Assembly (NCBI GenBank): GCA_021399445.1 | Contig: JAJTUQ010000013.1 | Location: forward strand, 295,125 to 359,124 | Length of the DNA stretch: 64,000 bases | Direction: 5' to 3' | From: Xylogone sp. PMI_703 | Taxonomy: Eukaryota > Ascomycota > Leotiomycetes | Shown here: piece by piece, positions 1 through 64,000 of the stretch | How positions within the stretch are numbered: the stretch's first letter is position 1 | Layout: every line of letters begins with the position of its first letter | Notes under the pieces: generated by a model | Databases searched by the model: none | Told to the model about the DNA's origin: nothing | Seen by the model: the letters and a program-made list of their open reading frames with translations, nothing else | Made by a program: the position numbers and the translations under genes

Positions 1-540
1 CATTGTAGGCCTCAAGCCTCCTCTATCAGAAAGAGTCAGTATGATCACTCAGATCAGCGCTGGGATGGTCATCGGAATTTGCACCAAGTTTGCTACTTGA
101 CGTATCAGGCTTTGCTTTGAAATGATTGGATCCTCATCAATGTTGCCGCCGTAGTCGATGGCGTGGAAGGCATGCAGGTCTCCACAGAACGGGTCGTACG
201 AATGTTGTCATGAATATTGTCCTGCATGTTCCGAGCAACCATCCACAAATCTCTCCTAAAAACATGCGAAAAAACCAACAGGCATGCCCGCAACAAAGCT
301 TCGTACTACTGCAAAGCGATTGCGACTCCCCCAGCGCCGCCCACGGCCCCCGTAGAGAGAGTTGATTTTATTAGCATAAATGACCTGATAAGAGCTAGAC
401 AACATATACACGTCATCAGTAGGCGACTTAAAACCTGACCCAAGGAATTTGACTTTATTATTAACCGTGATTATTTCTATCATAGAAAATATTCATCATT
501 AAACTGGCTTACTGTTATCTCATTAACAGCCAATACCATA
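1..540. other. No gene recognised
   Basis: I see no convincing coding sequence here. The open frames overlap on both strands, are short and show no family motif. The composition is mixed, not AT-rich. Confidence 0.5.
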
Positions 541-544
541 GAAT

Positions 545-796
545 ATGGACATCAAGGCTTTAGAGTTAGTGTCGCTGCCAGCGTCGAAAAAGCTGCGTCA
601 GCCGGACTCGAATGTCTACCGTGTGTTATCTCACATAGAAAAAGCTATTGCCGAATATGGCCTAGGCAAATGGATTAAAAGCGCAGAAGAGTTTATATGC
701 GCTTGGCGTCATTCTCAAAATCAACTTTCTAGCCATTTTCAGAAGCCTATATCGCTATATATGTACCCTAACCATCTAGAAGAGGCACTGAACTAG
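545..796 (+). CDS. Small hypothetical ORF, 83 aa
   Basis: An ATG-started frame of 83 codons ends at a TAG. The predicted peptide is soluble and mildly basic, with no signal peptide, membrane segment or motif I recognise. It stands alone between an unannotated stretch and the 3' flank of a hAT transposon, so it could be a fragment of a mobile-element protein or chance coding. Nothing nearby suggests a role. Confidence 0.2.
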   Translation: MDIKALELVSLPASKKLRQPDSNVYRVLSHIEKAIAEYGLGKWIKSAEEFICAWRHSQNQLSSHFQKPISLYMYPNHLEEALN

Positions 797-1246
797 AATG
801 AATCCAACGCGTGTGCCATTCATTATCTAGGTATATATACTCTCCATGATGCTACGACAGCTAATTTTCAAGTACCATCTAGATCTTCCCGTCAGGACCG
901 AGGAAATATTAGGCTCGCTATTAATCACAGTAAGAAAAGTAACTTTAGGCTCGTTACAGAAAATAGGTTTCAGGTTGACGCAGAAGTAAAAGACGCGGGA
1001 ATACCTATTACCAGTGTGGGCAATAGTATTACGGCCGTAATACAACCCTGTATTTAAGACCTGAATACACACAGCCTGTATTCTGGTACAGTGTATTTTT
1101 TGAAGACATACACGGTTACAAATACAATACAATACAGCCTCACGGCCGTATTACCACCCTGTATAAAGGTGAGCTTTCTTGCTATTATCACCTCACGTCG
1201 CTCCTTCTCTAGAACTTGAATACTAACACATACCCACATGCCTCAT
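797..1246. repeat. hAT 3' flank with spaced direct repeats
   Basis: No gene. Two 23-bp near-identical direct repeats, 1031-1053 and 1142-1164, each open with the palindrome ACGGCCGT and run into CCCTGTAT. They lie just beyond the end of the hAT transposase and may be subterminal transposase-binding repeats, but I could not place the terminal inverted repeats or the 8-bp target duplication. Confidence 0.35.
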
Positions 1247-3642
1247 TTATAAGCTTATGCAACCTTTTAACTTCTTCCAAGATTTAAGACTCTCAATTAC
1301 CTCAATTGTGTTAGGTGTAAGCTGATTTCGTCGATCAGAAACAGTAATATTCGCAGAGGAAAAGAGCCGTTCGATTGAGGCTGACATCGCAGGAATTGAT
1401 AATATATCAAGGACCATTCGTGAAAGGTTTGGATAGTCTCGCTGCTGCTCCGGTAAAAGCCACCACTTGCGCACATCATCAAAGTCATGATGAGGGGGTA
1501 TTCGTATATATCGAGCATATTCGTCTCCATTTGGTGTTAATACTCTATGTAAACATTAGAATGGTTTAAAACATTAAAGCTAATAAAATAAGAACCTACC
1601 TTGACGCGTGTTTACCCAACTTCCACTGATTAAAGTGGTTCTTTATTGTAGTACTTTGAGTACTAGTGTCAATTTGATTAAAAGTGGGAGTACTAGGTTG
1701 ATACTTTGACTTCCAAAGGTTTACAACTGAATCTTTTGCTCCTTGTATCCAAGCTTGTTCCCAGGTCTTCTCAATGTACTCCCACTTAAAAGTAGGATTT
1801 AATACGAGAGCTGCAACATATGCTGGTGAATCAGAAGTCTTCTCATAATATTTAATTAACTTTGACCACCCAGAATTAATGCAAGGCCCTAGGATCAAAT
1901 CATCTTTAAACTCCAACTTTTTAACTTCAAAAAGCTCTAATATATAGTCCATAGCAGGAAGGACATCATCAAGTGTAGAGTTTGTTGATTCGAGTACAAC
2001 AAGGGTCTCGTGTAATTGTGAAAGAAGACTATTAATCTATAATACGATTAGTATATATATTAATATAAAAATGAAGTGTATATACCTTTTGAAGAATATC
2101 CCAGTCCTCTAGTTCTAATTTAGTTTTATCATCCCCTTCTAGCCAAAGGTCATGAAACTGATTAATTTCCTTTTGAAGGTATAATTCACGTTCAATTAGC
2201 TTATACCAGGAATTCCAACGTGTAGAATTTTCTTGAGGTAAGATAAGGCCTTTACTTATTGTTTTAAACTTAGCTAAAAGTTGAGGTGATGCGTGTATCT
2301 TTACACATAAATTGTGAAGTTTACTTAAAGGCCCCGATTTCTTCCAACCCTTCAGTTGTTGTATATTTGTATTATTATCATCGAGTTGATCAACATCTGA
2401 AACAGAGAGGAAAGCATTAGTTGCAAGGTTCAGAATATGTCCTTGACAACGAATGCGATAGTGACGAGGTTGATATTCTTGTGGGATTACTATAATAATT
2501 AATATAATATAATTGATTAAGAATTTTATTTAGATAAATAACTACATACCAATTGATATTTCTTTTAATAATAAATCATTGTTAGGTGCATTGTCCACCT
2601 GGAAGTACCCAAGTCGAGGTGTGATATCAAAGTCTTCAATTGCCTGTAAGATGTATCGACTTAAATTTTCCCCTGAATGTGATCCTTCTACTTCCTTTAG
2701 GCATATCAAGGCCTCTTCTAAGTCACCTTGAGGATTGACAAAGTGAGCAATTGCGCCTAGCAGAGCTAGGTTATTCCCAGAGGTCCAGAGGTCGGTTGTA
2801 ATATGAATACAAGAAACGGAAGCTTGAAGTCGCCTTTTGACCTGTTGCTTTTGAAATTCAAATTGACGTAATATCCAAGCATGTATTGTATGATGGCTTT
2901 CAGGAAGCCAAGGCTCTATCTGAGGATTTAGATATACCAAAAGGTTCCTAAAAGCTGGGCTCTCAACAAGCCGTAATGATAGATTACATTCTGTAATAAG
3001 TGAAGTGAAAAGAACCTCTAGCTGATCAGGGTTGACCTCTGATTGGTCAATATTATCATCAAAATCGATATCTTTAAAATTAGATGTTAGTAATTTTATG
3101 CTAATCTTTATATTAATCCACTTACCCCCAAGACAACGGCGTTTTTGAGGATTAGAGCTAGCAGTTGCCAAACTGTCTTTAATTGACATTTGCCTCTTTA
3201 TTGATTTTTCTTGACGCATTGATAGTTCACTAATATCATGGTCTGCTTTTAAGTGAAGCTTGATCAAACGTGTACCTCCATTAATTGAATATCTTTTAGT
3301 ACAATACTTGCACCTCCATTCTAGCTTGTTGGTAGTGCTATAGTACTTGGTCCCAACATCAATATCTGGCATGTGTTTGTAGACCCAACAGGTTCTATTT
3401 CGAAGAGGTTTGCCGTCAACAGATGTAGAGGATTCTATATTTGAGCAAGAGGATTCAGGAGAAGGAGAAGATCGTATAGTCGTATTGTAAGGGGATTGAG
3501 AGGAGGGTGGAGTAGATTTGTTGTATATATATTGAGGAACCTCAAAGTTATTGAATTGAGGGAGGTCAAGGAGGTTAGGAGAAGGAGGAAGGTTTGAATG
3601 TTGAATATAGTCATTAAGAGACGCCATTGAATGATCAAGCAA
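1247..3642 (-). CDS. hAT-family transposase, four exons, apparently intact
   Basis: Exons on the minus strand are 3642-2550, 2489-2086, 2036-1600 and 1544-1247. Every junction is GT..AG and keeps frame, giving 743 residues. Residues about 80-140 form a BED-type zinc finger (CKYC, then HLKADH). The RNase H-like catalytic core follows, with TTDLW and VDNAPNN carrying acidic residues. Exon 2 has the family signature CQGHILNL, and exon 4 carries the hAT dimerisation region (IPAMSASIERLFSSANITVS, RRNQL). The length and order of parts match autonomous fungal hAT elements. There is no internal stop, unlike the hAT relics at 20-23 kb and 41.7 kb. The enzyme would act in the nucleus to cut and paste its own element. 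Terminal repeats were not resolved, so mobility is unproven. Confidence 0.85.
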
Positions 3643-4441
3643 TTGATTAAATGGCTAGATGGATTAGTGGGTGAGTGTAATGAATTGAGGAAAGGAAAGG
3701 AAAGGAAAAAAGAATAGGTTTAAAACCGTTTCTTATAAAGATAGACAGTTTGGACTACAAGGATGTTGGTGATTTTTGTTTTCGCGAATTCAAAATAAAG
3801 CTAAACCAAATTAAGAATACTTTATACACTGATCCCTTCATAATCGAAAGGGATAATAGTAAAATAAAAATAGATTTTTAAACCCTTGACCATGGTTAAA
3901 AATTGAGCTTAGTTTAATAAGGTTTTGTTATATTTCAATGGTATAATATAGTTGTTAAAAAATAAAATTCCAATCTATTAACTCTTGAGGTTAATTCCAA
4001 CTTCGAAAATATTATAAATTTAAAAATAAAAACCTTAATAAATTGATTATAAAATAACTATTGGGGTAGGGTACTCTCGCCCCTACCTATGTACAAAGCG
4101 GAGACCCCTTATGGAGGCCCCGCAACCCCATACTTCATGTAGGTTAGTGCCTTCGTACTTCTTAGCAAGCTAAGAAGAGAAGGTGCTAAAAAAAAAGCCT
4201 ACCGAACACTTTTGCCTTCGTACTTCTTAGCTTGCTAAGAGGAGAAGGAACTAAAAAAAGCCTACCGACCACTTCTTCAGGGCAAAATTTTTGCGCTAGT
4301 CCAAATGAAGCTACTCGAATTTCTGGAAATTTTTCAGAACGATAGGGTATATCTCATACTTTACGCACGTGACTCTTCTGATCTTACTGTGTTATACGAA
4401 ATGGTGCCTTATTACCTCCTCCATCGCTCCTTACGCCTCCT
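3643..4441. repeat. AT-rich spacer with tandem hairpin repeat before the Helitron gene
   Basis: 3643-4060 is AT-rich with no coding frame. 4149-4213 and 4214-4274 are two imperfect copies of a 65-bp unit. Each contains a strong hairpin (CTTCTTAGC..GCTAAGAAG and its variant) and then a poly-A run and GCCTACCGA. The pair lies 170-290 bases upstream of the Helitron start codon and probably belongs to that element's 5' region or promoter. Confidence 0.45.
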
Positions 4442-7400
4442 ATGTCTCAAGCAGATGGCTCCCAAGGGCTGCCTAGTCTAGATAATGCTGAGTGGCACCT
4501 TGCAAGTGAGCAGAGGAGAGCTGCTATTGAACTTCAGAGGGAGAAGGTTCAGGACCTAGAACAGATGCGGCAAAGTGCAAATCAACATAGGGCAGAACTA
4601 GAACTCCAAAGAGAGAAGGATGACGTATTAAATTATAAAGAGGGGATTCGAGAGCTAGACCGTCAAGCACGCCAGCGTTGGCTTGATGATGCTGCTCAGC
4701 GACAGGCAGAGAAATTAGCTGCGGTTGAGCTCCGGAGGGATAAAGAGTTAACGCTCCAAAGGGAAAAGAATGAACAGCGAGACCTAAAAGAAAAGACCCG
4801 AGCGGCAGACCGACAGCGTCAGCGAGCTGAGGTGCGAAGAGTAAAAGAACAACAAGAAGCTGAGCGTGGGGAGAGGTCGAGACTTAATAGTCTTGCAATT
4901 GTCCAGCACACTCAGGAAACCTGGCGTTTACGAGATGAAGCCCGTGCTACGAAACTTCGTGGGGATAATGTACTACGGGACGAAGCTGATATGAGAGCTA
5001 CAGGCCGCTCCAAGCGTCCGGCGGATACTCGGCAGGCTACGGGGTTAGGGCGATTAGATGGTGGACGATCGAGGTAAGGGTGCTGACCTAGATCTAGGAA
5101 TCCTGATGATAATTAATTTGTAGCACGAGAAAGCCTCGACGGTTAAACCTCGACTTTGATAACGAGATCCCGTCTTTTCTTAAACAAGAATTTGAATATA
5201 TGAAGAATGTTTCGTCAACATTCCCAGAGGAAATTAAACCAAGTAACCAGATGTCTTGTATGAGAGACTACCAAAGAGCAATTGCACATGCTTTTAAACG
5301 ACTACCTTGTGGGATCTGTGGAGGGTTATTCCAGGAAGATCATGCTCTTTCCATTTCTCTCCAAGACAAGAATCTGCTACATTATCTACAAGTTTCTCAA
5401 ACTAGTCCGGACTCTTGCTCGGTTACTGACAGTCGACTATCTGTGTGTCTGACTTGCAACTATTGCATTGCAAATAACAAGATCCCGCCCTTGTCAGCTG
5501 GAAACTTTGTGAACCGGTTATTCTGCCAAGATTATCCCGCTGCTTTGAGAGACCTCAATACTGTCGAAGAACGGTTTATTGCTCGTGCGCATGTTATTGG
5601 TGCTTTCCTGAAACTTACCTCTGGTGCACAGAAGGGTATCAGCTACAGGGGTGCACGGGGCCACTACGTTGCCGTAAAGCAGGATCCGAGCAACATCCTT
5701 TCAATCTTGCCTATCAAGAGACTACAAGATTACACTACCATTACGGTGAGTTGGGAGCAAGAGACTCCACCGTCAGAGGAGAACCTTGCTCGTTTCTGCT
5801 CAGTTAACAAGGATAAGGTTTTGCAGGCCTTATTGTGGCTCTGTGCTAATAACCCTGTGTATAAGTCAGTAACGATCGACTATGAGGTATTAGAATCCTG
5901 GCCTCAGGATCATATCCCCCAGGAGATTCGAGATGCATTCCTTGCTTTGCAAACTGACCCAGCTTCTACTAACAAAGATGAGCGGGAGGGTTATGCAACT
6001 TCTCTGCAGGATGGCTTGTTTGAAAATGAGCTTGATGCAGAGGTGGAGGATCCGGAGCCGGGCACGATTGTCAGCAGGTCGTTCTTTTCCGACTTCCACG
6101 GCCAGGATCCACAGGATACTTCTGCCCTGCTAGCTAGTCTTCAAGCAGTTCTCGAGAGTAGAGATTCTGAGGCTGTACACGGCATGTCTGAGGGAGACAG
6201 TGCAAGCTCTAGTCTAGAGTCTCCACTTGATCCCGTCAATCCACACATCTCTTATAAGAGTGTGCCAGGCCTACCAGTCCTTGACTCCTTCACTGATCCA
6301 GCGTACTTTACTGGTGCTTTCCCAACTTTGTTTCCATATGGCGTTGGGGGACACCTAGGTGACATACATGGAAATCGACCCCAAAAAGTGTCGCTTCAAG
6401 AATTTGCTAAATACGCTATGTTGCATCACTCCCATTTGTTTGTAATACCTTTTCAATCTTATATAGAGTCACTAACATCGCAGATTTTCCCAACACCATA
6501 ATTTTATGTTTTATCTTTACGATCTAATTCTCATCCGACAAGCATGTCTTGGCAACTATCTCCAGGTTAAAAAGGGTTACTGGACCGCCGCTAACGCAGA
6601 TCTTGCAAGGTTAACTGGGGATGAGCTACATGCTGCTGCTGCTCAATTTCAAAACAAGGTCAAGATATCGAACCCAGTGATCCATACCTTAATCAATAAC
6701 ATGAGGATCATTTCATCCTTCAATCCAGAATCCTATGGAGAAAAGATTAGATTGCGAAATCTTATTTTCGGAAAAATTGGACGTTTAGGAATTCCACTTA
6801 TCTGGTTTACGCTTAATCCTCACGATATAGGGAATATCTTTGTGGTGAAGTTGGCTGGGGAAGATGTTGCGCTAGACAATGCAGGGGTTAAGTCACGCTT
6901 GCTTAAGTTAACTCTGAAGAACCCAAGTCTGGTAGCTCAGTACTTTCACACTATTATTACTGCCTTCTTTGACTGCTTCTTCAAGTGTCTTTCCGGAGAA
7001 GCAGGGATCTTTGGTACTGTCTCTTCCTATTTTGGAGTAGTAGAGTCGACGACCCGGATGATGCTGCACCTACATGGTTTTGCCTGGCTGTCTGGGAATT
7101 TTGGTGCTGCAAACTTATCTCAGAGGCTAGTTTCTGACATCCAATTTAGAGATCGTGTTATCACCTACATGCAATCAATAGTTAAAGAGACAGTTGATCT
7201 TACTTTCGGTCAGCGATTTGCCGCAAGCGAACCTCCTGGTTCAGCTGCCTTCAACATGCCAGACAATATGACTCCGGAGGCTTTTAAGAATGCCCTTGAC
7301 ATCGACTCTAACAATGTTGCTGCTAAGGTCCAAATGCATGTCCACTCTCATACATGCACCAAATATCAAAGGAAGGACATGAAAGCTCGCCTTGAGACTC

Positions 7401-10370
7401 AGCAGAAAGAAAATGAGCAAAGTAAGCTTATTAGCATCCAGCCGACACCACCGGTTCAGCAGCCGAAATCGCAACGAGCTCTTCTACAGATCTGTCGATT
7501 CTTGTTTCCAAAACCGCTAGTCTCGGAGTCGGTTGTGACCGCCGAAGGTTTTATTCGAATGCAGAGAAATCATCAGTTCGTGAATAAGTACAACCCTGTC
7601 ATCTCTTCTGCAATCAGGTGCAACCACGACATCAATTTTACGCCCTCTGTGCATAAGATCCTTGCTTTCATCTACTACACGACCAACTATATTACAAAGT
7701 CTCAAACGGATCGTGGCCAACTTGTACTTGCCGCTGCTGTTCTAAAGAAAGCTCAAGAAGTGGCTGAGGCCGAAGCAGCTGCAGATGTTGGGTTGCCAGT
7801 CCCTAAGCCTCTGGATATGGCTAAGTTTGCGCTGAAGGCATATCACAGGTTTACAAGAGATACAGAGGTTGGAGCGCCTGCGGTTGCCCATTTCCTTCTT
7901 AACCAACCTTCGTTCTACATGCCACAAGGAGGCCGATCTGTTACCATTAACTTTTACTGGGTGAAGGGCGCTTTCCAAACCGCACTTGCTGCATTATTGG
8001 GCGATTCCAATCCTGATATTACCGCAACAGAGGCTGAACAATACACTGAATTTGACTCGGAAAGCCGCCGTCCTTCTTTATATGAGAACTACAGAAAGCG
8101 GGGACTAAGACTAGCAGGCCTTTGCTTCTACGAATACGCTTCTCAAATCTTCGTCCAGACCTTTGCAGCTGCAGCAGGTCGTAGTATGTGCTTCATGTTC
8201 GAAAATACACACCCACAGCACACGACTCATGTGCAAGTGTCGGTCAATTCTAGAGAAAGTCTAGCGACACCTTCTCTGTGCGGGAGCTTTACACGATATC
8301 GAGATAACGATAATAATGTTCCTTCTGGTACATCTAGGACTCAGGATGAGATTGATGAGACTTTACTCGGGTTATTCTATCCTTGGAATAAACTGCCTTT
8401 GGATTTTCGAGAAGACCAACTCCAGGATCTTAGAGCCTGTGAACATAAGAACACTTACATCTGGGACCTAGTTGTAAAATCTCTGCCCTTATATCTAGTG
8501 CACTTATCTCAGAACGTTCTACTCTTACGACGGAGTAAAGAAGCTGCTGACAAAGATCGGAAGGAGCGAGGCATCGAATTTAACGACTATCTAGAAACTA
8601 CAGATCACAATACTTACAACGATGAGGAAGACGTTAACATTGATCTCGATTTTGCTACGCTGCTTCCTACACAACACCATCTGCTCCAGGCAGCTCTAGA
8701 TGTCCGTGGCGATGTAAACCACGGCACTAATAGGTTACGGGTGTTGCTCGATCCATTCAACACTAGTACGCATTTCTGTGAAAGTGCAATGGTTAAGGCT
8801 TGGGGCAAAGAACTTCAGTCGTACTCAGAAGCCGAAGCCGAAACCTGCAATGGTATGCCGTCGCTTTCAAATGCTGATCAATCAGCCTCCCTAGTCCCGT
8901 CTCTCGACCTCTTACCTCTTGCCACGGCCTCGCTATCCACTCTCCGAGCTATGTTTCATGTTACCCCTACTACAGACTCTGTCGTTTCTCTGATCAAGTG
9001 CCAGTACCAACTTAACAGCAAGCAGACGCTTGTGATCCGAGCTTTATTCGACCGGATTCTACATCCCATTCCAATCAATACTGTCAAAGATCAATTCCTC
9101 CTTTACATTGGGGGTGTCGGTGGTGTCGGAAAGACTTATTTGATTAAAGCTTTTCTTTTTGGCCTCTCCATTCTCGAGAGACAGGAAGACGTTCTCTTAA
9201 CAGCTTCAACTGGGGCTGCAGCAGCAAACATTGGTGGCTCAACTTACCACTCGGCTCTTGCTTTATGTGGGAACCAACCCGTACGCCCCGCGACAAAGTT
9301 GAGGCTTGCTCCCAAAAAGTTCTTTATCGTCGATGAGATTAGCATGACCGGGCTTGAGACCATTGTTCAAGTGGACGACCGCTGCAATGCCATATGGGAT
9401 CCAAACAGAGAGGGATCAACTGTCTTTGGCGGCCTTCCCATCGTTATATTTTTGGGGGACTTCAATCAATTTACCCCTGTCGCAGCTCATGCGATTTGGA
9501 GGCAGGATACCTCCCATAATCCAGTGCTTCAAGCGGGAAAATCAATTTGGAACCAATTTAATAAGGTCGTTCTTCTTACAGAACAGATGCGTCAAGCAGA
9601 AGATCTTCTATTCCAAGGCATGTTGGAAAGAGCACGCTCTGCAACTCTGACAGAGGAAGATGTGGCCGTCTTAAATTCCCAGACCGTGGCTGCAAGAGTA
9701 GCAAGAGGAGAAGTTCCACCAGATCGGGCTGTAATCCGGATCAATCAACTTCGGGAAGATGTGAACCTCACGCAACTCGAAATCTTTGCCAAAAAGAATG
9801 CCCAAAAAATATATCTGTTCCCGGGTCGGCATGATCCGCCAAAAGTAGCTGCAATTGATCAAGCTCTTCTTGTCAGGATGATGTTCCGAGTAGGGGAAGC
9901 AGGCAAACTCAAAGGGCCTGGTTTCCTTGCTTTTACCAAAGGGATGCCAGTTATGCTCTTACAAAATACAAGGACCAGCTCAGGTTTAGTTAATGGTATA
10001 ACTGCAACTGCAGAAAGAGCAATTTTAGATACAAACGTGCAACGTACGTATCTATTTCCGTTTATCTATTCCGTGTTGACCCTTTTAAGCTACATGGATA
10101 CAGCTGGACGACCTATACGTCTTATGCACTTCCCCGCTTCTGTGCATTCTCGTACGCCCTACTCACGAGCACAATCTCTCATTCTCTAACCTCCCTAAGA
10201 CACTCGTCCCAATCTTACCCATTGAAATGACGGGAGAGATCTCTGAAATGTCAAATCTACCATTCCGTAGGCATCAAGTTCCAGTAACCCTGGGGTTTGC
10301 AATCACAGATTACAAATGCCAAGGTTCTACATTTAACAACCTCATTGTCGATTTGAAATTCTCTGCTTAA
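4442..10370 (+). CDS. Helitron Rep/helicase (DUF6570, Rep nuclease, PIF1-type helicase)
   Basis: I read four exons, 4442-5073, 5124-6437, 6484-10043 and 10090-10370. The introns are 50, 46, 46 and 46 bases or thereabouts, all splices keep frame, and the product is 1928 residues. Exon 1 encodes a highly charged coiled coil. Exon 2 carries a cysteine-rich DUF6570-like region and the start of the Helitron-like N domain. Exon 3 has the rolling-circle Rep motifs (HLHGF and the tyrosine pair in YYTTNYITK), then the helicase Walker A GGVGGVGKT, Walker B VDEIS and later motifs. Exon 4 restores the last helicase motif (FAITDYKCQGSTF). Rep would nick and join DNA ends and the helicase would unwind the transposon strand. 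The frame meets a stop at 10368 just before the conserved C-terminal tail, so the copy is probably damaged. Confidence 0.85.
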
Positions 10371-10555
10371 CGTAGTCTTAGTGAACACAAAAAATGGACT
10401 TTTATTAATGTCCAGCTAGGGAGATTAAGATCACTCTCTAGCGTCTAGTTACAAGAACAGATTACACTTGCTGATCTTTAAGCTTCTCCTCACAGAGACC
10501 TCCAAATTAAGATGTTACGTCTAGAGAATATCGAACGAGACACACTGCGATTATA
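10371..10555 (+). pseudogene. Helitron C-terminal tail beyond in-frame stops
   Basis: The frame of the helicase continues past the TAA at 10368-10370 with RSLSEHKKWTFINVQLGRLR, the usual end of Helitron helicases. It then meets a TAG and another TAA before ending near 10555. All three stops could be CAA or CAG codons changed by C-to-T transition, as RIP would cause. Confidence 0.65.
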
Positions 10556-11034
10556 GACTTCTTAATAGCCCGTACCACATCTGCTCTTCAGAGTAAGGTC
10601 ACACATTATTTGACTTCACAAAACACATGAGAAAAAGCAAACCCCAAAAAAGCAACCACAAAAAGAGGAGTAAAATGTTTTTATCCCCTCAATAATCTTA
10701 CCATCTTTCCTTCCCTCCCTCACTTCAAAATCCTTTTCTATTCTACCAGTGAAGGACAGCAAAGCCCTCAAATTTGCTTTTGATCTTTTATGTTACTTCT
10801 CAAAACGTCACGACTATACTTCGATTATAACCCCTTGAAGATGCCTATAATTACACGGGACAGACGAGGAAAAAGGGCCAGAGAAAGCTCCAAGGAGGCT
10901 GAAGACCATGATATACAGCTAGGAGGGGAGGCTAGCTACACAGACTTGGTACGTTTATTCGCTAAAGACATTGCTACCTCGTAGTAAGATGTCTGCGGTA
11001 CCCCTCATCTATCACGCTGAGATCGACTATCTAG
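10556..11034. other. Helitron 3' side, no clear gene
   Basis: A pyrimidine-rich stretch (10690-10740) precedes a 64-codon frame at 10790-10984 rich in charged residues that I do not recognise. It may be a captured exon of the neighbouring unidentified ORF. No Helitron terminal hairpin was identified here. Confidence 0.35.
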
Positions 11035-11181
11035 ACATTAAATCCTAGCACTTCAACTGCGCTCTCACTCCTACGCCCTTCCTCATCCCACCAAGAACGG
11101 GAGACGCCATCAACCCCTCCTCCTCAATCAGCTCTAAATCGGGTACCGAATATTAAATACTTCCACGACCAAGAGATTTTT

Positions 11182-11817
11182 GTGGAAAACCTTACAGATC
11201 TGGTCCCTCCACTCAGTTGGGAGCTTATGCCAAAAACAACAATGAAGTGGTTATCATACGACGACCCCGAGGAAAAATACACTGATGAACACCCACATGT
11301 AAAGTTTGGCATGATCCTTATAAGAGAGCTTAATGCTTTTCTCAACTTAAAAGTTGCGGAGAATCATTTTAGTCCAGAAAAACCAGAATTCTCTCTGCAA
11401 CTACTAGTACAAGAGTCAACACTAGATATTTTGAAGGACCTACTTTCCCGTCGTGGAGAAGGGTATACAGTTAATAATCCTTTAAAGATTAAGATTCCTG
11501 AGTCAGAGCTCTTGTCAGATTCCTTTAAGAGCGGTGACCTATTCCCTGATGGATTTGATGGTACTTCTACTACTGACACTGATGATGGACCAGCCTTATC
11601 AGCCTCCGTATGGATTACGTCGTGCCACGTGCTATGGGAGTATACCGACAGGAATGATCCTCGACGAGGACCCTTCCTTCATGTCATAAACGCGTTAAAA
11701 AAAACAAACAAATCACGCCAATTCAAGCTGCAGTGCTCGATACCATGGCCGCATCCAACAATTCACCACTTACACCAACATCTTCAGAATGACTCAATTG
11801 GAGGAGGAATCACTTGA
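11182..11817 (+). CDS. Unidentified ORF, possible Helitron-captured fragment
   Basis: A frame of about 211 codons. The same frame is open upstream to about 11035 without an ATG, so the start is uncertain and a spliced 5' exon is likely. The protein is acidic and soluble, with a Pro/Ser-rich N-terminal side and no signal peptide or membrane span. I recognise no domain. It lies directly after the Helitron and runs into a pogo transposase fragment. It may therefore be a piece of host gene carried by the Helitron, or the remnant of a third element. No function is proposed. Confidence 0.3.
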   Translation: MENLTDLVPPLSWELMPKTTMKWLSYDDPEEKYTDEHPHVKFGMILIRELNAFLNLKVAENHFSPEKPEFSLQLLVQESTLDILKDLLSRRGEGYTVNNPLKIKIPESELLSDSFKSGDLFPDGFDGTSTTDTDDGPALSASVWITSCHVLWEYTDRNDPRRGPFLHVINALKKTNKSRQFKLQCSIPWPHPTIHHLHQHLQNDSIGGGIT

Positions 11818-12083
11818 AAAAGGGATAATTTCTATGGCCAAACGAGGCTTACCTCCTAGACCTTCAGATGTACGAGATATGGCTAATGTGTTGATTGCTG
11901 AGCGCGGTGAACCTACTCTTCCACTCCTGTAAACAAGAACTGGTTTAGCTATTTCTTAAAACGCCATCCCAACTTGAAAACCGATTATATACGTAGATAT
12001 CACTATAAACGAGCCAAATGCGAGAATCCAAAGCTTATACAAATGTGGTTTGACAGGGTTCTACTGGGTTTATTCAACTTATG
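11780..12083 (+). pseudogene. pogo/Fot1-type transposase N-terminal fragment, frameshifted
   Basis: The translation resembles the CENP-B/Tc5-type DNA-binding half of pogo transposases. It has a helix-turn-helix stretch ending GLPPRPSDVRDMANVLIAER, then after a one-base frame change near 11925 the block NWFSYFLKRHPNL and RRYHYKRAKCENPKLI. It stops soon after the phrase that normally leads into the DDE catalytic domain, which is absent. A 3'-truncated relic. Confidence 0.7.
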
Positions 12084-12749
12084 AGAGCTCTGTATACAAG
12101 AAGAGTAAGCAAAGGAGAAAGAACTATGATCGGAATCTACATACTCCTTAAATAGGGGCTATGGCCCGTGCTAGTTTCCATGAACTACAGTGATTGCTAC
12201 GTTCGCACCAATGGATGAGGCCCGGGCCTCGAGACCTATAATCGGGGCCAACCCGTCACAAGAGCATAGCCGTTTCCACGCGCATGTGCTTGAATTGCAG
12301 TTGAAAGCATATCAAAATCAGTGTAAACTGCTTCACGAGGTGCAGGGCCACATGGAGAGGGTAGTTTAGTTTCCATTGGAACAGAAGGGAAGGAGAAAGA
12401 CTAGTAATAACGCGTTGAAAGGTTGCGAGCAGAGAATTATACTAGAATCATAGAATTGCCTGTTGAATTGACTGTCTATTGATTGTAGAATTAGAGTTCT
12501 TTATGTAGTCCTAATATACTTTAAATAGCAGTGTATAAGTGGTTGCGTTCCCATAATAACCGTACGGTTCTATTTCACCATATGTGTAGCTGTTGAGATG
12601 GTATAGGTAGGGGGAATAGCCGACGATGACTTCTAACAAATAAGATCCGAATTAGATCTTACAACCGTATCCCTATATTTCTTATAGCCTTGATCTTTCA
12701 ACAGGACACCTCGACAGTATAAATATATATAACTTTTTGTTAATAACTT
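12084..12749. other. Spacer before the RiPP cluster
   Basis: Mostly non-coding. A 52-codon ATG frame at 12211-12369 encodes a His/Gln-rich peptide that I do not recognise and treat as unsupported. The last 300 bases are AT-rich and serve as the 3' side of the oxygenase gene. Confidence 0.4.
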
Positions 12750-13559
12750 CTACATCCAATGCTTTGCAAATATATTTACTGCATATTTAGAGCCTTTAGA
12801 TAAAGGAAGTCCGCCATGTCGAGCTTTCTCGTTTACTGATCCATTGATATGAGTATTCAACCAAAATAGAGCATTTCCCTGGACGGGCTTGAACGCTAGG
12901 CCTTTGCCACTAGCTGTTGCTGGAAATCGACTGTCGTTACTAAACTGTGTCGGAAGAGGATCTAGGAATGGGAAGTACGTCTCTCCTCCTTCACATTCCG
13001 ACTCCAGATAAATGAACATTGTACTGTTTTTGTTAAACCGTCTTCCGTTCGAGTCATTGAATCCTATGTATTCTGGATTGGGATCGTAATGGACGTTCAG
13101 TTTATTTCCGGGTTCGTATTTTACAAACCAAGGTGCGTCGTAATCCCCAGGGTTTAAAAATCCCAAAAACTGAAGCGTGCGCTGGCCAATACAATCGACT
13201 ACCTTATCTTCTTTAGGAAGGTCGGCGGACTGAGGAGAATATTTTTCAACTTTGCCAACGATTCTGAATCCACTGAAAAATTTTGGCCTTTAAGCATCAA
13301 CATGAATGTTGCGTAGTCAAGAGCGAGAGTATTACCCTATGTCCACTAAATATTTCGACTCTTCATCAGATATGAAGTTATTGACATATATAACGAGCGG
13401 ATCGAGACTCAATAGCTGTGTTGTGTATGAATGATCAGGGCATGTTGACGTTAGAGTGTTTGAAATTTGAAGCGCGAGCCTGTCCGGACTCAGAATGTAA
13501 TTCCGGTGAAATAAAAGCGCCGCAACCCCGAGTCCGAGTCCAGTAACTATCTGTTTCAA
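12750..13559 (-). CDS. 2-oxoglutarate/Fe(II) oxygenase, prolyl 4-hydroxylase-like, membrane anchored
   Basis: Two exons, 13559-13336 and 13272-12750, with a 63-base intron, give 248 residues. An N-terminal hydrophobic segment (about residues 6-22) should anchor it in the ER/Golgi membrane with the catalytic part lumenal. The jelly-roll domain shows the iron triad as H136-Y-D138 and H227, with K237 as the probable 2-oxoglutarate salt-bridge residue, in the usual spacing of P4H-type enzymes. The family hydroxylates Pro or other unactivated carbons in peptides. The gene is divergent from a UstYa-family gene across a shared 767-bp promoter that contains two copies of the cluster motif. A role in hydroxylating the RiPP is inferred from that setting only. 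Confidence 0.8.
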
Positions 13560-14326
13560 CTGCCAATTAAATGTCAGCGAGTAATTTTAACGCGCAATGA
13601 ATAATCAAGCCAAGAGGGTGACCATATCCAGTCGTCGCCGTTATGCCGAATCCATGAACCCCTAAGGCAGAGGGCTCCCCAACACGGCCCCAAATCAGTA
13701 GAAATCGACCAGTGACTTCAATCTACAAGAGTCATAGCTATGGAGGGTCAAGTAATTATTCAAAGAGAATCAGAGATTAACATAGGACTTACCATTTTCT
13801 TGTTTTTCGAACCAGAAATTTTAACGAAGTGAATGGGCGGGTTATTCTTCCTGTACATATGCTTTGTTGGACCTTGATGGTTGTCGAAGGTCGAATCTTA
13901 TGCAACAACGCAAAGCAAGAACAGTACGCAGGTGGCTGGAAAACTCTTCTCGCCTCGCCTTGCTCATTTCTCTGATGAGTAAGACTTTTCTTCGACTTGA
14001 AAAGCTAGGTAGTCTTATCTCTCGTCAGCTTTTCGGATTTCAGACTGTGCGCTGGGCAGGGCGAGGCGAGCGGAGCCCCCGATCTGAATTGGCCCAGCGT
14101 GGCAGGAAGGCGAGACGATGAAGAGCTGCCGAGGCCCTACGGTAGATGTTGTCTCCGGTATCCGCCATCATAATTGACACAGCAACCACATGAACCCGTG
14201 CACGGTACCCATCACCTAATCCAGTGAGCTATTAAACGAATCCTTATTGTGCTCGTTATTTGACGTCTATTACCTCACATAACCATTTCTAAGGGAGAGG
14301 AAATTATCCAGTCAATTGTGTGAACC
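13560..14326. promoter_or_regulatory. Bidirectional promoter with GGCGAGGCGAG motifs
   Basis: This intergenic region separates the divergent 2OG oxygenase and first UstYa gene. It carries CTCGCCTCGCCTTG at 13949-13962 and CAGGGCGAGGCGAG at 14057-14070, one on each strand, plus a weaker AAGGCGAGACGA at 14107-14118. The same motif occurs at 19608-19624 and twice at 24197-24227. I see no TATA box I would rely on. A binding site for a cluster-specific regulator is inferred. Confidence 0.5.
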
Positions 14327-15254
14327 ATGTGGCAACAAGCTTGGTCTGTTTCTTTCTGGATTCCGTACATTAAACTCGAACCTGAACATCTATCTGACGG
14401 AGAGGACGAAGATGGACCACAATCACGTATCTTCAAACCTAGCCGCATAGCGATACTGAAGTGGTTTATTTTTTTTTTTTGCACAGCGGTTTTCTCATTT
14501 GCCATCTTCAAATCCCGCTCTTTGCCCAGAAGGAGCTTGGCCGGTAAGGCTAATACCGTAATATCAGATAGAGACGCGCATGTCTGACTCATGCTGCCTC
14601 TTGGTTAGATCTATCTGAAAGTGTTACTTTTAACCCTGCGACGGAGTTTGAAGTTCCTCCTGGAGGCCCTTCTTCTAAGTGGGAAAGTCTTATGCCAGGT
14701 GCGAACCTCCGTTGAACGTTTATGACACTCCTGATTCTCAATTACTTACAGCTGGAGGCGGGTTCGTCAATATTTTGGACCTTGAGTCTTTTTGGCTCCT
14801 AGAATCACCTAAAACAAATGAAAAATTAAAACTAGAACCTGGTGAATATTGCATCTCAGTATTTCACCAGCTGCACTGTCTCGTGAGTGTATACGTCTAA
14901 TGCCAGTCAAAATTCTAACATTTTATGTAGGCTTCGTTAAGAGTTGCATTCGCAAAGTTGGAGGGATCGGCAAACGATTCCTTCGAGAACAAGTTATCAC
15001 AATCTGGAATTGACCATCTTGTGCATGTGAATCACTGCTTTGACTACCTACGCCAAGTAAATGCCCAAACCACAAATGCTCTGGAGATGTTGTCACTAAT
15101 CATGTAGGCCATTATGTGTTCAGGAGACATATCGCTGGAGTCTGTTCGGAATGGAAGCGTTGATGGATGGAATACCAAACATCAGTGTCGAGATTATGAA
15201 GCTATTAAAGAATTTGCAACACGCCGGGCTGATGGCGCGACTGGTATTGTTTAA
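14327..15254 (+). CDS. UstYa-family (DUF3328) oxidative enzyme, first copy
   Basis: Five exons, 14327-14543, 14609-14698, 14752-14882, 14931-15056 and 15108-15254, all with GT..AG borders, encode 236 residues. A single membrane span lies at about residues 44-61, as in UstYa/UstYb proteins. Both diagnostic motifs are complete: H141-Q-L-H144-C145 and H178-V-N-H181-C182 followed by FDYLRQ. After them come GW and QCRDY, which are also typical. Known members act in the secretory route on RiPP precursors, making Tyr-linked ether macrocycles in dikaritins, or act as hydroxylases or halogenases. The gene is divergent from the 2OG oxygenase. I see no defect. Confidence 0.88.
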
Positions 15255-15558
15255 TGATTCTGTCGAATACAAGCTAAGGTATGGTAGAAGGAGTACACTG
15301 AAGTGTAGCTGATTGACTATCCTAATGGAGACTCTTCCATACATTTATAGAGCAAAACATGATTCTAGGACTTTCTACAATCTATTTGATAGTGACGTGC
15401 AGCTTGGAAATTAATTGGTTGATTGATACTGTTTAACGTCTGAGTTGCTCTTATAGCCTCCGAAATCGAAGATAGGACGCCAGGAGCTCGCTCCTGGAAG
15501 CAGAGGTCAAAGTCCTGGTAAATACATAGTCGTTCGGCTTACACAGCACTCACCACCT
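15255..15558. other. Spacer, no gene
   Basis: Non-coding 3' side of the UstYa gene up to a MITE. No motif found. Confidence 0.4.
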
Positions 15559-15842
15559 TAACGTAATTCCCGGCTTTATCGGACACCCTGTTGTACCGGA
15601 CACTGAAATCTACCGCAAAATTGACAAAATCATTTCTTTAATATCTCAACAAATATATATAATTTTGACTCTAATTTATAACTCTATAATTATATATTCA
15701 ATTATATATAATATATTAGAAACTTTGTTAAGTATCAGGCATTGTGGTTGTTGAGATTCTAAGAGGGCGATTTTGTTCAATTTTGCAGTAAATTTCAGTG
15801 TCCGGTACAACAGGGTGTCCGATAAAGCCGGGAATTACGTTA
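15559..15842. mobile_element. 284-bp MITE with about 90-bp inverted repeats and TA ends
   Basis: The element starts TAACGTAATTCCCGG and ends with its exact complement. The two arms match over roughly 90 bases with a handful of C/T differences, around a short AT-rich centre. The TA at each end fits Tc1/mariner-type insertion. A one-ended relative of the same terminus starts at 30221. Confidence 0.85.
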
Positions 15843-16387
15843 TGACCTCTTAGTCATGTGACCTCAGAGTCGTCACAATTCCGACCTTTAAAATCTATAT
15901 TCAATGTTGAGGTTTGAAAATGGGCCCAAAGAGAAACGCAGGGACAGATACAGAACCACTTAATTGCTCTTAGAGTCTACAGCTACAATTGATTCTATAT
16001 GCAGAGGTTGTACGGTTGTACAGCTGTACAGACCAATATTTATCCTTCAGAACAATAGCTCGTGTCATACATATAGGCTCATATTAGAGTGGGTCAGCAC
16101 GTGGGGATTCGGGTAAAATCTATTATTCTATTGTGATTACTTCCGTAGAAAGTGACACCGGGCAAATTACGTAATCAAAGTAAAGCGATTTTATTGGTTC
16201 ACGTCGTAGATCTATTCCCTAAAATGGCATATTACGTAATCTAAATAAAGCGATTGATTGGTTCGTACATCAAGGCAATCATGCCCACCCCGATCAACGA
16301 GCTCTACCCCTTAATAAGGGGCTACTAATACATACCGTACAACTCCAACTATTACACCTCAATACCAACCATACAATACTCTACAAT
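15843..16387. other. 5' region of a degraded Helitron-type element
   Basis: No gene. Two short repeats (ATTACGTAATC followed by AAAGCGATT at about 16165 and 16227) precede a zinc-finger ORF. Similar TTACGTAAT sequence lies upstream of the related gene at 52362. This is probably the 5' part of a non-autonomous Helitron relative. Confidence 0.4.
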
Positions 16388-17545
16388 ATGGCCCGCTCCG
16401 TTCAATCAAAGCAAGAAAAATACTTCTGGGTAGGAACCAAATCCCCTATTCTAGAGCGATTACGATGTGCGACCTGTAAGAGATTCCAGCCAATCACAGC
16501 ATACCCTTTCCGTAAAGATGGCTTCCATACTACCTCCTGTCATGCCTGTCATATTAGACTAAAAGATCGATATTTAGAGCGAAAGGGCCAGCCAAATATG
16601 GTCTCAGAGGAAGGCAAAGCACGTCAACGACAGAGGATTATAAGGGAATCTAAGAAAGCTTCCAAAGCTCAACAGGCTCAATTCGCACAACTGTGCTGGA
16701 ATCAGAGCAAGCGTATTGAATACAGGTCTTTATATATAAAGTCAATCGATCAAGGTAAGTGTATACAATACGGTCCGTAGACCATTTCTAATATAATTAT
16801 AGGTAAACGCGCATGGGAGAAAAGGCAGAGCACTTTAGAGCACTGGCACTGGCCTGAATGGGACGGGGAGGCTGACAATTCAAGGCTCTCCAGTATGCCA
16901 ATTACCTCAAAAGATCAATGGACCACTCTCTGGATTACACAAGCTTGCTGGCTATATTTGAAGGCTAGGGAAAGAGGGGACCGGTCAGCTTGGTTTGAGT
17001 GGGAAAAGCTCTATAAGGCGTATATTTGAGCTACAGCCAAAAGGCCGGATTGGAAGCTTATAAATAAGCCTGTAGGATGGGAGGTTGTAGAGCGTTATAT
17101 TGGCCAGGGGGGTCTCGAAGAGGTTATACAAAAGTTAATAAAGCTGGAAGAGCCTGAACCGGGAGGGCCAGAGCCTGAGGTAGAGCCTGGGGAGCATACG
17201 GGGGAGTATACGGAGGAGCCTATAGGCTAGGGAGAGCTAGAGCCTGAGGAGCATATAAAGAAGTCTACAGGTCAAGAGAAAGACCAATATTGCTCTGGCT
17301 GTAAGCAATTCAAGCCAACAACTCAATTTAACGGCCGGTTGACCTGTATGGCCTGTAGGAAGCGCAATACGAAGGCCAACCACCGTAGGAGGCAAAAGAC
17401 CATACAGGCCACCAGGGAGCAGGCTGAAATGCATTTAGATAATTGGGTTGCGATAGCCGGGGAAAGGGAGCTTATACCTCTCCGGAAACTTTGGTTTAAG
17501 CCTTTAACTGTAGACGACTATTTGAATAGAGATATATCAAGTTAA
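16388..17545 (+). pseudogene. Helitron-associated zinc-finger protein with two in-frame stops
   Basis: Exon 1 is 16388-16754 and, after a 48-base intron, one frame runs 16803-17545. It is broken by TGA at 17027-17029 and TAG at 17228-17230, both explainable by C-to-T or G-to-A changes. Two CxxC..CxxC blocks are visible: CATCKRF..CHACH near the start and CSGCKQF..CMACRK near the end. The same CxxCKxFxP block opens the Helitron gene at 52362. The middle is Trp-rich and then Glu/Pro-rich with short repeats. No Rep or helicase domain is present, so this looks like a dead, non-autonomous Helitron passenger gene. DNA binding is inferred from the fingers. Confidence 0.6.
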
Positions 17546-17688
17546 ATATCAATACAGACCGTACAGACCATACAGACCGTACAGAGCTATAATCAAGACT
17601 CAGCAATAGGAGGCTACTGGTCGGAGGTCAGGAGCCTAAATATATATATATACGGATGGAGCATTATATTCAATTCAGAGTATTAGCA

Positions 17689-17751
17689 CGTGACCCTAAG
17701 GGGTGCGAAGCACCCCCTCCTTTGAGCGTAGCGAGAAGCAAGCGCAGCTTG
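17689..17751 (+). repeat. Helitron 3' terminus with stacked hairpins
   Basis: After CACGTGACCCTAAG come GGGGTGCGAAGCACCCC (17700-17716), an imperfect hairpin, and the terminal hairpin CAAGCGCAGCTTG (17739-17751), followed by T. The same architecture in reverse lies at 53523-53574, where the end is fixed by comparison with an uninterrupted copy. This defines the 3' end of the element containing the 16.4-kb pseudogene. Confidence 0.6.
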
Positions 17752-17937
17752 TGTGGTAGAACCATGACTTCAAAATATTGCAACATTTTGTGTTCTAGTA
17801 ATAATTTGTATGCGACTAAGAGGACTTATGATGCATAGACGTCCCGTGTAGATTTAGCTGAGCCCTAATTATACCTACTTATACTGTTAAAGGGGTTTAT
17901 ATTAAATCTAAGAAGGTTGGTATAATTATACCACGTA

Positions 17938-19392
17938 CTAAGTTATGAGCAACAGCCTCAGTTCTATCCACTTAGCTAACTTAACGGAAGGAACATCTAC
18001 CAGCCTCCAAAATATGTCTGCGATCCACAGGACAAGAGGTGCTAGCACAATAAATCCTAAACTTAAACCTAGAGCAAACTGCGTTCTCGTCCCATTTCCG
18101 GTAACATGCCACATTGTTAGAATAATTGTGTCCCGAAAAACTATGACAAAGGGGCTGTGGACAATATATAGCGAGAATGATATTTGACCAAGGTATTGCA
18201 ACGGCAAAGCCGTAAAGATTGTCTTCAAACAGGGAATGTTGTTAATCGACAAAAGTATCCCAACTGCCCCAACTGCCAGATGGTAGCGAAACTGAGGGAC
18301 CTTGGAGCTTAACCAGATAAACCCCGGAGTCCTGTGGCCATCATTATCTGGGAATGAGGCTAGGTATAGGCTGGATATAAGGCATGAACCCCAGAAGATC
18401 GTATGCGCGGATTTGGCAGCTACACTTTTGGCGGCTATTGATTCACGCATATATTGGTGCTGAAGAAGGCTCAGTTCCGCAAGAAACAAGCCCCCAAAAA
18501 ACAGTCCGACTTCCCATTCGCCCCAAAGAAGACAGCATGGGAAGAGTAAAAATGACACCATCAGACGAAAGATCGCAACTTTTGAGGAGAGTCCCATAAG
18601 CGTCAGGAAAATCACCATAGAAGATTGGAACTCTTTGGGCAGAGTCCACAGATGAGGGCCGTATCTAAACTGAGGAGTAAACGTTGACACGAAAGGGTTG
18701 ACTAGTTCCGTGAAACATGAGCGTATAAAATCGTACACTTGATTCCAGAAGGTAGGTAAGTATTCAGGGAGAAGACCAGAATGCTGCGGAGGGAGAGAGT
18801 GCATGCGGATGCCGATCATGAACATGAATGACGACACAATTGGCGGAAGAAAGAGTCCAATTCCTCGACGGAAAACGTATGAACTCAAAGTTGCAGAAGC
18901 CTCCGAATACTGCTCTTCCTGAAAAAGCTTTAACGGCTTTAGAGACAAGGCAAATCCCGAAATGGCGAAGAATATTGCAACCATGGGCGAGCCTGCGAAT
19001 CCGAGACGTATAATGGGAAGTTGAATAGGCCACTGATTTTCGCCTTGCCCAAAGCCATTGTCTAGGGGTAAATATCCATTTCCATAATGGTATACGAAGA
19101 CAACAAATGCAGCACATCCTCTCATTCCATCTAGGTACGCTGTGGATCGAAGCTTCTTCGATTTCAACTCCTCTCTGTACGACTGAATGGTGAAAGATGG
19201 TAGGACGAAGCTGGCAGCTCGCCAGAAGAAGTTTAATATGTTCGGAATTTGGGGGAGTTGTAAACCGGCTTGTCGTGAGTTAGTTTGTTGTGAAGGAATT
19301 GAAACATATCGAGACAGATGCCATATCTGTTGTAGAAAATGCATCGTTCGACTGACTGATGCGAATGATATAGTTATGATGGGTTGGTTCAA
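17938..19392 (-). CDS. Acyltransferase-3 family membrane protein, first copy
   Basis: An uninterrupted frame of 484 codons. The family signature AYLDGMRGCAAFVVFVYHYG lies about residues 84-103 and includes the His expected to take part in acyl transfer. About ten hydrophobic segments follow, and LYIVHSPFVIV lies near the C-terminus, as usual in the OafA/acyltransferase-3 family. Members move acetyl or longer acyl groups onto sugars, peptides or natural products at membranes. A second copy lies at 38505-39980, and the two share layout (RGxxxFLP, LWTLPxEF). Its promoter side has the cluster motif at 19608-19624. Acylation of the RiPP product is inferred from location. A transport or cell-wall role cannot be excluded. 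Confidence 0.82.
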   Translation of the reverse strand: MNQPIITISFASVSRTMHFLQQIWHLSRYVSIPSQQTNSRQAGLQLPQIPNILNFFWRAASFVLPSFTIQSYREELKSKKLRSTAYLDGMRGCAAFVVFVYHYGNGYLPLDNGFGQGENQWPIQLPIIRLGFAGSPMVAIFFAISGFALSLKPLKLFQEEQYSEASATLSSYVFRRGIGLFLPPIVSSFMFMIGIRMHSLPPQHSGLLPEYLPTFWNQVYDFIRSCFTELVNPFVSTFTPQFRYGPHLWTLPKEFQSSMVIFLTLMGLSSKVAIFRLMVSFLLFPCCLLWGEWEVGLFFGGLFLAELSLLQHQYMRESIAAKSVAAKSAHTIFWGSCLISSLYLASFPDNDGHRTPGFIWLSSKVPQFRYHLAVGAVGILLSINNIPCLKTIFTALPLQYLGQISFSLYIVHSPFVIVFRDTIILTMWHVTGNGTRTQFALGLSLGFIVLAPLVLWIADIFWRLVDVPSVKLAKWIELRLLLIT

Positions 19393-19607
19393 AAATTCAC
19401 AGCACGATCATTTCTAAAGGTATTCGCGGAGGATACACGTCAAGTTCTAGGCCACCGAACTGCCAACATGCTGAACCTAATAAGACGTCGCGACCTCACA
19501 GCAGAATTTTACTGCGCTCACGCATTCGTTGGCTGCTGGATAAGCAGTCTAATCAAACAGCTAACTAACCCAGAGAAAAGCCTTGAAGGATGGCGCAGTT
19601 AGACTTT

Positions 19608-19624
19608 TACCCGCCTCGCCTTTC
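19608..19624 (-). promoter_or_regulatory. Cluster motif upstream of acyltransferase gene
   Basis: The minus-strand reading is GGAAAGGCGAGGCGGGT, sharing GAAAGGCGAGGCG with the copy at 24198. It lies about 220 bases upstream of the first acyltransferase start codon. Confidence 0.45.
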
Positions 19625-20177
19625 CTTGTTTTATCCAAGCTTACGGCCGTAACAATTACGGTGGCATTATTGTACAATTGCCACAAAGCAGAAGGAAGAA
19701 GAAAAGTGGCCCATATATGTTAACTATACGTTAGAAGAATTACGTTATGTCAAAATCAAATAATGTGAGTGATTTGCGGCTATTCACTTGTTACAATTCC
19801 GTCGGAAACCTCAGAACCGCAGCTTAGAAAGTTCTTTACTTTCCTAATCATAACAGTCCTGGGATGCGATATTAGTCCCAGGACCCAGGCTTTCCCAAGA
19901 CCCGTTTGTGTCCTGGGACGCTCGTGTGACATGACTCATCAGAGTCACTCAGATCAGGACGATGAGCTAAGTGGGCCATATGATGCAACAGGAATGCAAA
20001 ACGCACTTTTCATATAAGTTCTGCAGTTAGCAGTAGGTAAAAACCTTGTGTTAAACTTAATGCATTTTTTGAGTTATAAGTTATGAAGTAGTTTTCCTAC
20101 TCACAATATGCTTGTATTGCCCTCTACTAAAATCGGTCGGCCAGACTTCCCATCAGCAAGCAATTACTGATAATTTT
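19625..20177. repeat. Spacer with GTCCTGGGA palindromic trio
   Basis: No gene. GTCCTGGGA at 19856-19864, its complement TCCCAGGAC at 19876-19884 and a third copy at 19910-19918 can form alternative hairpins. Their role is unknown. Confidence 0.35.
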
Positions 20178-22829
20178 ATCAGTACTGATTGATATCAGTA
20201 TCAATATCAGTATGCCCTCATGGAATCAATCAGTACTGATATTAAAACAAAGCCGGATAATTGTCAGCCTGCGTAAAAAAAATATATCCCTTTAGAATTT
20301 CATGTTGCAATATTTGGAGTTTACGGATGCCACTTCACAGTGTTCTTACGGTTGCCTGTACGGCCGTAACTCTCTGTATATATAGAAGCAACTGTAGTTG
20401 TAGACTCCTTAACCAATCAATACAATAGTGGTTCTGTATTCCTGCGTTTCCAGTCAACATTTCATCTCTTAACACTATTTCTACGATAATAATGTCTTCT
20501 TTATTCGTCCAGGACATCAACTTAGTTGAATCTATCTCCCCGACGCCAGAATCTAGTGCCTCGGCAACCATTAGAGCTCGCCCTAGTCTCTTTATACTAT
20601 CCTCTACTTCAAGCACCTCTACATCTCGTCGGAAGCGTAAACTACGAGCTATAGACACATAGAGTTATTTCCGTGAACCAGAAGGCAACGAGCCGAAAGA
20701 GCAGGGCAAACAGTGACTATAGTATTGCAAGTAATGTTGTAATCCGAAATGGTCTATAGTCTTAAGTACATCAGCCTGAAATCACCTCCTATATATACAT
20801 TATATTGATATTTCTGAACCTGAACGGCCATTAAGTAAAGCGTGTCAACAATCACTTGTAAATGCATTTGCCCATACCGTTAAAAAGAGCCAACAGCGTT
20901 AAGGGTAAACAGAGGTATTAGTACTCCGCCAGGCGATCAGCTGTGATACGTTCTATGAGGCTTAAATACAACTTATTACCCGCCGGCAGTTTCCTTATAA
21001 CTGTGTTACCTGGCCTGAATACTAGGTACTTCTTATGGCTATAAACTATACCTCTAAAGATATCCTTATTCAGTTAGGCATTATAGTTATAATGTATATC
21101 GATTGAAGTTATACTTTACACCAAGAAACAATTAAAGTTAAACTTTAAGCATTTAGGTCTTAAATCCACTTTAGTATCAATATCTAGTTAACTCTATCTA
21201 GTAAGGCTTTTTTTAGTATTTATAGGCAATAGGTTGATGAGAACTACTAACTCCGTAAAGTCTTATTAGGTTTAATAAATATCTAGTATAATTATAAGGG
21301 TAAGGTTTAAGTATAATATATATTTGAAACCATTTGCGCTTTTCAGATTATATATAATATTGATATTATTACAAGAGATAATGTTAGTATAAATAATAAA
21401 CGCTAAAAGCTAAATATAGAGTTAAATTTAATCTAGTTTAACGCCGGATTCGATGTAGAGGCCATATTATTAATTTATACCTCAAGGCTTTCCTCTTTGC
21501 TTTTAGTATTAAGACTCTTAAAGTAGTTATTATAAAGGCGTAAACTGATAAGGATATGTTAGTTGTAGAATCTGTATAAGTACGCTTAAAGTAGAAACAG
21601 TAGACTGTAAAGAGTAAAGGCAAGCAGTAAAAGCCTTAAGACGATTCATCTGGATGGTGATCTATCAGTACAATGGGTAAGCTTTATAATATCGTTGTAT
21701 ATATTTAAAGCTTAACTAATATCACTGATAAATAAGAAGTATTAACAGGTAAAATGCTTAGTATTGATAATGCTATTAAGTGGAATTTATAGTATAATCT
21801 CCTTCAGACTGCGTTTAAAAAGTAAGATAAGCTTTTAGTGTTCTTTAATGTACACCATAAGGCGCTTGAGGATGACCTTTTTTATTCAGAGGACTAAGAG
21901 CTCCTTAAAATAACTATAGAATTATTATAGCCTTTTTAGTATATTACTTAAGTATAGTAGAAGGACTGGTTGTCCATAGATTAAGTGCTTTATAATACGG
22001 ATATCTTGTTTAAGCACTTTGAAGATTTAAAGGTATGTTATCATTTTCTCATTTTTTAAAGTAATTATTACTTATAAATTATATAGATTAAGTATACTCA
22101 TAACCAACATATAGTTAATTCGATTTATATGGCCTGGTGGGTACTCACAAAGTACTATTAGAAGTCAGAAGAGGTATTTGTTTACTTTACTGCTTTACTT
22201 TTATATCCGTCAAGATGAAAGAAATATATCTCTACGAACTGGGAGCCTTCTTGGTGTGTTGGTGTAATTGATAGGGCAAAGTAGATATAACGTAACTATA
22301 AGGATTGACTTATTGAGAATATGGCAGCTTAACGAATCAGTAGGAGGGAGTATCATGAATTAGTATATAAGCTTTTAGCACGGTCACTCGATGTCACAGA
22401 GGCTTATAGCGATAGTGAGGATGAGTTTGAGAGGTTTATTAATATGCCGCCTTGTCGTATCATGGAGTTTCTACTTGAATGGTGGTGTAGACAAAAACAT
22501 AAGCTTGAGTATTCACGCCTATATCAAATGGCTATTGATATACTCTTTATTCCACTTATATCAGATGAAACAGAACGTGTATTTTCAGGTGTAAGGCGTA
22601 CGATCTCATAGGACCGTACACGCCTCAGCGCAGCAAATGTTGAGAAGACAGAGTGCTTGGGTAACTGGAACAAGAATGGCCTTATCAACCATCTGTATAT
22701 AGCCCTAGATGACGATTTTGCAGATGCTTCTGGCAGCGACGGCGAGGGTTAGCCTATTATGAAATGTCTTGGCATTTACTGATAGCTAATCAATCAGTAT
22801 CAGTGAGGGCCTTATCAATTAGTACTGAT
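20178..22829 (+). mobile_element. RIP-degraded hAT element
   Basis: Ends ATCAGTACTGATTGATA (20178-20194) and its near-complement at 22813-22829 bound an AT-rich body full of stops. At 22500-22740 the plus-strand translation still shows the hAT dimerisation domain (YQMAIDILFIPLISDETERV, then RVFSGVRRTIS and a TAG where Trp is expected, then DRTRLS). G-to-A and C-to-T changes explain most of the damage. A solo LTR (20303-20459) sits inside its left end. Confidence 0.7.
20303..20459. mobile_element. Solo LTR, 157 bp, target duplication TTTCA
   Basis: The sequence starts TGTTGC and ends GTCAACA. It is flanked on both sides by TTTCA (20298-20302 and 20460-20464). It has an internal TATATATAG. A related LTR lies at 26749-27364. 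No internal region of the parent retrotransposon is present. Confidence 0.8.
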
Positions 22830-23179
22830 TGAAAGGAAGTCTAGCGTTTATTGTGCATTTATAATACATAAAGTTACCTACACCGTTCGTAATGACACAA
22901 CCATGACAAAGCCGAATCAAAGCCAGCACTGTGGAGCAGGATCTGAATGGAGCCCGGTAGAGCCTTGAGGCTTACAGTCACGCCATGAATTAGGATCGAG
23001 GAAAGGAAAAATAAGACGAAACAAGAAATACTGTAAAAAGTTATATCAGAAGGATAGGGATAATTATAGCGCCCCTTGTTAAAGGTGCTCTAAGATGTAT
23101 TACAACGGCTGCCGATTTTTCATTTAGTTTCCGCCTTTTTCTCTGCTGGCGAAGTATATCAACCTCACCGCGGAGTGAA
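22830..23179. other. Spacer, no gene
   Basis: Non-coding between the hAT relic and the second UstYa gene. Nothing recognised. Confidence 0.4.
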
Positions 23180-24124
23180 TCAAGCATCAGGCAGCGATGT
23201 CGCATGCTGTGCAGCCCATGTTTTCAACGCCTCATAATTTCGACACACGTGAAGTTGTCCGTTTGGTACTCCTGGCCATCCAGGCTCAAGTGTTATTAGT
23301 GTTGGATCTAAGAAGCATTTTAAAGCCTGTCGCAAAGCGTCTACGCAGTGGAGAATGTGATCCCATTGAATGGGATTTGATATCATCATTGTACCATTGA
23401 GTTGGTATATTGTGTCTCGTACAACATCCTGACAATAATCGTCAGCGATTTGTCGAATCATCAAGAGAAGCAGTATTAGTTTAAGTACCATGCAATGAAG
23501 TTGGTGAAATCCAGCAAGAATGTACACCATATCGGAAGAATTTGAAGCCGTCATAGACGAAGGAATACTATACTGCTTTGCAAAAGATTGTGTAATTTTT
23601 ATGTAGCCGCCGCCAGCTAAATCACTAATTAGTAAACTGGCAGTATGTAGTAAGACTAAAAATCTAGAGGAGGTTTTACCAGGAAATATGTCACGCCATT
23701 TGTCGTCTGCGTATCTCGAGCCATCTGTCTCGTATTCAGTGAGATTATTCCACTCATAATCAAAAGGTTGTAGTATTTTGGACCGGGAGCCAACTGTATT
23801 CATCAGTGTTGGATCATTAATATTGTTGAAAAACGGAGAAATACAGTAGTCCTTCTCCATGACGCAACTGTTATTGGGGGTGCTCCGTAAATACCACCCT
23901 AAATTTGAGCTGAGAAGGCACACAAGCAAAATCAAAGCGAAATATGTCTGAAAGCTGGAGGCTGTCGAATTGCACCTTCTTGGGACATCATACAACTCGT
24001 CTTCACTATCCGACAGAGAAGTTAGTAGCTTTTCTGAGGCTTCATCCATCTCCCGTAAGTTGCTGGTGTTTGTCGAACAGCGAGGGGGGAAGAAATGTAA
24101 TAGCACACGCGAACCGCGGAACAT
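23180..24124 (-). CDS. UstYa-family (DUF3328) oxidative enzyme, second copy
   Basis: The reading frame is open across the whole span, but two in-frame introns are evident, 23679-23617 and 23488-23429. This leaves three exons and about 273 residues if the first Met is used. MDEASEKLL, 25 codons later, is the more typical UstYa start. A membrane span lies at about residues 58-76. The first motif is GFHQLHCM, right at an exon end, and the second is HILHCVDALRQALKC. Both HxxHC sets are intact. The gene is divergent from the tyrosinase across only 194 bases that hold two cluster motifs. Expected role: oxidation of the RiPP precursor in the secretory pathway, possibly paired with the other UstYa protein, as UstYa and UstYb act in ustiloxin biosynthesis. 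Confidence 0.87.
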   Translation of the reverse strand: MFRGSRVLLHFFPPRCSTNTSNLREMDEASEKLLTSLSDSEDELYDVPRRCNSTASSFQTYFALILLVCLLSSNLGWYLRSTPNNSCVMEKDYCISPFFNNINDPTLMNTVGSRSKILQPFDYEWNNLTEYETDGSRYADDKWRDIFPGKTSSRFLVLLHTASLLISDLAGGGYIKITQSFAKQYSIPSSMTASNSSDMVYILAGFHQLHCMVLKLILLLLMIRQIADDYCQDVVRDTIYQLNGTMMISNPIQWDHILHCVDALRQALKCFLDPTLITLEPGWPGVPNGQLHVCRNYEALKTWAAQHATSLPDA

Positions 24125-24318
24125 GCCGTTTGCTCATGCCCATGATGTCGAATACATAAGCAGCCGCGAAGGCTTGTAAGACTGCAGATCGCAGTGGAAA
24201 GGCGAGGCGAGTGCAAGGCGAGGCGAGATGGAGCTTGGCGACCTATGATCTGCTGGAGCTAAGGGGGGAAAAGTTGCTATGAAATGCGTAGATAGCTAGG
24301 TAGGCGTCCATACGAGTT
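24125..24318. promoter_or_regulatory. Bidirectional promoter with two GGCGAGGCGAG motifs
   Basis: GAAAGGCGAGGCGAG (24197-24211) and CAAGGCGAGGCGAG (24214-24227) lie in tandem, 3 bases apart, between the divergent UstYa-2 and tyrosinase genes. The tandem, same-strand layout suggests cooperative binding of a regulator. That is inference. Confidence 0.55.
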
Positions 24319-25959
24319 TTGCTTGAATATATGACAAAGATTTTCAACCACATCATGGTTTGCGTACACCTGGCTCAAAGTCCTATCATTGGACTCTTCG
24401 CAATTCTTGCACTCTTCTTTTGCGTTGCGAGTTTGATTGCACCTTTTTCCCAAAAGTTACACACTAAGATTCCAACGGTTTGGCTTTCTCAAGCGACAGG
24501 TCGTGCGGCCGTTGTCGTCTCTTCGGACAGCCCTCATACGTCCTATCGGAAAATAGCTACGCGTCATGATTTTGAAAATTTCAGACATTCTGGGCCACCA
24601 TTTGACCTGTATATTCAGTGCCAACAGCAATTCATGAGTACGGATGAAGGAGACATACAGTCGTATTATCAAGTTGCGAGTAATCTGATTTTATTCTCAT
24701 TGATTCCAAACCCATCTAACACCGTCAAGGACTTCACGGCTCATCGGATCGTTTATGGAGAGAGGCCGAAGATACCTCGGTACATAAAAAACTTGGAGTA
24801 CATGGCAGCATACTCTTTCCTATATGGCATAGGCCATATTTAGCCTTATATGAGGTGGGAATAATATATTCACCTGGTTCTATTTACAGCTGACAGCGGC
24901 GCAGCAAATTTTGAACAAATGTGCTCGCTCCCTAGCGGTACGCTACCCAGACGCCGAAAGACATGTTTATGTAAAAGCGGCGGATGATCTAAGATTACCC
25001 TATTGGGATTGTCTGTAAAGATATAAAGTTCTTAAATACTGATGCTAATAAAGATAGGGGCCGCAAAACCACAACTTCCTCAATTTGTCACTGAAGAATA
25101 CTGCGAAATCCAAACACCGGTCGGCCGTAAGATGTTGATAAATCCTCTTCATCAATACAATTTTCCACCTGGAGCAAAGGAATTTAATGAGCAAGTCGAA
25201 AATTCCGGCGTTCCGAGCCCTGGGATCCTTGATCACACTGTTAGAAAGCCGAATAGCAACTGGATTAGCCAACCGGACCGAATAAATATGATATTATCTG
25301 AAATCCGGTAAGTGGGCTGGGTTTGCTTAATTTGAGAGTTTAGCAAACTTATCGATCTATCACAGCTTGAGAAGCCGTACATTAAACCTGTACTCGAATT
25401 GCAATTACAGCTGGTTCTCTACCATCGCATACTGGCGGGAGTCACCTACTGGAGATTCATTAGAGAACATACATAACTTCATTCATGATGCCATTGGTGG
25501 TTAGAATTGGCCTTTGAAACGAACTGGCGAAAAACACCTAACACATTACAGGACACATGAACTCTTCTCTTGCCGCCTTCGACCCACTCTTCTGGCTACA
25601 TCATGCGTAAGCAACGCTCAATTAGAATTTCTTGTGTAAAGACTTAATGTGTAAGCAGCAACCTGGACAGATTATTTGCTCTTTGGCAAGCGGTCTGTCC
25701 CGGCAGTTTCGTTAATCAAACCCTCCCCTTGCACATCAACGATTCGATTGCCATGATCACAGAGGAGACACCACTTAGCCCATTTATACATAGAAATGGC
25801 ATTCCATACACTGCGACTTCTACCCGTAATATCGAAAACTTCAACTACACATACGCTGAATTGCTTTGGCAAAGTTACAATAATACCATGAAACTTGAGG
25901 ATGTTGCAAGGCATGTTAGAGCAGCATTAGATAAACTGTATGGGGACTATAAAGTGTAA
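24319..25959 (+). CDS. Type-3 copper tyrosinase, UstQ-like
   Basis: Seven exons (24319-24679, 24730-24854, 24890-25010, 25058-25307, 25366-25499, 25552-25606, 25659-25959) rebuild one 448-residue protein, and every junction keeps frame. A membrane segment lies about residues 21-43. Copper site A is H123, H145 and H154 (LHG, VHGS, IWHRPYLALYE). Copper site B is H322, H326 and H347/H348 (NIHNFIHDAIGGHM, FWLHHANLDR). The family oxidises phenols. In dikaritin clusters the tyrosinase (UstQ, PhomQ) is linked to Tyr oxidation during macrocycle formation. Here the gene shares a promoter with UstYa-2. No inactivating change was seen. Confidence 0.9.
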
Positions 25960-26748
25960 ATACTATGGTAGGGAAACAGGTTTTATAATTAGTAACCTGG
26001 CTGGCATTCATAAATAGGGGTTCATAGTTCTCGTAGTTAGCAATGATACTTTTTCATACTTTTCGCAAGAGTGGTTCATTTTACATGATGCTTTAGTAAG
26101 AGGTGTTTTGATGTTAGTAGTAGTAGTATTGATACCTGAGGTAGTGCCGGTATCGGTTGTTACGTGTCGATTTAGTTGTGGCCTTGATGTTCGGTGGTCC
26201 AGTAGACCGGTTGAGTGGGAATTACGGTAACTAACCCCTCTCGTTGTTTGACAAAATAATAGTTGGCACAGTGGGTACTTTGAGCGAGGTCACTACGTCA
26301 CACCCCATTTACCCCTATTTTTACCACTTTACTGTACTACCAATTCTACCACTTTTATCATTACTTCTACTATAATTTTTACACTGACCGAACGCTCTTA
26401 TGACCCTGAAACCGAATGGGATACTCCTTCTAAGGTTCGTGATCTGTACGTGCAATAGTCCCATCTGTGTATACTCCATTTCTGTTGTAGGATAACCCCA
26501 CGTGACCTCGCTTATAAGCAGACAACCATCATGTAGAGTAGTTTCCACCCTTTTCTCACTTCTCTCAGCAGAGAAATAGTACAATACACTTTTCTCCCAC
26601 AACAATTTCTCCAATACCATAATGGTCTATCTCAATTTACAATACAAAAAGTCCATCGTAATAGTCTGGTTTTTGCGGAGGTTCCTGGCTTGTAATCAAG
26701 AAGATAATAATACCCAAAGCGTGCAAGAAGCCTTTAAAATAGTAAGTC
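25960..26748. other. Spacer with probable LTR-retrotransposon leader remnant
   Basis: No gene. A stretch near 26255-26280 (AGTTGGCACAGTGGGTAC) resembles the leader just after a fungal LTR. 26500-26625 has promoter-like, C/T-rich sequence, but no retroelement proteins are visible. Confidence 0.3.
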
Positions 26749-27364
26749 TGTTGCAATATTCGGAGTTTACGGATGCCACTTCACAGTGTTCTTACGGTTG
26801 CCTATACAGTCAAACCCCGCTAAGACGATGACCGGTAAGCCGATAACCCCGTTACTACGATATATTTTTCCATACCAATTCAATTTCCCAGCCAACTCCC
26901 GATATTCACGATATCGGTGCTCAATTGTGCAAATATCGGTTTATCGAATAAGGCTATACCTAAAATGAATATAAAATCACCCTAATAGGATATAAATTAG
27001 TTCAAAAATGGATGAGAAAGGGGAGTAAAGGTGTGTAGCATCAGTCAGGGGTTAAATTGTCTCTCAAAAAGGGATAGCGTTTGTTCGATATGCCGATATC
27101 CTCGTTAAGACGATATTATTCTGGCGGACGAATTACATCGTCTTAACGGGGTTTTACTGTACTAGGGCTTACGGATAAGGTTTACGGTAGGCTACCACTG
27201 CAGGCAACCATAGGCACCCGTAGGGTGCCTGTACGCCCGTAACTGTTGACCGTAACGGTCTTGCGGCTGTAGCTCTCTCTATATATATAGAATCTGCTGT
27301 AGTTGTAGACTCCTTAAGCAATCAATACAATAGTGGTTCTGTATTCCTGCGTTTCCAGTCAACA
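26749..27364. mobile_element. Solo LTR with nested pogo-type MITE, target duplication AAGTC
   Basis: It begins TGTTGCAATATT and ends GTCAACA, like the LTR at 20303. AAGTC flanks it at 26744-26748 and 27365-27369. It is interrupted by the element at 26807-27159 and carries about 100 extra bases near 27162-27270, including a TGTTGACCG start-like sequence. It lies inside a mariner transposase fragment. Confidence 0.75.
26807..27159. mobile_element. 353-bp pogo/Tigger-type MITE
   Basis: Ends CAGTCAAACCCCGCTAAGAC and, inverted, CAGTAAAACCCCGTTAAGAC are about 24-bp terminal inverted repeats, flanked by TA at 26805-26806 and 27160-27161. The interior has no coding capacity. The ends match the style of pogo/Tigger elements, and a pogo transposase fragment exists at 11.8 kb. 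Confidence 0.8.
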
Positions 27365-27365
27365 A

Positions 27366-27640
27366 AGTCTAAAAGCTCTTAAATTAAATTCCTTTTTAAT
27401 TTGTTTGATTGAATATATACGTCGTTCATAATGGCCAATAAACCAATGGATAATTACAAGAATCGTACTGTCAGGCAAATTACGCGGTCGCCCTGTTGAT
27501 TTTTGTACACGATCCCCTTTTTTAAGCCATCCTCGTGCTGTTCCATCAGGAACACCTAATTCTTAAGCTGCATGACGTTTAGAATAACCATCTTGAAGCA
27601 TAGTTTTGTATCGAACACGTGTAGGAGTATCCCAAGCCAT
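27366..27640 (-). pseudogene. Tc1/mariner transposase N-terminal fragment
   Basis: The minus-strand translation from ATG 27640 gives TPTRVRYKTML and GYSKRHAA, then a TAA (CAA expected), then ELGVPDGTARGWLKKGDR and GRPR. This is the paired helix-turn-helix and GRPR hook of fungal mariner-type transposases. The LTR at 26749 cuts it after about 90 codons, and no DDE domain follows. Confidence 0.65.
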
Positions 27641-28451
27641 AGAATTGTATGTAAATAAAGTAAGGAGGGCTGTGTAAACAATGCGCGATTATAAAGCGGC
27701 AGTATATTGGCTTTACCGCGTTACATGGGGTGCGCGATTCATTTCTTAAAATCCTTACGTACGTACGCGCCTTTAGGTTTAAAGCGCGGGGTAAGCGCGG
27801 GGGAACCAGTAATCTTCTTCTCACTCGACGCAGAATCCATGCACGCCTTGACTCAAACCCTTGCAAAGAGTCCAAAACTCAACGTGGGTCAGGTAATATC
27901 TTTCCAAGTTTGTAGCTCGCTGCAGAGTATCTTATTGAAACCGACGCGATCCAACGCGTCGATTGCGTCGAGAGCGCGTGGCGAAATTATGTCACAGGTA
28001 CAGTCGTCACACCGCGTTGATCTATTATAACCGAAGTATCACGCAACGTCAGACGTGCGATTGTCTTAATTGCGGATTCTAGTGTCGTTATGTCGATACG
28101 TCAGCCACTGGCACCATCTCTAATGTTTAATATTCGGGAAAGGGGTGGGCAGGTTGGATGGTGAGACAAGTCGAGGACGGCATTGGGAAGCTTGGAGACG
28201 GTGGAGGAGGGCAGGCCGCAGGCCGGGTTATTATATCCCACACTAATAGTGTGGACCACAGTTTGCACTGTAGTTTAGTTTGAGCGTGACGAACCTAACC
28301 AATAGTGCAGTTTGCGCATCTCAGGCACACTGGTAGTTTGGTGTGGCCAAGTCAAACGGACTGGTAGTTCAATTTGGCCAGGCCACACGCACTAATTGAG
28401 TAGTTTGACGTATTCAAACGCACTGGTTGCACTATTCGGAGCCCTGAGCCT
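27641..28451. other. Spacer, CpG-containing, no gene
   Basis: It holds GC-richer DNA (27720-28080) with a 107-codon frame that has no recognisable feature, and a repetitive stretch with repeated CAGTTTG/GTAGTTTG words at 28236-28435 that may be a transposon end. I cannot assign either. Confidence 0.35.
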
Positions 28452-28718
28452 ATGAGCCGTTCAAGTGCTTCAGAGGCAAAGGCTATATATGATTATAAAG
28501 GTTTAAAGGCTAAATTAGATTCAATGCGAGGTTCAAAGGGTAGAACCAAGGTTCAGATCAATCCAAATTCCACTTTTGCACACATTGAGGATATCATAAA
28601 GGCTCAGAAGGAGGAGGCTAAAGTGGCTTTGTACACGTCAAATAACCCTGAATCAAAGCTTGAATTAATTAGCAGCCAAATCAGCAGAAGAGTCAGGAAT
28701 GGAGAGCTTTTTATTTAA
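28452..28718 (+). CDS. Small hypothetical ORF, 88 aa
   Basis: An ATG-started frame of 88 codons, Lys/Ser-rich, predicted helical and soluble. It follows a block of repeated CAGTTTG words that looks like a transposon terminus, so it may be the N-terminus of a transposon protein with the rest lost. No domain recognised. Confidence 0.25.
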   Translation: MSRSSASEAKAIYDYKGLKAKLDSMRGSKGRTKVQINPNSTFAHIEDIIKAQKEEAKVALYTSNNPESKLELISSQISRRVRNGELFI

Positions 28719-30111
28719 CTTTCAGGTTTAGCTGGTTATGCGTAGGTTGTTGAGTTGAATTCGAATTTTTTGTATGGCCCTGTGTGGTGTGGGGAGTGCG
28801 CGTGTTCCCGGGGTCTGACTTATTTATCCTTATAGCCAAGTGAATCGTACCGCAGTTGCATTGCAGGATAGTTAATTCAATAATTTTTTTTGATTTACCA
28901 CAATCGGACCTATGTTCGAAACACCCCATGCCCCCTTCTTGCATGAGGAATCCGCAATCTTGACATTCTTCCTGCTTTCTTCTAATTTGCTAGTGAGTGG
29001 ATTTTACTCAATCAGGGAAGTGGGGGAATGACAGCATTGGGAATTATTTATCCAAACACTATAGTGGACGGGCGAAATATTCGCGACAAGAATGATCCAG
29101 ACGAATGCGGTATACTGTGTAAAGTAAAAACCCCTGATAGTTCAAAGATGTAAGCTGTGAGACCCCACGGTGGTCTAGTGATTCCGAAATACAGTAATTG
29201 TGATAAACCGCGCCGTGTACAGTGGCGAGTGCTGACCGTAGAAGAGTATGCGAAGGAATCCAGGGTCCGGACCTCTCACTTCGACAACCTGCTTCCTCCC
29301 GGAACACTGGTGTGAAAATCCTCGAGACCTCATCCTTCATCCTCCGTGCTGACTCTTCCGTCCTCGCTTACACTACTGGCCTAGGCGCCTCGCATTGTGA
29401 TCAAACCGAGAGACTCACGTAGGCTCACCGCCATGTCGTCTCACCGCGATGTTATCGCTCGTTCTCGCACGAAGTCATCGTAATCGCTGGGGGTGGACTC
29501 TTAGCTCTGAGAATGCACTCCCAGGTTTCCCAGCTTGCACCTCGGGAAGTGAGAGTCGTCGTAGGCCGATATTAGATGACAAGCAGAAGATGATGTGGTC
29601 CTTACTGTGCACGCTGTGGTACACCAACTATTTGTTTCAAAAGAGACCCACTATCGCTTACCCTCCGGCCACCACTACCGGCGCTAAGCCTTAACCGGCA
29701 AGCAACTGCGCATTGCAAAATTGTAATAATGGAACTGCAGGGCCTATGCGCAACACTGCCGCATTCAGCATCACGCCGCGAAGTGGTCAAGGAGAGGAGG
29801 AAGCACAACCTCACGGAGAGGAAAGTGTATCTAAGGTCAGATTGGATTGAGCATCAAGCGCCAAAGACAGCAAGGGCCAGGATTGGACGGTAATTAGTAC
29901 AAGTACGGTAGGAGCAAACGATACATTTTGAAACGTCGGCCAGTCAAAGTGACTTAAGCTGGACGATTACTTGACCCTCACTGACCTGGCCGTGGATCGC
30001 CTGCAGATGGGAGACTCGAGCCGGCCCATACCTGGGAAAGATCGTTATACCGTAACCGTCTCGACTTTCCTAGTTAAGTACCAGTGTCTATTGGTCAACG
30101 GAATAGTTCCC
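28719..30111. other. Long spacer without a supported gene
   Basis: About 1.4 kb with no frame showing conserved motifs. A minus-strand Cys/His-rich frame at 28711-28944 could be a zinc-binding scrap, but it lacks a start context and neighbours. Confidence 0.4.
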
Positions 30112-30187
30112 TCAACCGGACACTCCCAGTAATTTATGCCTTATTATTTCTGGCTTTATGCCTAAATTACTGGGGGTGCCCGGTTGA
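30112..30187. repeat. 76-bp foldback element
   Basis: Arms of 25 bases starting TCAACCGGACACTCCCAG and ending with the complement, nearly perfect, enclose a 26-base centre that itself repeats TTATGCC. A mini-MITE or the stem of an LTR-flanking repeat. Confidence 0.6.
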
Positions 30188-30220
30188 ACAGTCTAGATAT
30201 TGGTAATACAAGTAAAGGGG

Positions 30221-30300
30221 TAACGTAATTCCCGGTGTGACCGGCCACTTGAACTTACGGCAAAATTGAGCAAAATCACCCCCTAGCAATATCAACAACT
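30221..30300 (+). repeat. Truncated relative of the 15.6-kb MITE
   Basis: TAACGTAATTCCCGG followed by CGGCAAAATTGAGCAAAATC and ATCTCAACAA-like sequence corresponds to the left arm at 15559. No matching right arm lies nearby. Confidence 0.55.
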
Positions 30301-30435
30301 ATACAGTCTCACAAGAAAAGTATATAGCTAATCAAGCCGACTTATCTATGAATATATTCTCCTCTTTTTCTTTCGATATCTAGAATAATATTAATCATGA
30401 TTTTAGGGCGTATAATCGTACAGATATGTTAATAT

Positions 30436-30911
30436 TGTAACGTTCCTACGTTGGGGTTTGGCTATTACTCAAATAATAGGCTTGAGAGGTAAAGGGAGCA
30501 AGTGAAACTTAGGTTGTAGAACTTTACTATGAAATGCAGGTGTACTGTAAATCAATTGAGTTGAGCACGAGGCTCCTATCTACTGTAAAACTATCTACTT
30601 ATATAGTGAGTGAATTAATTGGGATCCCTCTGGATCCCTCCGGTCCCAATGCCTATCACGTGAGCTAGCCGCCTGGGAGACTCCTACCACCCAGAATCTA
30701 GCAACAGGATTCTGTCAGTAGAATTCTACCAGCGCTCTCCTACCAGTCGTATTCAACCAGTCCATCCCTACCAGTAGGGTACTACTAGTCGCGACCGCAC
30801 TTATCGGTGTCATTATTGCCGTCTCATGTTTTACTGTTCTAATATTGGTTCCGGTCAGGCGCAGTAACATTCTACTGGTAGGTTTCTGATGTCACAGCCT
30901 GGGTCGTGACA
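30436..30911 (-). mobile_element. Solo LTR, Gypsy-like (TGTCACGACCC type)
   Basis: Read on the minus strand it opens TGTCACGACCC at 30911 and closes with AACGTTACA at 30436. Part of a second copy starts at 42760. The flanks AATAT and ACGCT do not match, so one side was rearranged or truncated. Confidence 0.6.
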
Positions 30912-31590
30912 ACGCTCAAATGACCAGGCATTTTCCTAGGTATGCCGGCGAGAGATTCTAGGACATTGATTTAATCGGGTGGCTCAAAACGACTATACGT
31001 TCGAACGCGAAAAACGAGTTACCGTGAGGCCGGTAACTTACTAACATTTAGCTGTTTCAAGACGAGAGCATCTTGACAACATACTTATTAAGCAACATAA
31101 TTTCATGGCCTCCGCTTGATGACACTGCGTCATTAGATCCATTGGTTTGAAGTGGCTGGTGCGCAAATATATTGCCGTAACGGGAAGGGCCCGCAAAGTG
31201 TAACAATGCGGTGGGTCTCTCCCCGTGGTTGGCGCCGCGACTTGGCTGATCTGCAAACTTGTTTTGACACCATTGGAAAATCTGCCTACGGGCAGTGAGT
31301 AAATTTTTACGCTTGGTACCCCCACAAGTCACTATCGGCAACCAAACCCTAGATCGTCCATCTCAAGGAGATAATCCTGTACAGGAGGCTTTGCCTTGCA
31401 GCACATGTGGTAAAGGATTCGCGAGACGTAGTGGTCTGGCACGACACGGTAACTTACTCAACTTGTTAATAATGTCTACTGACAGATACTGTGGGATCAT
31501 CCAATGTGACTCTTAAGAATGTTTTAAGTTACTCTTAACCTCTGAAGATAGTTTGAAGTCACTCTTTGTCCTAAAGGCAGAACATTTTAA
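30912..31590. other. Spacer with a C2H2 zinc-finger scrap
   Basis: At 31398-31450 the plus strand encodes CSTCGKGFARRSGLARH, a clear single C2H2 finger, followed by a GT..AG intron-like stretch and then no continued frame. It could be the start of the DUF3435 pseudogene region or a separate relic. Confidence 0.4.
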
Positions 31591-31599
31591 GTCTTTGAT

Positions 31600-33500
31600 A
31601 ACTTTGACTGGAAACTAAATCAAAGACTTAATAAAGATGACAAAAAGCTACGTAAGACCAAAAAGAAGAACTCTTTGTGCACACTCTGGAAGGTCTTTCG
31701 GCTTATTTGCAAGAGAGTTACAGGCGACAAGTTGAATCTGAAATTGAATTGTAACATACATAAAGTATCCTTTTACTCTAACTCCCTAGTAGGAATCCCT
31801 ATTAACTTCTGGCTTTAATAGGTTCTCAGAGCATTAGCAAAGAAGCGTAAGCTGAGCGACCAGAAGAGGGTTAACAGTTACATGACGATTGACAATCTAG
31901 AGCAGCAAAATCGAGATTACTCTAAGTACAACGAAGAAGTCATTCAAACTCAGAGAGTTACAGATCTTAGCTGTGCTCTTCCTCCTCCTGCTTACCCCAG
32001 CTGGTGCTCACTTAACATTAATATTATGACTATGATTCGGAGATATCCTGACTGTGCTGGTGTGAGATCTAGAAGGCGGGCCATATAATATTCTAATCAA
32101 GTTTATATTCATATTCATTAAAACGTACTTTGGCGAGAAGGATGTGTAAGTCCTCTTGACACCTGTTTTGGCATAAAGCGGTCTGAGCGTATAACTTTAC
32201 TTTGCCGCACTAGCTGAAGACGCTTGATATTCACCTCGGTGAACTTGAAATATAATTACCGTTGAGACAGGATTTGAAAGACGTTTATGTATTCCGCCGA
32301 GCTTTCTAGACAGTTATAGGCTTTGATATATCTGATAATAAACTTATCTTTTATGTGATAATAGTAACATGAATCAGAAAGATCGACAAGATACTAGGAT
32401 TAGGGATTCTAACTATCCTTTACAATTTACGCTATAATACTGCTAATAAGTGGACTTCAAATGGTTTGTGTCTTCTTCACTCTCCCTCTCCTCTCTTTCC
32501 TCTCTCCCCTCTCTAATTATCATGTTAAGCTGATTTGAACTCATGTAGTCAACGTGAGTGAAGCTCTTCGTAACCTCACCATGGACCACGTCAACTCGGT
32601 GCCGTTACAGAGGTATTACTTTGGACGTGATACCAACAAAGATCTCTTTAGCATCCTCGAGAGAATCAAGCCGTAGTATACACTAGTAAAGCAGTCTTGT
32701 AGCGTCAGTCACTCTATTAGTAAGCGCCGACTGGTTGACTTGACACCCGAGCAGTCTGCATCTGTCAACACTGATCCGCTGATTCGACGCCTGACCTTAA
32801 AGCTCCAGAAACTGCGTAAAGGATCTAAAGAATACAGAGCAGTTCGCCGAACGCGGAAAAATGAAAAGTAGCGACTACAAAGGGAGCTCAAGCAGCAGAT
32901 CAAAGACAGTTGGACGGCTGAGTAAGCCGTGTGACGACATCGAGCGCCAACTCGACGGCCTTGAGTTTGCCAAGTCTGCACCGGACATGTCCTATCATCC
33001 TCAGCGGTCAGCACAGAAGCAATTGATAGGCCTTAGCTGCCATTAATCTCGAGGGGCAGTACCGGCGGAGGGACGAGGCTATTAATGCCGTCACTCTGTA
33101 TTATACAGTAGAGGAAGGACGCACTGTACCTCTAAAGTTCTCGGGGCTAGCGGGACAACCACGTGTCTCTTCTAGCCCGGACCTGTCACCTTAGAGACTA
33201 TTGTATGCCGCTGTAATGTCCCTCTTCGTTAAGGATAAGAAGGAGAGGCCCCGGGGATGCTTTGTCTGTGTTAGAATGGTAATGTCTTTGTCGTCAGATG
33301 ATCCCTGTATTAAAAAGCTTATTTACGAGTTTTAGACTCCGAGAGATTTGACAAAGTACTTCAAGCGGAGAGGCATTTATCCAAGTACTAAGAAGGCCCA
33401 ATCAAGTGTAAACTCTATCGGATGACTTTTAAGCGTAAGATGTATTTCCAGAATCATACAAGAATGATTCATGGCACGGTCTCATGACATGGCCGTACTT
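31600..33500 (+). pseudogene. DUF3435 tyrosine recombinase relic (Starship-captain family)
   Basis: Consecutive pieces of one family appear in order across many stops and shifts: TLWKVFRLI near 31690; ALAKKRKLSDQKRVNSYMTI near 31825-31890; FIKTYFGEKD near 32120; DLKDVYVFRRAF near 32275; then SEALRNLTMDHVNSVPLQRY near 32550, VKQSCSVSHSISKRRLVDLT near 32690-32740 and a Lys/Arg-rich coiled coil to about 33050. The end is a C-terminal finger-like part (VKDKKERPRGCFVCV) near 33240-33280. This order is that of fungal DUF3435 proteins, which include the recombinases of Starship elements. The C-to-T type stops point to RIP. The enzyme is dead. Borders are approximate. Confidence 0.7.
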
Positions 33501-34160
33501 TTTGTAACTCGGGGAAGGAAACGGTTTTCTCGTAGACGAGATCTTTAACTAGGATAGGATTAAATTTAGCCAGTTAAGTTTTCGAAATCCTTAAATGTCA
33601 TTAAATCAACCTAAAATATCATTTGATAAAAGAATCTTAAATCCTATAACGCTCGTGGCTAAGCGTCACGTACTATATAGTAACACGCTAAAGCGTCTTT
33701 ACTGTACGTTGTGTAAGGCTGTATAAATGCTAAATTTCAGATGTTAAATTTCAGATACCACCAAAAAGCAAAATAAAAACGTAGTTACTTAGGCTTTGTC
33801 TTTGCATCGTGTGACGTACCTGTTGATGCTTTGAAAGTAAGGATAAACAAAGTAGAATATTACATCCTTTTACAGAAAAGATCAGTGTAAAATTGAGTGC
33901 GTCAAAACTACTTCTTTCATGAATAGGCTTATTTTGTAATTGTGGCATTATTTGCCAAACATCAAGAGTACTTGCTTTACTTTGATGTGCACGTAAACAG
34001 TAAACAGCTCATTCAGTGCGTCTATCGGTCTTTCAGCCTCAATGTTCACGAGAAACCAGTGCTGGTTTGAGGCTGAGGCTGAGGCTGAGACAAGAGTGCC
34101 AGGGGGTACGTATACTTCTTCGAGACGTGCTCTTGCAAAATCGTCATGCATGAGCATCTA

Positions 34161-34208
<48 letters not shown>

Positions 34209-34236
34209 ATCTTTGAGAGAGCGGTCAGAAATATGA
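33501..34236. repeat. Spacer with a (TAG)16 microsatellite
   Basis: 34161-34208 is sixteen uninterrupted TAG triplets. Upstream, 33590-33950 is AT-rich. A minus-strand frame at 33948-34157 ends within the region but shows no known domain and is not supported as a gene. Confidence 0.6.
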
Positions 34237-34451
34237 ATGAAGCAGATTCCTCCGGGTTCTCAGAACTCAGGGCATGATGGGCCTGCTTCAGTCAAGCGAT
34301 TGTGCACAGAAGCTGCATCCCAAACTTGCTGTGGTCGGGTCGACCTTCCTGTGCCATGCGCGTGTAGTCCGGCTTCATCAGTTCCCCCTCAAAGACTCCT
34401 TGTTGCATATTTAGGATTGCATATTATCCTCCTAACTTCGGATCCACTTCG

Positions 34452-34853
34452 ATGTGCCAGTATTCCGATATTGCACTGCGCATTCTTATCCGCAACACCT
34501 ATAGGAAAGGCGAGCCGAGCAACAAGCTTCTCGATGAAACTAGGAAGGAATTTAGCCGCGAGCATATCCTTAATTTCTACTGGCAGTTAACACCTAATTC
34601 CTCTTCATACAATCAGCTCTATGAAGATCCACGCTGGAACGACAGTAAAATTAGTAATATTCTACTAACGAATTTCACTCCGATTGTGGATAAGCATCGG
34701 CCGAAATGGGAAATTCCTGTAGTGGAAAAGAGTCATCGTCAAGGGTGCGGGAATAATACTTACCTAGGTGACGCGTCCGACATGCACGATTCCCTGCCGC
34801 CCGGGTTATGCCAGATTATACGCGTATTGGGGACTCGTGTGCTGTGGGGATGA
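34452..34853 (+). CDS. Unidentified cluster ORF, probably multi-exon or frameshifted
   Basis: A frame of 133 codons with Trp/Tyr/Asn-rich, globular composition and no membrane span. Just downstream the next frame stays open (34768-34980) and gives a sensible continuation (LPPGYARLYAYWGLV), which suggests a splice or a frameshift near 34795. It contains GGAAAGGCGAGCCGAG at 34504-34519, similar to the cluster motif but probably coding here. I cannot match it to a family. Location between the tyrosinase and the other cluster genes makes a pathway role possible but unsupported. Confidence 0.35.
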   Translation: MCQYSDIALRILIRNTYRKGEPSNKLLDETRKEFSREHILNFYWQLTPNSSSYNQLYEDPRWNDSKISNILLTNFTPIVDKHRPKWEIPVVEKSHRQGCGNNTYLGDASDMHDSLPPGLCQIIRVLGTRVLWG

Positions 34854-35130
34854 TGGTTTTCGGCACGAACATGTGATGTGGCTGGTTCTGCGTTTGACAG
34901 CATATGCCGAATCGCAGAATCAAGGCCCCTGTCACAAACCTGTACCTAAGACTCTATCGGCAGCTCCGTGTTCCTCCTAATAGCTAGACGTTATACGTAG
35001 TAATTAGTTCGAGGGGTAAGACCCACCGTTAATACTTGCCTGCTGTAGGACTGACACATCGGAAATGCACTCAGTTTTTAATAGTAAACTTTTAATTAGG
35101 AATCAAATAAAGCGATTTTAATCCGCGACG

Positions 35131-36948
35131 TTGTGGGAGTCTGGGTATCGACTCTTCAGTGATTGCGTGGATGTTATTGGTTTCTTGTCCTCAGATTGGA
35201 TCAATACTTTCTTATCCTCTTCGCTGATGGAAATGGAGTCACTTCTGCAAAAGCATAGCTCGATTGAGATTGCGCTCTTGATTGAGGCATTGCGACTGAT
35301 TCTCGACAAAAATGACTCTCACGAGATATACAAGCTATCACGCCGGTTAAGACCGTATCGAATTAAACTTGAACCATCCTCTTATGATGGAAGTACTTTG
35401 TCAAGGGCAATATTAGTACTGGAAGATGAAGATGAATCAACAAATAGATCCTACAATGGTCTCGGTGGTAATGCATTTTTTGCAGACAGAGATCCGAGGA
35501 TTGATGCTAGACAAGAAAGCGGTATCTTATCCCCTCAATCAGAAAACGTAGGGCAGGACATAGCACCAGGATATAGTTACGAATCAGAAGATTTTGTCCA
35601 TTTGAATTCTCAAATAGTGCAAATCTTGAACACCCACTATTTTCTAAGAACTTTGTTGACATATCGTACAGGAATTTATCACTCTCCGCCCTTCAAACGA
35701 TACATCTCAAACACCAGATATAGGATACAGCATATCATCAATTCAAAATTACCAAGATCGTATGGTCCCTCAAGCAACTATTTGCTAATTTACCAACCTA
35801 AGTTTCTGTAGCAGACATATCAAATACTGCGTGGAGCCTCCAGTTTTGTAATGTGTTGCTCATAGTATTGGGTGACAGAGTTTTGCTTGACTAACAGTAT
35901 AATAGGTGAATACCTTGGACAAACTTCTTGGAACGATGCCACCCTTAGCACACTTACTTCTTCAACTGTCCCTGATGTGGGCACAGGTTCAGACATAATG
36001 GTTTCGGGATCAGAGAGATACGCTGTGCCCAACACTGGACATAGAATACCTGATAACACAAATGAGATAATTTTACCACGGCCACTACTCTCGCAACATA
36101 TACCAAACACATTGTCGTTGACAGATGGGTTTCAGTTCACTTCAAAAATAAATGAGATGTTGGGACAACGGGTAGAAGACGTACTCCCCAAGACTATGAT
36201 TTCAACATTAAGAGCTGCGACTCGGGATGTCATTCGAAGTGATACAAAGGAATTTTTAGCAACAAATCTCCCGCGATGGAAGCAATATGGCTTATGGTAT
36301 CATGCAGAAGTATCAAACCCAACAGTAAAGATGTCTAGTTATAAGGCATTGGAAAGCGCATACTCTTGCGTCTGTCAGTTGGAAATGTAGATGGAAGATG
36401 ACCCTATCAGAAAGCGTATAACCTTGACTCTTCTCTATTTAAATTATGAAAAAAACATGTGCAGAATGGAAAGCTGAACATTCTAATGACTTTTGTGATG
36501 GTGGGGTTATTGGCAGGGGTCATGCCACATTTATGATTGACAAGATCTTGGAGAATATTCACGGGGACTGGAATATTTGCAATAGTACGAGAAAGTCGGA
36601 GTTGCGGGCAAAATTTCATAACCAAAAACGACACGGAAAGAGATGGTCAATAGTACTGACTGCTCTTGGGCACAGTATACTATTTCTCAGCTCTCCAGAC
36701 TTAGTTAGAATATTGTATGGTTTGTGATTAAATATGATATATATGTACTGACTGTTTTCAGGGGAAATACTCTTTTTACTTTAGAGATGCTTAAAGCTAT
36801 CTCACATACCATCAAGACTTACCAAAATGATGTTATGATGGTTTTAAGGCTTCTAAATCCGGTTGCTGAAAGTTTATATCATAATAGTCAAGATTGTTTA
36901 GACATAAAATATATTTTAGCAGAGCTTGGCTGTCAAGGCGTAGTGTAG
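35131..36948 (+). CDS. Unidentified multi-exon protein inside the cluster
   Basis: Four frames follow one another: 35131-35811, about 35866-36390, 36446-36727 and 36760-36948. GT..AG pairs lie between several of them, for example an acceptor at 35864-35865 and another before 36771, so a single spliced gene of about 550-580 residues is likely. I could not make every junction fit. The N-terminal part is acidic with Ser-rich loops. The C-terminal part has the block KRHGKRWSIVLTALGHSILF and a helical end. There is no signal peptide and no clear membrane helix apart from that block. I do not recognise the family. It lies between the tyrosinase side and the precursor side of the cluster, so it could be a regulator or an unknown tailoring protein. 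Confidence 0.5.
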
Positions 36949-37563
36949 CATACAGTGAAGGGGGATCAGGCGATGGTTGATATAGGGCTTACAGTGTAGG
37001 ACTAGTGATGCTATAGTATATTCAGTATAACTAGAATGGTATGGTAAATACAAACTGATCTCCGAATCCTTTAATATAGGCGACAATCAGAGGTTTTGTA
37101 AATTTTTAATAACTATAAAAACGTTAACACCCTTTAATTACTTATTACGTTGAAACGGGGTTCTTTTACTAGAATAATATACATTTTTAAAATTATTCCT
37201 ATTTACAAGAACTATAAGTAAAATATAATGCTCTACGTTTCACTTTAATACAAATATGTTATACGGGGTGTAATAACAGTGCTGCGTTATTCCTTAAGAT
37301 CGTAGTATGAAAGGGGCCAGATTGCCTGCCGAGAAGGCATATTCTATTTCAGTCTGCTACTGGACACGCTGACTGCCAGCCTGACCACCATGAATTTTAA
37401 CTAGAGGTAAACGAACTCTTACATCATGCTTCACGGTTGAGAGATGAATTATGACTAGCTATACTCTCTAATTTTTCCCTCTAAACTAACCTAATCTATA
37501 AATTGTCTATTTAACAGAAGACTTTGCTGGATAGGAATTGACTCAAACGAAACAGAGACGACT
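36949..37563. other. AT-rich spacer
   Basis: No coding frame is supported. An upstream exon of the UstYa-like pseudogene could start near 37515, but it is not convincing. Confidence 0.35.
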
Positions 37564-38029
37564 ATGGTATGGAACATATTGGCTGATATTACGCCATGAG
37601 GATTCATTACTATTCGAAACCCAATTTCGTTTGGTCTTGAGAATGGAGTACCAACGGATGATCCTGATGCATTTGAATATGGAGTTGGCCTAGCTCATCA
37701 ACTTCACTGTTTGGTAGATTTTGTTTTAAAACAAATCACGGTGACCCACCTCGTCAACTAATAAGTTGCTGTGCCAAGGGTGCGATACATTCACGAACAT
37801 ATTATCTTTCATCGATGCCAGACTTAAGTCACGATGAAAAGGCCATGATACGTCATCTGAGACACTGTTTTGATTATATACGCCAAGCACTACCCTTGAA
37901 GGTCCCAGAAAAACCGACCCATCACACCGTGAAATTGATGGCAACGTTCCTAGGCTACGTAAAGACCCGGCACTACTTGAACAATTTGCAAAACACCATG
38001 GAACTGATTGGGACTGGTTATTTAAATAG
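37564..38029 (+). pseudogene. Third UstYa-family gene, broken
   Basis: The first part (37564-37713) reads toward GVGLAHQLHCL and is interrupted by a TGA at 37597-37599 where the family has Gly/Arg-type residues (a CGA-to-TGA change fits). A 65-base intron (37714-37778) joins in frame to DLSHDEKAMIRHLRHCFDYI, so both HxxHC motifs survive. The end (RKDPALLEQFAKHHGTDWDW) lies in another frame, with no splice that restores it. No N-terminal membrane exon was found. I call this a decayed copy. A sequencing error or an unusual intron is the alternative. Confidence 0.6.
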
Positions 38030-38504
38030 AGAATAAGATGACTTAAATCTTCCTCACGAGTTTAATGGTTTGATAGACTTACTTTTGTAGACTTCTACAT
38101 TTATTCAGACTAATCTTAGAGTCTTTTAGTTTAGTTGATACTGAATAAAGACAATCTAAGAGGAGATGTGGCATCCTTACCAATAATCTTTTGGCCTTAG
38201 TCTCCACATCCGTCTAAATATAATTTTGCCAAAAAGTTAATTTTGAACCAAAATATATATCTAATAATAATGAAATAGAATTGACTCGTCAAGCGCACAA
38301 GATCATTAGGGCTAAACACGAATAATTAAGGGTCTGAATGGCTTATCTCCAAGGTTACTTCAGTAAACACGATATTTTATAAGACGTATGATTTTACCTG
38401 CTAAACTAATAAGCCCTTTGTTTATTACATGACACTGTAAAACGGACATCAACAAAAGTGGACTTAATTACATTTACAGGTAAGATATAGAGAAAGACTT
38501 AGTT
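38030..38504. other. AT-rich 3' spacer
   Basis: Non-coding between two convergent genes. Nothing recognised. Confidence 0.45.
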
Positions 38505-39980
38505 TTAGCTCATAATCGGTGGTGTTTGCACACTCATTTGTCGTTTTGAAAAGCTCCACCTTTCAATGCTTTTTGCAAGCCGAATACATGGCTCATCGAC
38601 AAATCTACAAAACAAGTCCGCCGACCAGAGAACGCATGGTAAGATGGACAAAAGACCTAGAGTGAAGCCAAGTTGCTTTTGCATCTCGGTGTCTTGGCCT
38701 GTAATCGTCCAGAAAGCTGGAACAAGTGCATAACCCCACGTTTGAAGAATTGGAACGTGGACAATGTACAAAGCATACGAGATGCGACCAAGATATCTGC
38801 ATACAGAAGTTGCAAGTATACTTTGCAGAGTTCTTTCGTGGCAAATTGCGAACAAGATTTGGGTTGCGCCAATCGACTGCCATAGACGAGCACTGTCACA
38901 AAGGCGAGTCATCCAAACATAACCTAGCGTTGAATTGCCATTAAGATCTGGATATGAAGCGATGTATAAGCCAGTACTGAATACCATCCATAAAGAAGTG
39001 CGAACAACAAAGCTATTTATCTTCCGTGATGATCTTGTGAGGACGAAGCTTGCGGTGCACGAGCCTGCTAAAAAGAGGAAAACCTCCCATCTCGATATAT
39101 ATAAGGCGTAAGAAGATAATGCAGCGAAGATAAGGAAACGAGCGGGCTTTGAGAGCTTCGCACAGCCAATTAATGCCAAAAAGAGAAACATTGAACTCCA
39201 AAATTCAACCGGGAGAGTCCAAAATTGGGGCCCATAGTTGAGAGCAACAGATTGCTTGTTGAAATAGAACCATGTTTCTGGGTAGAGCAACCTCGACAAT
39301 ATAAAGTTTGTCCAATCCTGGAGTTGCGCAAAAGCTGTGAGAAGACGTTGAGGACGATCAGAAACATATTCTGGCGGTATACGAAATCCTCTCACGCTGC
39401 TTTCAAAGGGGATATTGTAGCAACCAAGATAAGCTCCTATCATAGAGATGAACGAAGCAATTAACGCTGGAAGAAACAATCGAATACCACGGCGAAATAT
39501 GCTTGATATCATAATGTTTGCCAGTTCACTCCAATTCATATTATCAATACTTCGCAAAGGCTTGAGCGAGAGAGCGAACCCAGAGATGGCGAAGAAGACG
39601 GCTACCATGGCACTTCCGCCGTACAGTAATCGGACGATTGGTAGCTGGAAAAATCCGTGATTGCTGTCGGCCCCATATCCATATATGATTCCAGGCTGAT
39701 AAGGAAGGGCAAAATGCTCAAAAAATACGACGAGCGATGCTATGCCTCGCAAGCCATTGATAAAGGTAAAGTCTTCTTCGCTTGAAAATAAGGCTCGGGG
39801 TTCTAGTCGCATGTGCGATGAAGCTTGCACTGTCCGGGTTTTTAGAGGACTTGGGAACAATCTGAGCACGATTTGTTTGACCAAATGCCAGACATTTTCT
39901 CTCCAACCCTCGTTCAACTTTCTATTCCATGGAGATGGAACGCTGCATTCTTGAGCAGGAAATTCGTCATTCTCAGCCAT
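38505..39980 (-). CDS. Acyltransferase-3 family membrane protein, second copy
   Basis: An intact frame of 491 codons. The signature FINGLRGIASLVVFFEHFA lies about residues 73-91, with the His typical of the family. It is followed by SAMVAVFFAISGFALSLKPL, about ten membrane segments and LYIVHVPIL near the C-terminus. It resembles the copy at 17938-19392 in length and in many motifs (RRGIRLFLP, FWTLPVEF), so the two are probably paralogues. A substrate cannot be read from the sequence. Position 670 bases upstream of, and divergent from, the RiPP precursor suggests co-expression. Acylation of the peptide product or export-linked modification is inferred. Confidence 0.85.
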   Translation of the reverse strand: MAENDEFPAQECSVPSPWNRKLNEGWRENVWHLVKQIVLRLFPSPLKTRTVQASSHMRLEPRALFSSEEDFTFINGLRGIASLVVFFEHFALPYQPGIIYGYGADSNHGFFQLPIVRLLYGGSAMVAVFFAISGFALSLKPLRSIDNMNWSELANIMISSIFRRGIRLFLPALIASFISMIGAYLGCYNIPFESSVRGFRIPPEYVSDRPQRLLTAFAQLQDWTNFILSRLLYPETWFYFNKQSVALNYGPQFWTLPVEFWSSMFLFLALIGCAKLSKPARFLIFAALSSYALYISRWEVFLFLAGSCTASFVLTRSSRKINSFVVRTSLWMVFSTGLYIASYPDLNGNSTLGYVWMTRLCDSARLWQSIGATQILFAICHERTLQSILATSVCRYLGRISYALYIVHVPILQTWGYALVPAFWTITGQDTEMQKQLGFTLGLLSILPCVLWSADLFCRFVDEPCIRLAKSIERWSFSKRQMSVQTPPIMS

Positions 39981-40651
39981 TGCGTTGATGATTAGGTTTC
40001 TCTGCTTAAAGGAGTGCGATTAGTACAGCACATAAGTTGGCTGATAAGCAATTAAAGAAGCAATCGTATGTTCATTTGCTCATGGGTTCCTGCAAAATTG
40101 AGGCTTGATAGGCTAGTTCCAGAGCTCAAGCGCCACATCTTGCCTCACTGCGCGAGGCAAGTCGAGACGAAAATAAGCTCACGTCTCAGAGGAGTAAAGC
40201 ATACCTCTGCAAAGCGAAGCTTGAGCGGATTCGCTCGAACAAATAGGTAAAGCGATGCGAGGAGGAGTATCAGGAACGTCTAGGCTCGGTAACGTCTTGC
40301 CTTGCCGCGCGGTTGAATGCTCGAGACAGTCATCTTTATGCGTTACGCTCATTTTCACCACAACTAGGTTAGTGGCATGTACATGTGCTCGGTGGCAACT
40401 CTCTTGAGCTCACGCAGCGGTCAACCCATCGAGGTACTATGGGAGAATGCTTCTGGTGTGGATCTTAGTCGTCCTGACTTACCTGTACCTTCCAAGTATT
40501 ATCATAGCTCTGGTATGCGGACTAAGCGAAGAATATTATAATAAGACCTCTTCTGTTCTCTCGTCTAGTGTTATAGCATATTAGTTTTTGGTCATCTACG
40601 AGTCACATTTGAAAATAATCAAAGTTATTGAAAAGTCAGAAATCAAGCAAC
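39981..40651. promoter_or_regulatory. Divergent promoter of acyltransferase-2 and the RiPP precursor
   Basis: It holds a hairpin/palindrome, CTTGCCTC (40139-40146) and GAGGCAAG (40154-40161) with a 7-base spacer, and CTTGCCTTGCC at 40296-40306. Both resemble the cluster motif CTCGCCTCGCC with C-to-T changes. The precursor side (40540-40650) is AT-rich with no exact motif copy. Confidence 0.4.
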
Positions 40652-41146
40652 ATGAAGTTCACATACACAGTAGCATTCTGTGCTACCCTGCTCGGTGTCA
40701 TCAGCAGCGCAACTCCCGTTGATGACACTGGGATGCTTGCATCAGATCTCAACAAGAGGGGGTATGTGACAGTCGACACTGGGAGGAGGGCCGCTGATGA
40801 CACTGGGATGCTTGCATCAGATCTCAACAAGAGGGGGTATGTGACAGTCGACACTGGGAGGAGGGCCGCTGATGACACTGGGATGCTTGCATCAGATCTC
40901 AACAAGAGGGGGTATGTGACAGTCGACACTGGGAGGAGGGCCGCTGATGACACTGGGATGCTTGCATCAGATCTCAACAAGAGGGGGTATGTGACAGTCG
41001 ACACTGGGAGGAGGGCCGCTGATGACACTGGGACGCTTGCATCAGACCTCAACAAGAGAGAGTATGTGCCAGTCAAACAAGGTATGTTTTCTGAAGACGT
41101 AAAATAGTGAGCTTCTCTAATATACTAAATAGGAAAGATTGCATGA
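40652..41146 (+). CDS. Repeat RiPP precursor (dikaritin-like), secreted, Kex2-processed
   Basis: Exon 1 is 40652-41081 and exon 2 41133-41146, joined over a 51-base intron (GTATGT..TACTAAATAG), giving 147 residues. A signal peptide occupies about residues 1-20. Five tandem 25-residue repeats follow, the first four with identical cores. Each has an acidic spacer (AADDTGMLASDLN), a KR site, the 8-residue core GYVTVDTG and an RR site. The fifth core is EYVPVKQG and the protein ends GKIA. The signal peptide, repeated Tyr-containing cores and dibasic sites are the hallmark of ustiloxin/phomopsin-type precursors. The Tyr-Val start recalls phomopsin-type cores, but the sequence is otherwise different. 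The final product and any bioactivity are not predictable. Confidence 0.85.
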
Positions 41147-41640
41147 GAGAAAGATATAAACTCTACGAAGACAGGCCTCGCTCTGGTTTTTGCCAAATGT
41201 GGATTTTCCCAGAGAGTTGGTGCAAATGCAGAGGTTGTCTTGGTCAATGAACGTGTATTTAGTCACTCTATGCTAAGTTCGAATTGGAACCGAACACAAT
41301 TTATACCTGTTTTTTTGAATTTTGACTCGTCGAAATTTGTTTATAAATAAATAAGTATGAACCAGCAATTGTTATAGCGCTGCGATTGTCAAATCAAGCG
41401 TTATATAGACTAATCGTCGGTTATTCCGACTATGGTTGGTGCGGCCGACTTTTAAAACCATGCATCCCTTGTAGTCAGCGGAAGCAATTGACACACCGAA
41501 GCAAATGACACAAATTTCCTTTTTTCTATGCGATTTGCATACAAAACCCGAAATATCTTCACCACTTCTAGTGTCACAACCACGCCCACAACTATTATGC
41601 TATACCACCCGGGCCAGTGTTCCGAGTAGTCCAGTCCGTC
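41147..41640. other. 3' flank of the precursor, cluster edge
   Basis: No gene found. Probably the right border of the cluster, followed by transposon relics. Confidence 0.45.
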
Positions 41641-41701
41641 CGTAATTGGGGGTCGCTACGGACTGGTCAGTATTACGGACTGAATTACTGCCGTAGTCGT
41701 A

Positions 41702-42750
41702 CTAGCCGCATACGGCTAGTGAAGACCCCACTGACTCCAACGGGCCCAATGAAGAGGCAAGATCGTCTGCATCACTATCTACAAAATTGAGGTTATTCTT
41801 CCTCATCCAGGATTTCAGACATTCGATAGCCTTTACACTCTCAGTCCCGATTTGATTACGCCGGTCTGTGATTGTGATTTTACAGTTCGAAAATAATCGT
41901 TCTACCTCGGCTGACATCGCCGGAATCGAGAGCAGATCTAAGGCTATTTTGCTTAGTTTAGGATAATTGTTACGTTATGTAGCTTTCAGCCACCAGGCTC
42001 TAGGGTCTTGCGTTTCAACAATAGGACTATTAATATACTTTTAGTACTCGTCTTGTGTTGCTAAAGCTATACGCTTTCGCTTTCGCTTTTGTTATTGATA
42101 AAAGGAGTTTTCTCTTCTCGAGCTAGTCAGTGCAACTTCAGATGGTAACAGCTTTGGCATTGGTAATCCTTTATATTCGGAATCTTACATGCTTTGCATA
42201 AAAGCAAGAGTGCCCTCAATCCACTCTTCTTCTTACTGTATATCTAAAACATATTACCACGTGAATTGTGGACACACGGCAATGGCGGCTATGAAAGCCG
42301 GTGAACGCTTAGGTAAAGTGTACAGCATGACGCCAAAAAGTCATCACGAGTAGCTTCAGCCTCCGCCTTGACGGCTTTAAGAGTCTCGAGGAAAGTCCAT
42401 TATCAGAAGGATAATGTCAATTGTAACAAAACGACCTTCGCTGGCCTGGGTTACGTCTAAATAAGCTTCTAAAAATCTGATCAGCTTCTTCACATCTTCT
42501 TACTTTTTATCCGAAAGGTGGTCCTTGGCTAGGAAACCACTGTTCTTGAAGCAGTAAACCTTGATCACGTCGATTAATCTTAACGCTCTCTCTAACATCT
42601 GGAGCTATGAATTCTATCAAGTGGTGTTATCCCGAATCAACTAAGCTTATTGTCTTCTAGGAGGGATTTAAAGACCTCTGTTCGTTGGGTACTCCGTTAA
42701 ATGTAAACTGTAATGTTATGAATCTTTCCGAGTAGTCCCTTCTTCCGCCA
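41702..42750 (-). pseudogene. hAT transposase C-terminal relic
   Basis: The minus strand keeps LDLLSIPAMSAEVERLFSN and DRRNQIG (the dimerisation region). Upstream codons include a TAA where CAA is expected, and the rest to about 42750 is broken by stops. A TACGGACTG/CAGTCCGTA-like terminus lies at 41655-41690. It is truncated by an LTR fragment at 42760. Confidence 0.65.
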
Positions 42751-42759
42751 CGCTTATGC

Positions 42760-43010
42760 TGTCACGACCCAGTGTGACATCAGAAGTCTACCAATAGAAT
42801 TCTGCCATCTCAGACCGGAACCAACTTTATAACAGTAATATTGTTGACGGCGCAATCGCTGCAGGCAACAGCGGTCCCAGCTACTAGAAGTTACAGGTAG
42901 ACATTGACTGAAAAAGACTTTCCAGTAGGAAATGGACGGGAGGATTCTGTCGTTAGAATTCTGTTACTAGGTCTTAGCTAGCCAGATAAGTGGCTTTGAG
43001 ATGTCCCGTT
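42760..43010 (+). mobile_element. LTR fragment, TGTCACGACCC type
   Basis: It opens TGTCACGACCCAGTGTGACA and follows the LTR at 30436-30911 in opposite orientation, with many C/T and A/G differences, then loses similarity. No retroelement body is attached. Confidence 0.5.
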
Positions 43011-43164
43011 AATCCGCCAATTCTCGTTGATGGTAAGACCAATTTTCGATTGTCGCTGAATTTCCCATCACTCTGGCCATGCAGATCATCTGGCTGGCCA
43101 CTTTGTACTTTATAAAGCCAGTTGCCGTACTAGCTACTCATTTAGAGACAGTTGATTTCATTAT

Positions 43165-43857
43165 CGATAGAAGCATAGGCAGGTGTTGATTAACCTCACT
43201 TATCATGTCCTTGATCCTCTGCTCATCCTTGGTTTCTGCTTCGGGCAAATATGCAATCAAGTCGGCGTCACAGGTCGACTTGTCATCTCCGTCATCAGTG
43301 TGGTCTGTATTCTCACTAGACTCCGGTTCGCTCTCATAGCGAAGACTTCCGTCATTGTCATCATCGGGGCTTTTGCGCTGAGATTTTTGGTGAGGCTGGT
43401 GCCTTGACCCGCCGCGACGTTTTTTTATACCAAATCTGGAAAATATCGATGTGGATGAGCGCTGACCATCCGAAGTTTCGTCATCGGCTGACTGATCGGC
43501 TGACTCCGTCCTCCGTCGTTTTCGTTTTCTGCGTTTCAGAAGAGCCGTACACGCGGTAGATGCGGTAGGGCTGGGGGCACCTGTCTATGGACGGTTAGGA
43601 TGGGTTTTAGGACACAAGTCACAGCGAATACCATCTGCGTAAAGACGAAGATGGGGGATTGGTGTAGTGTTGGATGACAATTCTAGCTTTTGGACAAGCT
43701 CAGGGGCCTGAATGGCAAAGGTTTCGCAAACCTGTGGGCAGTTTCGAATATCTTCCCTCGTCAGCTCAGCTTTATGCGCTGTTTTAAGGTGAGCAGCGAT
43801 GGCCGTAGGGACTAAAGCATACTGGCACCGAGTACAGATCAGTACATGAAATTGTCA
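43165..43857 (-). pseudogene. OrsD-type (DUF3505) zinc-finger relic
   Basis: The minus-strand translation gives CTRCQYALVPTAIAAHLKTA, then PHLRLYADGIRCDLCP, the pair of Cys/His units of OrsD-domain proteins. A TAG follows (about 43588), then a Ser/Asp/Lys-rich tail to about 43165. The same domain opens the tyrosine recombinase-RecQ elements at 59.7-64 kb, so this may be an old, diverged relative. Confidence 0.55.
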
Positions 43858-44620
43858 ATTAAAAGACAAAAAATCCATATCTCCGAGCAAGAGTCAATAG
43901 CTATGGTTCATGATAGTCCCGGCCACGGATGAGACTGATCTAAAAGAGTCTACGTAACTAGCACACTGACATGCGTGATACTGGCAATAAACAGCTTACT
44001 TATCATCCTGATCGTGTCATTTTGCGTTCTACAGAGTCACAGATAAGGATCGGGGGCGTAATTAAACGATATTCTGCCTCATAGCGGCGGCAAATAAATG
44101 ATCCCCGAGCAAAGGCGCTGGGAGCAATGGACAAATCATCGATGCAGAAACCGGCCTCAGGGTAGAGCCGGGTTTGGTATACGCTCCAGGGTTCAATTGT
44201 ATGCGTTGTAGGGGCGGTTATTATCGGCCGGTACGGTTCTGCACAAAGCCGCAATCATACCATATATATAATCAATTGTAGCTGTAGACTCTTTAAGTAA
44301 TTAAGTGGTTCTGTATTTGTCCCTGCATTTCCTATATCTAACTTATTTCTACATTCAACAAATACCATCTGCCCCATAAAACTCCTCAGTAAATTTCTCA
44401 TTCGTAGTTATAACCTTTTGTGTGTGACGGAAACGTATGTTGCTCTTTTCCTTGTTTGCAAAGGAGTAGGCTGTAGCCATAATATTCTTTGACTAAAGGA
44501 AGACAATATTGGCGAGACGAATATTAGGTATTAGATAATCTTACTTACTAGCTGCTGATTTGTTACTAAGTACTAACAACTAGCTCTAGTCCTGGAAAAT
44601 TATCCTGATAACTTATCATG
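43858..44620. repeat. Spacer with a decayed solo-LTR end
   Basis: 44255-44335 resembles the last half of the LTRs at 20303 and 26749 (TATATATA, TGTAGACTC, GTGGTTCTGTATT) but is decayed. A minus frame at 44003-44254 is not supported as a gene. Confidence 0.4.
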
Positions 44621-46020
44621 TTAACTTATCCTGGTATTAATAACTGGCAGTATGTAAAAAAGGTTTAGTAAGAATCTTAAAAACTTAAAATGTATAAAAA
44701 CGTTATTACAATGGGCTAGTGAGCTTAATACTTTATTGTTTAGATTCAATTTCATTGAAAAACTTAAAAGGCGCTTAGTAAATATTTTCGGTTTAATAGC
44801 TAATAATGTCAATAAGACGCTACTAAGGACCGTTATCACAAGATGCCCTGTCAGTAGAATAGAGATGCTTTTACTTTCAGTTAGGTGATATCCCCTAAAG
44901 AATTGACTTCTACTTCTGCTTTAAGATCTCTAAACGCTCAAAATCTATTAATATCACCTTTTCTTTTATATTATTCTATAACACGTTTAATGTTTATATG
45001 TCTTTATACTCCATGCTATAATCCAGAATGTTTATCATTATTCTGCTCGTTTCTACAGTTAAATCTTGTCTTATAACTAACATCAAATCCGTTTAAGCCT
45101 ATTCACCTGCTTATAACATAAAAAGCATATAAATTATTCTAACCTTAATATCAAGAAAATAAAATTAAATAAAAGAGATATTCTTAAGGTAAACTAATAT
45201 AAGTTCTCTTTAAACTTCATCTAAATGTTAATAAATTAAACTTTTATATTTTAACTTTACTTTAAATGTCATTATAGTCTTTTTGACAATAAAAGTATAT
45301 TTATACGATTTTAAGGTTAATCTGAACAGAGCATTATAAGCGTTTTACTTTCTGAGTAGTTTATACTTATCATTAAGGTCTTTTACGAGTTAACACTATA
45401 TAAGTTTTATAAAGGACTTTCACCTTAAAGTATATTTATTATTAATCTCATAATTTTGATGTGTATTAACATTCAGGTGTTAGGGGATGAGCATCCCGGG
45501 GTGGTCGACAGCGAATCACAGGCAAGACGAAGGGTGTGCGCAGGTGTCTCTCATACATTCCACAGACTAAATCTTGTCCCTTACATCGTTAAGCTTAAGC
45601 TCTACTTTATACTGTACAATGGTCACGTGAATGTCCTAGGCGAGGTCCCTTCGCTGGGGCTGCATTCCCCCCTGGTGGGCGTAACACCCCCTTTACACCT
45701 GGCCCTTAACATCAGGTAAATATTATCTAAAAGACCTTTTTGTATAAAACTTAATAAGTAGGCTTATATGTAATATTATTAGTAATAATAAATTTCACTC
45801 TTATTAACTGTTTATAAGGATACAACGGAACTTATCTGTTTAATATTAAATTAACACGTAAAATCTTTTTACTTACTTAACGTTTTAATGTTTAAAGTCT
45901 CATCTGATAAGCCAGATGGACTCAAAGAACGTTTATATATAATTATATCTATAGAGTTATAACTATTCTTAGCCTTTTATGACTTTTTAGGTCTTAATAT
46001 AATTAATAATCATTTAAACG
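44621..46020. repeat. AT-rich, RIP-like block, interrupted by a young solo LTR
   Basis: About 1.2 kb of very AT-rich DNA with stops in all frames and no recognisable protein. It continues after the Copia element at 51728-51915. A GC-normal solo LTR at 45478-45711 and the Copia element are inserted in it and are not RIP-like. Confidence 0.6.
45478..45711. mobile_element. 234-bp solo LTR, target duplication TCAGG
   Basis: TGTTAGGGG..CCCTTAACA ends, flanked by TCAGG on each side (45473-45477 and 45712-45716). It is GC-normal within an AT-rich block, so it was inserted after the RIP episode. Confidence 0.8.
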
Positions 46021-46025
46021 GATAG

Positions 46026-46255
46026 TGTGAAGATTATGATCGTTATGCTCATATTATGGAAGTGTTGGTTCACTAGGCACTACCGTAATGTAGGGTTGAA
46101 TAGGCTTATATTGGCTAATGCATTGTATGCTTATTCTTCTATCTAGTATTTAAGGGGTTGCACCCTTAAATACTCTCTTACCGGATTATTAGTCGTTCCA
46201 CTCCGATCGCATAGCTACCGAGCGCCAGTATGCTCTGCTCCCATAATTCCTAACA
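46026..46255 (-). repeat. Copia 3' LTR
   Basis: 230 bp, TGTTAGGAATT..TCTTCACA on the minus strand, identical by eye to the 5' LTR. Confidence 0.9.
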
Positions 46256-46332
46256 CTCCTACTCAGATCATACAGGTGCTATGATGTAGTCTATGTCAGT
46301 TTCACCTCGTCAACATCATTTTTCAGCCACTC

Positions 46333-49296
46333 CTACTGTCTCTTAGCTGCTCCTACTGTTGCCAGACCAAGTAATTCCTTGAACCGCGTGAACATCGTCT
46401 TCTGCAACGGCTTTGTCATGCCATCGGCTACCATGTCTGCTGTAGGAACATAGTTTACCTCAATACGTTTACGTTCCTCCAAGTCACGGATGTAATGGTA
46501 GCAGATATCAATATGCTTTGATCGCTCGTGAAGGTGTGGGTTCTTTACCAGCGCGAGCGCGCCTTGGTTGTCCCCCAATATTTGTACAGTCATCGGGTCT
46601 AGCCCAATATATTGAGGGAATCCCATATCACGGAGTATTTGAGCGATCCATTGGCTCTGCTTGGCGCACATTGACATTGCAATGTATTCTGATTCAGTGC
46701 TTGAAGTTGCCACTGAACGTTGCTTCTTACTCCCCCAGGAAACAGGCCCTCCGTAAAGCATGGCTACGTTTCCTGAAGTGCTCTTCCGGTCGGTCTTGTC
46801 TCCTGCCCAGTCTGCATCTGAATACATGACTAGCGTAGAGCTACCGGCTTGTCTGTTGTCGTCATTACTTTGGCGTGACGATTGGTTGGCTTGAATTGGA
46901 GTTGGCCCATAACGGACACGCTGTTTGATCGTTGATCTGGCATATCTCAAGAGTTCCTTTACGGCACTGGCATGGTGCTCTCCAGGATTACTCATGTATT
47001 GGCTAAGCTTGCCTAGAGCGAACGCGATGTCTGGTCTGGTATTTATCATCGCGTACATCAGGCTTCCTATGCGCTCTTGATACTCGGTCAGGTTTGCCTT
47101 CTTGTCAAAGTCTGAAGTCGGGCGTAGCTTGTCATAACTAGAGATTGGCACTGACTTTGGCTTGTGCTTCTCTTGAGTTATTCCATATCGGTTCAAAATG
47201 TTATCCAGGTATTGTTCTTGATCTAAGAATAGTGTTTTCTCTTTTCGATTCCTAGTAACACGGATACCAAGGATCACTTGAATCTCCCCCAGGTTCTTGG
47301 TATGGAATCGATCTGCCAATGTCTTTCCAAACCATTCCAATTCTTGCACTCTTGGTGCAGCAGCAGCGATGTCATCCACGTGAACGAGTAATATGATCTT
47401 GCGTTCTTTGTGGATATAAAGGCAAGGGTCAGCTAAGCTTTGGACAAATCCAATCTTAACGAGATAACTCTTGCAGAGTAGGTTCCAGTCCCGCGCGGAC
47501 TGCTTTAGCCCATACAAACTCCGTAGGACACGTAATGCGTACCCGTTCTTTAACTTGGGTACTCCGTCTGGTTGAGACAGGAAGATTCGTTCTCGTAGGT
47601 GTGATTCGGTGAAAGCATTCTTCACGTCATACGAGTGGCATTCAAGGTTTTCCGCTGCAACAATGGCCATGAATATCCGAAGAGTATCCATTCTAACCGT
47701 AGGTGCAAACGTCTCAGTGAAATCCTGCCCATATTTCTGAGAGAAGCCTCGAGCAACCAGTCTTGCCTTGAACCTGTTTAATGTCCCGTCGGGGTTCGTC
47801 TTGATAGTGAATACCCATTTGGTGGAGACCAAGTTCGCTCCTTCCGGGGGTATTTCTTCTTCCCATGTGCCATTTTGCTGTAATGATGCGATCTCTTCGT
47901 CAATTGCCTCCTTCCATTTCTGACCATATCTATGATCTGAAATGGCCTCTTTGTACGTCATTGGGATGACAATATCTAGATCTGTTACTAAACTGGCCAG
48001 AGCTATCTCGTCTGGGTCTTGGTAATCTTGATCTTCCAGCATTGCAAGCATGGCTTTAACTATCTTGGTAGGACGGTCTTCATCATCAGAGTCATCGAGT
48101 CTCTGTCGCTTTCGAAGATCGTACCTCGCTTCCACGGGTTCTGGTGGTGCTTGATTTTCCCCGCCGGGCGGGTGAAATTCAATAGGTGATGCTATATTAG
48201 CACCAGGTGGTGAATCATGGTTCTCGGCTTGGGCCTGAGATTGATCCCTAATTTTATTTTCTTCATCTCCCTCATCTCCTCCTGAATGGGACACATTCAC
48301 GCTTGGATCGCTCGCATTTTCCTGATCACGTTGTCGGCCGGTCCGGGTGGTTGGATCGGTATGTGTCATTCCTAGGTTTGCAATAGCCGGGATCACAATT
48401 TCGAAGTTATTCAAATCTTTCGGGTCTGGGGGCGGTGTAGACTCGATAGCTTCCTTTTGTGGTCGGCCTCTTGGTTTGCGGATTGCTAGTTCGTTCCTTG
48501 TTCCTTGAGGATCACCTGTCCGAAGTTTTAAATCAATTGTTCCGCCTTGAGTGTTTTCATAAAAGTTAACACGGCTTGATTTGATGACGCAGCCTCTATC
48601 TGGTGCATAGACTTTATATTGCTGAGTCGTGTTTGGATTATATCCAACAAACACTGCAACTCGTCCATGGTCCATCAGCTTGTCCTTTCTTGAATCCTTC
48701 GGGTGTTCCTTCCGGTTTACGTATGACACGCATTTACATCCAAAAACTCTGATGTGATCAATGCTTGGGATCTCTCCGGTGAATGCCTGGTACGGGCTAA
48801 CAACTTTCCCATCAATTGTCGGGCCAGATGCTGTTCGGTTTCTCAGGTATGCATACGTTTCAACAGCGTAGTTCCAGAATTCAAGCGGTAAGCTAGCTTC
48901 CTTCAGCAATGCCCGAGCATCTGCTGTAGTTGTCTGGATTGCTCGCTCAGCTGGACCGTTCTGGTTTGACTTGTATCCTGCTGTTGTTTCTGCCCGAATC
49001 CCGATCGAAGTGCTCCACTCGTCTAGTAGCGATAGTAGTTCCGAGGCATTGTCAGTTCTAATGGCCTTGACTTTCTCCTCCGTCTCGTACTCTACTTGGA
49101 TCTTCCATGTCCTGAGCTTCTCGACCAAATGTGCTCTTGTCTTTGCAGGAATGTTCCAAATGTAACGAGTGGCGCTATCAACAATTTGAGCAAAGTATCG
49201 GTCTTCCTTTATTGATGGTGGGAACGGTCCACATGCATCCACGTAGATCAGTGCAAGCCTCTTACTCTCCCACTCACTCAACGCTTTATTAACCAC
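46333..49296 (-). CDS. Copia polyprotein, integrase-reverse transcriptase-RNase H part
   Basis: 987 codons. From the N-terminus: integrase core (VDACGPFPPSIK; the acidic triad in VDACG, RTDNASE and NQNGPAERA), a low-complexity Pro/Glu/Asp-rich linker, and reverse transcriptase from KWVFTIKTNPDGTL through LVHVDDIAA (the YVDD-type site is HVDD here). RNase H follows (MYSDADWAGD, STESEYIAM, GDNQGAL, KHIDICYH). All expected domains of a Copia pol are complete and no stop interrupts them. The Met assigned at the start is a GTG in the frame. The true product is read by continuing from the upstream gag-protease frame. Confidence 0.92.
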   Translation of the reverse strand: MVNKALSEWESKRLALIYVDACGPFPPSIKEDRYFAQIVDSATRYIWNIPAKTRAHLVEKLRTWKIQVEYETEEKVKAIRTDNASELLSLLDEWSTSIGIRAETTAGYKSNQNGPAERAIQTTTADARALLKEASLPLEFWNYAVETYAYLRNRTASGPTIDGKVVSPYQAFTGEIPSIDHIRVFGCKCVSYVNRKEHPKDSRKDKLMDHGRVAVFVGYNPNTTQQYKVYAPDRGCVIKSSRVNFYENTQGGTIDLKLRTGDPQGTRNELAIRKPRGRPQKEAIESTPPPDPKDLNNFEIVIPAIANLGMTHTDPTTRTGRQRDQENASDPSVNVSHSGGDEGDEENKIRDQSQAQAENHDSPPGANIASPIEFHPPGGENQAPPEPVEARYDLRKRQRLDDSDDEDRPTKIVKAMLAMLEDQDYQDPDEIALASLVTDLDIVIPMTYKEAISDHRYGQKWKEAIDEEIASLQQNGTWEEEIPPEGANLVSTKWVFTIKTNPDGTLNRFKARLVARGFSQKYGQDFTETFAPTVRMDTLRIFMAIVAAENLECHSYDVKNAFTESHLRERIFLSQPDGVPKLKNGYALRVLRSLYGLKQSARDWNLLCKSYLVKIGFVQSLADPCLYIHKERKIILLVHVDDIAAAAPRVQELEWFGKTLADRFHTKNLGEIQVILGIRVTRNRKEKTLFLDQEQYLDNILNRYGITQEKHKPKSVPISSYDKLRPTSDFDKKANLTEYQERIGSLMYAMINTRPDIAFALGKLSQYMSNPGEHHASAVKELLRYARSTIKQRVRYGPTPIQANQSSRQSNDDNRQAGSSTLVMYSDADWAGDKTDRKSTSGNVAMLYGGPVSWGSKKQRSVATSSTESEYIAMSMCAKQSQWIAQILRDMGFPQYIGLDPMTVQILGDNQGALALVKNPHLHERSKHIDICYHYIRDLEERKRIEVNYVPTADMVADGMTKPLQKTMFTRFKELLGLATVGAAKRQ

Positions 49297-51106
49297 GATC
49301 TTTCATCTTGGTGAGGTCGCAGACTTCACAAGGTTCCTTAGTTATGGGTTTTCGTATTGGCCTGCTTAAGGTGGTAACCTTGTGTAAGTTACAGATTTTC
49401 TTTACTCCAAGATGAGCGAATCGTCTATGCCATAAATTATAGCGTTGTGTGACTTTCTCCACTGACTTTGGTGCCAGTGTGGGTGAGGTTTCAGTGTCAC
49501 TGTCAGAATTTTGATTTTCCCCGCCGGGCGGGTTAAATCGCGATTGTCCCTCCTCCGTTTTAACATCACCAACCAAAGCTGTTTCCTTTGGCCCATTCAC
49601 GATAGAACTCACAATGTACACTCCTCCGCGTTGCTTGGCTTTAATGTACTGGTTCTTTTGATTCTTTCGAGTAAAATACATTGCATGTGGATCAAAAGAG
49701 CCATCAAAACCCTTTTCACAAACGCGTCGACCGGAGAGTAAATTAGCCCCAAGATTCGGAACAAGTAGAGTATCAGACAACAATGCAGTGCTTCCATCCT
49801 TCAACTTCATTTCAGCGGTCCCCTTCTTCCATGCATACAACCTTCCACCTCCAACCTTTATCCCGCGACGTTTAATATCGGTCATCGGTTGTTTAAAGAG
49901 CTGGGGGTTGTCAGTCATGTGTGAAGAAGCGCCAGTGTCTGCAATCCAGACGGAAGGTTTGACCTTACGCATTGCTTCCTTCGATACTCCTGCAACTTCG
50001 TCTTCCTCCTCGGATGAGTCGTCAGAGCTTGACTCCGTCTCTGACGTCCAGCTATCCTCTGAGGAGTGACCGGCCATGTGTCCATGGGAATGTCGCCTTG
50101 ACTTGTTCCCCTTACGGTGACCTTTGTCTTCATTCTTTCTTATTGCCTTCCGAGAGTGTCGTGATTTACCATCCTTGGATTTGAGGCCAAGAACGTATTT
50201 TCTTGCATCACGTCTGAGTTTGCAATATTTGATAGAATGATTCCCGTCACATAAGTAACATTTGACTTCCCTCTGGTCGGGCGAGCTGCTTTTATGTCTG
50301 CTCCGTTGGCTTGAGCTTCTGCTCCCTTTGTCCTGTGATCTTCGTGTTCTCTTGTCTCGGGCAGCGAGTGCTGTCGAGTTGGTGACCTTCTCTTCATGTC
50401 TTTGGAGGATGTCCATCTTGTCCACGATTTCAAGTGTCGGTTGTGCATCAATCACGGTTGTGACTGTTGAGTATTCTTCTGGGAGTCCTGCAAGAAAGAA
50501 TTCGAATATTTGCTTTGTGCTAAAGCCATCCTTGAGTTCAGGGGTTGCCTTCACAACTCTCCTCCTCAATTCCTGCACTCGAATCCATCCCTCTTCAATT
50601 GTCATGCCCTGTTCTAGCTTGAATGAGGTGAGTTGAGCCATCTCACTCCGAGCAGCATGAGGTAACAACTTGTTATACTTGGAGTATAACTTTGTCCATG
50701 CTAGCTGGGCTTCAGACTCATCACGAATCAATTCATTGTCCATGGCATCGATACAGATTGAGATCATATATAAAACCTTCGCAGACGCGGCTTCATATTT
50801 CTCTTGCCTTTCAATGTTCCATATGCCATTATTTAATCCGCTTTTATCCTCCACCTTCAAGCTCTCCAGTTGTTTTTCCACACCTTCAATAGTGATCTCA
50901 GGTGTTTTCGTGCTTGCTGGTGTGACAGGGGTGCTAATCGATGATGGGGTTCTCTGAATCCAGGCGTATTCTGTGATTGTCTTGTTTAGCACAAATTCTA
51001 GCGATTCTCCTTTGAAATAGAGTCTCATCAGTTTAAACCATTCTTGCCAATTTGCTCTGTTAAGTATGCCGGCAGGGCGTTTGCGTGCAAGGTGATCGGT
51101 GTCCAT
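49289..51106 (-). CDS. Copia gag-protease with GAG-pre-integrase region
   Basis: 605 codons from an ATG. The gag part has the UBN2-like fold region (residues about 90-240), then a basic stretch and a CCHC knuckle (CYLCDGNHSIKYC). The aspartic protease signature is WIADTGASSHMTDN, followed by GAG-pre-integrase (YNLWHRRFAHLGVKKI, CEVCDL). The frame ends with KMKDRG and a stop at 49289, 8 bases into the integrase frame. The switch to the other frame occurs around AAGATGAAAGATCGTGG. A single A deletion or a +1 ribosomal shift would join them. Most Copia elements are in one frame here, so this could be a mutation in an otherwise pristine copy. Confidence 0.9.
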   Translation of the reverse strand: MDTDHLARKRPAGILNRANWQEWFKLMRLYFKGESLEFVLNKTITEYAWIQRTPSSISTPVTPASTKTPEITIEGVEKQLESLKVEDKSGLNNGIWNIERQEKYEAASAKVLYMISICIDAMDNELIRDESEAQLAWTKLYSKYNKLLPHAARSEMAQLTSFKLEQGMTIEEGWIRVQELRRRVVKATPELKDGFSTKQIFEFFLAGLPEEYSTVTTVIDAQPTLEIVDKMDILQRHEEKVTNSTALAARDKRTRRSQDKGSRSSSQRSRHKSSSPDQREVKCYLCDGNHSIKYCKLRRDARKYVLGLKSKDGKSRHSRKAIRKNEDKGHRKGNKSRRHSHGHMAGHSSEDSWTSETESSSDDSSEEEDEVAGVSKEAMRKVKPSVWIADTGASSHMTDNPQLFKQPMTDIKRRGIKVGGGRLYAWKKGTAEMKLKDGSTALLSDTLLVPNLGANLLSGRRVCEKGFDGSFDPHAMYFTRKNQKNQYIKAKQRGGVYIVSSIVNGPKETALVGDVKTEEGQSRFNPPGGENQNSDSDTETSPTLAPKSVEKVTQRYNLWHRRFAHLGVKKICNLHKVTTLSRPIRKPITKEPCEVCDLTKMKDRG

Positions 51107-51480
51107 TTTCTCAAATGTCGGTGAGGTAAGGATGATGAAGATTTTGTCGTCTTTTGAGTTGTCGTATCGTAACTCAAGGTTAGAGAGACCTATAATTGAT
51201 TGTTGGGTTTAGGTAAATAGGTAAATATCACGCCAAGGTGCCCGATACCGATTAAGGGGCCGTGATCTTCAAGTACTTGCTGTAGACCGACAATTCGTCG
51301 CACGTCTACCCGTCTCGAGACTTGGAACCGATCGGTCTCAATTTCAACCGATGCTCTGTAGACCTCTTTCTTCTACTAGAGACTTGTGCAGTTACGTGTA
51401 TTTTGGCTGTCCTTGGTGACAGACTTACGGTGAACACGTTCCAACTGCTATTCTTCCTAGTGACGCCTCAACATGCGTCC

Positions 51481-51492
51481 GGGCTCATAACC
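51481..51492 (-). promoter_or_regulatory. Primer-binding site, half-tRNA(iMet) type
   Basis: GGGCTCATAACC lies directly against the 5' LTR. On the plus strand it is the anticodon-arm sequence of initiator tRNA-Met (CAT anticodon), the internal tRNA fragment used as primer by Drosophila copia and related elements. Confidence 0.75.
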
Positions 51493-51722
51493 TGTGAAGA
51501 TTATGATCGTTATGCTCATATTATGGAAGTGTTGGTTCACTAGGCACTACCGTAATGTAGGGTTGAATAGGCTTATATTGGCTAATGCATTGTATGCTTA
51601 TTCTTCTATCTAGTATTTAAGGGGTTGCACCCTTAAATACTCTCTTACCGGATTATTAGTCGTTCCACTCCGATCGCATAGCTACCGAGCGCCAGTATGC
51701 TCTGCTCCCATAATTCCTAACA
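51493..51722 (-). repeat. Copia 5' LTR
   Basis: 230 bp, appears identical to 46026-46255. GATAG follows it. Confidence 0.9.
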
Positions 51723-51727
51723 GATAG

Positions 51728-52361
51728 ATTTATACATAAAATACTAAGGACAAAAAAGTTAAAGTCTTCTTTTTAATAAGTATTTATCATAAGATTACTT
51801 TATAATTAATTATAACTTTATATGCTGTTTTTAGCGTATAATTTTACTATTTTTAGTTATAAGGTTTTAAGTTTAAAGCTATTAAGTAGAAAGTTAAAGT
51901 CTAATTTCTATATAGTATTGAAAACATTGCGGGTCGCTTACGTAATTTGCAGAATATAGGGATGTTTCTATTGGTCGAGAAATGGCCATTCCAGCGATTC
52001 TATTGGCTTGCTTTCTGTAATCTTATTGGTTGACAGCTTGCATATCGTAACCACTTCCGATTCTACAGGAAAGGGGTAAATGTTGATCAACATGCTGATG
52101 AAACTCGCCATAACGTCATATTACGGTCCGTAAACACAAATACAATACCATTGATATGCTGTGCCTCCGTATTTGTACAATTGGCTTTCCGTGCGTTCGT
52201 ATTTCTCCTGTACATCGGCCTTATCGCACTTCTTCTTTTCATTTTACATCGTCGGCTGGAGACCGTCAGCTGTAGACCGTGCTTCTTCCCCTGATTACAA
52301 TAGAATATAGCTCTCCTGTGCCTGCCTGTAGTCTGTAAGTGTTGTTCGTATAGCGTTTACA
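51728..52361. other. AT-rich flank and 5' region of Helitron A
   Basis: 51728-51915 continues the AT-rich block. From about 51918 composition becomes normal and TTACGTAAT (51934) resembles the 5' region of the 16-kb element. The Helitron A gene starts at 52362. The exact 5' end could not be set. Confidence 0.4.
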
Positions 52362-53522
52362 ATGGCTCCTAATCTTTCAGCGTCTCCGACAGCTTTCTGT
52401 ACGGTCTGTAAACGATTCCGTCCTTCCGAGTTCTTCAAACGACGCCCAAATGGAGCCGGTTTTTATAGTACATGCTCTACCTGCAAGGTTTGTATGGCTT
52501 ACTGTTGTAGTTATAGAAATGTTAACATATCGATTTATATAGAACTACAGACGAGAGCGAACCGTACTCGGAGAGCTTGACGTTAACGCTCCACGTCAAA
52601 CCAGGCAATCTCATAACCCATTACCTGGGAAGCGCAAACGACGCCGAATTGAGTTGTTACTGATTCCTGATGTGCCTCCACCTCCTCCCATTGCTGAACC
52701 TTCGCGTGTGGAGCCTCCCGTCGCCGAGCTTACGGCTGTAGAACCTCCGGCCGAGCTTTTACGGCCACCATCAGTCCCTTTACCTCCTGTTACCATTCCT
52801 GAGCAACCAGAGCCACATGAACAATCACACACTGACGGTAGAGGTGGAGGTGGAGGTGGAGATGGAGATGGTGGTCCGCGGGCACGTAAACCAGCGGGGT
52901 TTATATCTGCTTTTATATCGTCTGTACCTCACTATATGGGTGCATTGAATCAGACCTGTACGAACTGTTTAGCACTACAGTGGCCGGAGGAAAGTTCTAT
53001 GCGTTGCTGCAAAGATGGAGATATGACGTTACCACCATTCCAACAACCGCCAGACCTTCTTACGAACCTTCTAAGAGGAGACGATCCAAGAGCAACGGAT
53101 TTCCGTAGAAATATACGGGGATACAACTCGGCTCTCGCATTTACGTCCCTCAAATACACCGAAGACGACCGAACAGACACTATGGGGCCTGGCATAACCT
53201 GTTTTACTATTCATGGCAGTTTGTATCATCTACAAGGGCCTTTACAACCAGGTTCTCAGACCGTTCCTGCGTTTGCTCAATTGTTTTTTTATGACGCTGA
53301 TTATGCAACGAATATTCGACATCGGCAAGGACTAGATCGAACGTTGCTTCGTGAGCTTCATACCATGCTTACGGACTGTAACCCATTTATTCACCTCTAT
53401 ATGACAGCTACGGAGCGTATGAACCTTCAACCAAATACGTCCCGTTTAATATTGAACCCTCGGATGGAGTTGATTGCTGAAGGGGATTATCACCCAGGCC
53501 GCATCAATCTTCCTACTGGCAA
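52362..53522 (+). pseudogene. Helitron A gene, 5' part only (zinc finger + start of Rep region)
   Basis: Exon 1 (52362-52488 or nearby) carries CTVCKRFRPSEFF..CSTCK. After an intron ending at 52548 the frame continues with NYRRERTVLGELDVNAPRQT and on through a Pro-rich stretch, a Gly-rich hinge and a CTNC..C region into the Helitron-like N domain, ending NLPTGN at 53522. There the minus-strand Helitron B begins. The last 285 bases (53238-53522) are the same, by eye, as the inverted segment 59619-59333 of Helitron B, so the two belong to one family. The Rep and helicase parts of copy A are missing. Confidence 0.75.
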
Positions 53523-53590
53523 CAAGCAAAGCTTGCTACTCGCTTCGCTCGTAGGAGGGGGTGCTTCGCACCCCTTAGGGTCACGTGCTG
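53523..53590 (-). repeat. Helitron B 3' terminus with stacked hairpins
   Basis: Read on the minus strand it ends GGGGTGCGAAGCACCCC, then CTACGAGCGAAGCGAGTAG, then CAAGCTTTGCTTG at the boundary. Comparison with the uninterrupted gene shows the junction exactly after GGCAA, with T next on the host side (A|T target). Compare with 17689-17751. Confidence 0.7.
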
Positions 53591-53689
53591 AACTAATATC
53601 GGCTCCATCCACATCTTTTATATTGGGCTTCATACGTATATTTATATTCAGGCTTCATACGCATCTTTTTTATAATATTTGACGCCATC

Positions 53690-54420
53690 GACCTTACGGC
53701 CGTGGCGTTCTTAATTCTAGGGGTTTGGCTCAATCTTCATCCGTATCTTTACGGCTCAAGCTTCATACGTATTCACAGTTCAATGCTCCATACGCCAATC
53801 GCCCTCGCTACGCTCTGGCTATTGGCTGTGTAGTTATATTCAAGCTCCATCCGTATCTCTATGGTTCAGGCTTCATACACATCTTTACGGCTCATGCCCC
53901 ATCCATATCTTGATGGTACAATGCTTTATACGTATCTTCATGGCGCAATGCTTTGTACGCCAATCGCCTTCGCTACGCTCTGGCTATTGGCTGTGTAGTT
54001 GTATTCAAGCTCCATCCGTATCTTTACGGCTCAAGCCCAATCCACATCTTTCTGGTATTTGACGCCATCGACCTTCGGCCGTGGCGTTCTTAGTACCGGG
54101 AAATTGGCTTAAGCTTCATCCATATCTTTGTGGTATAAAGCTTTATACGTATCTCAATGGCGCAATGCTTTGTACGCCAATCGCCCTCGCTGCGCTCTGG
54201 CTATTGGCTTGTATGAGTTAATTTAAGCTTCATACGCATCTTTACGGCTCAAGCCCCATCCATATCTTTATGGTATAATGCTTTGTACGTATCTCTATGG
54301 CGTAATGCTTTGTACGCCAACAGCCCTCGCTGCGCTCTGGCCATTGGCTTGTGTGGTCGTATTCAAGCTTTATACGTAGCCTACGGTTCAGGCTTTGTCC
54401 GTATATTTGTGGCACTGGTT
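53690..54420. repeat. Imperfect minisatellite inside Helitron B
   Basis: Four irregular units start with CGCCAATCGCC-type sequence near 53796, 53961, 54173 and 54315. They are built of smaller blocks such as CATCCGTATCTTTACGGCTC and GCTTTGTACG. Unit length varies from 140 to 210 bases. No gene. Confidence 0.7.
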
Positions 54421-54603
54421 ACAAAGAACCGCAATCGATGTTATTATTAGTATTCAACTCAAAGAATTACCGTAGAAGTGTAAGAACAATGGCAAAGGAT
54501 CGCATCGAAAGGGAACATATATATATCAACATGTGAGACCGATATAATTGTTTCCCGACCATATTCAACCCCACCCTCAACCATCATCGCTGTTATCATC
54601 ACC

Positions 54604-55553
54604 ATGGCTAATAATCAGGTTACCATTTCAGGTCTTACGACCCGTAATACCGTTTCGGTTCAACAGCTAGCTGCAATGCCAGTTGTACGCGTTCCAACCC
54701 TTCGCCCGAACCGTAATGTTCGGCATGGCCGCCCCCAGAATGACGAAGCTTTCCTCGGCCAGATGAGAGGAGTTGAGAATGTTGGAGCGCAAGCATGCTG
54801 GCACTGTCAAAACGGCTATGGCCCATGGACAGCATGTGTATCGGTTCCTGGTCTGCTGGGCGATAGTTGTTGCAATTGTTATTACAACTCTTCCGGCGCG
54901 CGCTGTAGTATTCGGAACCGTAAGTAAATACTTTCTATGCTTACAGACCGTATAAAAAGCTAATTGAATATTGAACAGTGTTGATCAACGTAAACGCCGC
55001 AATACAGGTGCAAGGGCAACCCCCTCCTGTTGTCCCAGGGCAACCACCACCCAATTACTATGGCGGGAGTATTGCCAACCCTGATGGTGGCAATCCTGTT
55101 GCTCCGGGCGGCGGTAACGGCCCAAACCCCCCCCCTGCGGGAGGTGGTGGAGGTGGACCTGCCCCGGGAGGCCGTCCCCGTAGACGTATTCAACCAATCA
55201 ATATTGGGCCGGTTGGTTATCGGCCAGATGGGATCGGGAACGTAAATAATGGGAACGCAAATGGGAACGGGGACGGAAACGGTAAGTTCAACCGCCATAA
55301 TCTTACGGTCTGTAACTGACTGAATTGAATGTTTGAAGCTCTTCCGAGACCCCGTAAACTACTGTGGAAGGATATGGTCAACAATATCGGAGAAAGTTTT
55401 AAGGACATGATAGAGGAATTCGTCACTTATTCCGATCGTGAGCGTACAACTCTCAAAGCTCATTTAAAGATGCAGCTGGCCGCGTTATCTATAACTGCTG
55501 GCGAAGAGCAGGAGAGGCATCATAGAATTACAGGGGGAGGGGATGAACAGTAA
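54604..55553 (+). CDS. Helitron-carried DUF3716-type cysteine-rich protein
   Basis: Three exons, 54604-54919, 54979-55281 and 55339-55553, with 59- and 57-base introns, encode 277 residues. Exon 1 has CWHCQNGYGPWTACV and CCNCYYNSSGARCS, the Cys pattern of fungal DUF3716. Exon 2 is a Pro/Gly/Asn-rich, disordered linker. Exon 3 is a charged helix (SDRERTTLKAHLKMQLAALS) suited to self-association. It runs tail to tail with the Rep/helicase gene of the same Helitron. DUF3716 proteins are of unknown role, and DNA or RNA binding by the Cys motif is only an inference. Confidence 0.65.
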
Positions 55554-55816
55554 AAAATTGGTGATTTATCTAATTACGAATCGTATTTTTAATCTCTAAA
55601 ATCTTCCAACACTAGAGGAATTCGTCACTTATTCCGATCGTGAGCGTACAACTCTCAAAGCTCATTTAAAGATGCAGCTGGCCGCGTTATCTATAACTGC
55701 TGGCGAAGAGCAGGAGAGGCATCATAGAATTACAGGGGGAGGGGATGAACAGTAAAAAATTGGTGATTTATCTAATTACGAATCGTATTTTTAATCTCTA
55801 AAATCTTCCAACACTT
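55411..55816. repeat. 202-bp tandem duplication between convergent Helitron genes
   Basis: 55411-55612 and 55613-55814 match over about 202 bases by eye. Each holds the last exon end of the DUF3716 gene, its stop, and the last codons plus stop of the minus-strand helicase. The second copy supplies the helicase end. The first is an extra. Confidence 0.9.
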
Positions 55817-58800
55817 CAGGATATACAATATTCGACGTTGTAGTCGCTTGATCAGGTAAAAGTACAGATAATCCTAATACAGAAGTTACTCGAGAGACTG
55901 CCACATAAAACTGGCCATGTGTAAAGACCGGTAATCGTAGATCAAGGCCGACCTTGTCAAAAGATTGACCTTGAGACTTGTTTACGGTCATGGCAAAGCA
56001 TACACGAAGGGGGAATTGCTTGCGAGAGAGTGTAAATGGTAGATCTCCCTCGTTTGACGTCAACTTGACTCGAGGAATTGATCGGACCTGGCCATCCCAT
56101 TCACCACCTAATAATCGCGCTTCAACTGTATGATTTCGTAAAGCCGTAACAACCATCCGTGTACCATTACACAACCCTTCCTGTGCGCATATATTACGCA
56201 TAACCATTACCGGCACTCCAACGGCCAACGTCAGTTTAGACGAAGGTAAAGATGACAGTTCTATCGATTGTAATAGCTCTGCCGAGTATACGTGCCCTGA
56301 ATCGTCTGCCTCGTTAACATCTGCTGAATCTACGGATGAATAAGTGCGTGTAGGAGCGGGAAACCGGCCTAAAACTGTATCGTTCAAAGCCCTTACGTTC
56401 GCGTTAAGGGTTGAAAGTAATGCTCTCCCACGGAAAACGCTGTAATCTCTACAGCCGGCTTGCAACAGAGATAGTGGGTAAATGTCGTCTAGTAAACTAT
56501 CTAAGTTTACGGCTGTAGATATGGTCGAAGGAAGTGAAGTAGGGCCATAGAGAGCTTTATCGTAAGGAAGGGCACCAATCCACTGAACAAAATCAGCCTC
56601 CCCATCGCCCGGCCGCACACGCATATTCGTCCTCAAACGTAATTTGCGTAATCGTAGCCATATAAAAGAGCGTTGTAGACAGGCACATACTGTATCGGCT
56701 CGAGTACCACGTGGCACTACTGGTAAAATTTGAGCAAAATCACCTCCCAGGATGACGGGAACGCCTCCAAATAGAACATCTTCAGTTTCAACGGACCGTA
56801 AATCGCAGAATAACCTGTGGACAACTTCAAAACACTGCTTATTTTGCATGGGAACCTCGTCCCATATAATGAGATCGGCTTTTTGGAGTATTTTAGCCAA
56901 CTTTCCATTCTTGGTTATAGAACTGACCGAATCCTCGTTCAATTGCATAGGTATCTTGAACTGTGAATGGGCTGTACGACCTCCTGGCAGTAAAAGCGAG
57001 GCAATACCGGTTGAAGCTACACAGAGCACATTCTTGCCCAATCCACGAAAGTAGTGGCATAAGGTCTTATATAAAAAAGTCTTACCGGTCCCACCAGGCC
57101 CTTGTAAGTAAAAATGCGCATTTTGTGGCTCGTTTTCAACAGCGGTAACAATTGTATCAAAACAATCACGCTGGTCCTGATTCAACTGAGCTTGCATATT
57201 AGAAGCCATATTAGCTTCCTCTATAGGATTATACTCTTGTACAGTGCGATCATATATAGCTGACCAATCAAAACAGAACGCCGGCAAGCCAAAATCAACA
57301 ACCGTTAACTGCGTATCGCGAAGCTTTTCGTTCAATATATACAGACCGTAATCACACTCCGGGTGTTCCAATACCACTGGAAAGCTCGCATGCGTGAGAG
57401 AGCTCAGAAAATAACGCAAATCGTCGCATAATTCCTTCTTAAAACGATCCCACAGGGCCGCAGGATTGCCAATCAATCGCTGGCACAACCCAATAAGGAA
57501 TGTGGTCCGTAAACGACTGGCGGGATCAAATTGAATAACTTCTTCAAAACAACGAAACCACTCCTGATCGTTCTCAGCTAGGCCTCGGGCAACGCATGCC
57601 TCATAGTATGATGCGTATCGCACGTCGTCTACCACATACAGGTCCTCAAACGAACGGGGACCGCGTACAGAGGTCAGCAAAAGCCGTAAATAAAACCTCT
57701 CTCCATGAGCAGGGCTACAGTGATACATGCGGCCAATCGATACACCCTGTTTACGCTTTTTCCAGCAGTGATTCTTCATATCCCACACGCAATGTTCAGG
57801 GAACTCTTGGTATAACCACTGGTGGCCCTCCTCGTGCTGAGCATTGTACTGAAAAAATGCCATAAGCTTAGAATTAGACGCCTCAAGCTGGTCTGCCAGC
57901 GCTTCCGCTCCCAAATCGTCACGGAAGCTCACAGTCTGCTCTCCTTGGAGGTGTACAGGAAGGCGTGTCACAGGAGGCCATTCCTGATGTGTCTTGTATT
58001 CCATTAAACGCGCAAAAGCTTCCATAGGGCCGATATACCGAGCCTGAACATACTGTGTAATCTCGTCGTTGTTGTTGCGATTGGTGACCGAAAGAGTAGA
58101 GCGGTCATGGCCTTTATACACATACTTGTGGATATACTTTACGGCCGCAATTGTACTACATATCTCAACGTTAATGTGACAGTTGAATTTTTGCAGTAAA
58201 TAAGGGTTGTAAGGTACAATCCAGCGATTATCTCCCAATATTAGCTGTCCAGAATTGTCTAATTTGTGAACAAACGTCTGACCATCGTTCCTACGGCGGT
58301 ATTCTGGGTACCCATCCTCAACAACAACTGTAGCGTCCGTAAATCTCTTGGGAAACCTTTTTGAGCACTGTTCTGGTTCACCGGGCGATTTTCGCTTCAT
58401 ACAGGGGCTCTTTGAGTTCGGGCCGCAAAGATGATGAACCATATGTGTGGTTACTAATTCGCGCAAGATGCCATGGGGATCACGACCTGGGCGTGGGATT
58501 TCAGCGCAAATCACCTCATCAATCAACTCCGGTGAAAGTTCAGGCGTGCCACGCGGTCTGTAAAGAAGGAAATGGATATGCGGAAGGCCACGTTTTTGAT
58601 ACTCAATCGTAAAGCCATGGCCAGCCCAAGGTCCCAAGACGCCAGCCTTCAAATCCTTGACCAATTCACGCTTTTTGCCTTCAAAAACTCGTGCTATCAG
58701 ATCAGGTCGATCTGTAGCACTCTGTCCCGGTAAAAGATTCTGCTGAATTTCCGGCCAATTGGGATTTGCGGTCATGGTAATAAAGTAGGTAGGTTTCCCA

Positions 58801-59621
58801 AAGTGTCGTACCAAAGCCATCACATCCTGAAACAGTTGCTGCATAGCACGATCGCTTCCTGCAAACGAAGAAGGGAGTATAATACGACGACCTATATCTG
58901 CGGCATCCGTATCACCAGCGTGTAAAGCGTCATATACACACTGGTACAGATCGGCCCGTATTCGCGACTGGTTAAAACGATTCCATTCAAGCCTTGAGGT
59001 TTCTACGGTCACATACGCATCAACTACGTACTGCTGAAAAAGCCTAGCTCCGTAAAAGATAGAAGAAAACTGATCTTTGCGAGGGTGTAAGTAGTATTGT
59101 AACCACTTTTGAAGCGTTAAACGGCGACCTTCACGCTGACCGTGCAACTCCATATTATAGCCCCAGCCGTAATCACCGCGTGGAAATAAAAGCACATAGT
59201 GTAGTGGCATGTAAGCTGGGTGGCTTGCAGGAATCGTTTTTAAGCTCGAGTCTCCAGATTCAGTGCGGTCGGCAAGGACGATATCTCTTGATCTGTACTG
59301 GCTCGTCTCATCCGGAATAATAGCGGCAATTTCATTGCCAGTAGGAAGATTGATGCGGCCTGGGTGATAATCCCCTTCAGCAATCAACTCCATCCGAGGG
59401 TTCAATATTAAACGGGACGTATTTGGTTGAAGGTTCATACGCTCCGTAGCTGTCATATAGAGGTGAATAAATGGGTTACAGTCCGTAAGCATGGTATGAA
59501 GCTCACGAAGCAACGTTCGATCTAGTCCTTGCCGATGTCGAATATTCGTTGCATAATCAGCGTCATAAAAAAACAATTGAGCAAACGCAGGAACGGTCTG
59601 AGAACCTGGTTGTAAAGGCCC
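55791..59621 (-). CDS. Helitron B Rep/helicase, N-terminus cut by the recombinase-RecQ element
   Basis: About 1270 codons of Helitron protein without a stop. The first residues come from inserted DNA, and the Helitron sequence starts GPLQPGSQTVPAFAQL. Present: Helitron-like N domain, Rep motifs (GLPHIHFLLY for the metal-binding HIH; KYIHKYVYKG for the tyrosine region), helicase Walker A GPGGTGKTF, Walker B LIIWDEV, the later motifs DFAQILP and NKSQGQSFDKVGLDL, and QFYVAVSRV at the end. All catalytic parts look intact. The missing N-terminal zinc-finger half can be seen in copy A (52362-53522). The product would nick and peel one strand for rolling-circle transposition. Without a start codon this copy is probably not expressed. 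Confidence 0.88.
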   Translation of the reverse strand, partial: GPLQPGSQTVPAFAQLFFYDADYATNIRHRQGLDRTLLRELHTMLTDCNPFIHLYMTATERMNLQPNTSRLILNPRMELIAEGDYHPGRINLPTGNEIAAIIPDETSQYRSRDIVLADRTESGDSSLKTIPASHPAYMPLHYVLLFPRGDYGWGYNMELHGQREGRRLTLQKWLQYYLHPRKDQFSSIFYGARLFQQYVVDAYVTVETSRLEWNRFNQSRIRADLYQCVYDALHAGDTDAADIGRRIILPSSFAGSDRAMQQLFQDVMALVRHFGKPTYFITMTANPNWPEIQQNLLPGQSATDRPDLIARVFEGKKRELVKDLKAGVLGPWAGHGFTIEYQKRGLPHIHFLLYRPRGTPELSPELIDEVICAEIPRPGRDPHGILRELVTTHMVHHLCGPNSKSPCMKRKSPGEPEQCSKRFPKRFTDATVVVEDGYPEYRRRNDGQTFVHKLDNSGQLILGDNRWIVPYNPYLLQKFNCHINVEICSTIAAVKYIHKYVYKGHDRSTLSVTNRNNNDEITQYVQARYIGPMEAFARLMEYKTHQEWPPVTRLPVHLQGEQTVSFRDDLGAEALADQLEASNSKLMAFFQYNAQHEEGHQWLYQEFPEHCVWDMKNHCWKKRKQGVSIGRMYHCSPAHGERFYLRLLLTSVRGPRSFEDLYVVDDVRYASYYEACVARGLAENDQEWFRCFEEVIQFDPASRLRTTFLIGLCQRLIGNPAALWDRFKKELCDDLRYFLSSLTHASFPVVLEHPECDYGLYILNEKLRDTQLTVVDFGLPAFCFDWSAIYDRTVQEYNPIEEANMASNMQAQLNQDQRDCFDTIVTAVENEPQNAHFYLQGPGGTGKTFLYKTLCHYFRGLGKNVLCVASTGIASLLLPGGRTAHSQFKIPMQLNEDSVSSITKNGKLAKILQKADLIIWDEVPMQNKQCFEVVHRLFCDLRSVETEDVLFGGVPVILGGDFAQILPVVPRGTRADTVCACLQRSFIWLRLRKLRLRTNMRVRPGDGEADFVQWIGALPYDKALYGPTSLPSTISTAVNLDSLLDDIYPLSLLQAGCRDYSVFRGRALLSTLNANVRALNDTVLGRFPAPTRTYSSVDSADVNEADDSGHVYSAELLQSIELSSLPSSKLTLAVGVPVMVMRNICAQEGLCNGTRMVVTALRNHTVEARLLGGEWDGQVRSIPRVKLTSNEGDLPFTLSRKQFPLRVCFAMTVNKSQGQSFDKVGLDLRLPVFTHGQFYVAVSRVTSVLGLSVLLPDQATTTSNIVYPEVLEDFRD

Positions 59622-59784
59622 TCGGATTAGACGTCGTGTATTGGGCGCACAGTACAAGTTGAGCGACGATGGTGAATGGTCAGATTAAGGTTTTGAGGCC
59701 CGTGCGAGAGAAGATGTATTGTGCGCACAGTACGAGTTAGGGTTATTTTCCAGAACCACGAAATTCGACGATTTGACCGCAGAT
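59622..59784 (+). repeat. 5' end of recombinase-RecQ element, unit 1
   Basis: Starts TCGGATTAGACGTCGTG. Palindrome 1 is GTATTGGGCGCACAGTAC (59638-59655), palindrome 2 is GTATTGTGCGCACAGTAC (59716-59733) and TTAGGGTTA lies at 59737-59745. Confidence 0.75.
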
Positions 59785-62700
59785 ATGGAATTGGCATATG
59801 AAGTTAGACCCATCCCCGAAGTTTGGAGTGATTTGGTCCATTTGAACGTGAGATATAAGGTGTTGTTGTGTTTGAGCGACCGGTGCAATAAAGCGGTCAG
59901 CGCCCGTGGATTAGCAGAGCATATCCGCAAGTATCACGACGTCAAGCCAGCAATCCGCCATCAAGTTGAGCAGTATGCAAAAGAATTCAAGCATGATTAC
60001 AATTATGCAACGATTCCAATCCCCGAGAATGGTTTGGCACCACAGCCCATCATCCCCATCGTGGATGGTTACCAATGTAGAGAGTGTTCGTATATAACCC
60101 AAAGTGAGCAGAAAATTCGACGCCACGCAAACAAGGACCATAAGAAAAAGCGAGCAACAATCGACGAAATATGCACCAGAGTACGGGTGCAAACATGGTT
60201 TCGGGATGGCAAAGAGCGATATTGGGTGGTGGACGAGAGCCAGCAGGCCGACGAGGAGTATCAACGTCGCCAGATCACCGTCCCCGATGTGGGAGAAGTC
60301 AACAACAACCCGGTTGACGGAGAAGGGCCAGATGAGGAAGTCCCAGCGTGGGTTTCGGCCAGTGATCCAATTGCCCAAGAGATTCGGGCATGGGAGATAG
60401 CCAAGCAAGAGCATCGTGCAACATTGTTAGCCACGGTGCCAGCCGACGAGTGGGATCCATGGTTGCGGTTTACCGGATGGAATGCAGTATTGCAGCAGTC
60501 CAAGCATGATTTGGTTAAGACACATGCGTTCAGTGAAGTAGCCAAGCCAGAGGAGCCACAGTTGTGTCGATTGATGACGGCATGGGGCCGGATTTTGGAG
60601 CGGTGTTTGGATACGTTGGCCAGCGTGGACCACAAGGATGCGTTGAAGTGGTGGAAGTCGCCGAAAAATGAGGTGGCCCACCAGCACCCATTCGAATTAC
60701 ACCAGAATTCAAAGTCCGTAGACCGGTGCAGCGAGGATTGGCAGCGGTTCATATGTTATGCCATGCGGACAGCACCCGAGGAAGAGGGAGGTGAGACGGG
60801 TAAGTGGAATTTAATTAAGTTCCGAGAAGTCCAAGATTTATATACAATAATATATAGAAAGAGCAAGATTTAACATTCACGGTCGGCAGAGACAGGAGTC
60901 ACGTTTACAAGTAGTCAGTGGAAGTGCATCAACCGCATACGCGAATGGATGAAAGAGAACGAAGACCCCGATGAACCCACGGCCGAGAATGACCCATTGG
61001 CCAGTATGTTGATGTGTTTGTGTATGTTGGTGTTGATGCAGGACACCAGCCGGATCCCATTGTACGAGTCGCCATTGATGCATTATATGGCGGTTCGCGG
61101 GATTGACGTGCAAGGCCCACGGTTGCGGTCATCGATGAAGTCCACGCCCACAATGGGACGCATATTGTGGATCGGGCGGTTGATTATGTTGGAGGTGGCA
61201 GTTCCATTGGTGGGGTGGCCCGAATTAAGGTTGGAGGCCAGGCATGAATTGCGGTCCGTCCCGGAGCGGATCCAGGAGATTCGACGACGACATTTGTGTG
61301 AGGGGTCGTTTTCACCGATATCCAGCATTTTGTCACAGTTAGCCAAGGGTAAGAAATCCAATGACCAGCATCAAGAGCCATCGAATATCAATTGGTCACG
61401 AGACGAAGAGACAGTTTATTATTTGGGGCCCGGGATTCGAATGGACAGATTGCGTTGGATGTGTCGGAATTTAATTTATGAATTAAATATATTAATTCGC
61501 GAATTAATGTTTGATCAACCACCACCCGCCATTGATTTAACAACCATTGAGGATACCATGGCGTGGAGTGCAGCATTTCGACGATTGGAATATAGTTTTA
61601 TTGAAAATATTAAAAACCATCAAAAATGCAAGGTAGGATGGGAATATTTATACCGGCATATTCGACGAAAAGACAGTCCATGGTCATTAATCAAGAAAAC
61701 CAGCGATGGGACGGAGACATGGAACCAGTCACAGAAGAGAGCATATTTGAAGAAGGGACGACAGTTTTTATACAAGTTGATGGAAACCATGCACATTACA
61801 GGGGGCCAGCCGGCGCGTGGACCCGAGATTGGATCGATCAAGGTAAGCGTGAAAGTATATTTCAGTTGAAGTGTGTAACATATCATAATCATGCATCATA
61901 GGTCAGCAACAGTGTATATTCAGCACGCAACATATATGTCATCAACGGACAAGTATGTTTTTTGACCATGTACGACAAGTCACGCAAACGGCGAGGTAAT
62001 ACAGATTATATTGTGCGGTTTTTACCCACAGCCGTAAGTCAGATTGTAGTACAGTATTTGGTGTATATACGGCCATTCGCACGAGCGTTAGATCACCGTG
62101 AATCAGAATATTTATTTGCAGATGAACGTGGACCCATGGCCGGAGAACATTTGAGTCAGCAATTAGCCAAAGATACACAGAAATATTTGAAGGTGCGGTT
62201 GACCACACGCGGATACCGGCAGGTGGCCGTCGGCATTGCAGTCCGCAAATTGGGAAAGGCCAGCCGGACATGGGAGACGGAAGAAGGGTTGACGGCGGGG
62301 CAGGAGGAGGAGGAAGACGAGGAGGAAGAGGGTGAGGATGGTGAGATGATGGGAGAGGATGAAATGGAAATAGCGTTGGATACATTCCGACATGTTTTAA
62401 TTCGGTGAGTGAATTAATGTTTTATATATCATATATCATGAGATGTAGAAAAAAGAAATGCATCAGATTAACCATAGACAGACAAGCAGGGCATCAACGC
62501 CGCGTTGCACAACGGCATTACGCCATCGACGGGGATTTTTTACATCGATTGGGGCCGGAATTGATCAGCGTGTTCGAGCATGCATCAATCAAGTGGCACG
62601 AGTTTTTGGAGCTAGAGACCACAGGTAGCAAAGGCGTGGGAAAGCCACGGACCAAACACGAGCGAGGGATCAGTGATGAATTGATCAAATACAGCATCCC

Positions 62701-62940
62701 ACGACGAATCAAGATGGAGCACCGGGCAGAAGCAGATTGTCACCATAATACGGACGGCAGCAGGCATAGTGGGATTTCCCCCGCCGGGCAGGTCAAATCA
62801 GGGCGTACCAAGAGCAAGGCCACGGCCAAGGCGACGGTCAAGGCGATTGAGGGAATCAAGGCCATATACGGACCGCAAGGACGTTTTAAGTCAGTAGAGC
62901 AGCAAGAGGCCATGGAATTCGTATATAGCGGCCATCGAGC
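59785..62940 (+). pseudogene. OrsD zinc-finger / tyrosine recombinase / RecQ fusion, truncated in RecQ
   Basis: Exons 59785-60799, 60896-61842, 61902-62404 and 62482-62940 keep one frame (about 974 residues). Start: ATG at MELAYEVRPIPEVW, as in the other units. Residues about 20-120 are an OrsD-type double finger (CLSDRCNKAVSARGLAEHIR; CRECSYITQSEQKIRRHANK). The middle is Trp-rich, similar to DNA-binding arms. Exons 3-4 look like a tyrosine recombinase catalytic core: TTRGYRQVAVGIAVRKL for the Arg region and QAGHQRRVAQRHYAID for the His..Tyr region. The end (YGPQGRFKSVEQQEAMEFV) is the start of a RecQ helicase, cut by unit 2 before Walker A. The layout recalls fungal telomere-linked RecQ genes. 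Recombinase activity is inferred. Confidence 0.7.
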
Positions 62941-63103
62941 TCGGATTAGACGTCGTGTTATGTGCGCACATAACAAGTTGTATGCAAACAGGGATTGGTC
63001 AGATTAAAGTTTTGTGGTCCGTGCAGGGAAAGATGTTATGTGCGTACACAACAAGATTAGGGTTATATAACAATTCAAGAAATTTAATGATTTGACATCG
63101 AAA
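62941..63103 (+). repeat. 5' end of recombinase-RecQ element, unit 2
   Basis: TCGGATTAGACGTCGTG start. Palindrome 1 is GTTATGTGCGCACATAAC (62957-62974, perfect), palindrome 2 is GTTATGTGCGTACACAAC (63035-63052) and TTAGGGTTA lies at 63057-63065. Confidence 0.75.
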
Positions 63104-63693
63104 ATGGATTCAGCATATGCAATTAAACCCATTCCCGAGGTTTGGAGCCATTTGGTCCATTTGAATGTGAGATATAAGGTGTTGTTGTGTTTGAGCGACC
63201 GGTGCAATAAAGCGGTCAGCGCCCGTGGATTAGCAGAGCATATCCGCAAGTACCACGACGTGAAGCCAGCAATCCGTCACCAGATTGAGCGATATGCAAA
63301 AGAATTCAGGTATGATTACAATTACGCGACGATTCCCATTCCCGAGAATGGTTTGGCACCACAGCCCATCATCCCCATCGTAGATGGATACCAATGTAGG
63401 GAGTGTTCGTATATCACCCAAAGCGACCAATATATACGACGGCACGCAAACAAGGACCACGAGAAAAAGCGAGCAACCATGGACGAGATATGTACCAGAG
63501 TACGGTTGCAAACATGGTTTCGGGATGGCAAAGAGCGATATTGGGTGGTGGACGAGAGCAAGCAGGCCGACGAGGAGTATCAACGTCGCCAGATCACCGT
63601 CCCCGACGTGGGAGAAGTCGACAACAACCCGGTTGACGGAGAAGGGCCAGATGAGGAAGTCCCAGCGTGGGTTTCGGCCAGTGATCCAATTGC
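63104..63693 (+). pseudogene. OrsD zinc-finger protein, unit 2, truncated by unit 3
   Basis: From ATG 63104 the frame matches unit 1 closely (same fingers CLSDRCNKAVSARGLAEHIR and CRECSYITQSDQYIRRHANK) up to SASDPIA at about 63691. There it runs into the next element start and a stop soon after. Only the OrsD part remains. The recombinase and RecQ parts are absent. Confidence 0.75.
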
Positions 63694-64000
63694 TCGGATT
63701 AAACGTCGTGTTATGTGCACACACAACAAGTTGTATGTAAACGGGGATTGGTCAGATTAAGGTTTTGAGGCCCGTGCAGCGAGAAGACGTTTTGTGAACA
63801 CACAACAAGATTAGGGTTATACAATAATCCACGAAATTTAATGATTTGACATCGAAAATGAATTCAGCATATGAAGTTAGACCCATCCCCGAAGTTTGGA
63901 GCGATATAGTCCATTTGAACGTGAAGTATAAGGTGTTGTTGTGTTTGAGCGACCGGTGCAACAAAGCGGTCAGCGCCCGTGGGTTAGTAGAGCACATCCG
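63694..64000 (+). mobile_element. Unit 3 of the recombinase-RecQ element, running off the window
   Basis: TCGGATTAAACGTCGTG start. Palindromes GTTATGTGCACACACAAC (63710-63727) and GTTTTGTGAACACACAAC (63789-63806), TTAGGGTTA at 63811-63819, then ATG 63858 and the OrsD protein start (MNSAYEVRPIPEVWSDIVHL), open to the window end. Whether this copy is complete cannot be seen. Confidence 0.75.

Follow-up and report, generated by a model that had tools for sequence, protein, structure and literature searches.

Do the genes gathered towards one contig end of Xylogone sp. PMI_703 form a pathway for a dikaritin-type RiPP, and do the acyltransferases and the oxygenase lying among them take part in it? 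The window analysed here is a stretch of 64,000 nt, within which all positions are counted, from a genome of 50.1 Mb. Across 28.4 kb it carries seven intact-looking genes encoding a Kex2-processed repeat protein (KEP) as precursor, two UstYa proteins, a tyrosinase, a P4H-like 2OG/Fe(II) oxygenase and two acyltransferase family 3 (AT3) membrane proteins, together with a broken third UstYa gene. All the parts listed for this span in a preliminary description were recovered, and the seven genes have open frames and catalytic motifs. This gene set appears to be more than a chance gathering, because the precursor frame occurs only once in the 50.1 Mb, and the word shared by the promoters and the linkage of AT3 with UstYa genes both go beyond chance. 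A RiPP cluster with UstYa and tyrosinase is very likely, and the AT3 and 2OG oxygenase genes are likely to be part of the pathway. On balance, we favour a dikaritin-type RiPP cluster to which a step of transmembrane acylation has been added.

Precursor, UstYa proteins and tyrosinase

The precursor gene (40652..41146, + strand) consists of two exons (40652-41081 and 41133-41146) joined across a 51-nt intron and encodes 147 aa. Its N-terminus, judged by eye, resembles a signal peptide and is followed by nine dibasic sites and five units, the Kex2-repeat organisation of a dikaritin precursor. The five KR/RR-bounded repeats announced by the preliminary description are in fact four: units 1 to 4 are identical (KR-GYVTVDTG-RR, 0/75 nt differing), whereas the fifth (KR-EYVPVKQGKIA) differs at 18 of 75 nt and has no dibasic site after it. 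Tandem Repeats Finder reports a period of 75, 4.8 copies and a score of 676. Pfam matches of the whole precursor (HTH_46 and nine others) were discarded as repeat artefacts, no stretch passing alone. A search of 5.8 billion proteins with the unspliced 151-aa query returned no relative at E <= 10 (four candidates shared words); this is weak evidence of rarity, because the set contains AT3-2 of this very contig (P0121) and the precursor of the window was not returned. Repeat proteins of this kind can be absent from that set.

The survey in PMC7329392 found UstYa genes in the neighbourhood of 1758 of its 7878 KEPs, although the dikaritins reported by 2022, as told in PMC10512285, numbered just five. 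The ustiloxin/phomopsin type is described as having a Y..I core pattern (PMC7329392), in which the first residue is Tyr and the third is Ile; the core found here reads Y-V-T-V and lacks this Ile. By published description rather than by sequence (PMC7329392, PMC12048977, PMC6941272), the ustiloxin and phomopsin cores are YVIG and YVIP, against YVTV after Gly here: the Tyr-Val start is common, while the third residue is Ile in the former and Thr (or Pro) in the latter.

UstYa-1 (14327..15254, + strand; five exons, 236 aa; PF11807, E 9.1e-27) carries HQLHC and HVNHC, and its sequence matched no solved structure. UstYa-2 (23180..24049, - strand; PF11807, E 2.9e-20 with the unspliced frame) carries HQLHC and HILHC and has two introns that both leave the frame open. 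Both proteins thus possess the two HXXHC motifs of dikaritin UstYa/DUF3328 proteins. The third UstYa gene (about 37560..38036, + strand) shows an in-frame stop and a frame change, its HXXHC pair lying in different frames; the piece scanned reaches PF11807 with E 1.1e-4 and 22.6 bits, against a Pfam cut-off of 25.

The tyrosinase gene (24331..25959, + strand; seven exons, 444 aa; PF00264, E 6.2e-39) contains no stop. Its di-copper motifs are complete by eye and no second domain was found in it. Such an enzyme belongs to dikaritin pathways of the ustiloxin/phomopsin type, albeit not to all members of the class. One of its six donors, the third, has the unusual form GTCTGT; it was picked because the family motif is restored thereby. 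The relatives are distant, none of the 120 listed among 527 matches exceeding 40% identity. In a tree of the query and these 120 matches (121 rows), the query has a long branch (1.46) and falls in no starred group; a grouping with short Hypoxylon tyrosinases was unsupported.

Acyltransferases and 2OG oxygenase

AT3-1 (17938..19344, - strand; PF01757, E 2.2e-21) combines the family domain with an intact DxxRx10H motif, as AT3/TmAT proteins do. AT3-2 (38505..39980, - strand; PF01757, E 8.6e-19) reads NxxRx10H, with Asn in place of the motif Asp and with R and H retained. Across 43 aligned rows, R and H do not vary at all, and the position of the Asp lies outside the 90%-conserved set. The predicted model of AT3-2 has the fold of human HGSNAT (VIA second look) and shows a transmembrane helical fold with an acyl-CoA pore; plain Foldseek gave no match for this model at E <= 0.001, and a sequence search matched no solved structure. 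Its own entry P0121 aside, AT3-2 has no relative above 50% identity among the 120 listed of 181 matches.

The acyltransferases had been presented as unusual partners for this class. They are indeed present, but the genome has two further loci at which AT3 stands next to UstYa: three of its nine AT3 genes lie <=3 kb from a UstYa gene, a linkage beyond chance. Furthermore, one Fusarium protein model fuses AT3 and UstYa domains. Neither of the other two AT3/UstYa loci yielded a repeat precursor with Tandem Repeats Finder (five stretches) or a dibasic-repeat scan.

The 2OG oxygenase gene (12750..13860, - strand) has its catalytic exon at 12750-13289 and upstream exons reaching about 13860, with an uncertain 5' structure. 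It matches PF13640 (E 1.5e-8), and among solved structures prolyl 4-hydroxylases come closest to it (2jig, E 7.5e-10). HYD, RHGG and a downstream Lys, recognised by eye, would supply the HxD...H iron ligands and the 2OG-binding Lys.

Promoter word, neighbourhood and competing readings

Copies of one word occur in all four promoter regions, which together serve the seven genes. The bidirectional promoters of 2OG oxygenase/UstYa-1 (13870..14326) and UstYa-2/tyrosinase (24061..24330) each contain two exact GCGAGGCGAG, the bidirectional promoter of AT3-2/precursor (39981..40651) contains degenerate copies, and the region upstream of AT3-1 (19346..19950) has the weakest copy. At <=1 mismatch, these four regions have three, three, two and one matches, numbers attained by 0, 0, 0 and 37 of 3000 random segments, respectively, for a word that had been picked by inspection of these same promoters. 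The word in four promoters and these counts argue for one co-regulated cluster, whose genes, judging from the sequence, are probably switched on jointly by a regulator binding the word. The word thereby offers a handle on this regulator and on the true border of the cluster.

Genome-wide, exact GCGAGGCGAG is not commoner than its backward control (64 versus 61 copies), and the degenerate word is common (439 versus 185 for the control). Four of the 64 exact copies are inside two of the cluster promoters and 60 are outside the window. As a general signal of UstYa clusters the word was rejected, only one of these 60 sites being <=5 kb from a UstYa gene.

The surroundings are rich in repeats. A dispersed repeat (16200..17560, + strand) that is outside the pathway lies between UstYa-1 and AT3-1, with copies or fragments elsewhere at 75-91% identity, and Helitron and copia transposons flank the cluster. 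Single-copy stretches at 34360..36960 (+ strand) have no Pfam match and contain open frames at 34368-34853, 35122-35811 and 35866-36390. The scans run found no transcription factor, S41 peptidase, methyltransferase or transporter in the window; for the latter two, Pfam was applied to 29 of the 53 listed ORFs, a scope that multi-exon genes could escape. Methyltransferase and transporter are among the cluster criteria of Ding et al., as told in PMC12048977. For the S41 peptidase, PF03572 has five matches genome-wide and none on the cluster contig.

Such surroundings would also fit a dikaritin cluster of the classical kind, made up only of precursor, UstYa and tyrosinase, with AT3 and 2OG oxygenase as unrelated neighbours. 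Known dikaritins, as described in PMC7329392, need just the first two and often the third, and only one of nine PF13640 matches in the genome, that of the cluster itself, is near a UstYa gene. We regard this reading as unlikely, given that AT3-2 shares a promoter region with the precursor, and 2OG oxygenase with UstYa-1, that both regions bear the common word, and that AT3 adjoins UstYa elsewhere in the genome too.

The broken UstYa gene and the dispersed repeat among the genes also suggest that the pathway may be decaying. A formerly functional cluster, disrupted by repeats and UstYa loss and without product, would moreover be in keeping with the transposons around it, the missing transporter and regulator in the window and the contig ending with the window. 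Set against seven open genes with catalytic motifs, four precursor units identical over 75/75 nt and retained promoter words, this seems improbable. That the precursor is a linear, secreted, pheromone-like KEP and that the UstYa and tyrosinase genes make something else is most improbable: 6120 of 7878 KEPs in the survey of PMC7329392 have no nearby UstYa gene and some KEPs are unmodified pheromones, but the core contains Tyr, the promoter word is common to precursor, UstYa and tyrosinase, and only three fungal-pheromone KEPs with UstYa neighbours appear in that survey.

Proposed pathway and known systems

The dikaritin-type reading already proposed in the preliminary description stands, supported by a precursor of KEP type, by UstYa proteins that each bear two HXXHC motifs, by the tyrosinase and by the common promoter word. 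In the acylated dikaritin pathway that we favour, the signal peptide is likely to take the precursor into the ER, and Golgi Kex2 would cleave after KR and RR, releasing four GYVTVDTG and one EYVPVKQGKIA while the acidic spacer AADDTGMLASDLN would be thrown away. By analogy with ustiloxin and phomopsin, the two UstYa proteins and the tyrosinase would oxidise and cross-link the Tyr-containing core, to which the P4H-like oxygenase may add a hydroxyl. The presence of AT3 raises the question of how a peptide matured in the ER/Golgi receives acyl groups while acyl-CoA is cytosolic. One or both AT3 could take the acyl from acyl-CoA in the cytosol and deliver it across the membrane to the peptide in the lumen, at a hydroxyl or an amine; this peptide would be oxidised first and acylated afterwards. 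Acylation of the peptide by AT3 is plausible, with chances just short of even. More tentatively, UstYa and AT3 may constitute a recurrent fungal module, in which lumenal UstYa oxidases would shape a secretory-pathway peptide and AT3 would bring acyl groups across the membrane; this locus would then be its first known ribosomal-peptide case, with acylated dikaritins whose acylated hydroxyl is made by the P4H-like enzyme. The weak word copy of AT3-1, the Asn of AT3-2 and the YVTV core without third-position Ile count against the favoured dikaritin-type reading with transmembrane acylation.

According to the published descriptions, the cluster shares with those of ustiloxin and phomopsin the signal-peptide Kex2-repeat precursor, the UstYa/DUF3328 proteins and the tyrosinase. 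Unlike them, it has a P4H-like oxygenase and two AT3, and the scans run revealed no S41 peptidase, methyltransferase or P450. The S41 peptidase is likewise missing from the asperipin-2a and U. virens ustiloxin clusters. As outlined in PMC12048977, the asperipin-2a cluster also combines a KEP with UstYa and dispenses with a peptidase gene, but it has one UstYa, a reductase and a multidrug transporter, where two intact UstYa and a tyrosinase are found here; the description given there names no AT3, of which there are two here. In Clan R2 of the lichen RiPPs, acyl-transfer genes similarly adjoin a UstYa-type gene; these are, in the account of PMC12048977, GNAT acetyltransferases, and the clan lacks a tyrosinase and yielded no repeat precursor, whereas the acyltransferases of the Xylogone locus are AT3 membrane proteins and a repeat precursor is present.

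Relatives of AT3 are also encountered in other pathways. Human HGSNAT, of the TmAT superfamily, acetylates a lysosomal sugar across the membrane and shows 11% identity. The fusicoccin and zaragozic acid clusters lead to a terpenoid and a polyketide, respectively, whereas the neighbours of AT3 here point to a ribosomal peptide. The AT3 described for these two clusters are of the Orf9/PaAT type (fusicoccin) and Clz18 (zaragozic acid) (PMC12423673, PMC9409727). P0148, named 'O-acetyltransferase PaAT-1' in its source, has 38% identity to AT3-2 over 84%.

Gene content of the dikaritin-type cluster

The assembly (fungal, 50.1 Mb in 25 contigs) includes contig C5, which carries the window at positions 295125-359124 and is 359124 bases long; the right edge of the window is therefore the contig end. 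No TTAGGG tandem array was found within the 64-kb window. From left to right, the cluster comprises genes encoding a P4H-like 2OG oxygenase (-), UstYa-1 (+), AT3-1 (-), UstYa-2 (-), a tyrosinase (+), a broken UstYa (+), AT3-2 (-) and the precursor (+). Pfam matches were obtained for the 2OG oxygenase (PF13640, E 1.5e-8), UstYa-1 and UstYa-2 (PF11807, E 9.1e-27 and 2.9e-20), the membrane acyltransferases AT3-1 and AT3-2 (PF01757, E 2.2e-21 and 8.6e-19) and the tyrosinase (PF00264, E 6.2e-39). Rebuilding of exon structures gave a UstYa-1 of 236 aa from five exons and a tyrosinase of 444 aa from seven exons, with one unusual splice donor (GTCTGT) that was selected because it restores PYWDW, a motif of the tyrosinase family; for the 2OG oxygenase gene, it leaves the 5' exons uncertain. 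Both intact UstYa proteins harbor two HXXHC motifs. According to PMC12048977, such a pair has been suggested as a dependable sign that a DUF3328 protein is RiPP-related.

The precursor (147 aa) has a hydrophobic start followed by five units. Units 1-4 share all 75 nt, even at silent positions, and unit 5 shows 18 differences. The array may thus have expanded recently or undergone gene conversion, although the repeat number could also be an assembly error. KR and RR cut sites bound GYVTVDTG in units 1-4, and unit 5 leads to EYVPVKQGKIA. GYVTVDTG is proposed as the core, a longer KR-to-KR core being a possible alternative. The precursor frame is present as a single copy in the genome; the protein set returned neither relatives nor the window's own copy.

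The precursor, UstYa and tyrosinase that mainly characterize dikaritin clusters are all present. The core lacks the Y..I pattern seen in ustiloxin and phomopsin. Neither methyltransferase nor transporter was detected by Pfam among the 29 of 53 listed window ORFs that were scanned, and contig C5 has no S41 peptidase match. No Zn2Cys6 regulator was found in the window among 150 matches scored of 740 candidates; the only one on C5 among the matches listed is at C5:261712. Overall, this is a real and coherent cluster of the dikaritin type, partly eroded and with an unusual putative acyl-transfer arm. Titles and abstract starts of the listed papers on UstYa or dikaritins and acyltransferases describe no AT3 in a dikaritin cluster, which is no proof that such a cluster is undescribed since subscription journals lie mostly outside this search.

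A promoter word shared by the cluster genes

On reading the four promoter regions (2OG/UstYa-1, AT3-1, UstYa-2/tyrosinase and AT3-2/precursor), a tandem GCGAGGCGAG was seen. Its exact form has 64 copies in the genome versus 61 for the backward-read control, and hence no genome-wide enrichment. Four of the 64 copies are in the window (two in the 2OG/UstYa-1 promoter and two in the UstYa-2/tyrosinase promoter), versus 0.08 expected in the whole window. The degenerate form GCRAGGCRAG has 439 genome copies versus 185 for its control. With at most one mismatch, it has 30 matches in the window versus 9.35 expected from shuffles, and the four promoters, 2003 bp in total, hold 18 of these 30.

Two random tests used as background 255130 bases, i.e. 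the rest of the window and the retrieved loci. In the de novo 9-mer test, the level was reached by none of 400 random sets. In the per-promoter test (3000 random segments each), it was reached by 0 (2OG/UstYa-1), 37 (AT3-1), 0 (UstYa-2/tyrosinase) and 0 (AT3-2/precursor) segments, and with GC-matched segments and two mismatches by 0 of 869, 72 of 2068, 0 of 440 and 0 of 1997, respectively, nominal probabilities being weakened because the word was picked after inspecting all four promoters. Since three unrelated 8-mers occur twice in the 2OG/UstYa-1 promoter, as does the word itself, the remaining promoters provide the fairer test. The shared word is a proxy for co-regulation, not a proof, and points to a cluster that is probably co-regulated.

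Degenerate words also occur at 34505 and 34510, in the interval between the tyrosinase and the broken UstYa (34360-36960), which contains single-copy open frames without Pfam match.

Neighbors of UstYa genes across the genome

A script assigned the 108 UstYa exon matches of the genome to some 80 genes in 49 loci. Three of the nine AT3 matches lie less than 3 kb from the nearest UstYa gene: AT3-1 and two on other contigs (C20:676281 and C1:6848746). AT3-2 is 14.7 kb from the nearest UstYa among the matches listed, with the broken copy about 0.5 kb away, and the remaining five are at least 49 kb from UstYa. The UstYa locus L030/L031 (C20:667001-687000) encodes an AT3, a PF03171 2OG oxygenase, an MFS transporter and, by eye, an ABC transporter. 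L018-L020 (C1:6843520-6865790) encodes an AT3, a kumamolisin-type prodomain, a GFA protein and a methyltransferase; an FAD-oxidase-like frame and a further UstYa-like frame were seen there by eye, both without Pfam match. No repeat precursor was found in the stretches read at these two loci, so the AT3/UstYa linkage is not confined to repeat-precursor RiPPs. Furthermore, P0129 from Fusarium decemcellulare combines UstYa and AT3 domains in a single 788-aa protein model, which could reflect either a genuine fusion or the joint annotation of two neighbors.

For tyrosinases, 13 exon matches were merged by hand into nine loci, four of them within 5 kb of UstYa genes. P0057 from Diaporthe amygdali (472 aa) carries a partial UstYa domain and a tyrosinase domain in one chain, which hints at the same linkage. 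Among nine PF13640 matches in the genome, only that of the window lies within 5 kb of UstYa; support for the P4H-like partner therefore comes from its position and the shared promoter.

Other repeat precursors and surrounding elements

A dibasic-repeat scan detected repeat precursors in four of the nine UstYa loci, window included, whose surroundings were read (out of 49; one more was read partly and 8 as short pieces). One has 11 units KR-DFAEPLLGE.VS, and a LanC-like protein (PF05147, E 4.9e-24) is encoded about 4 kb from it; the two stretches concerned are L010:5722-6297 and L011:2241-3392 (C1:1010570-1011145 and C1:1015022-1016173). A LanC-like enzyme seems unusual in a fungal RiPP setting and was not found in titles and abstract starts among the papers listed. 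Another, with 8 units QTTGDKSPKYEDYEV, is at L022:4499-5104 (C1:8103992-8104597), where the UstYa locus also contains two tyrosinase matches. The last one, at L026:4045-4323 (-) (C1:8783333-8783611), has units PQYRNADW-KR-E(A/P)E.

The window also carries a Helitron-type helicase gene (5113-10189) with DUF6570, Helitron_like_N and PIF1 domains (Pfam), and a second one at 55791-59684, judged from sequence only. A Copia-type retrotransposon occupies 46333-51208 (-), with gag and Pol_BBD domains in 49289-51208 and a frame recognized by eye in 46333-49302. Close to the contig end (59689-63760), repeated frames match OrsD-like proteins (PF12013).
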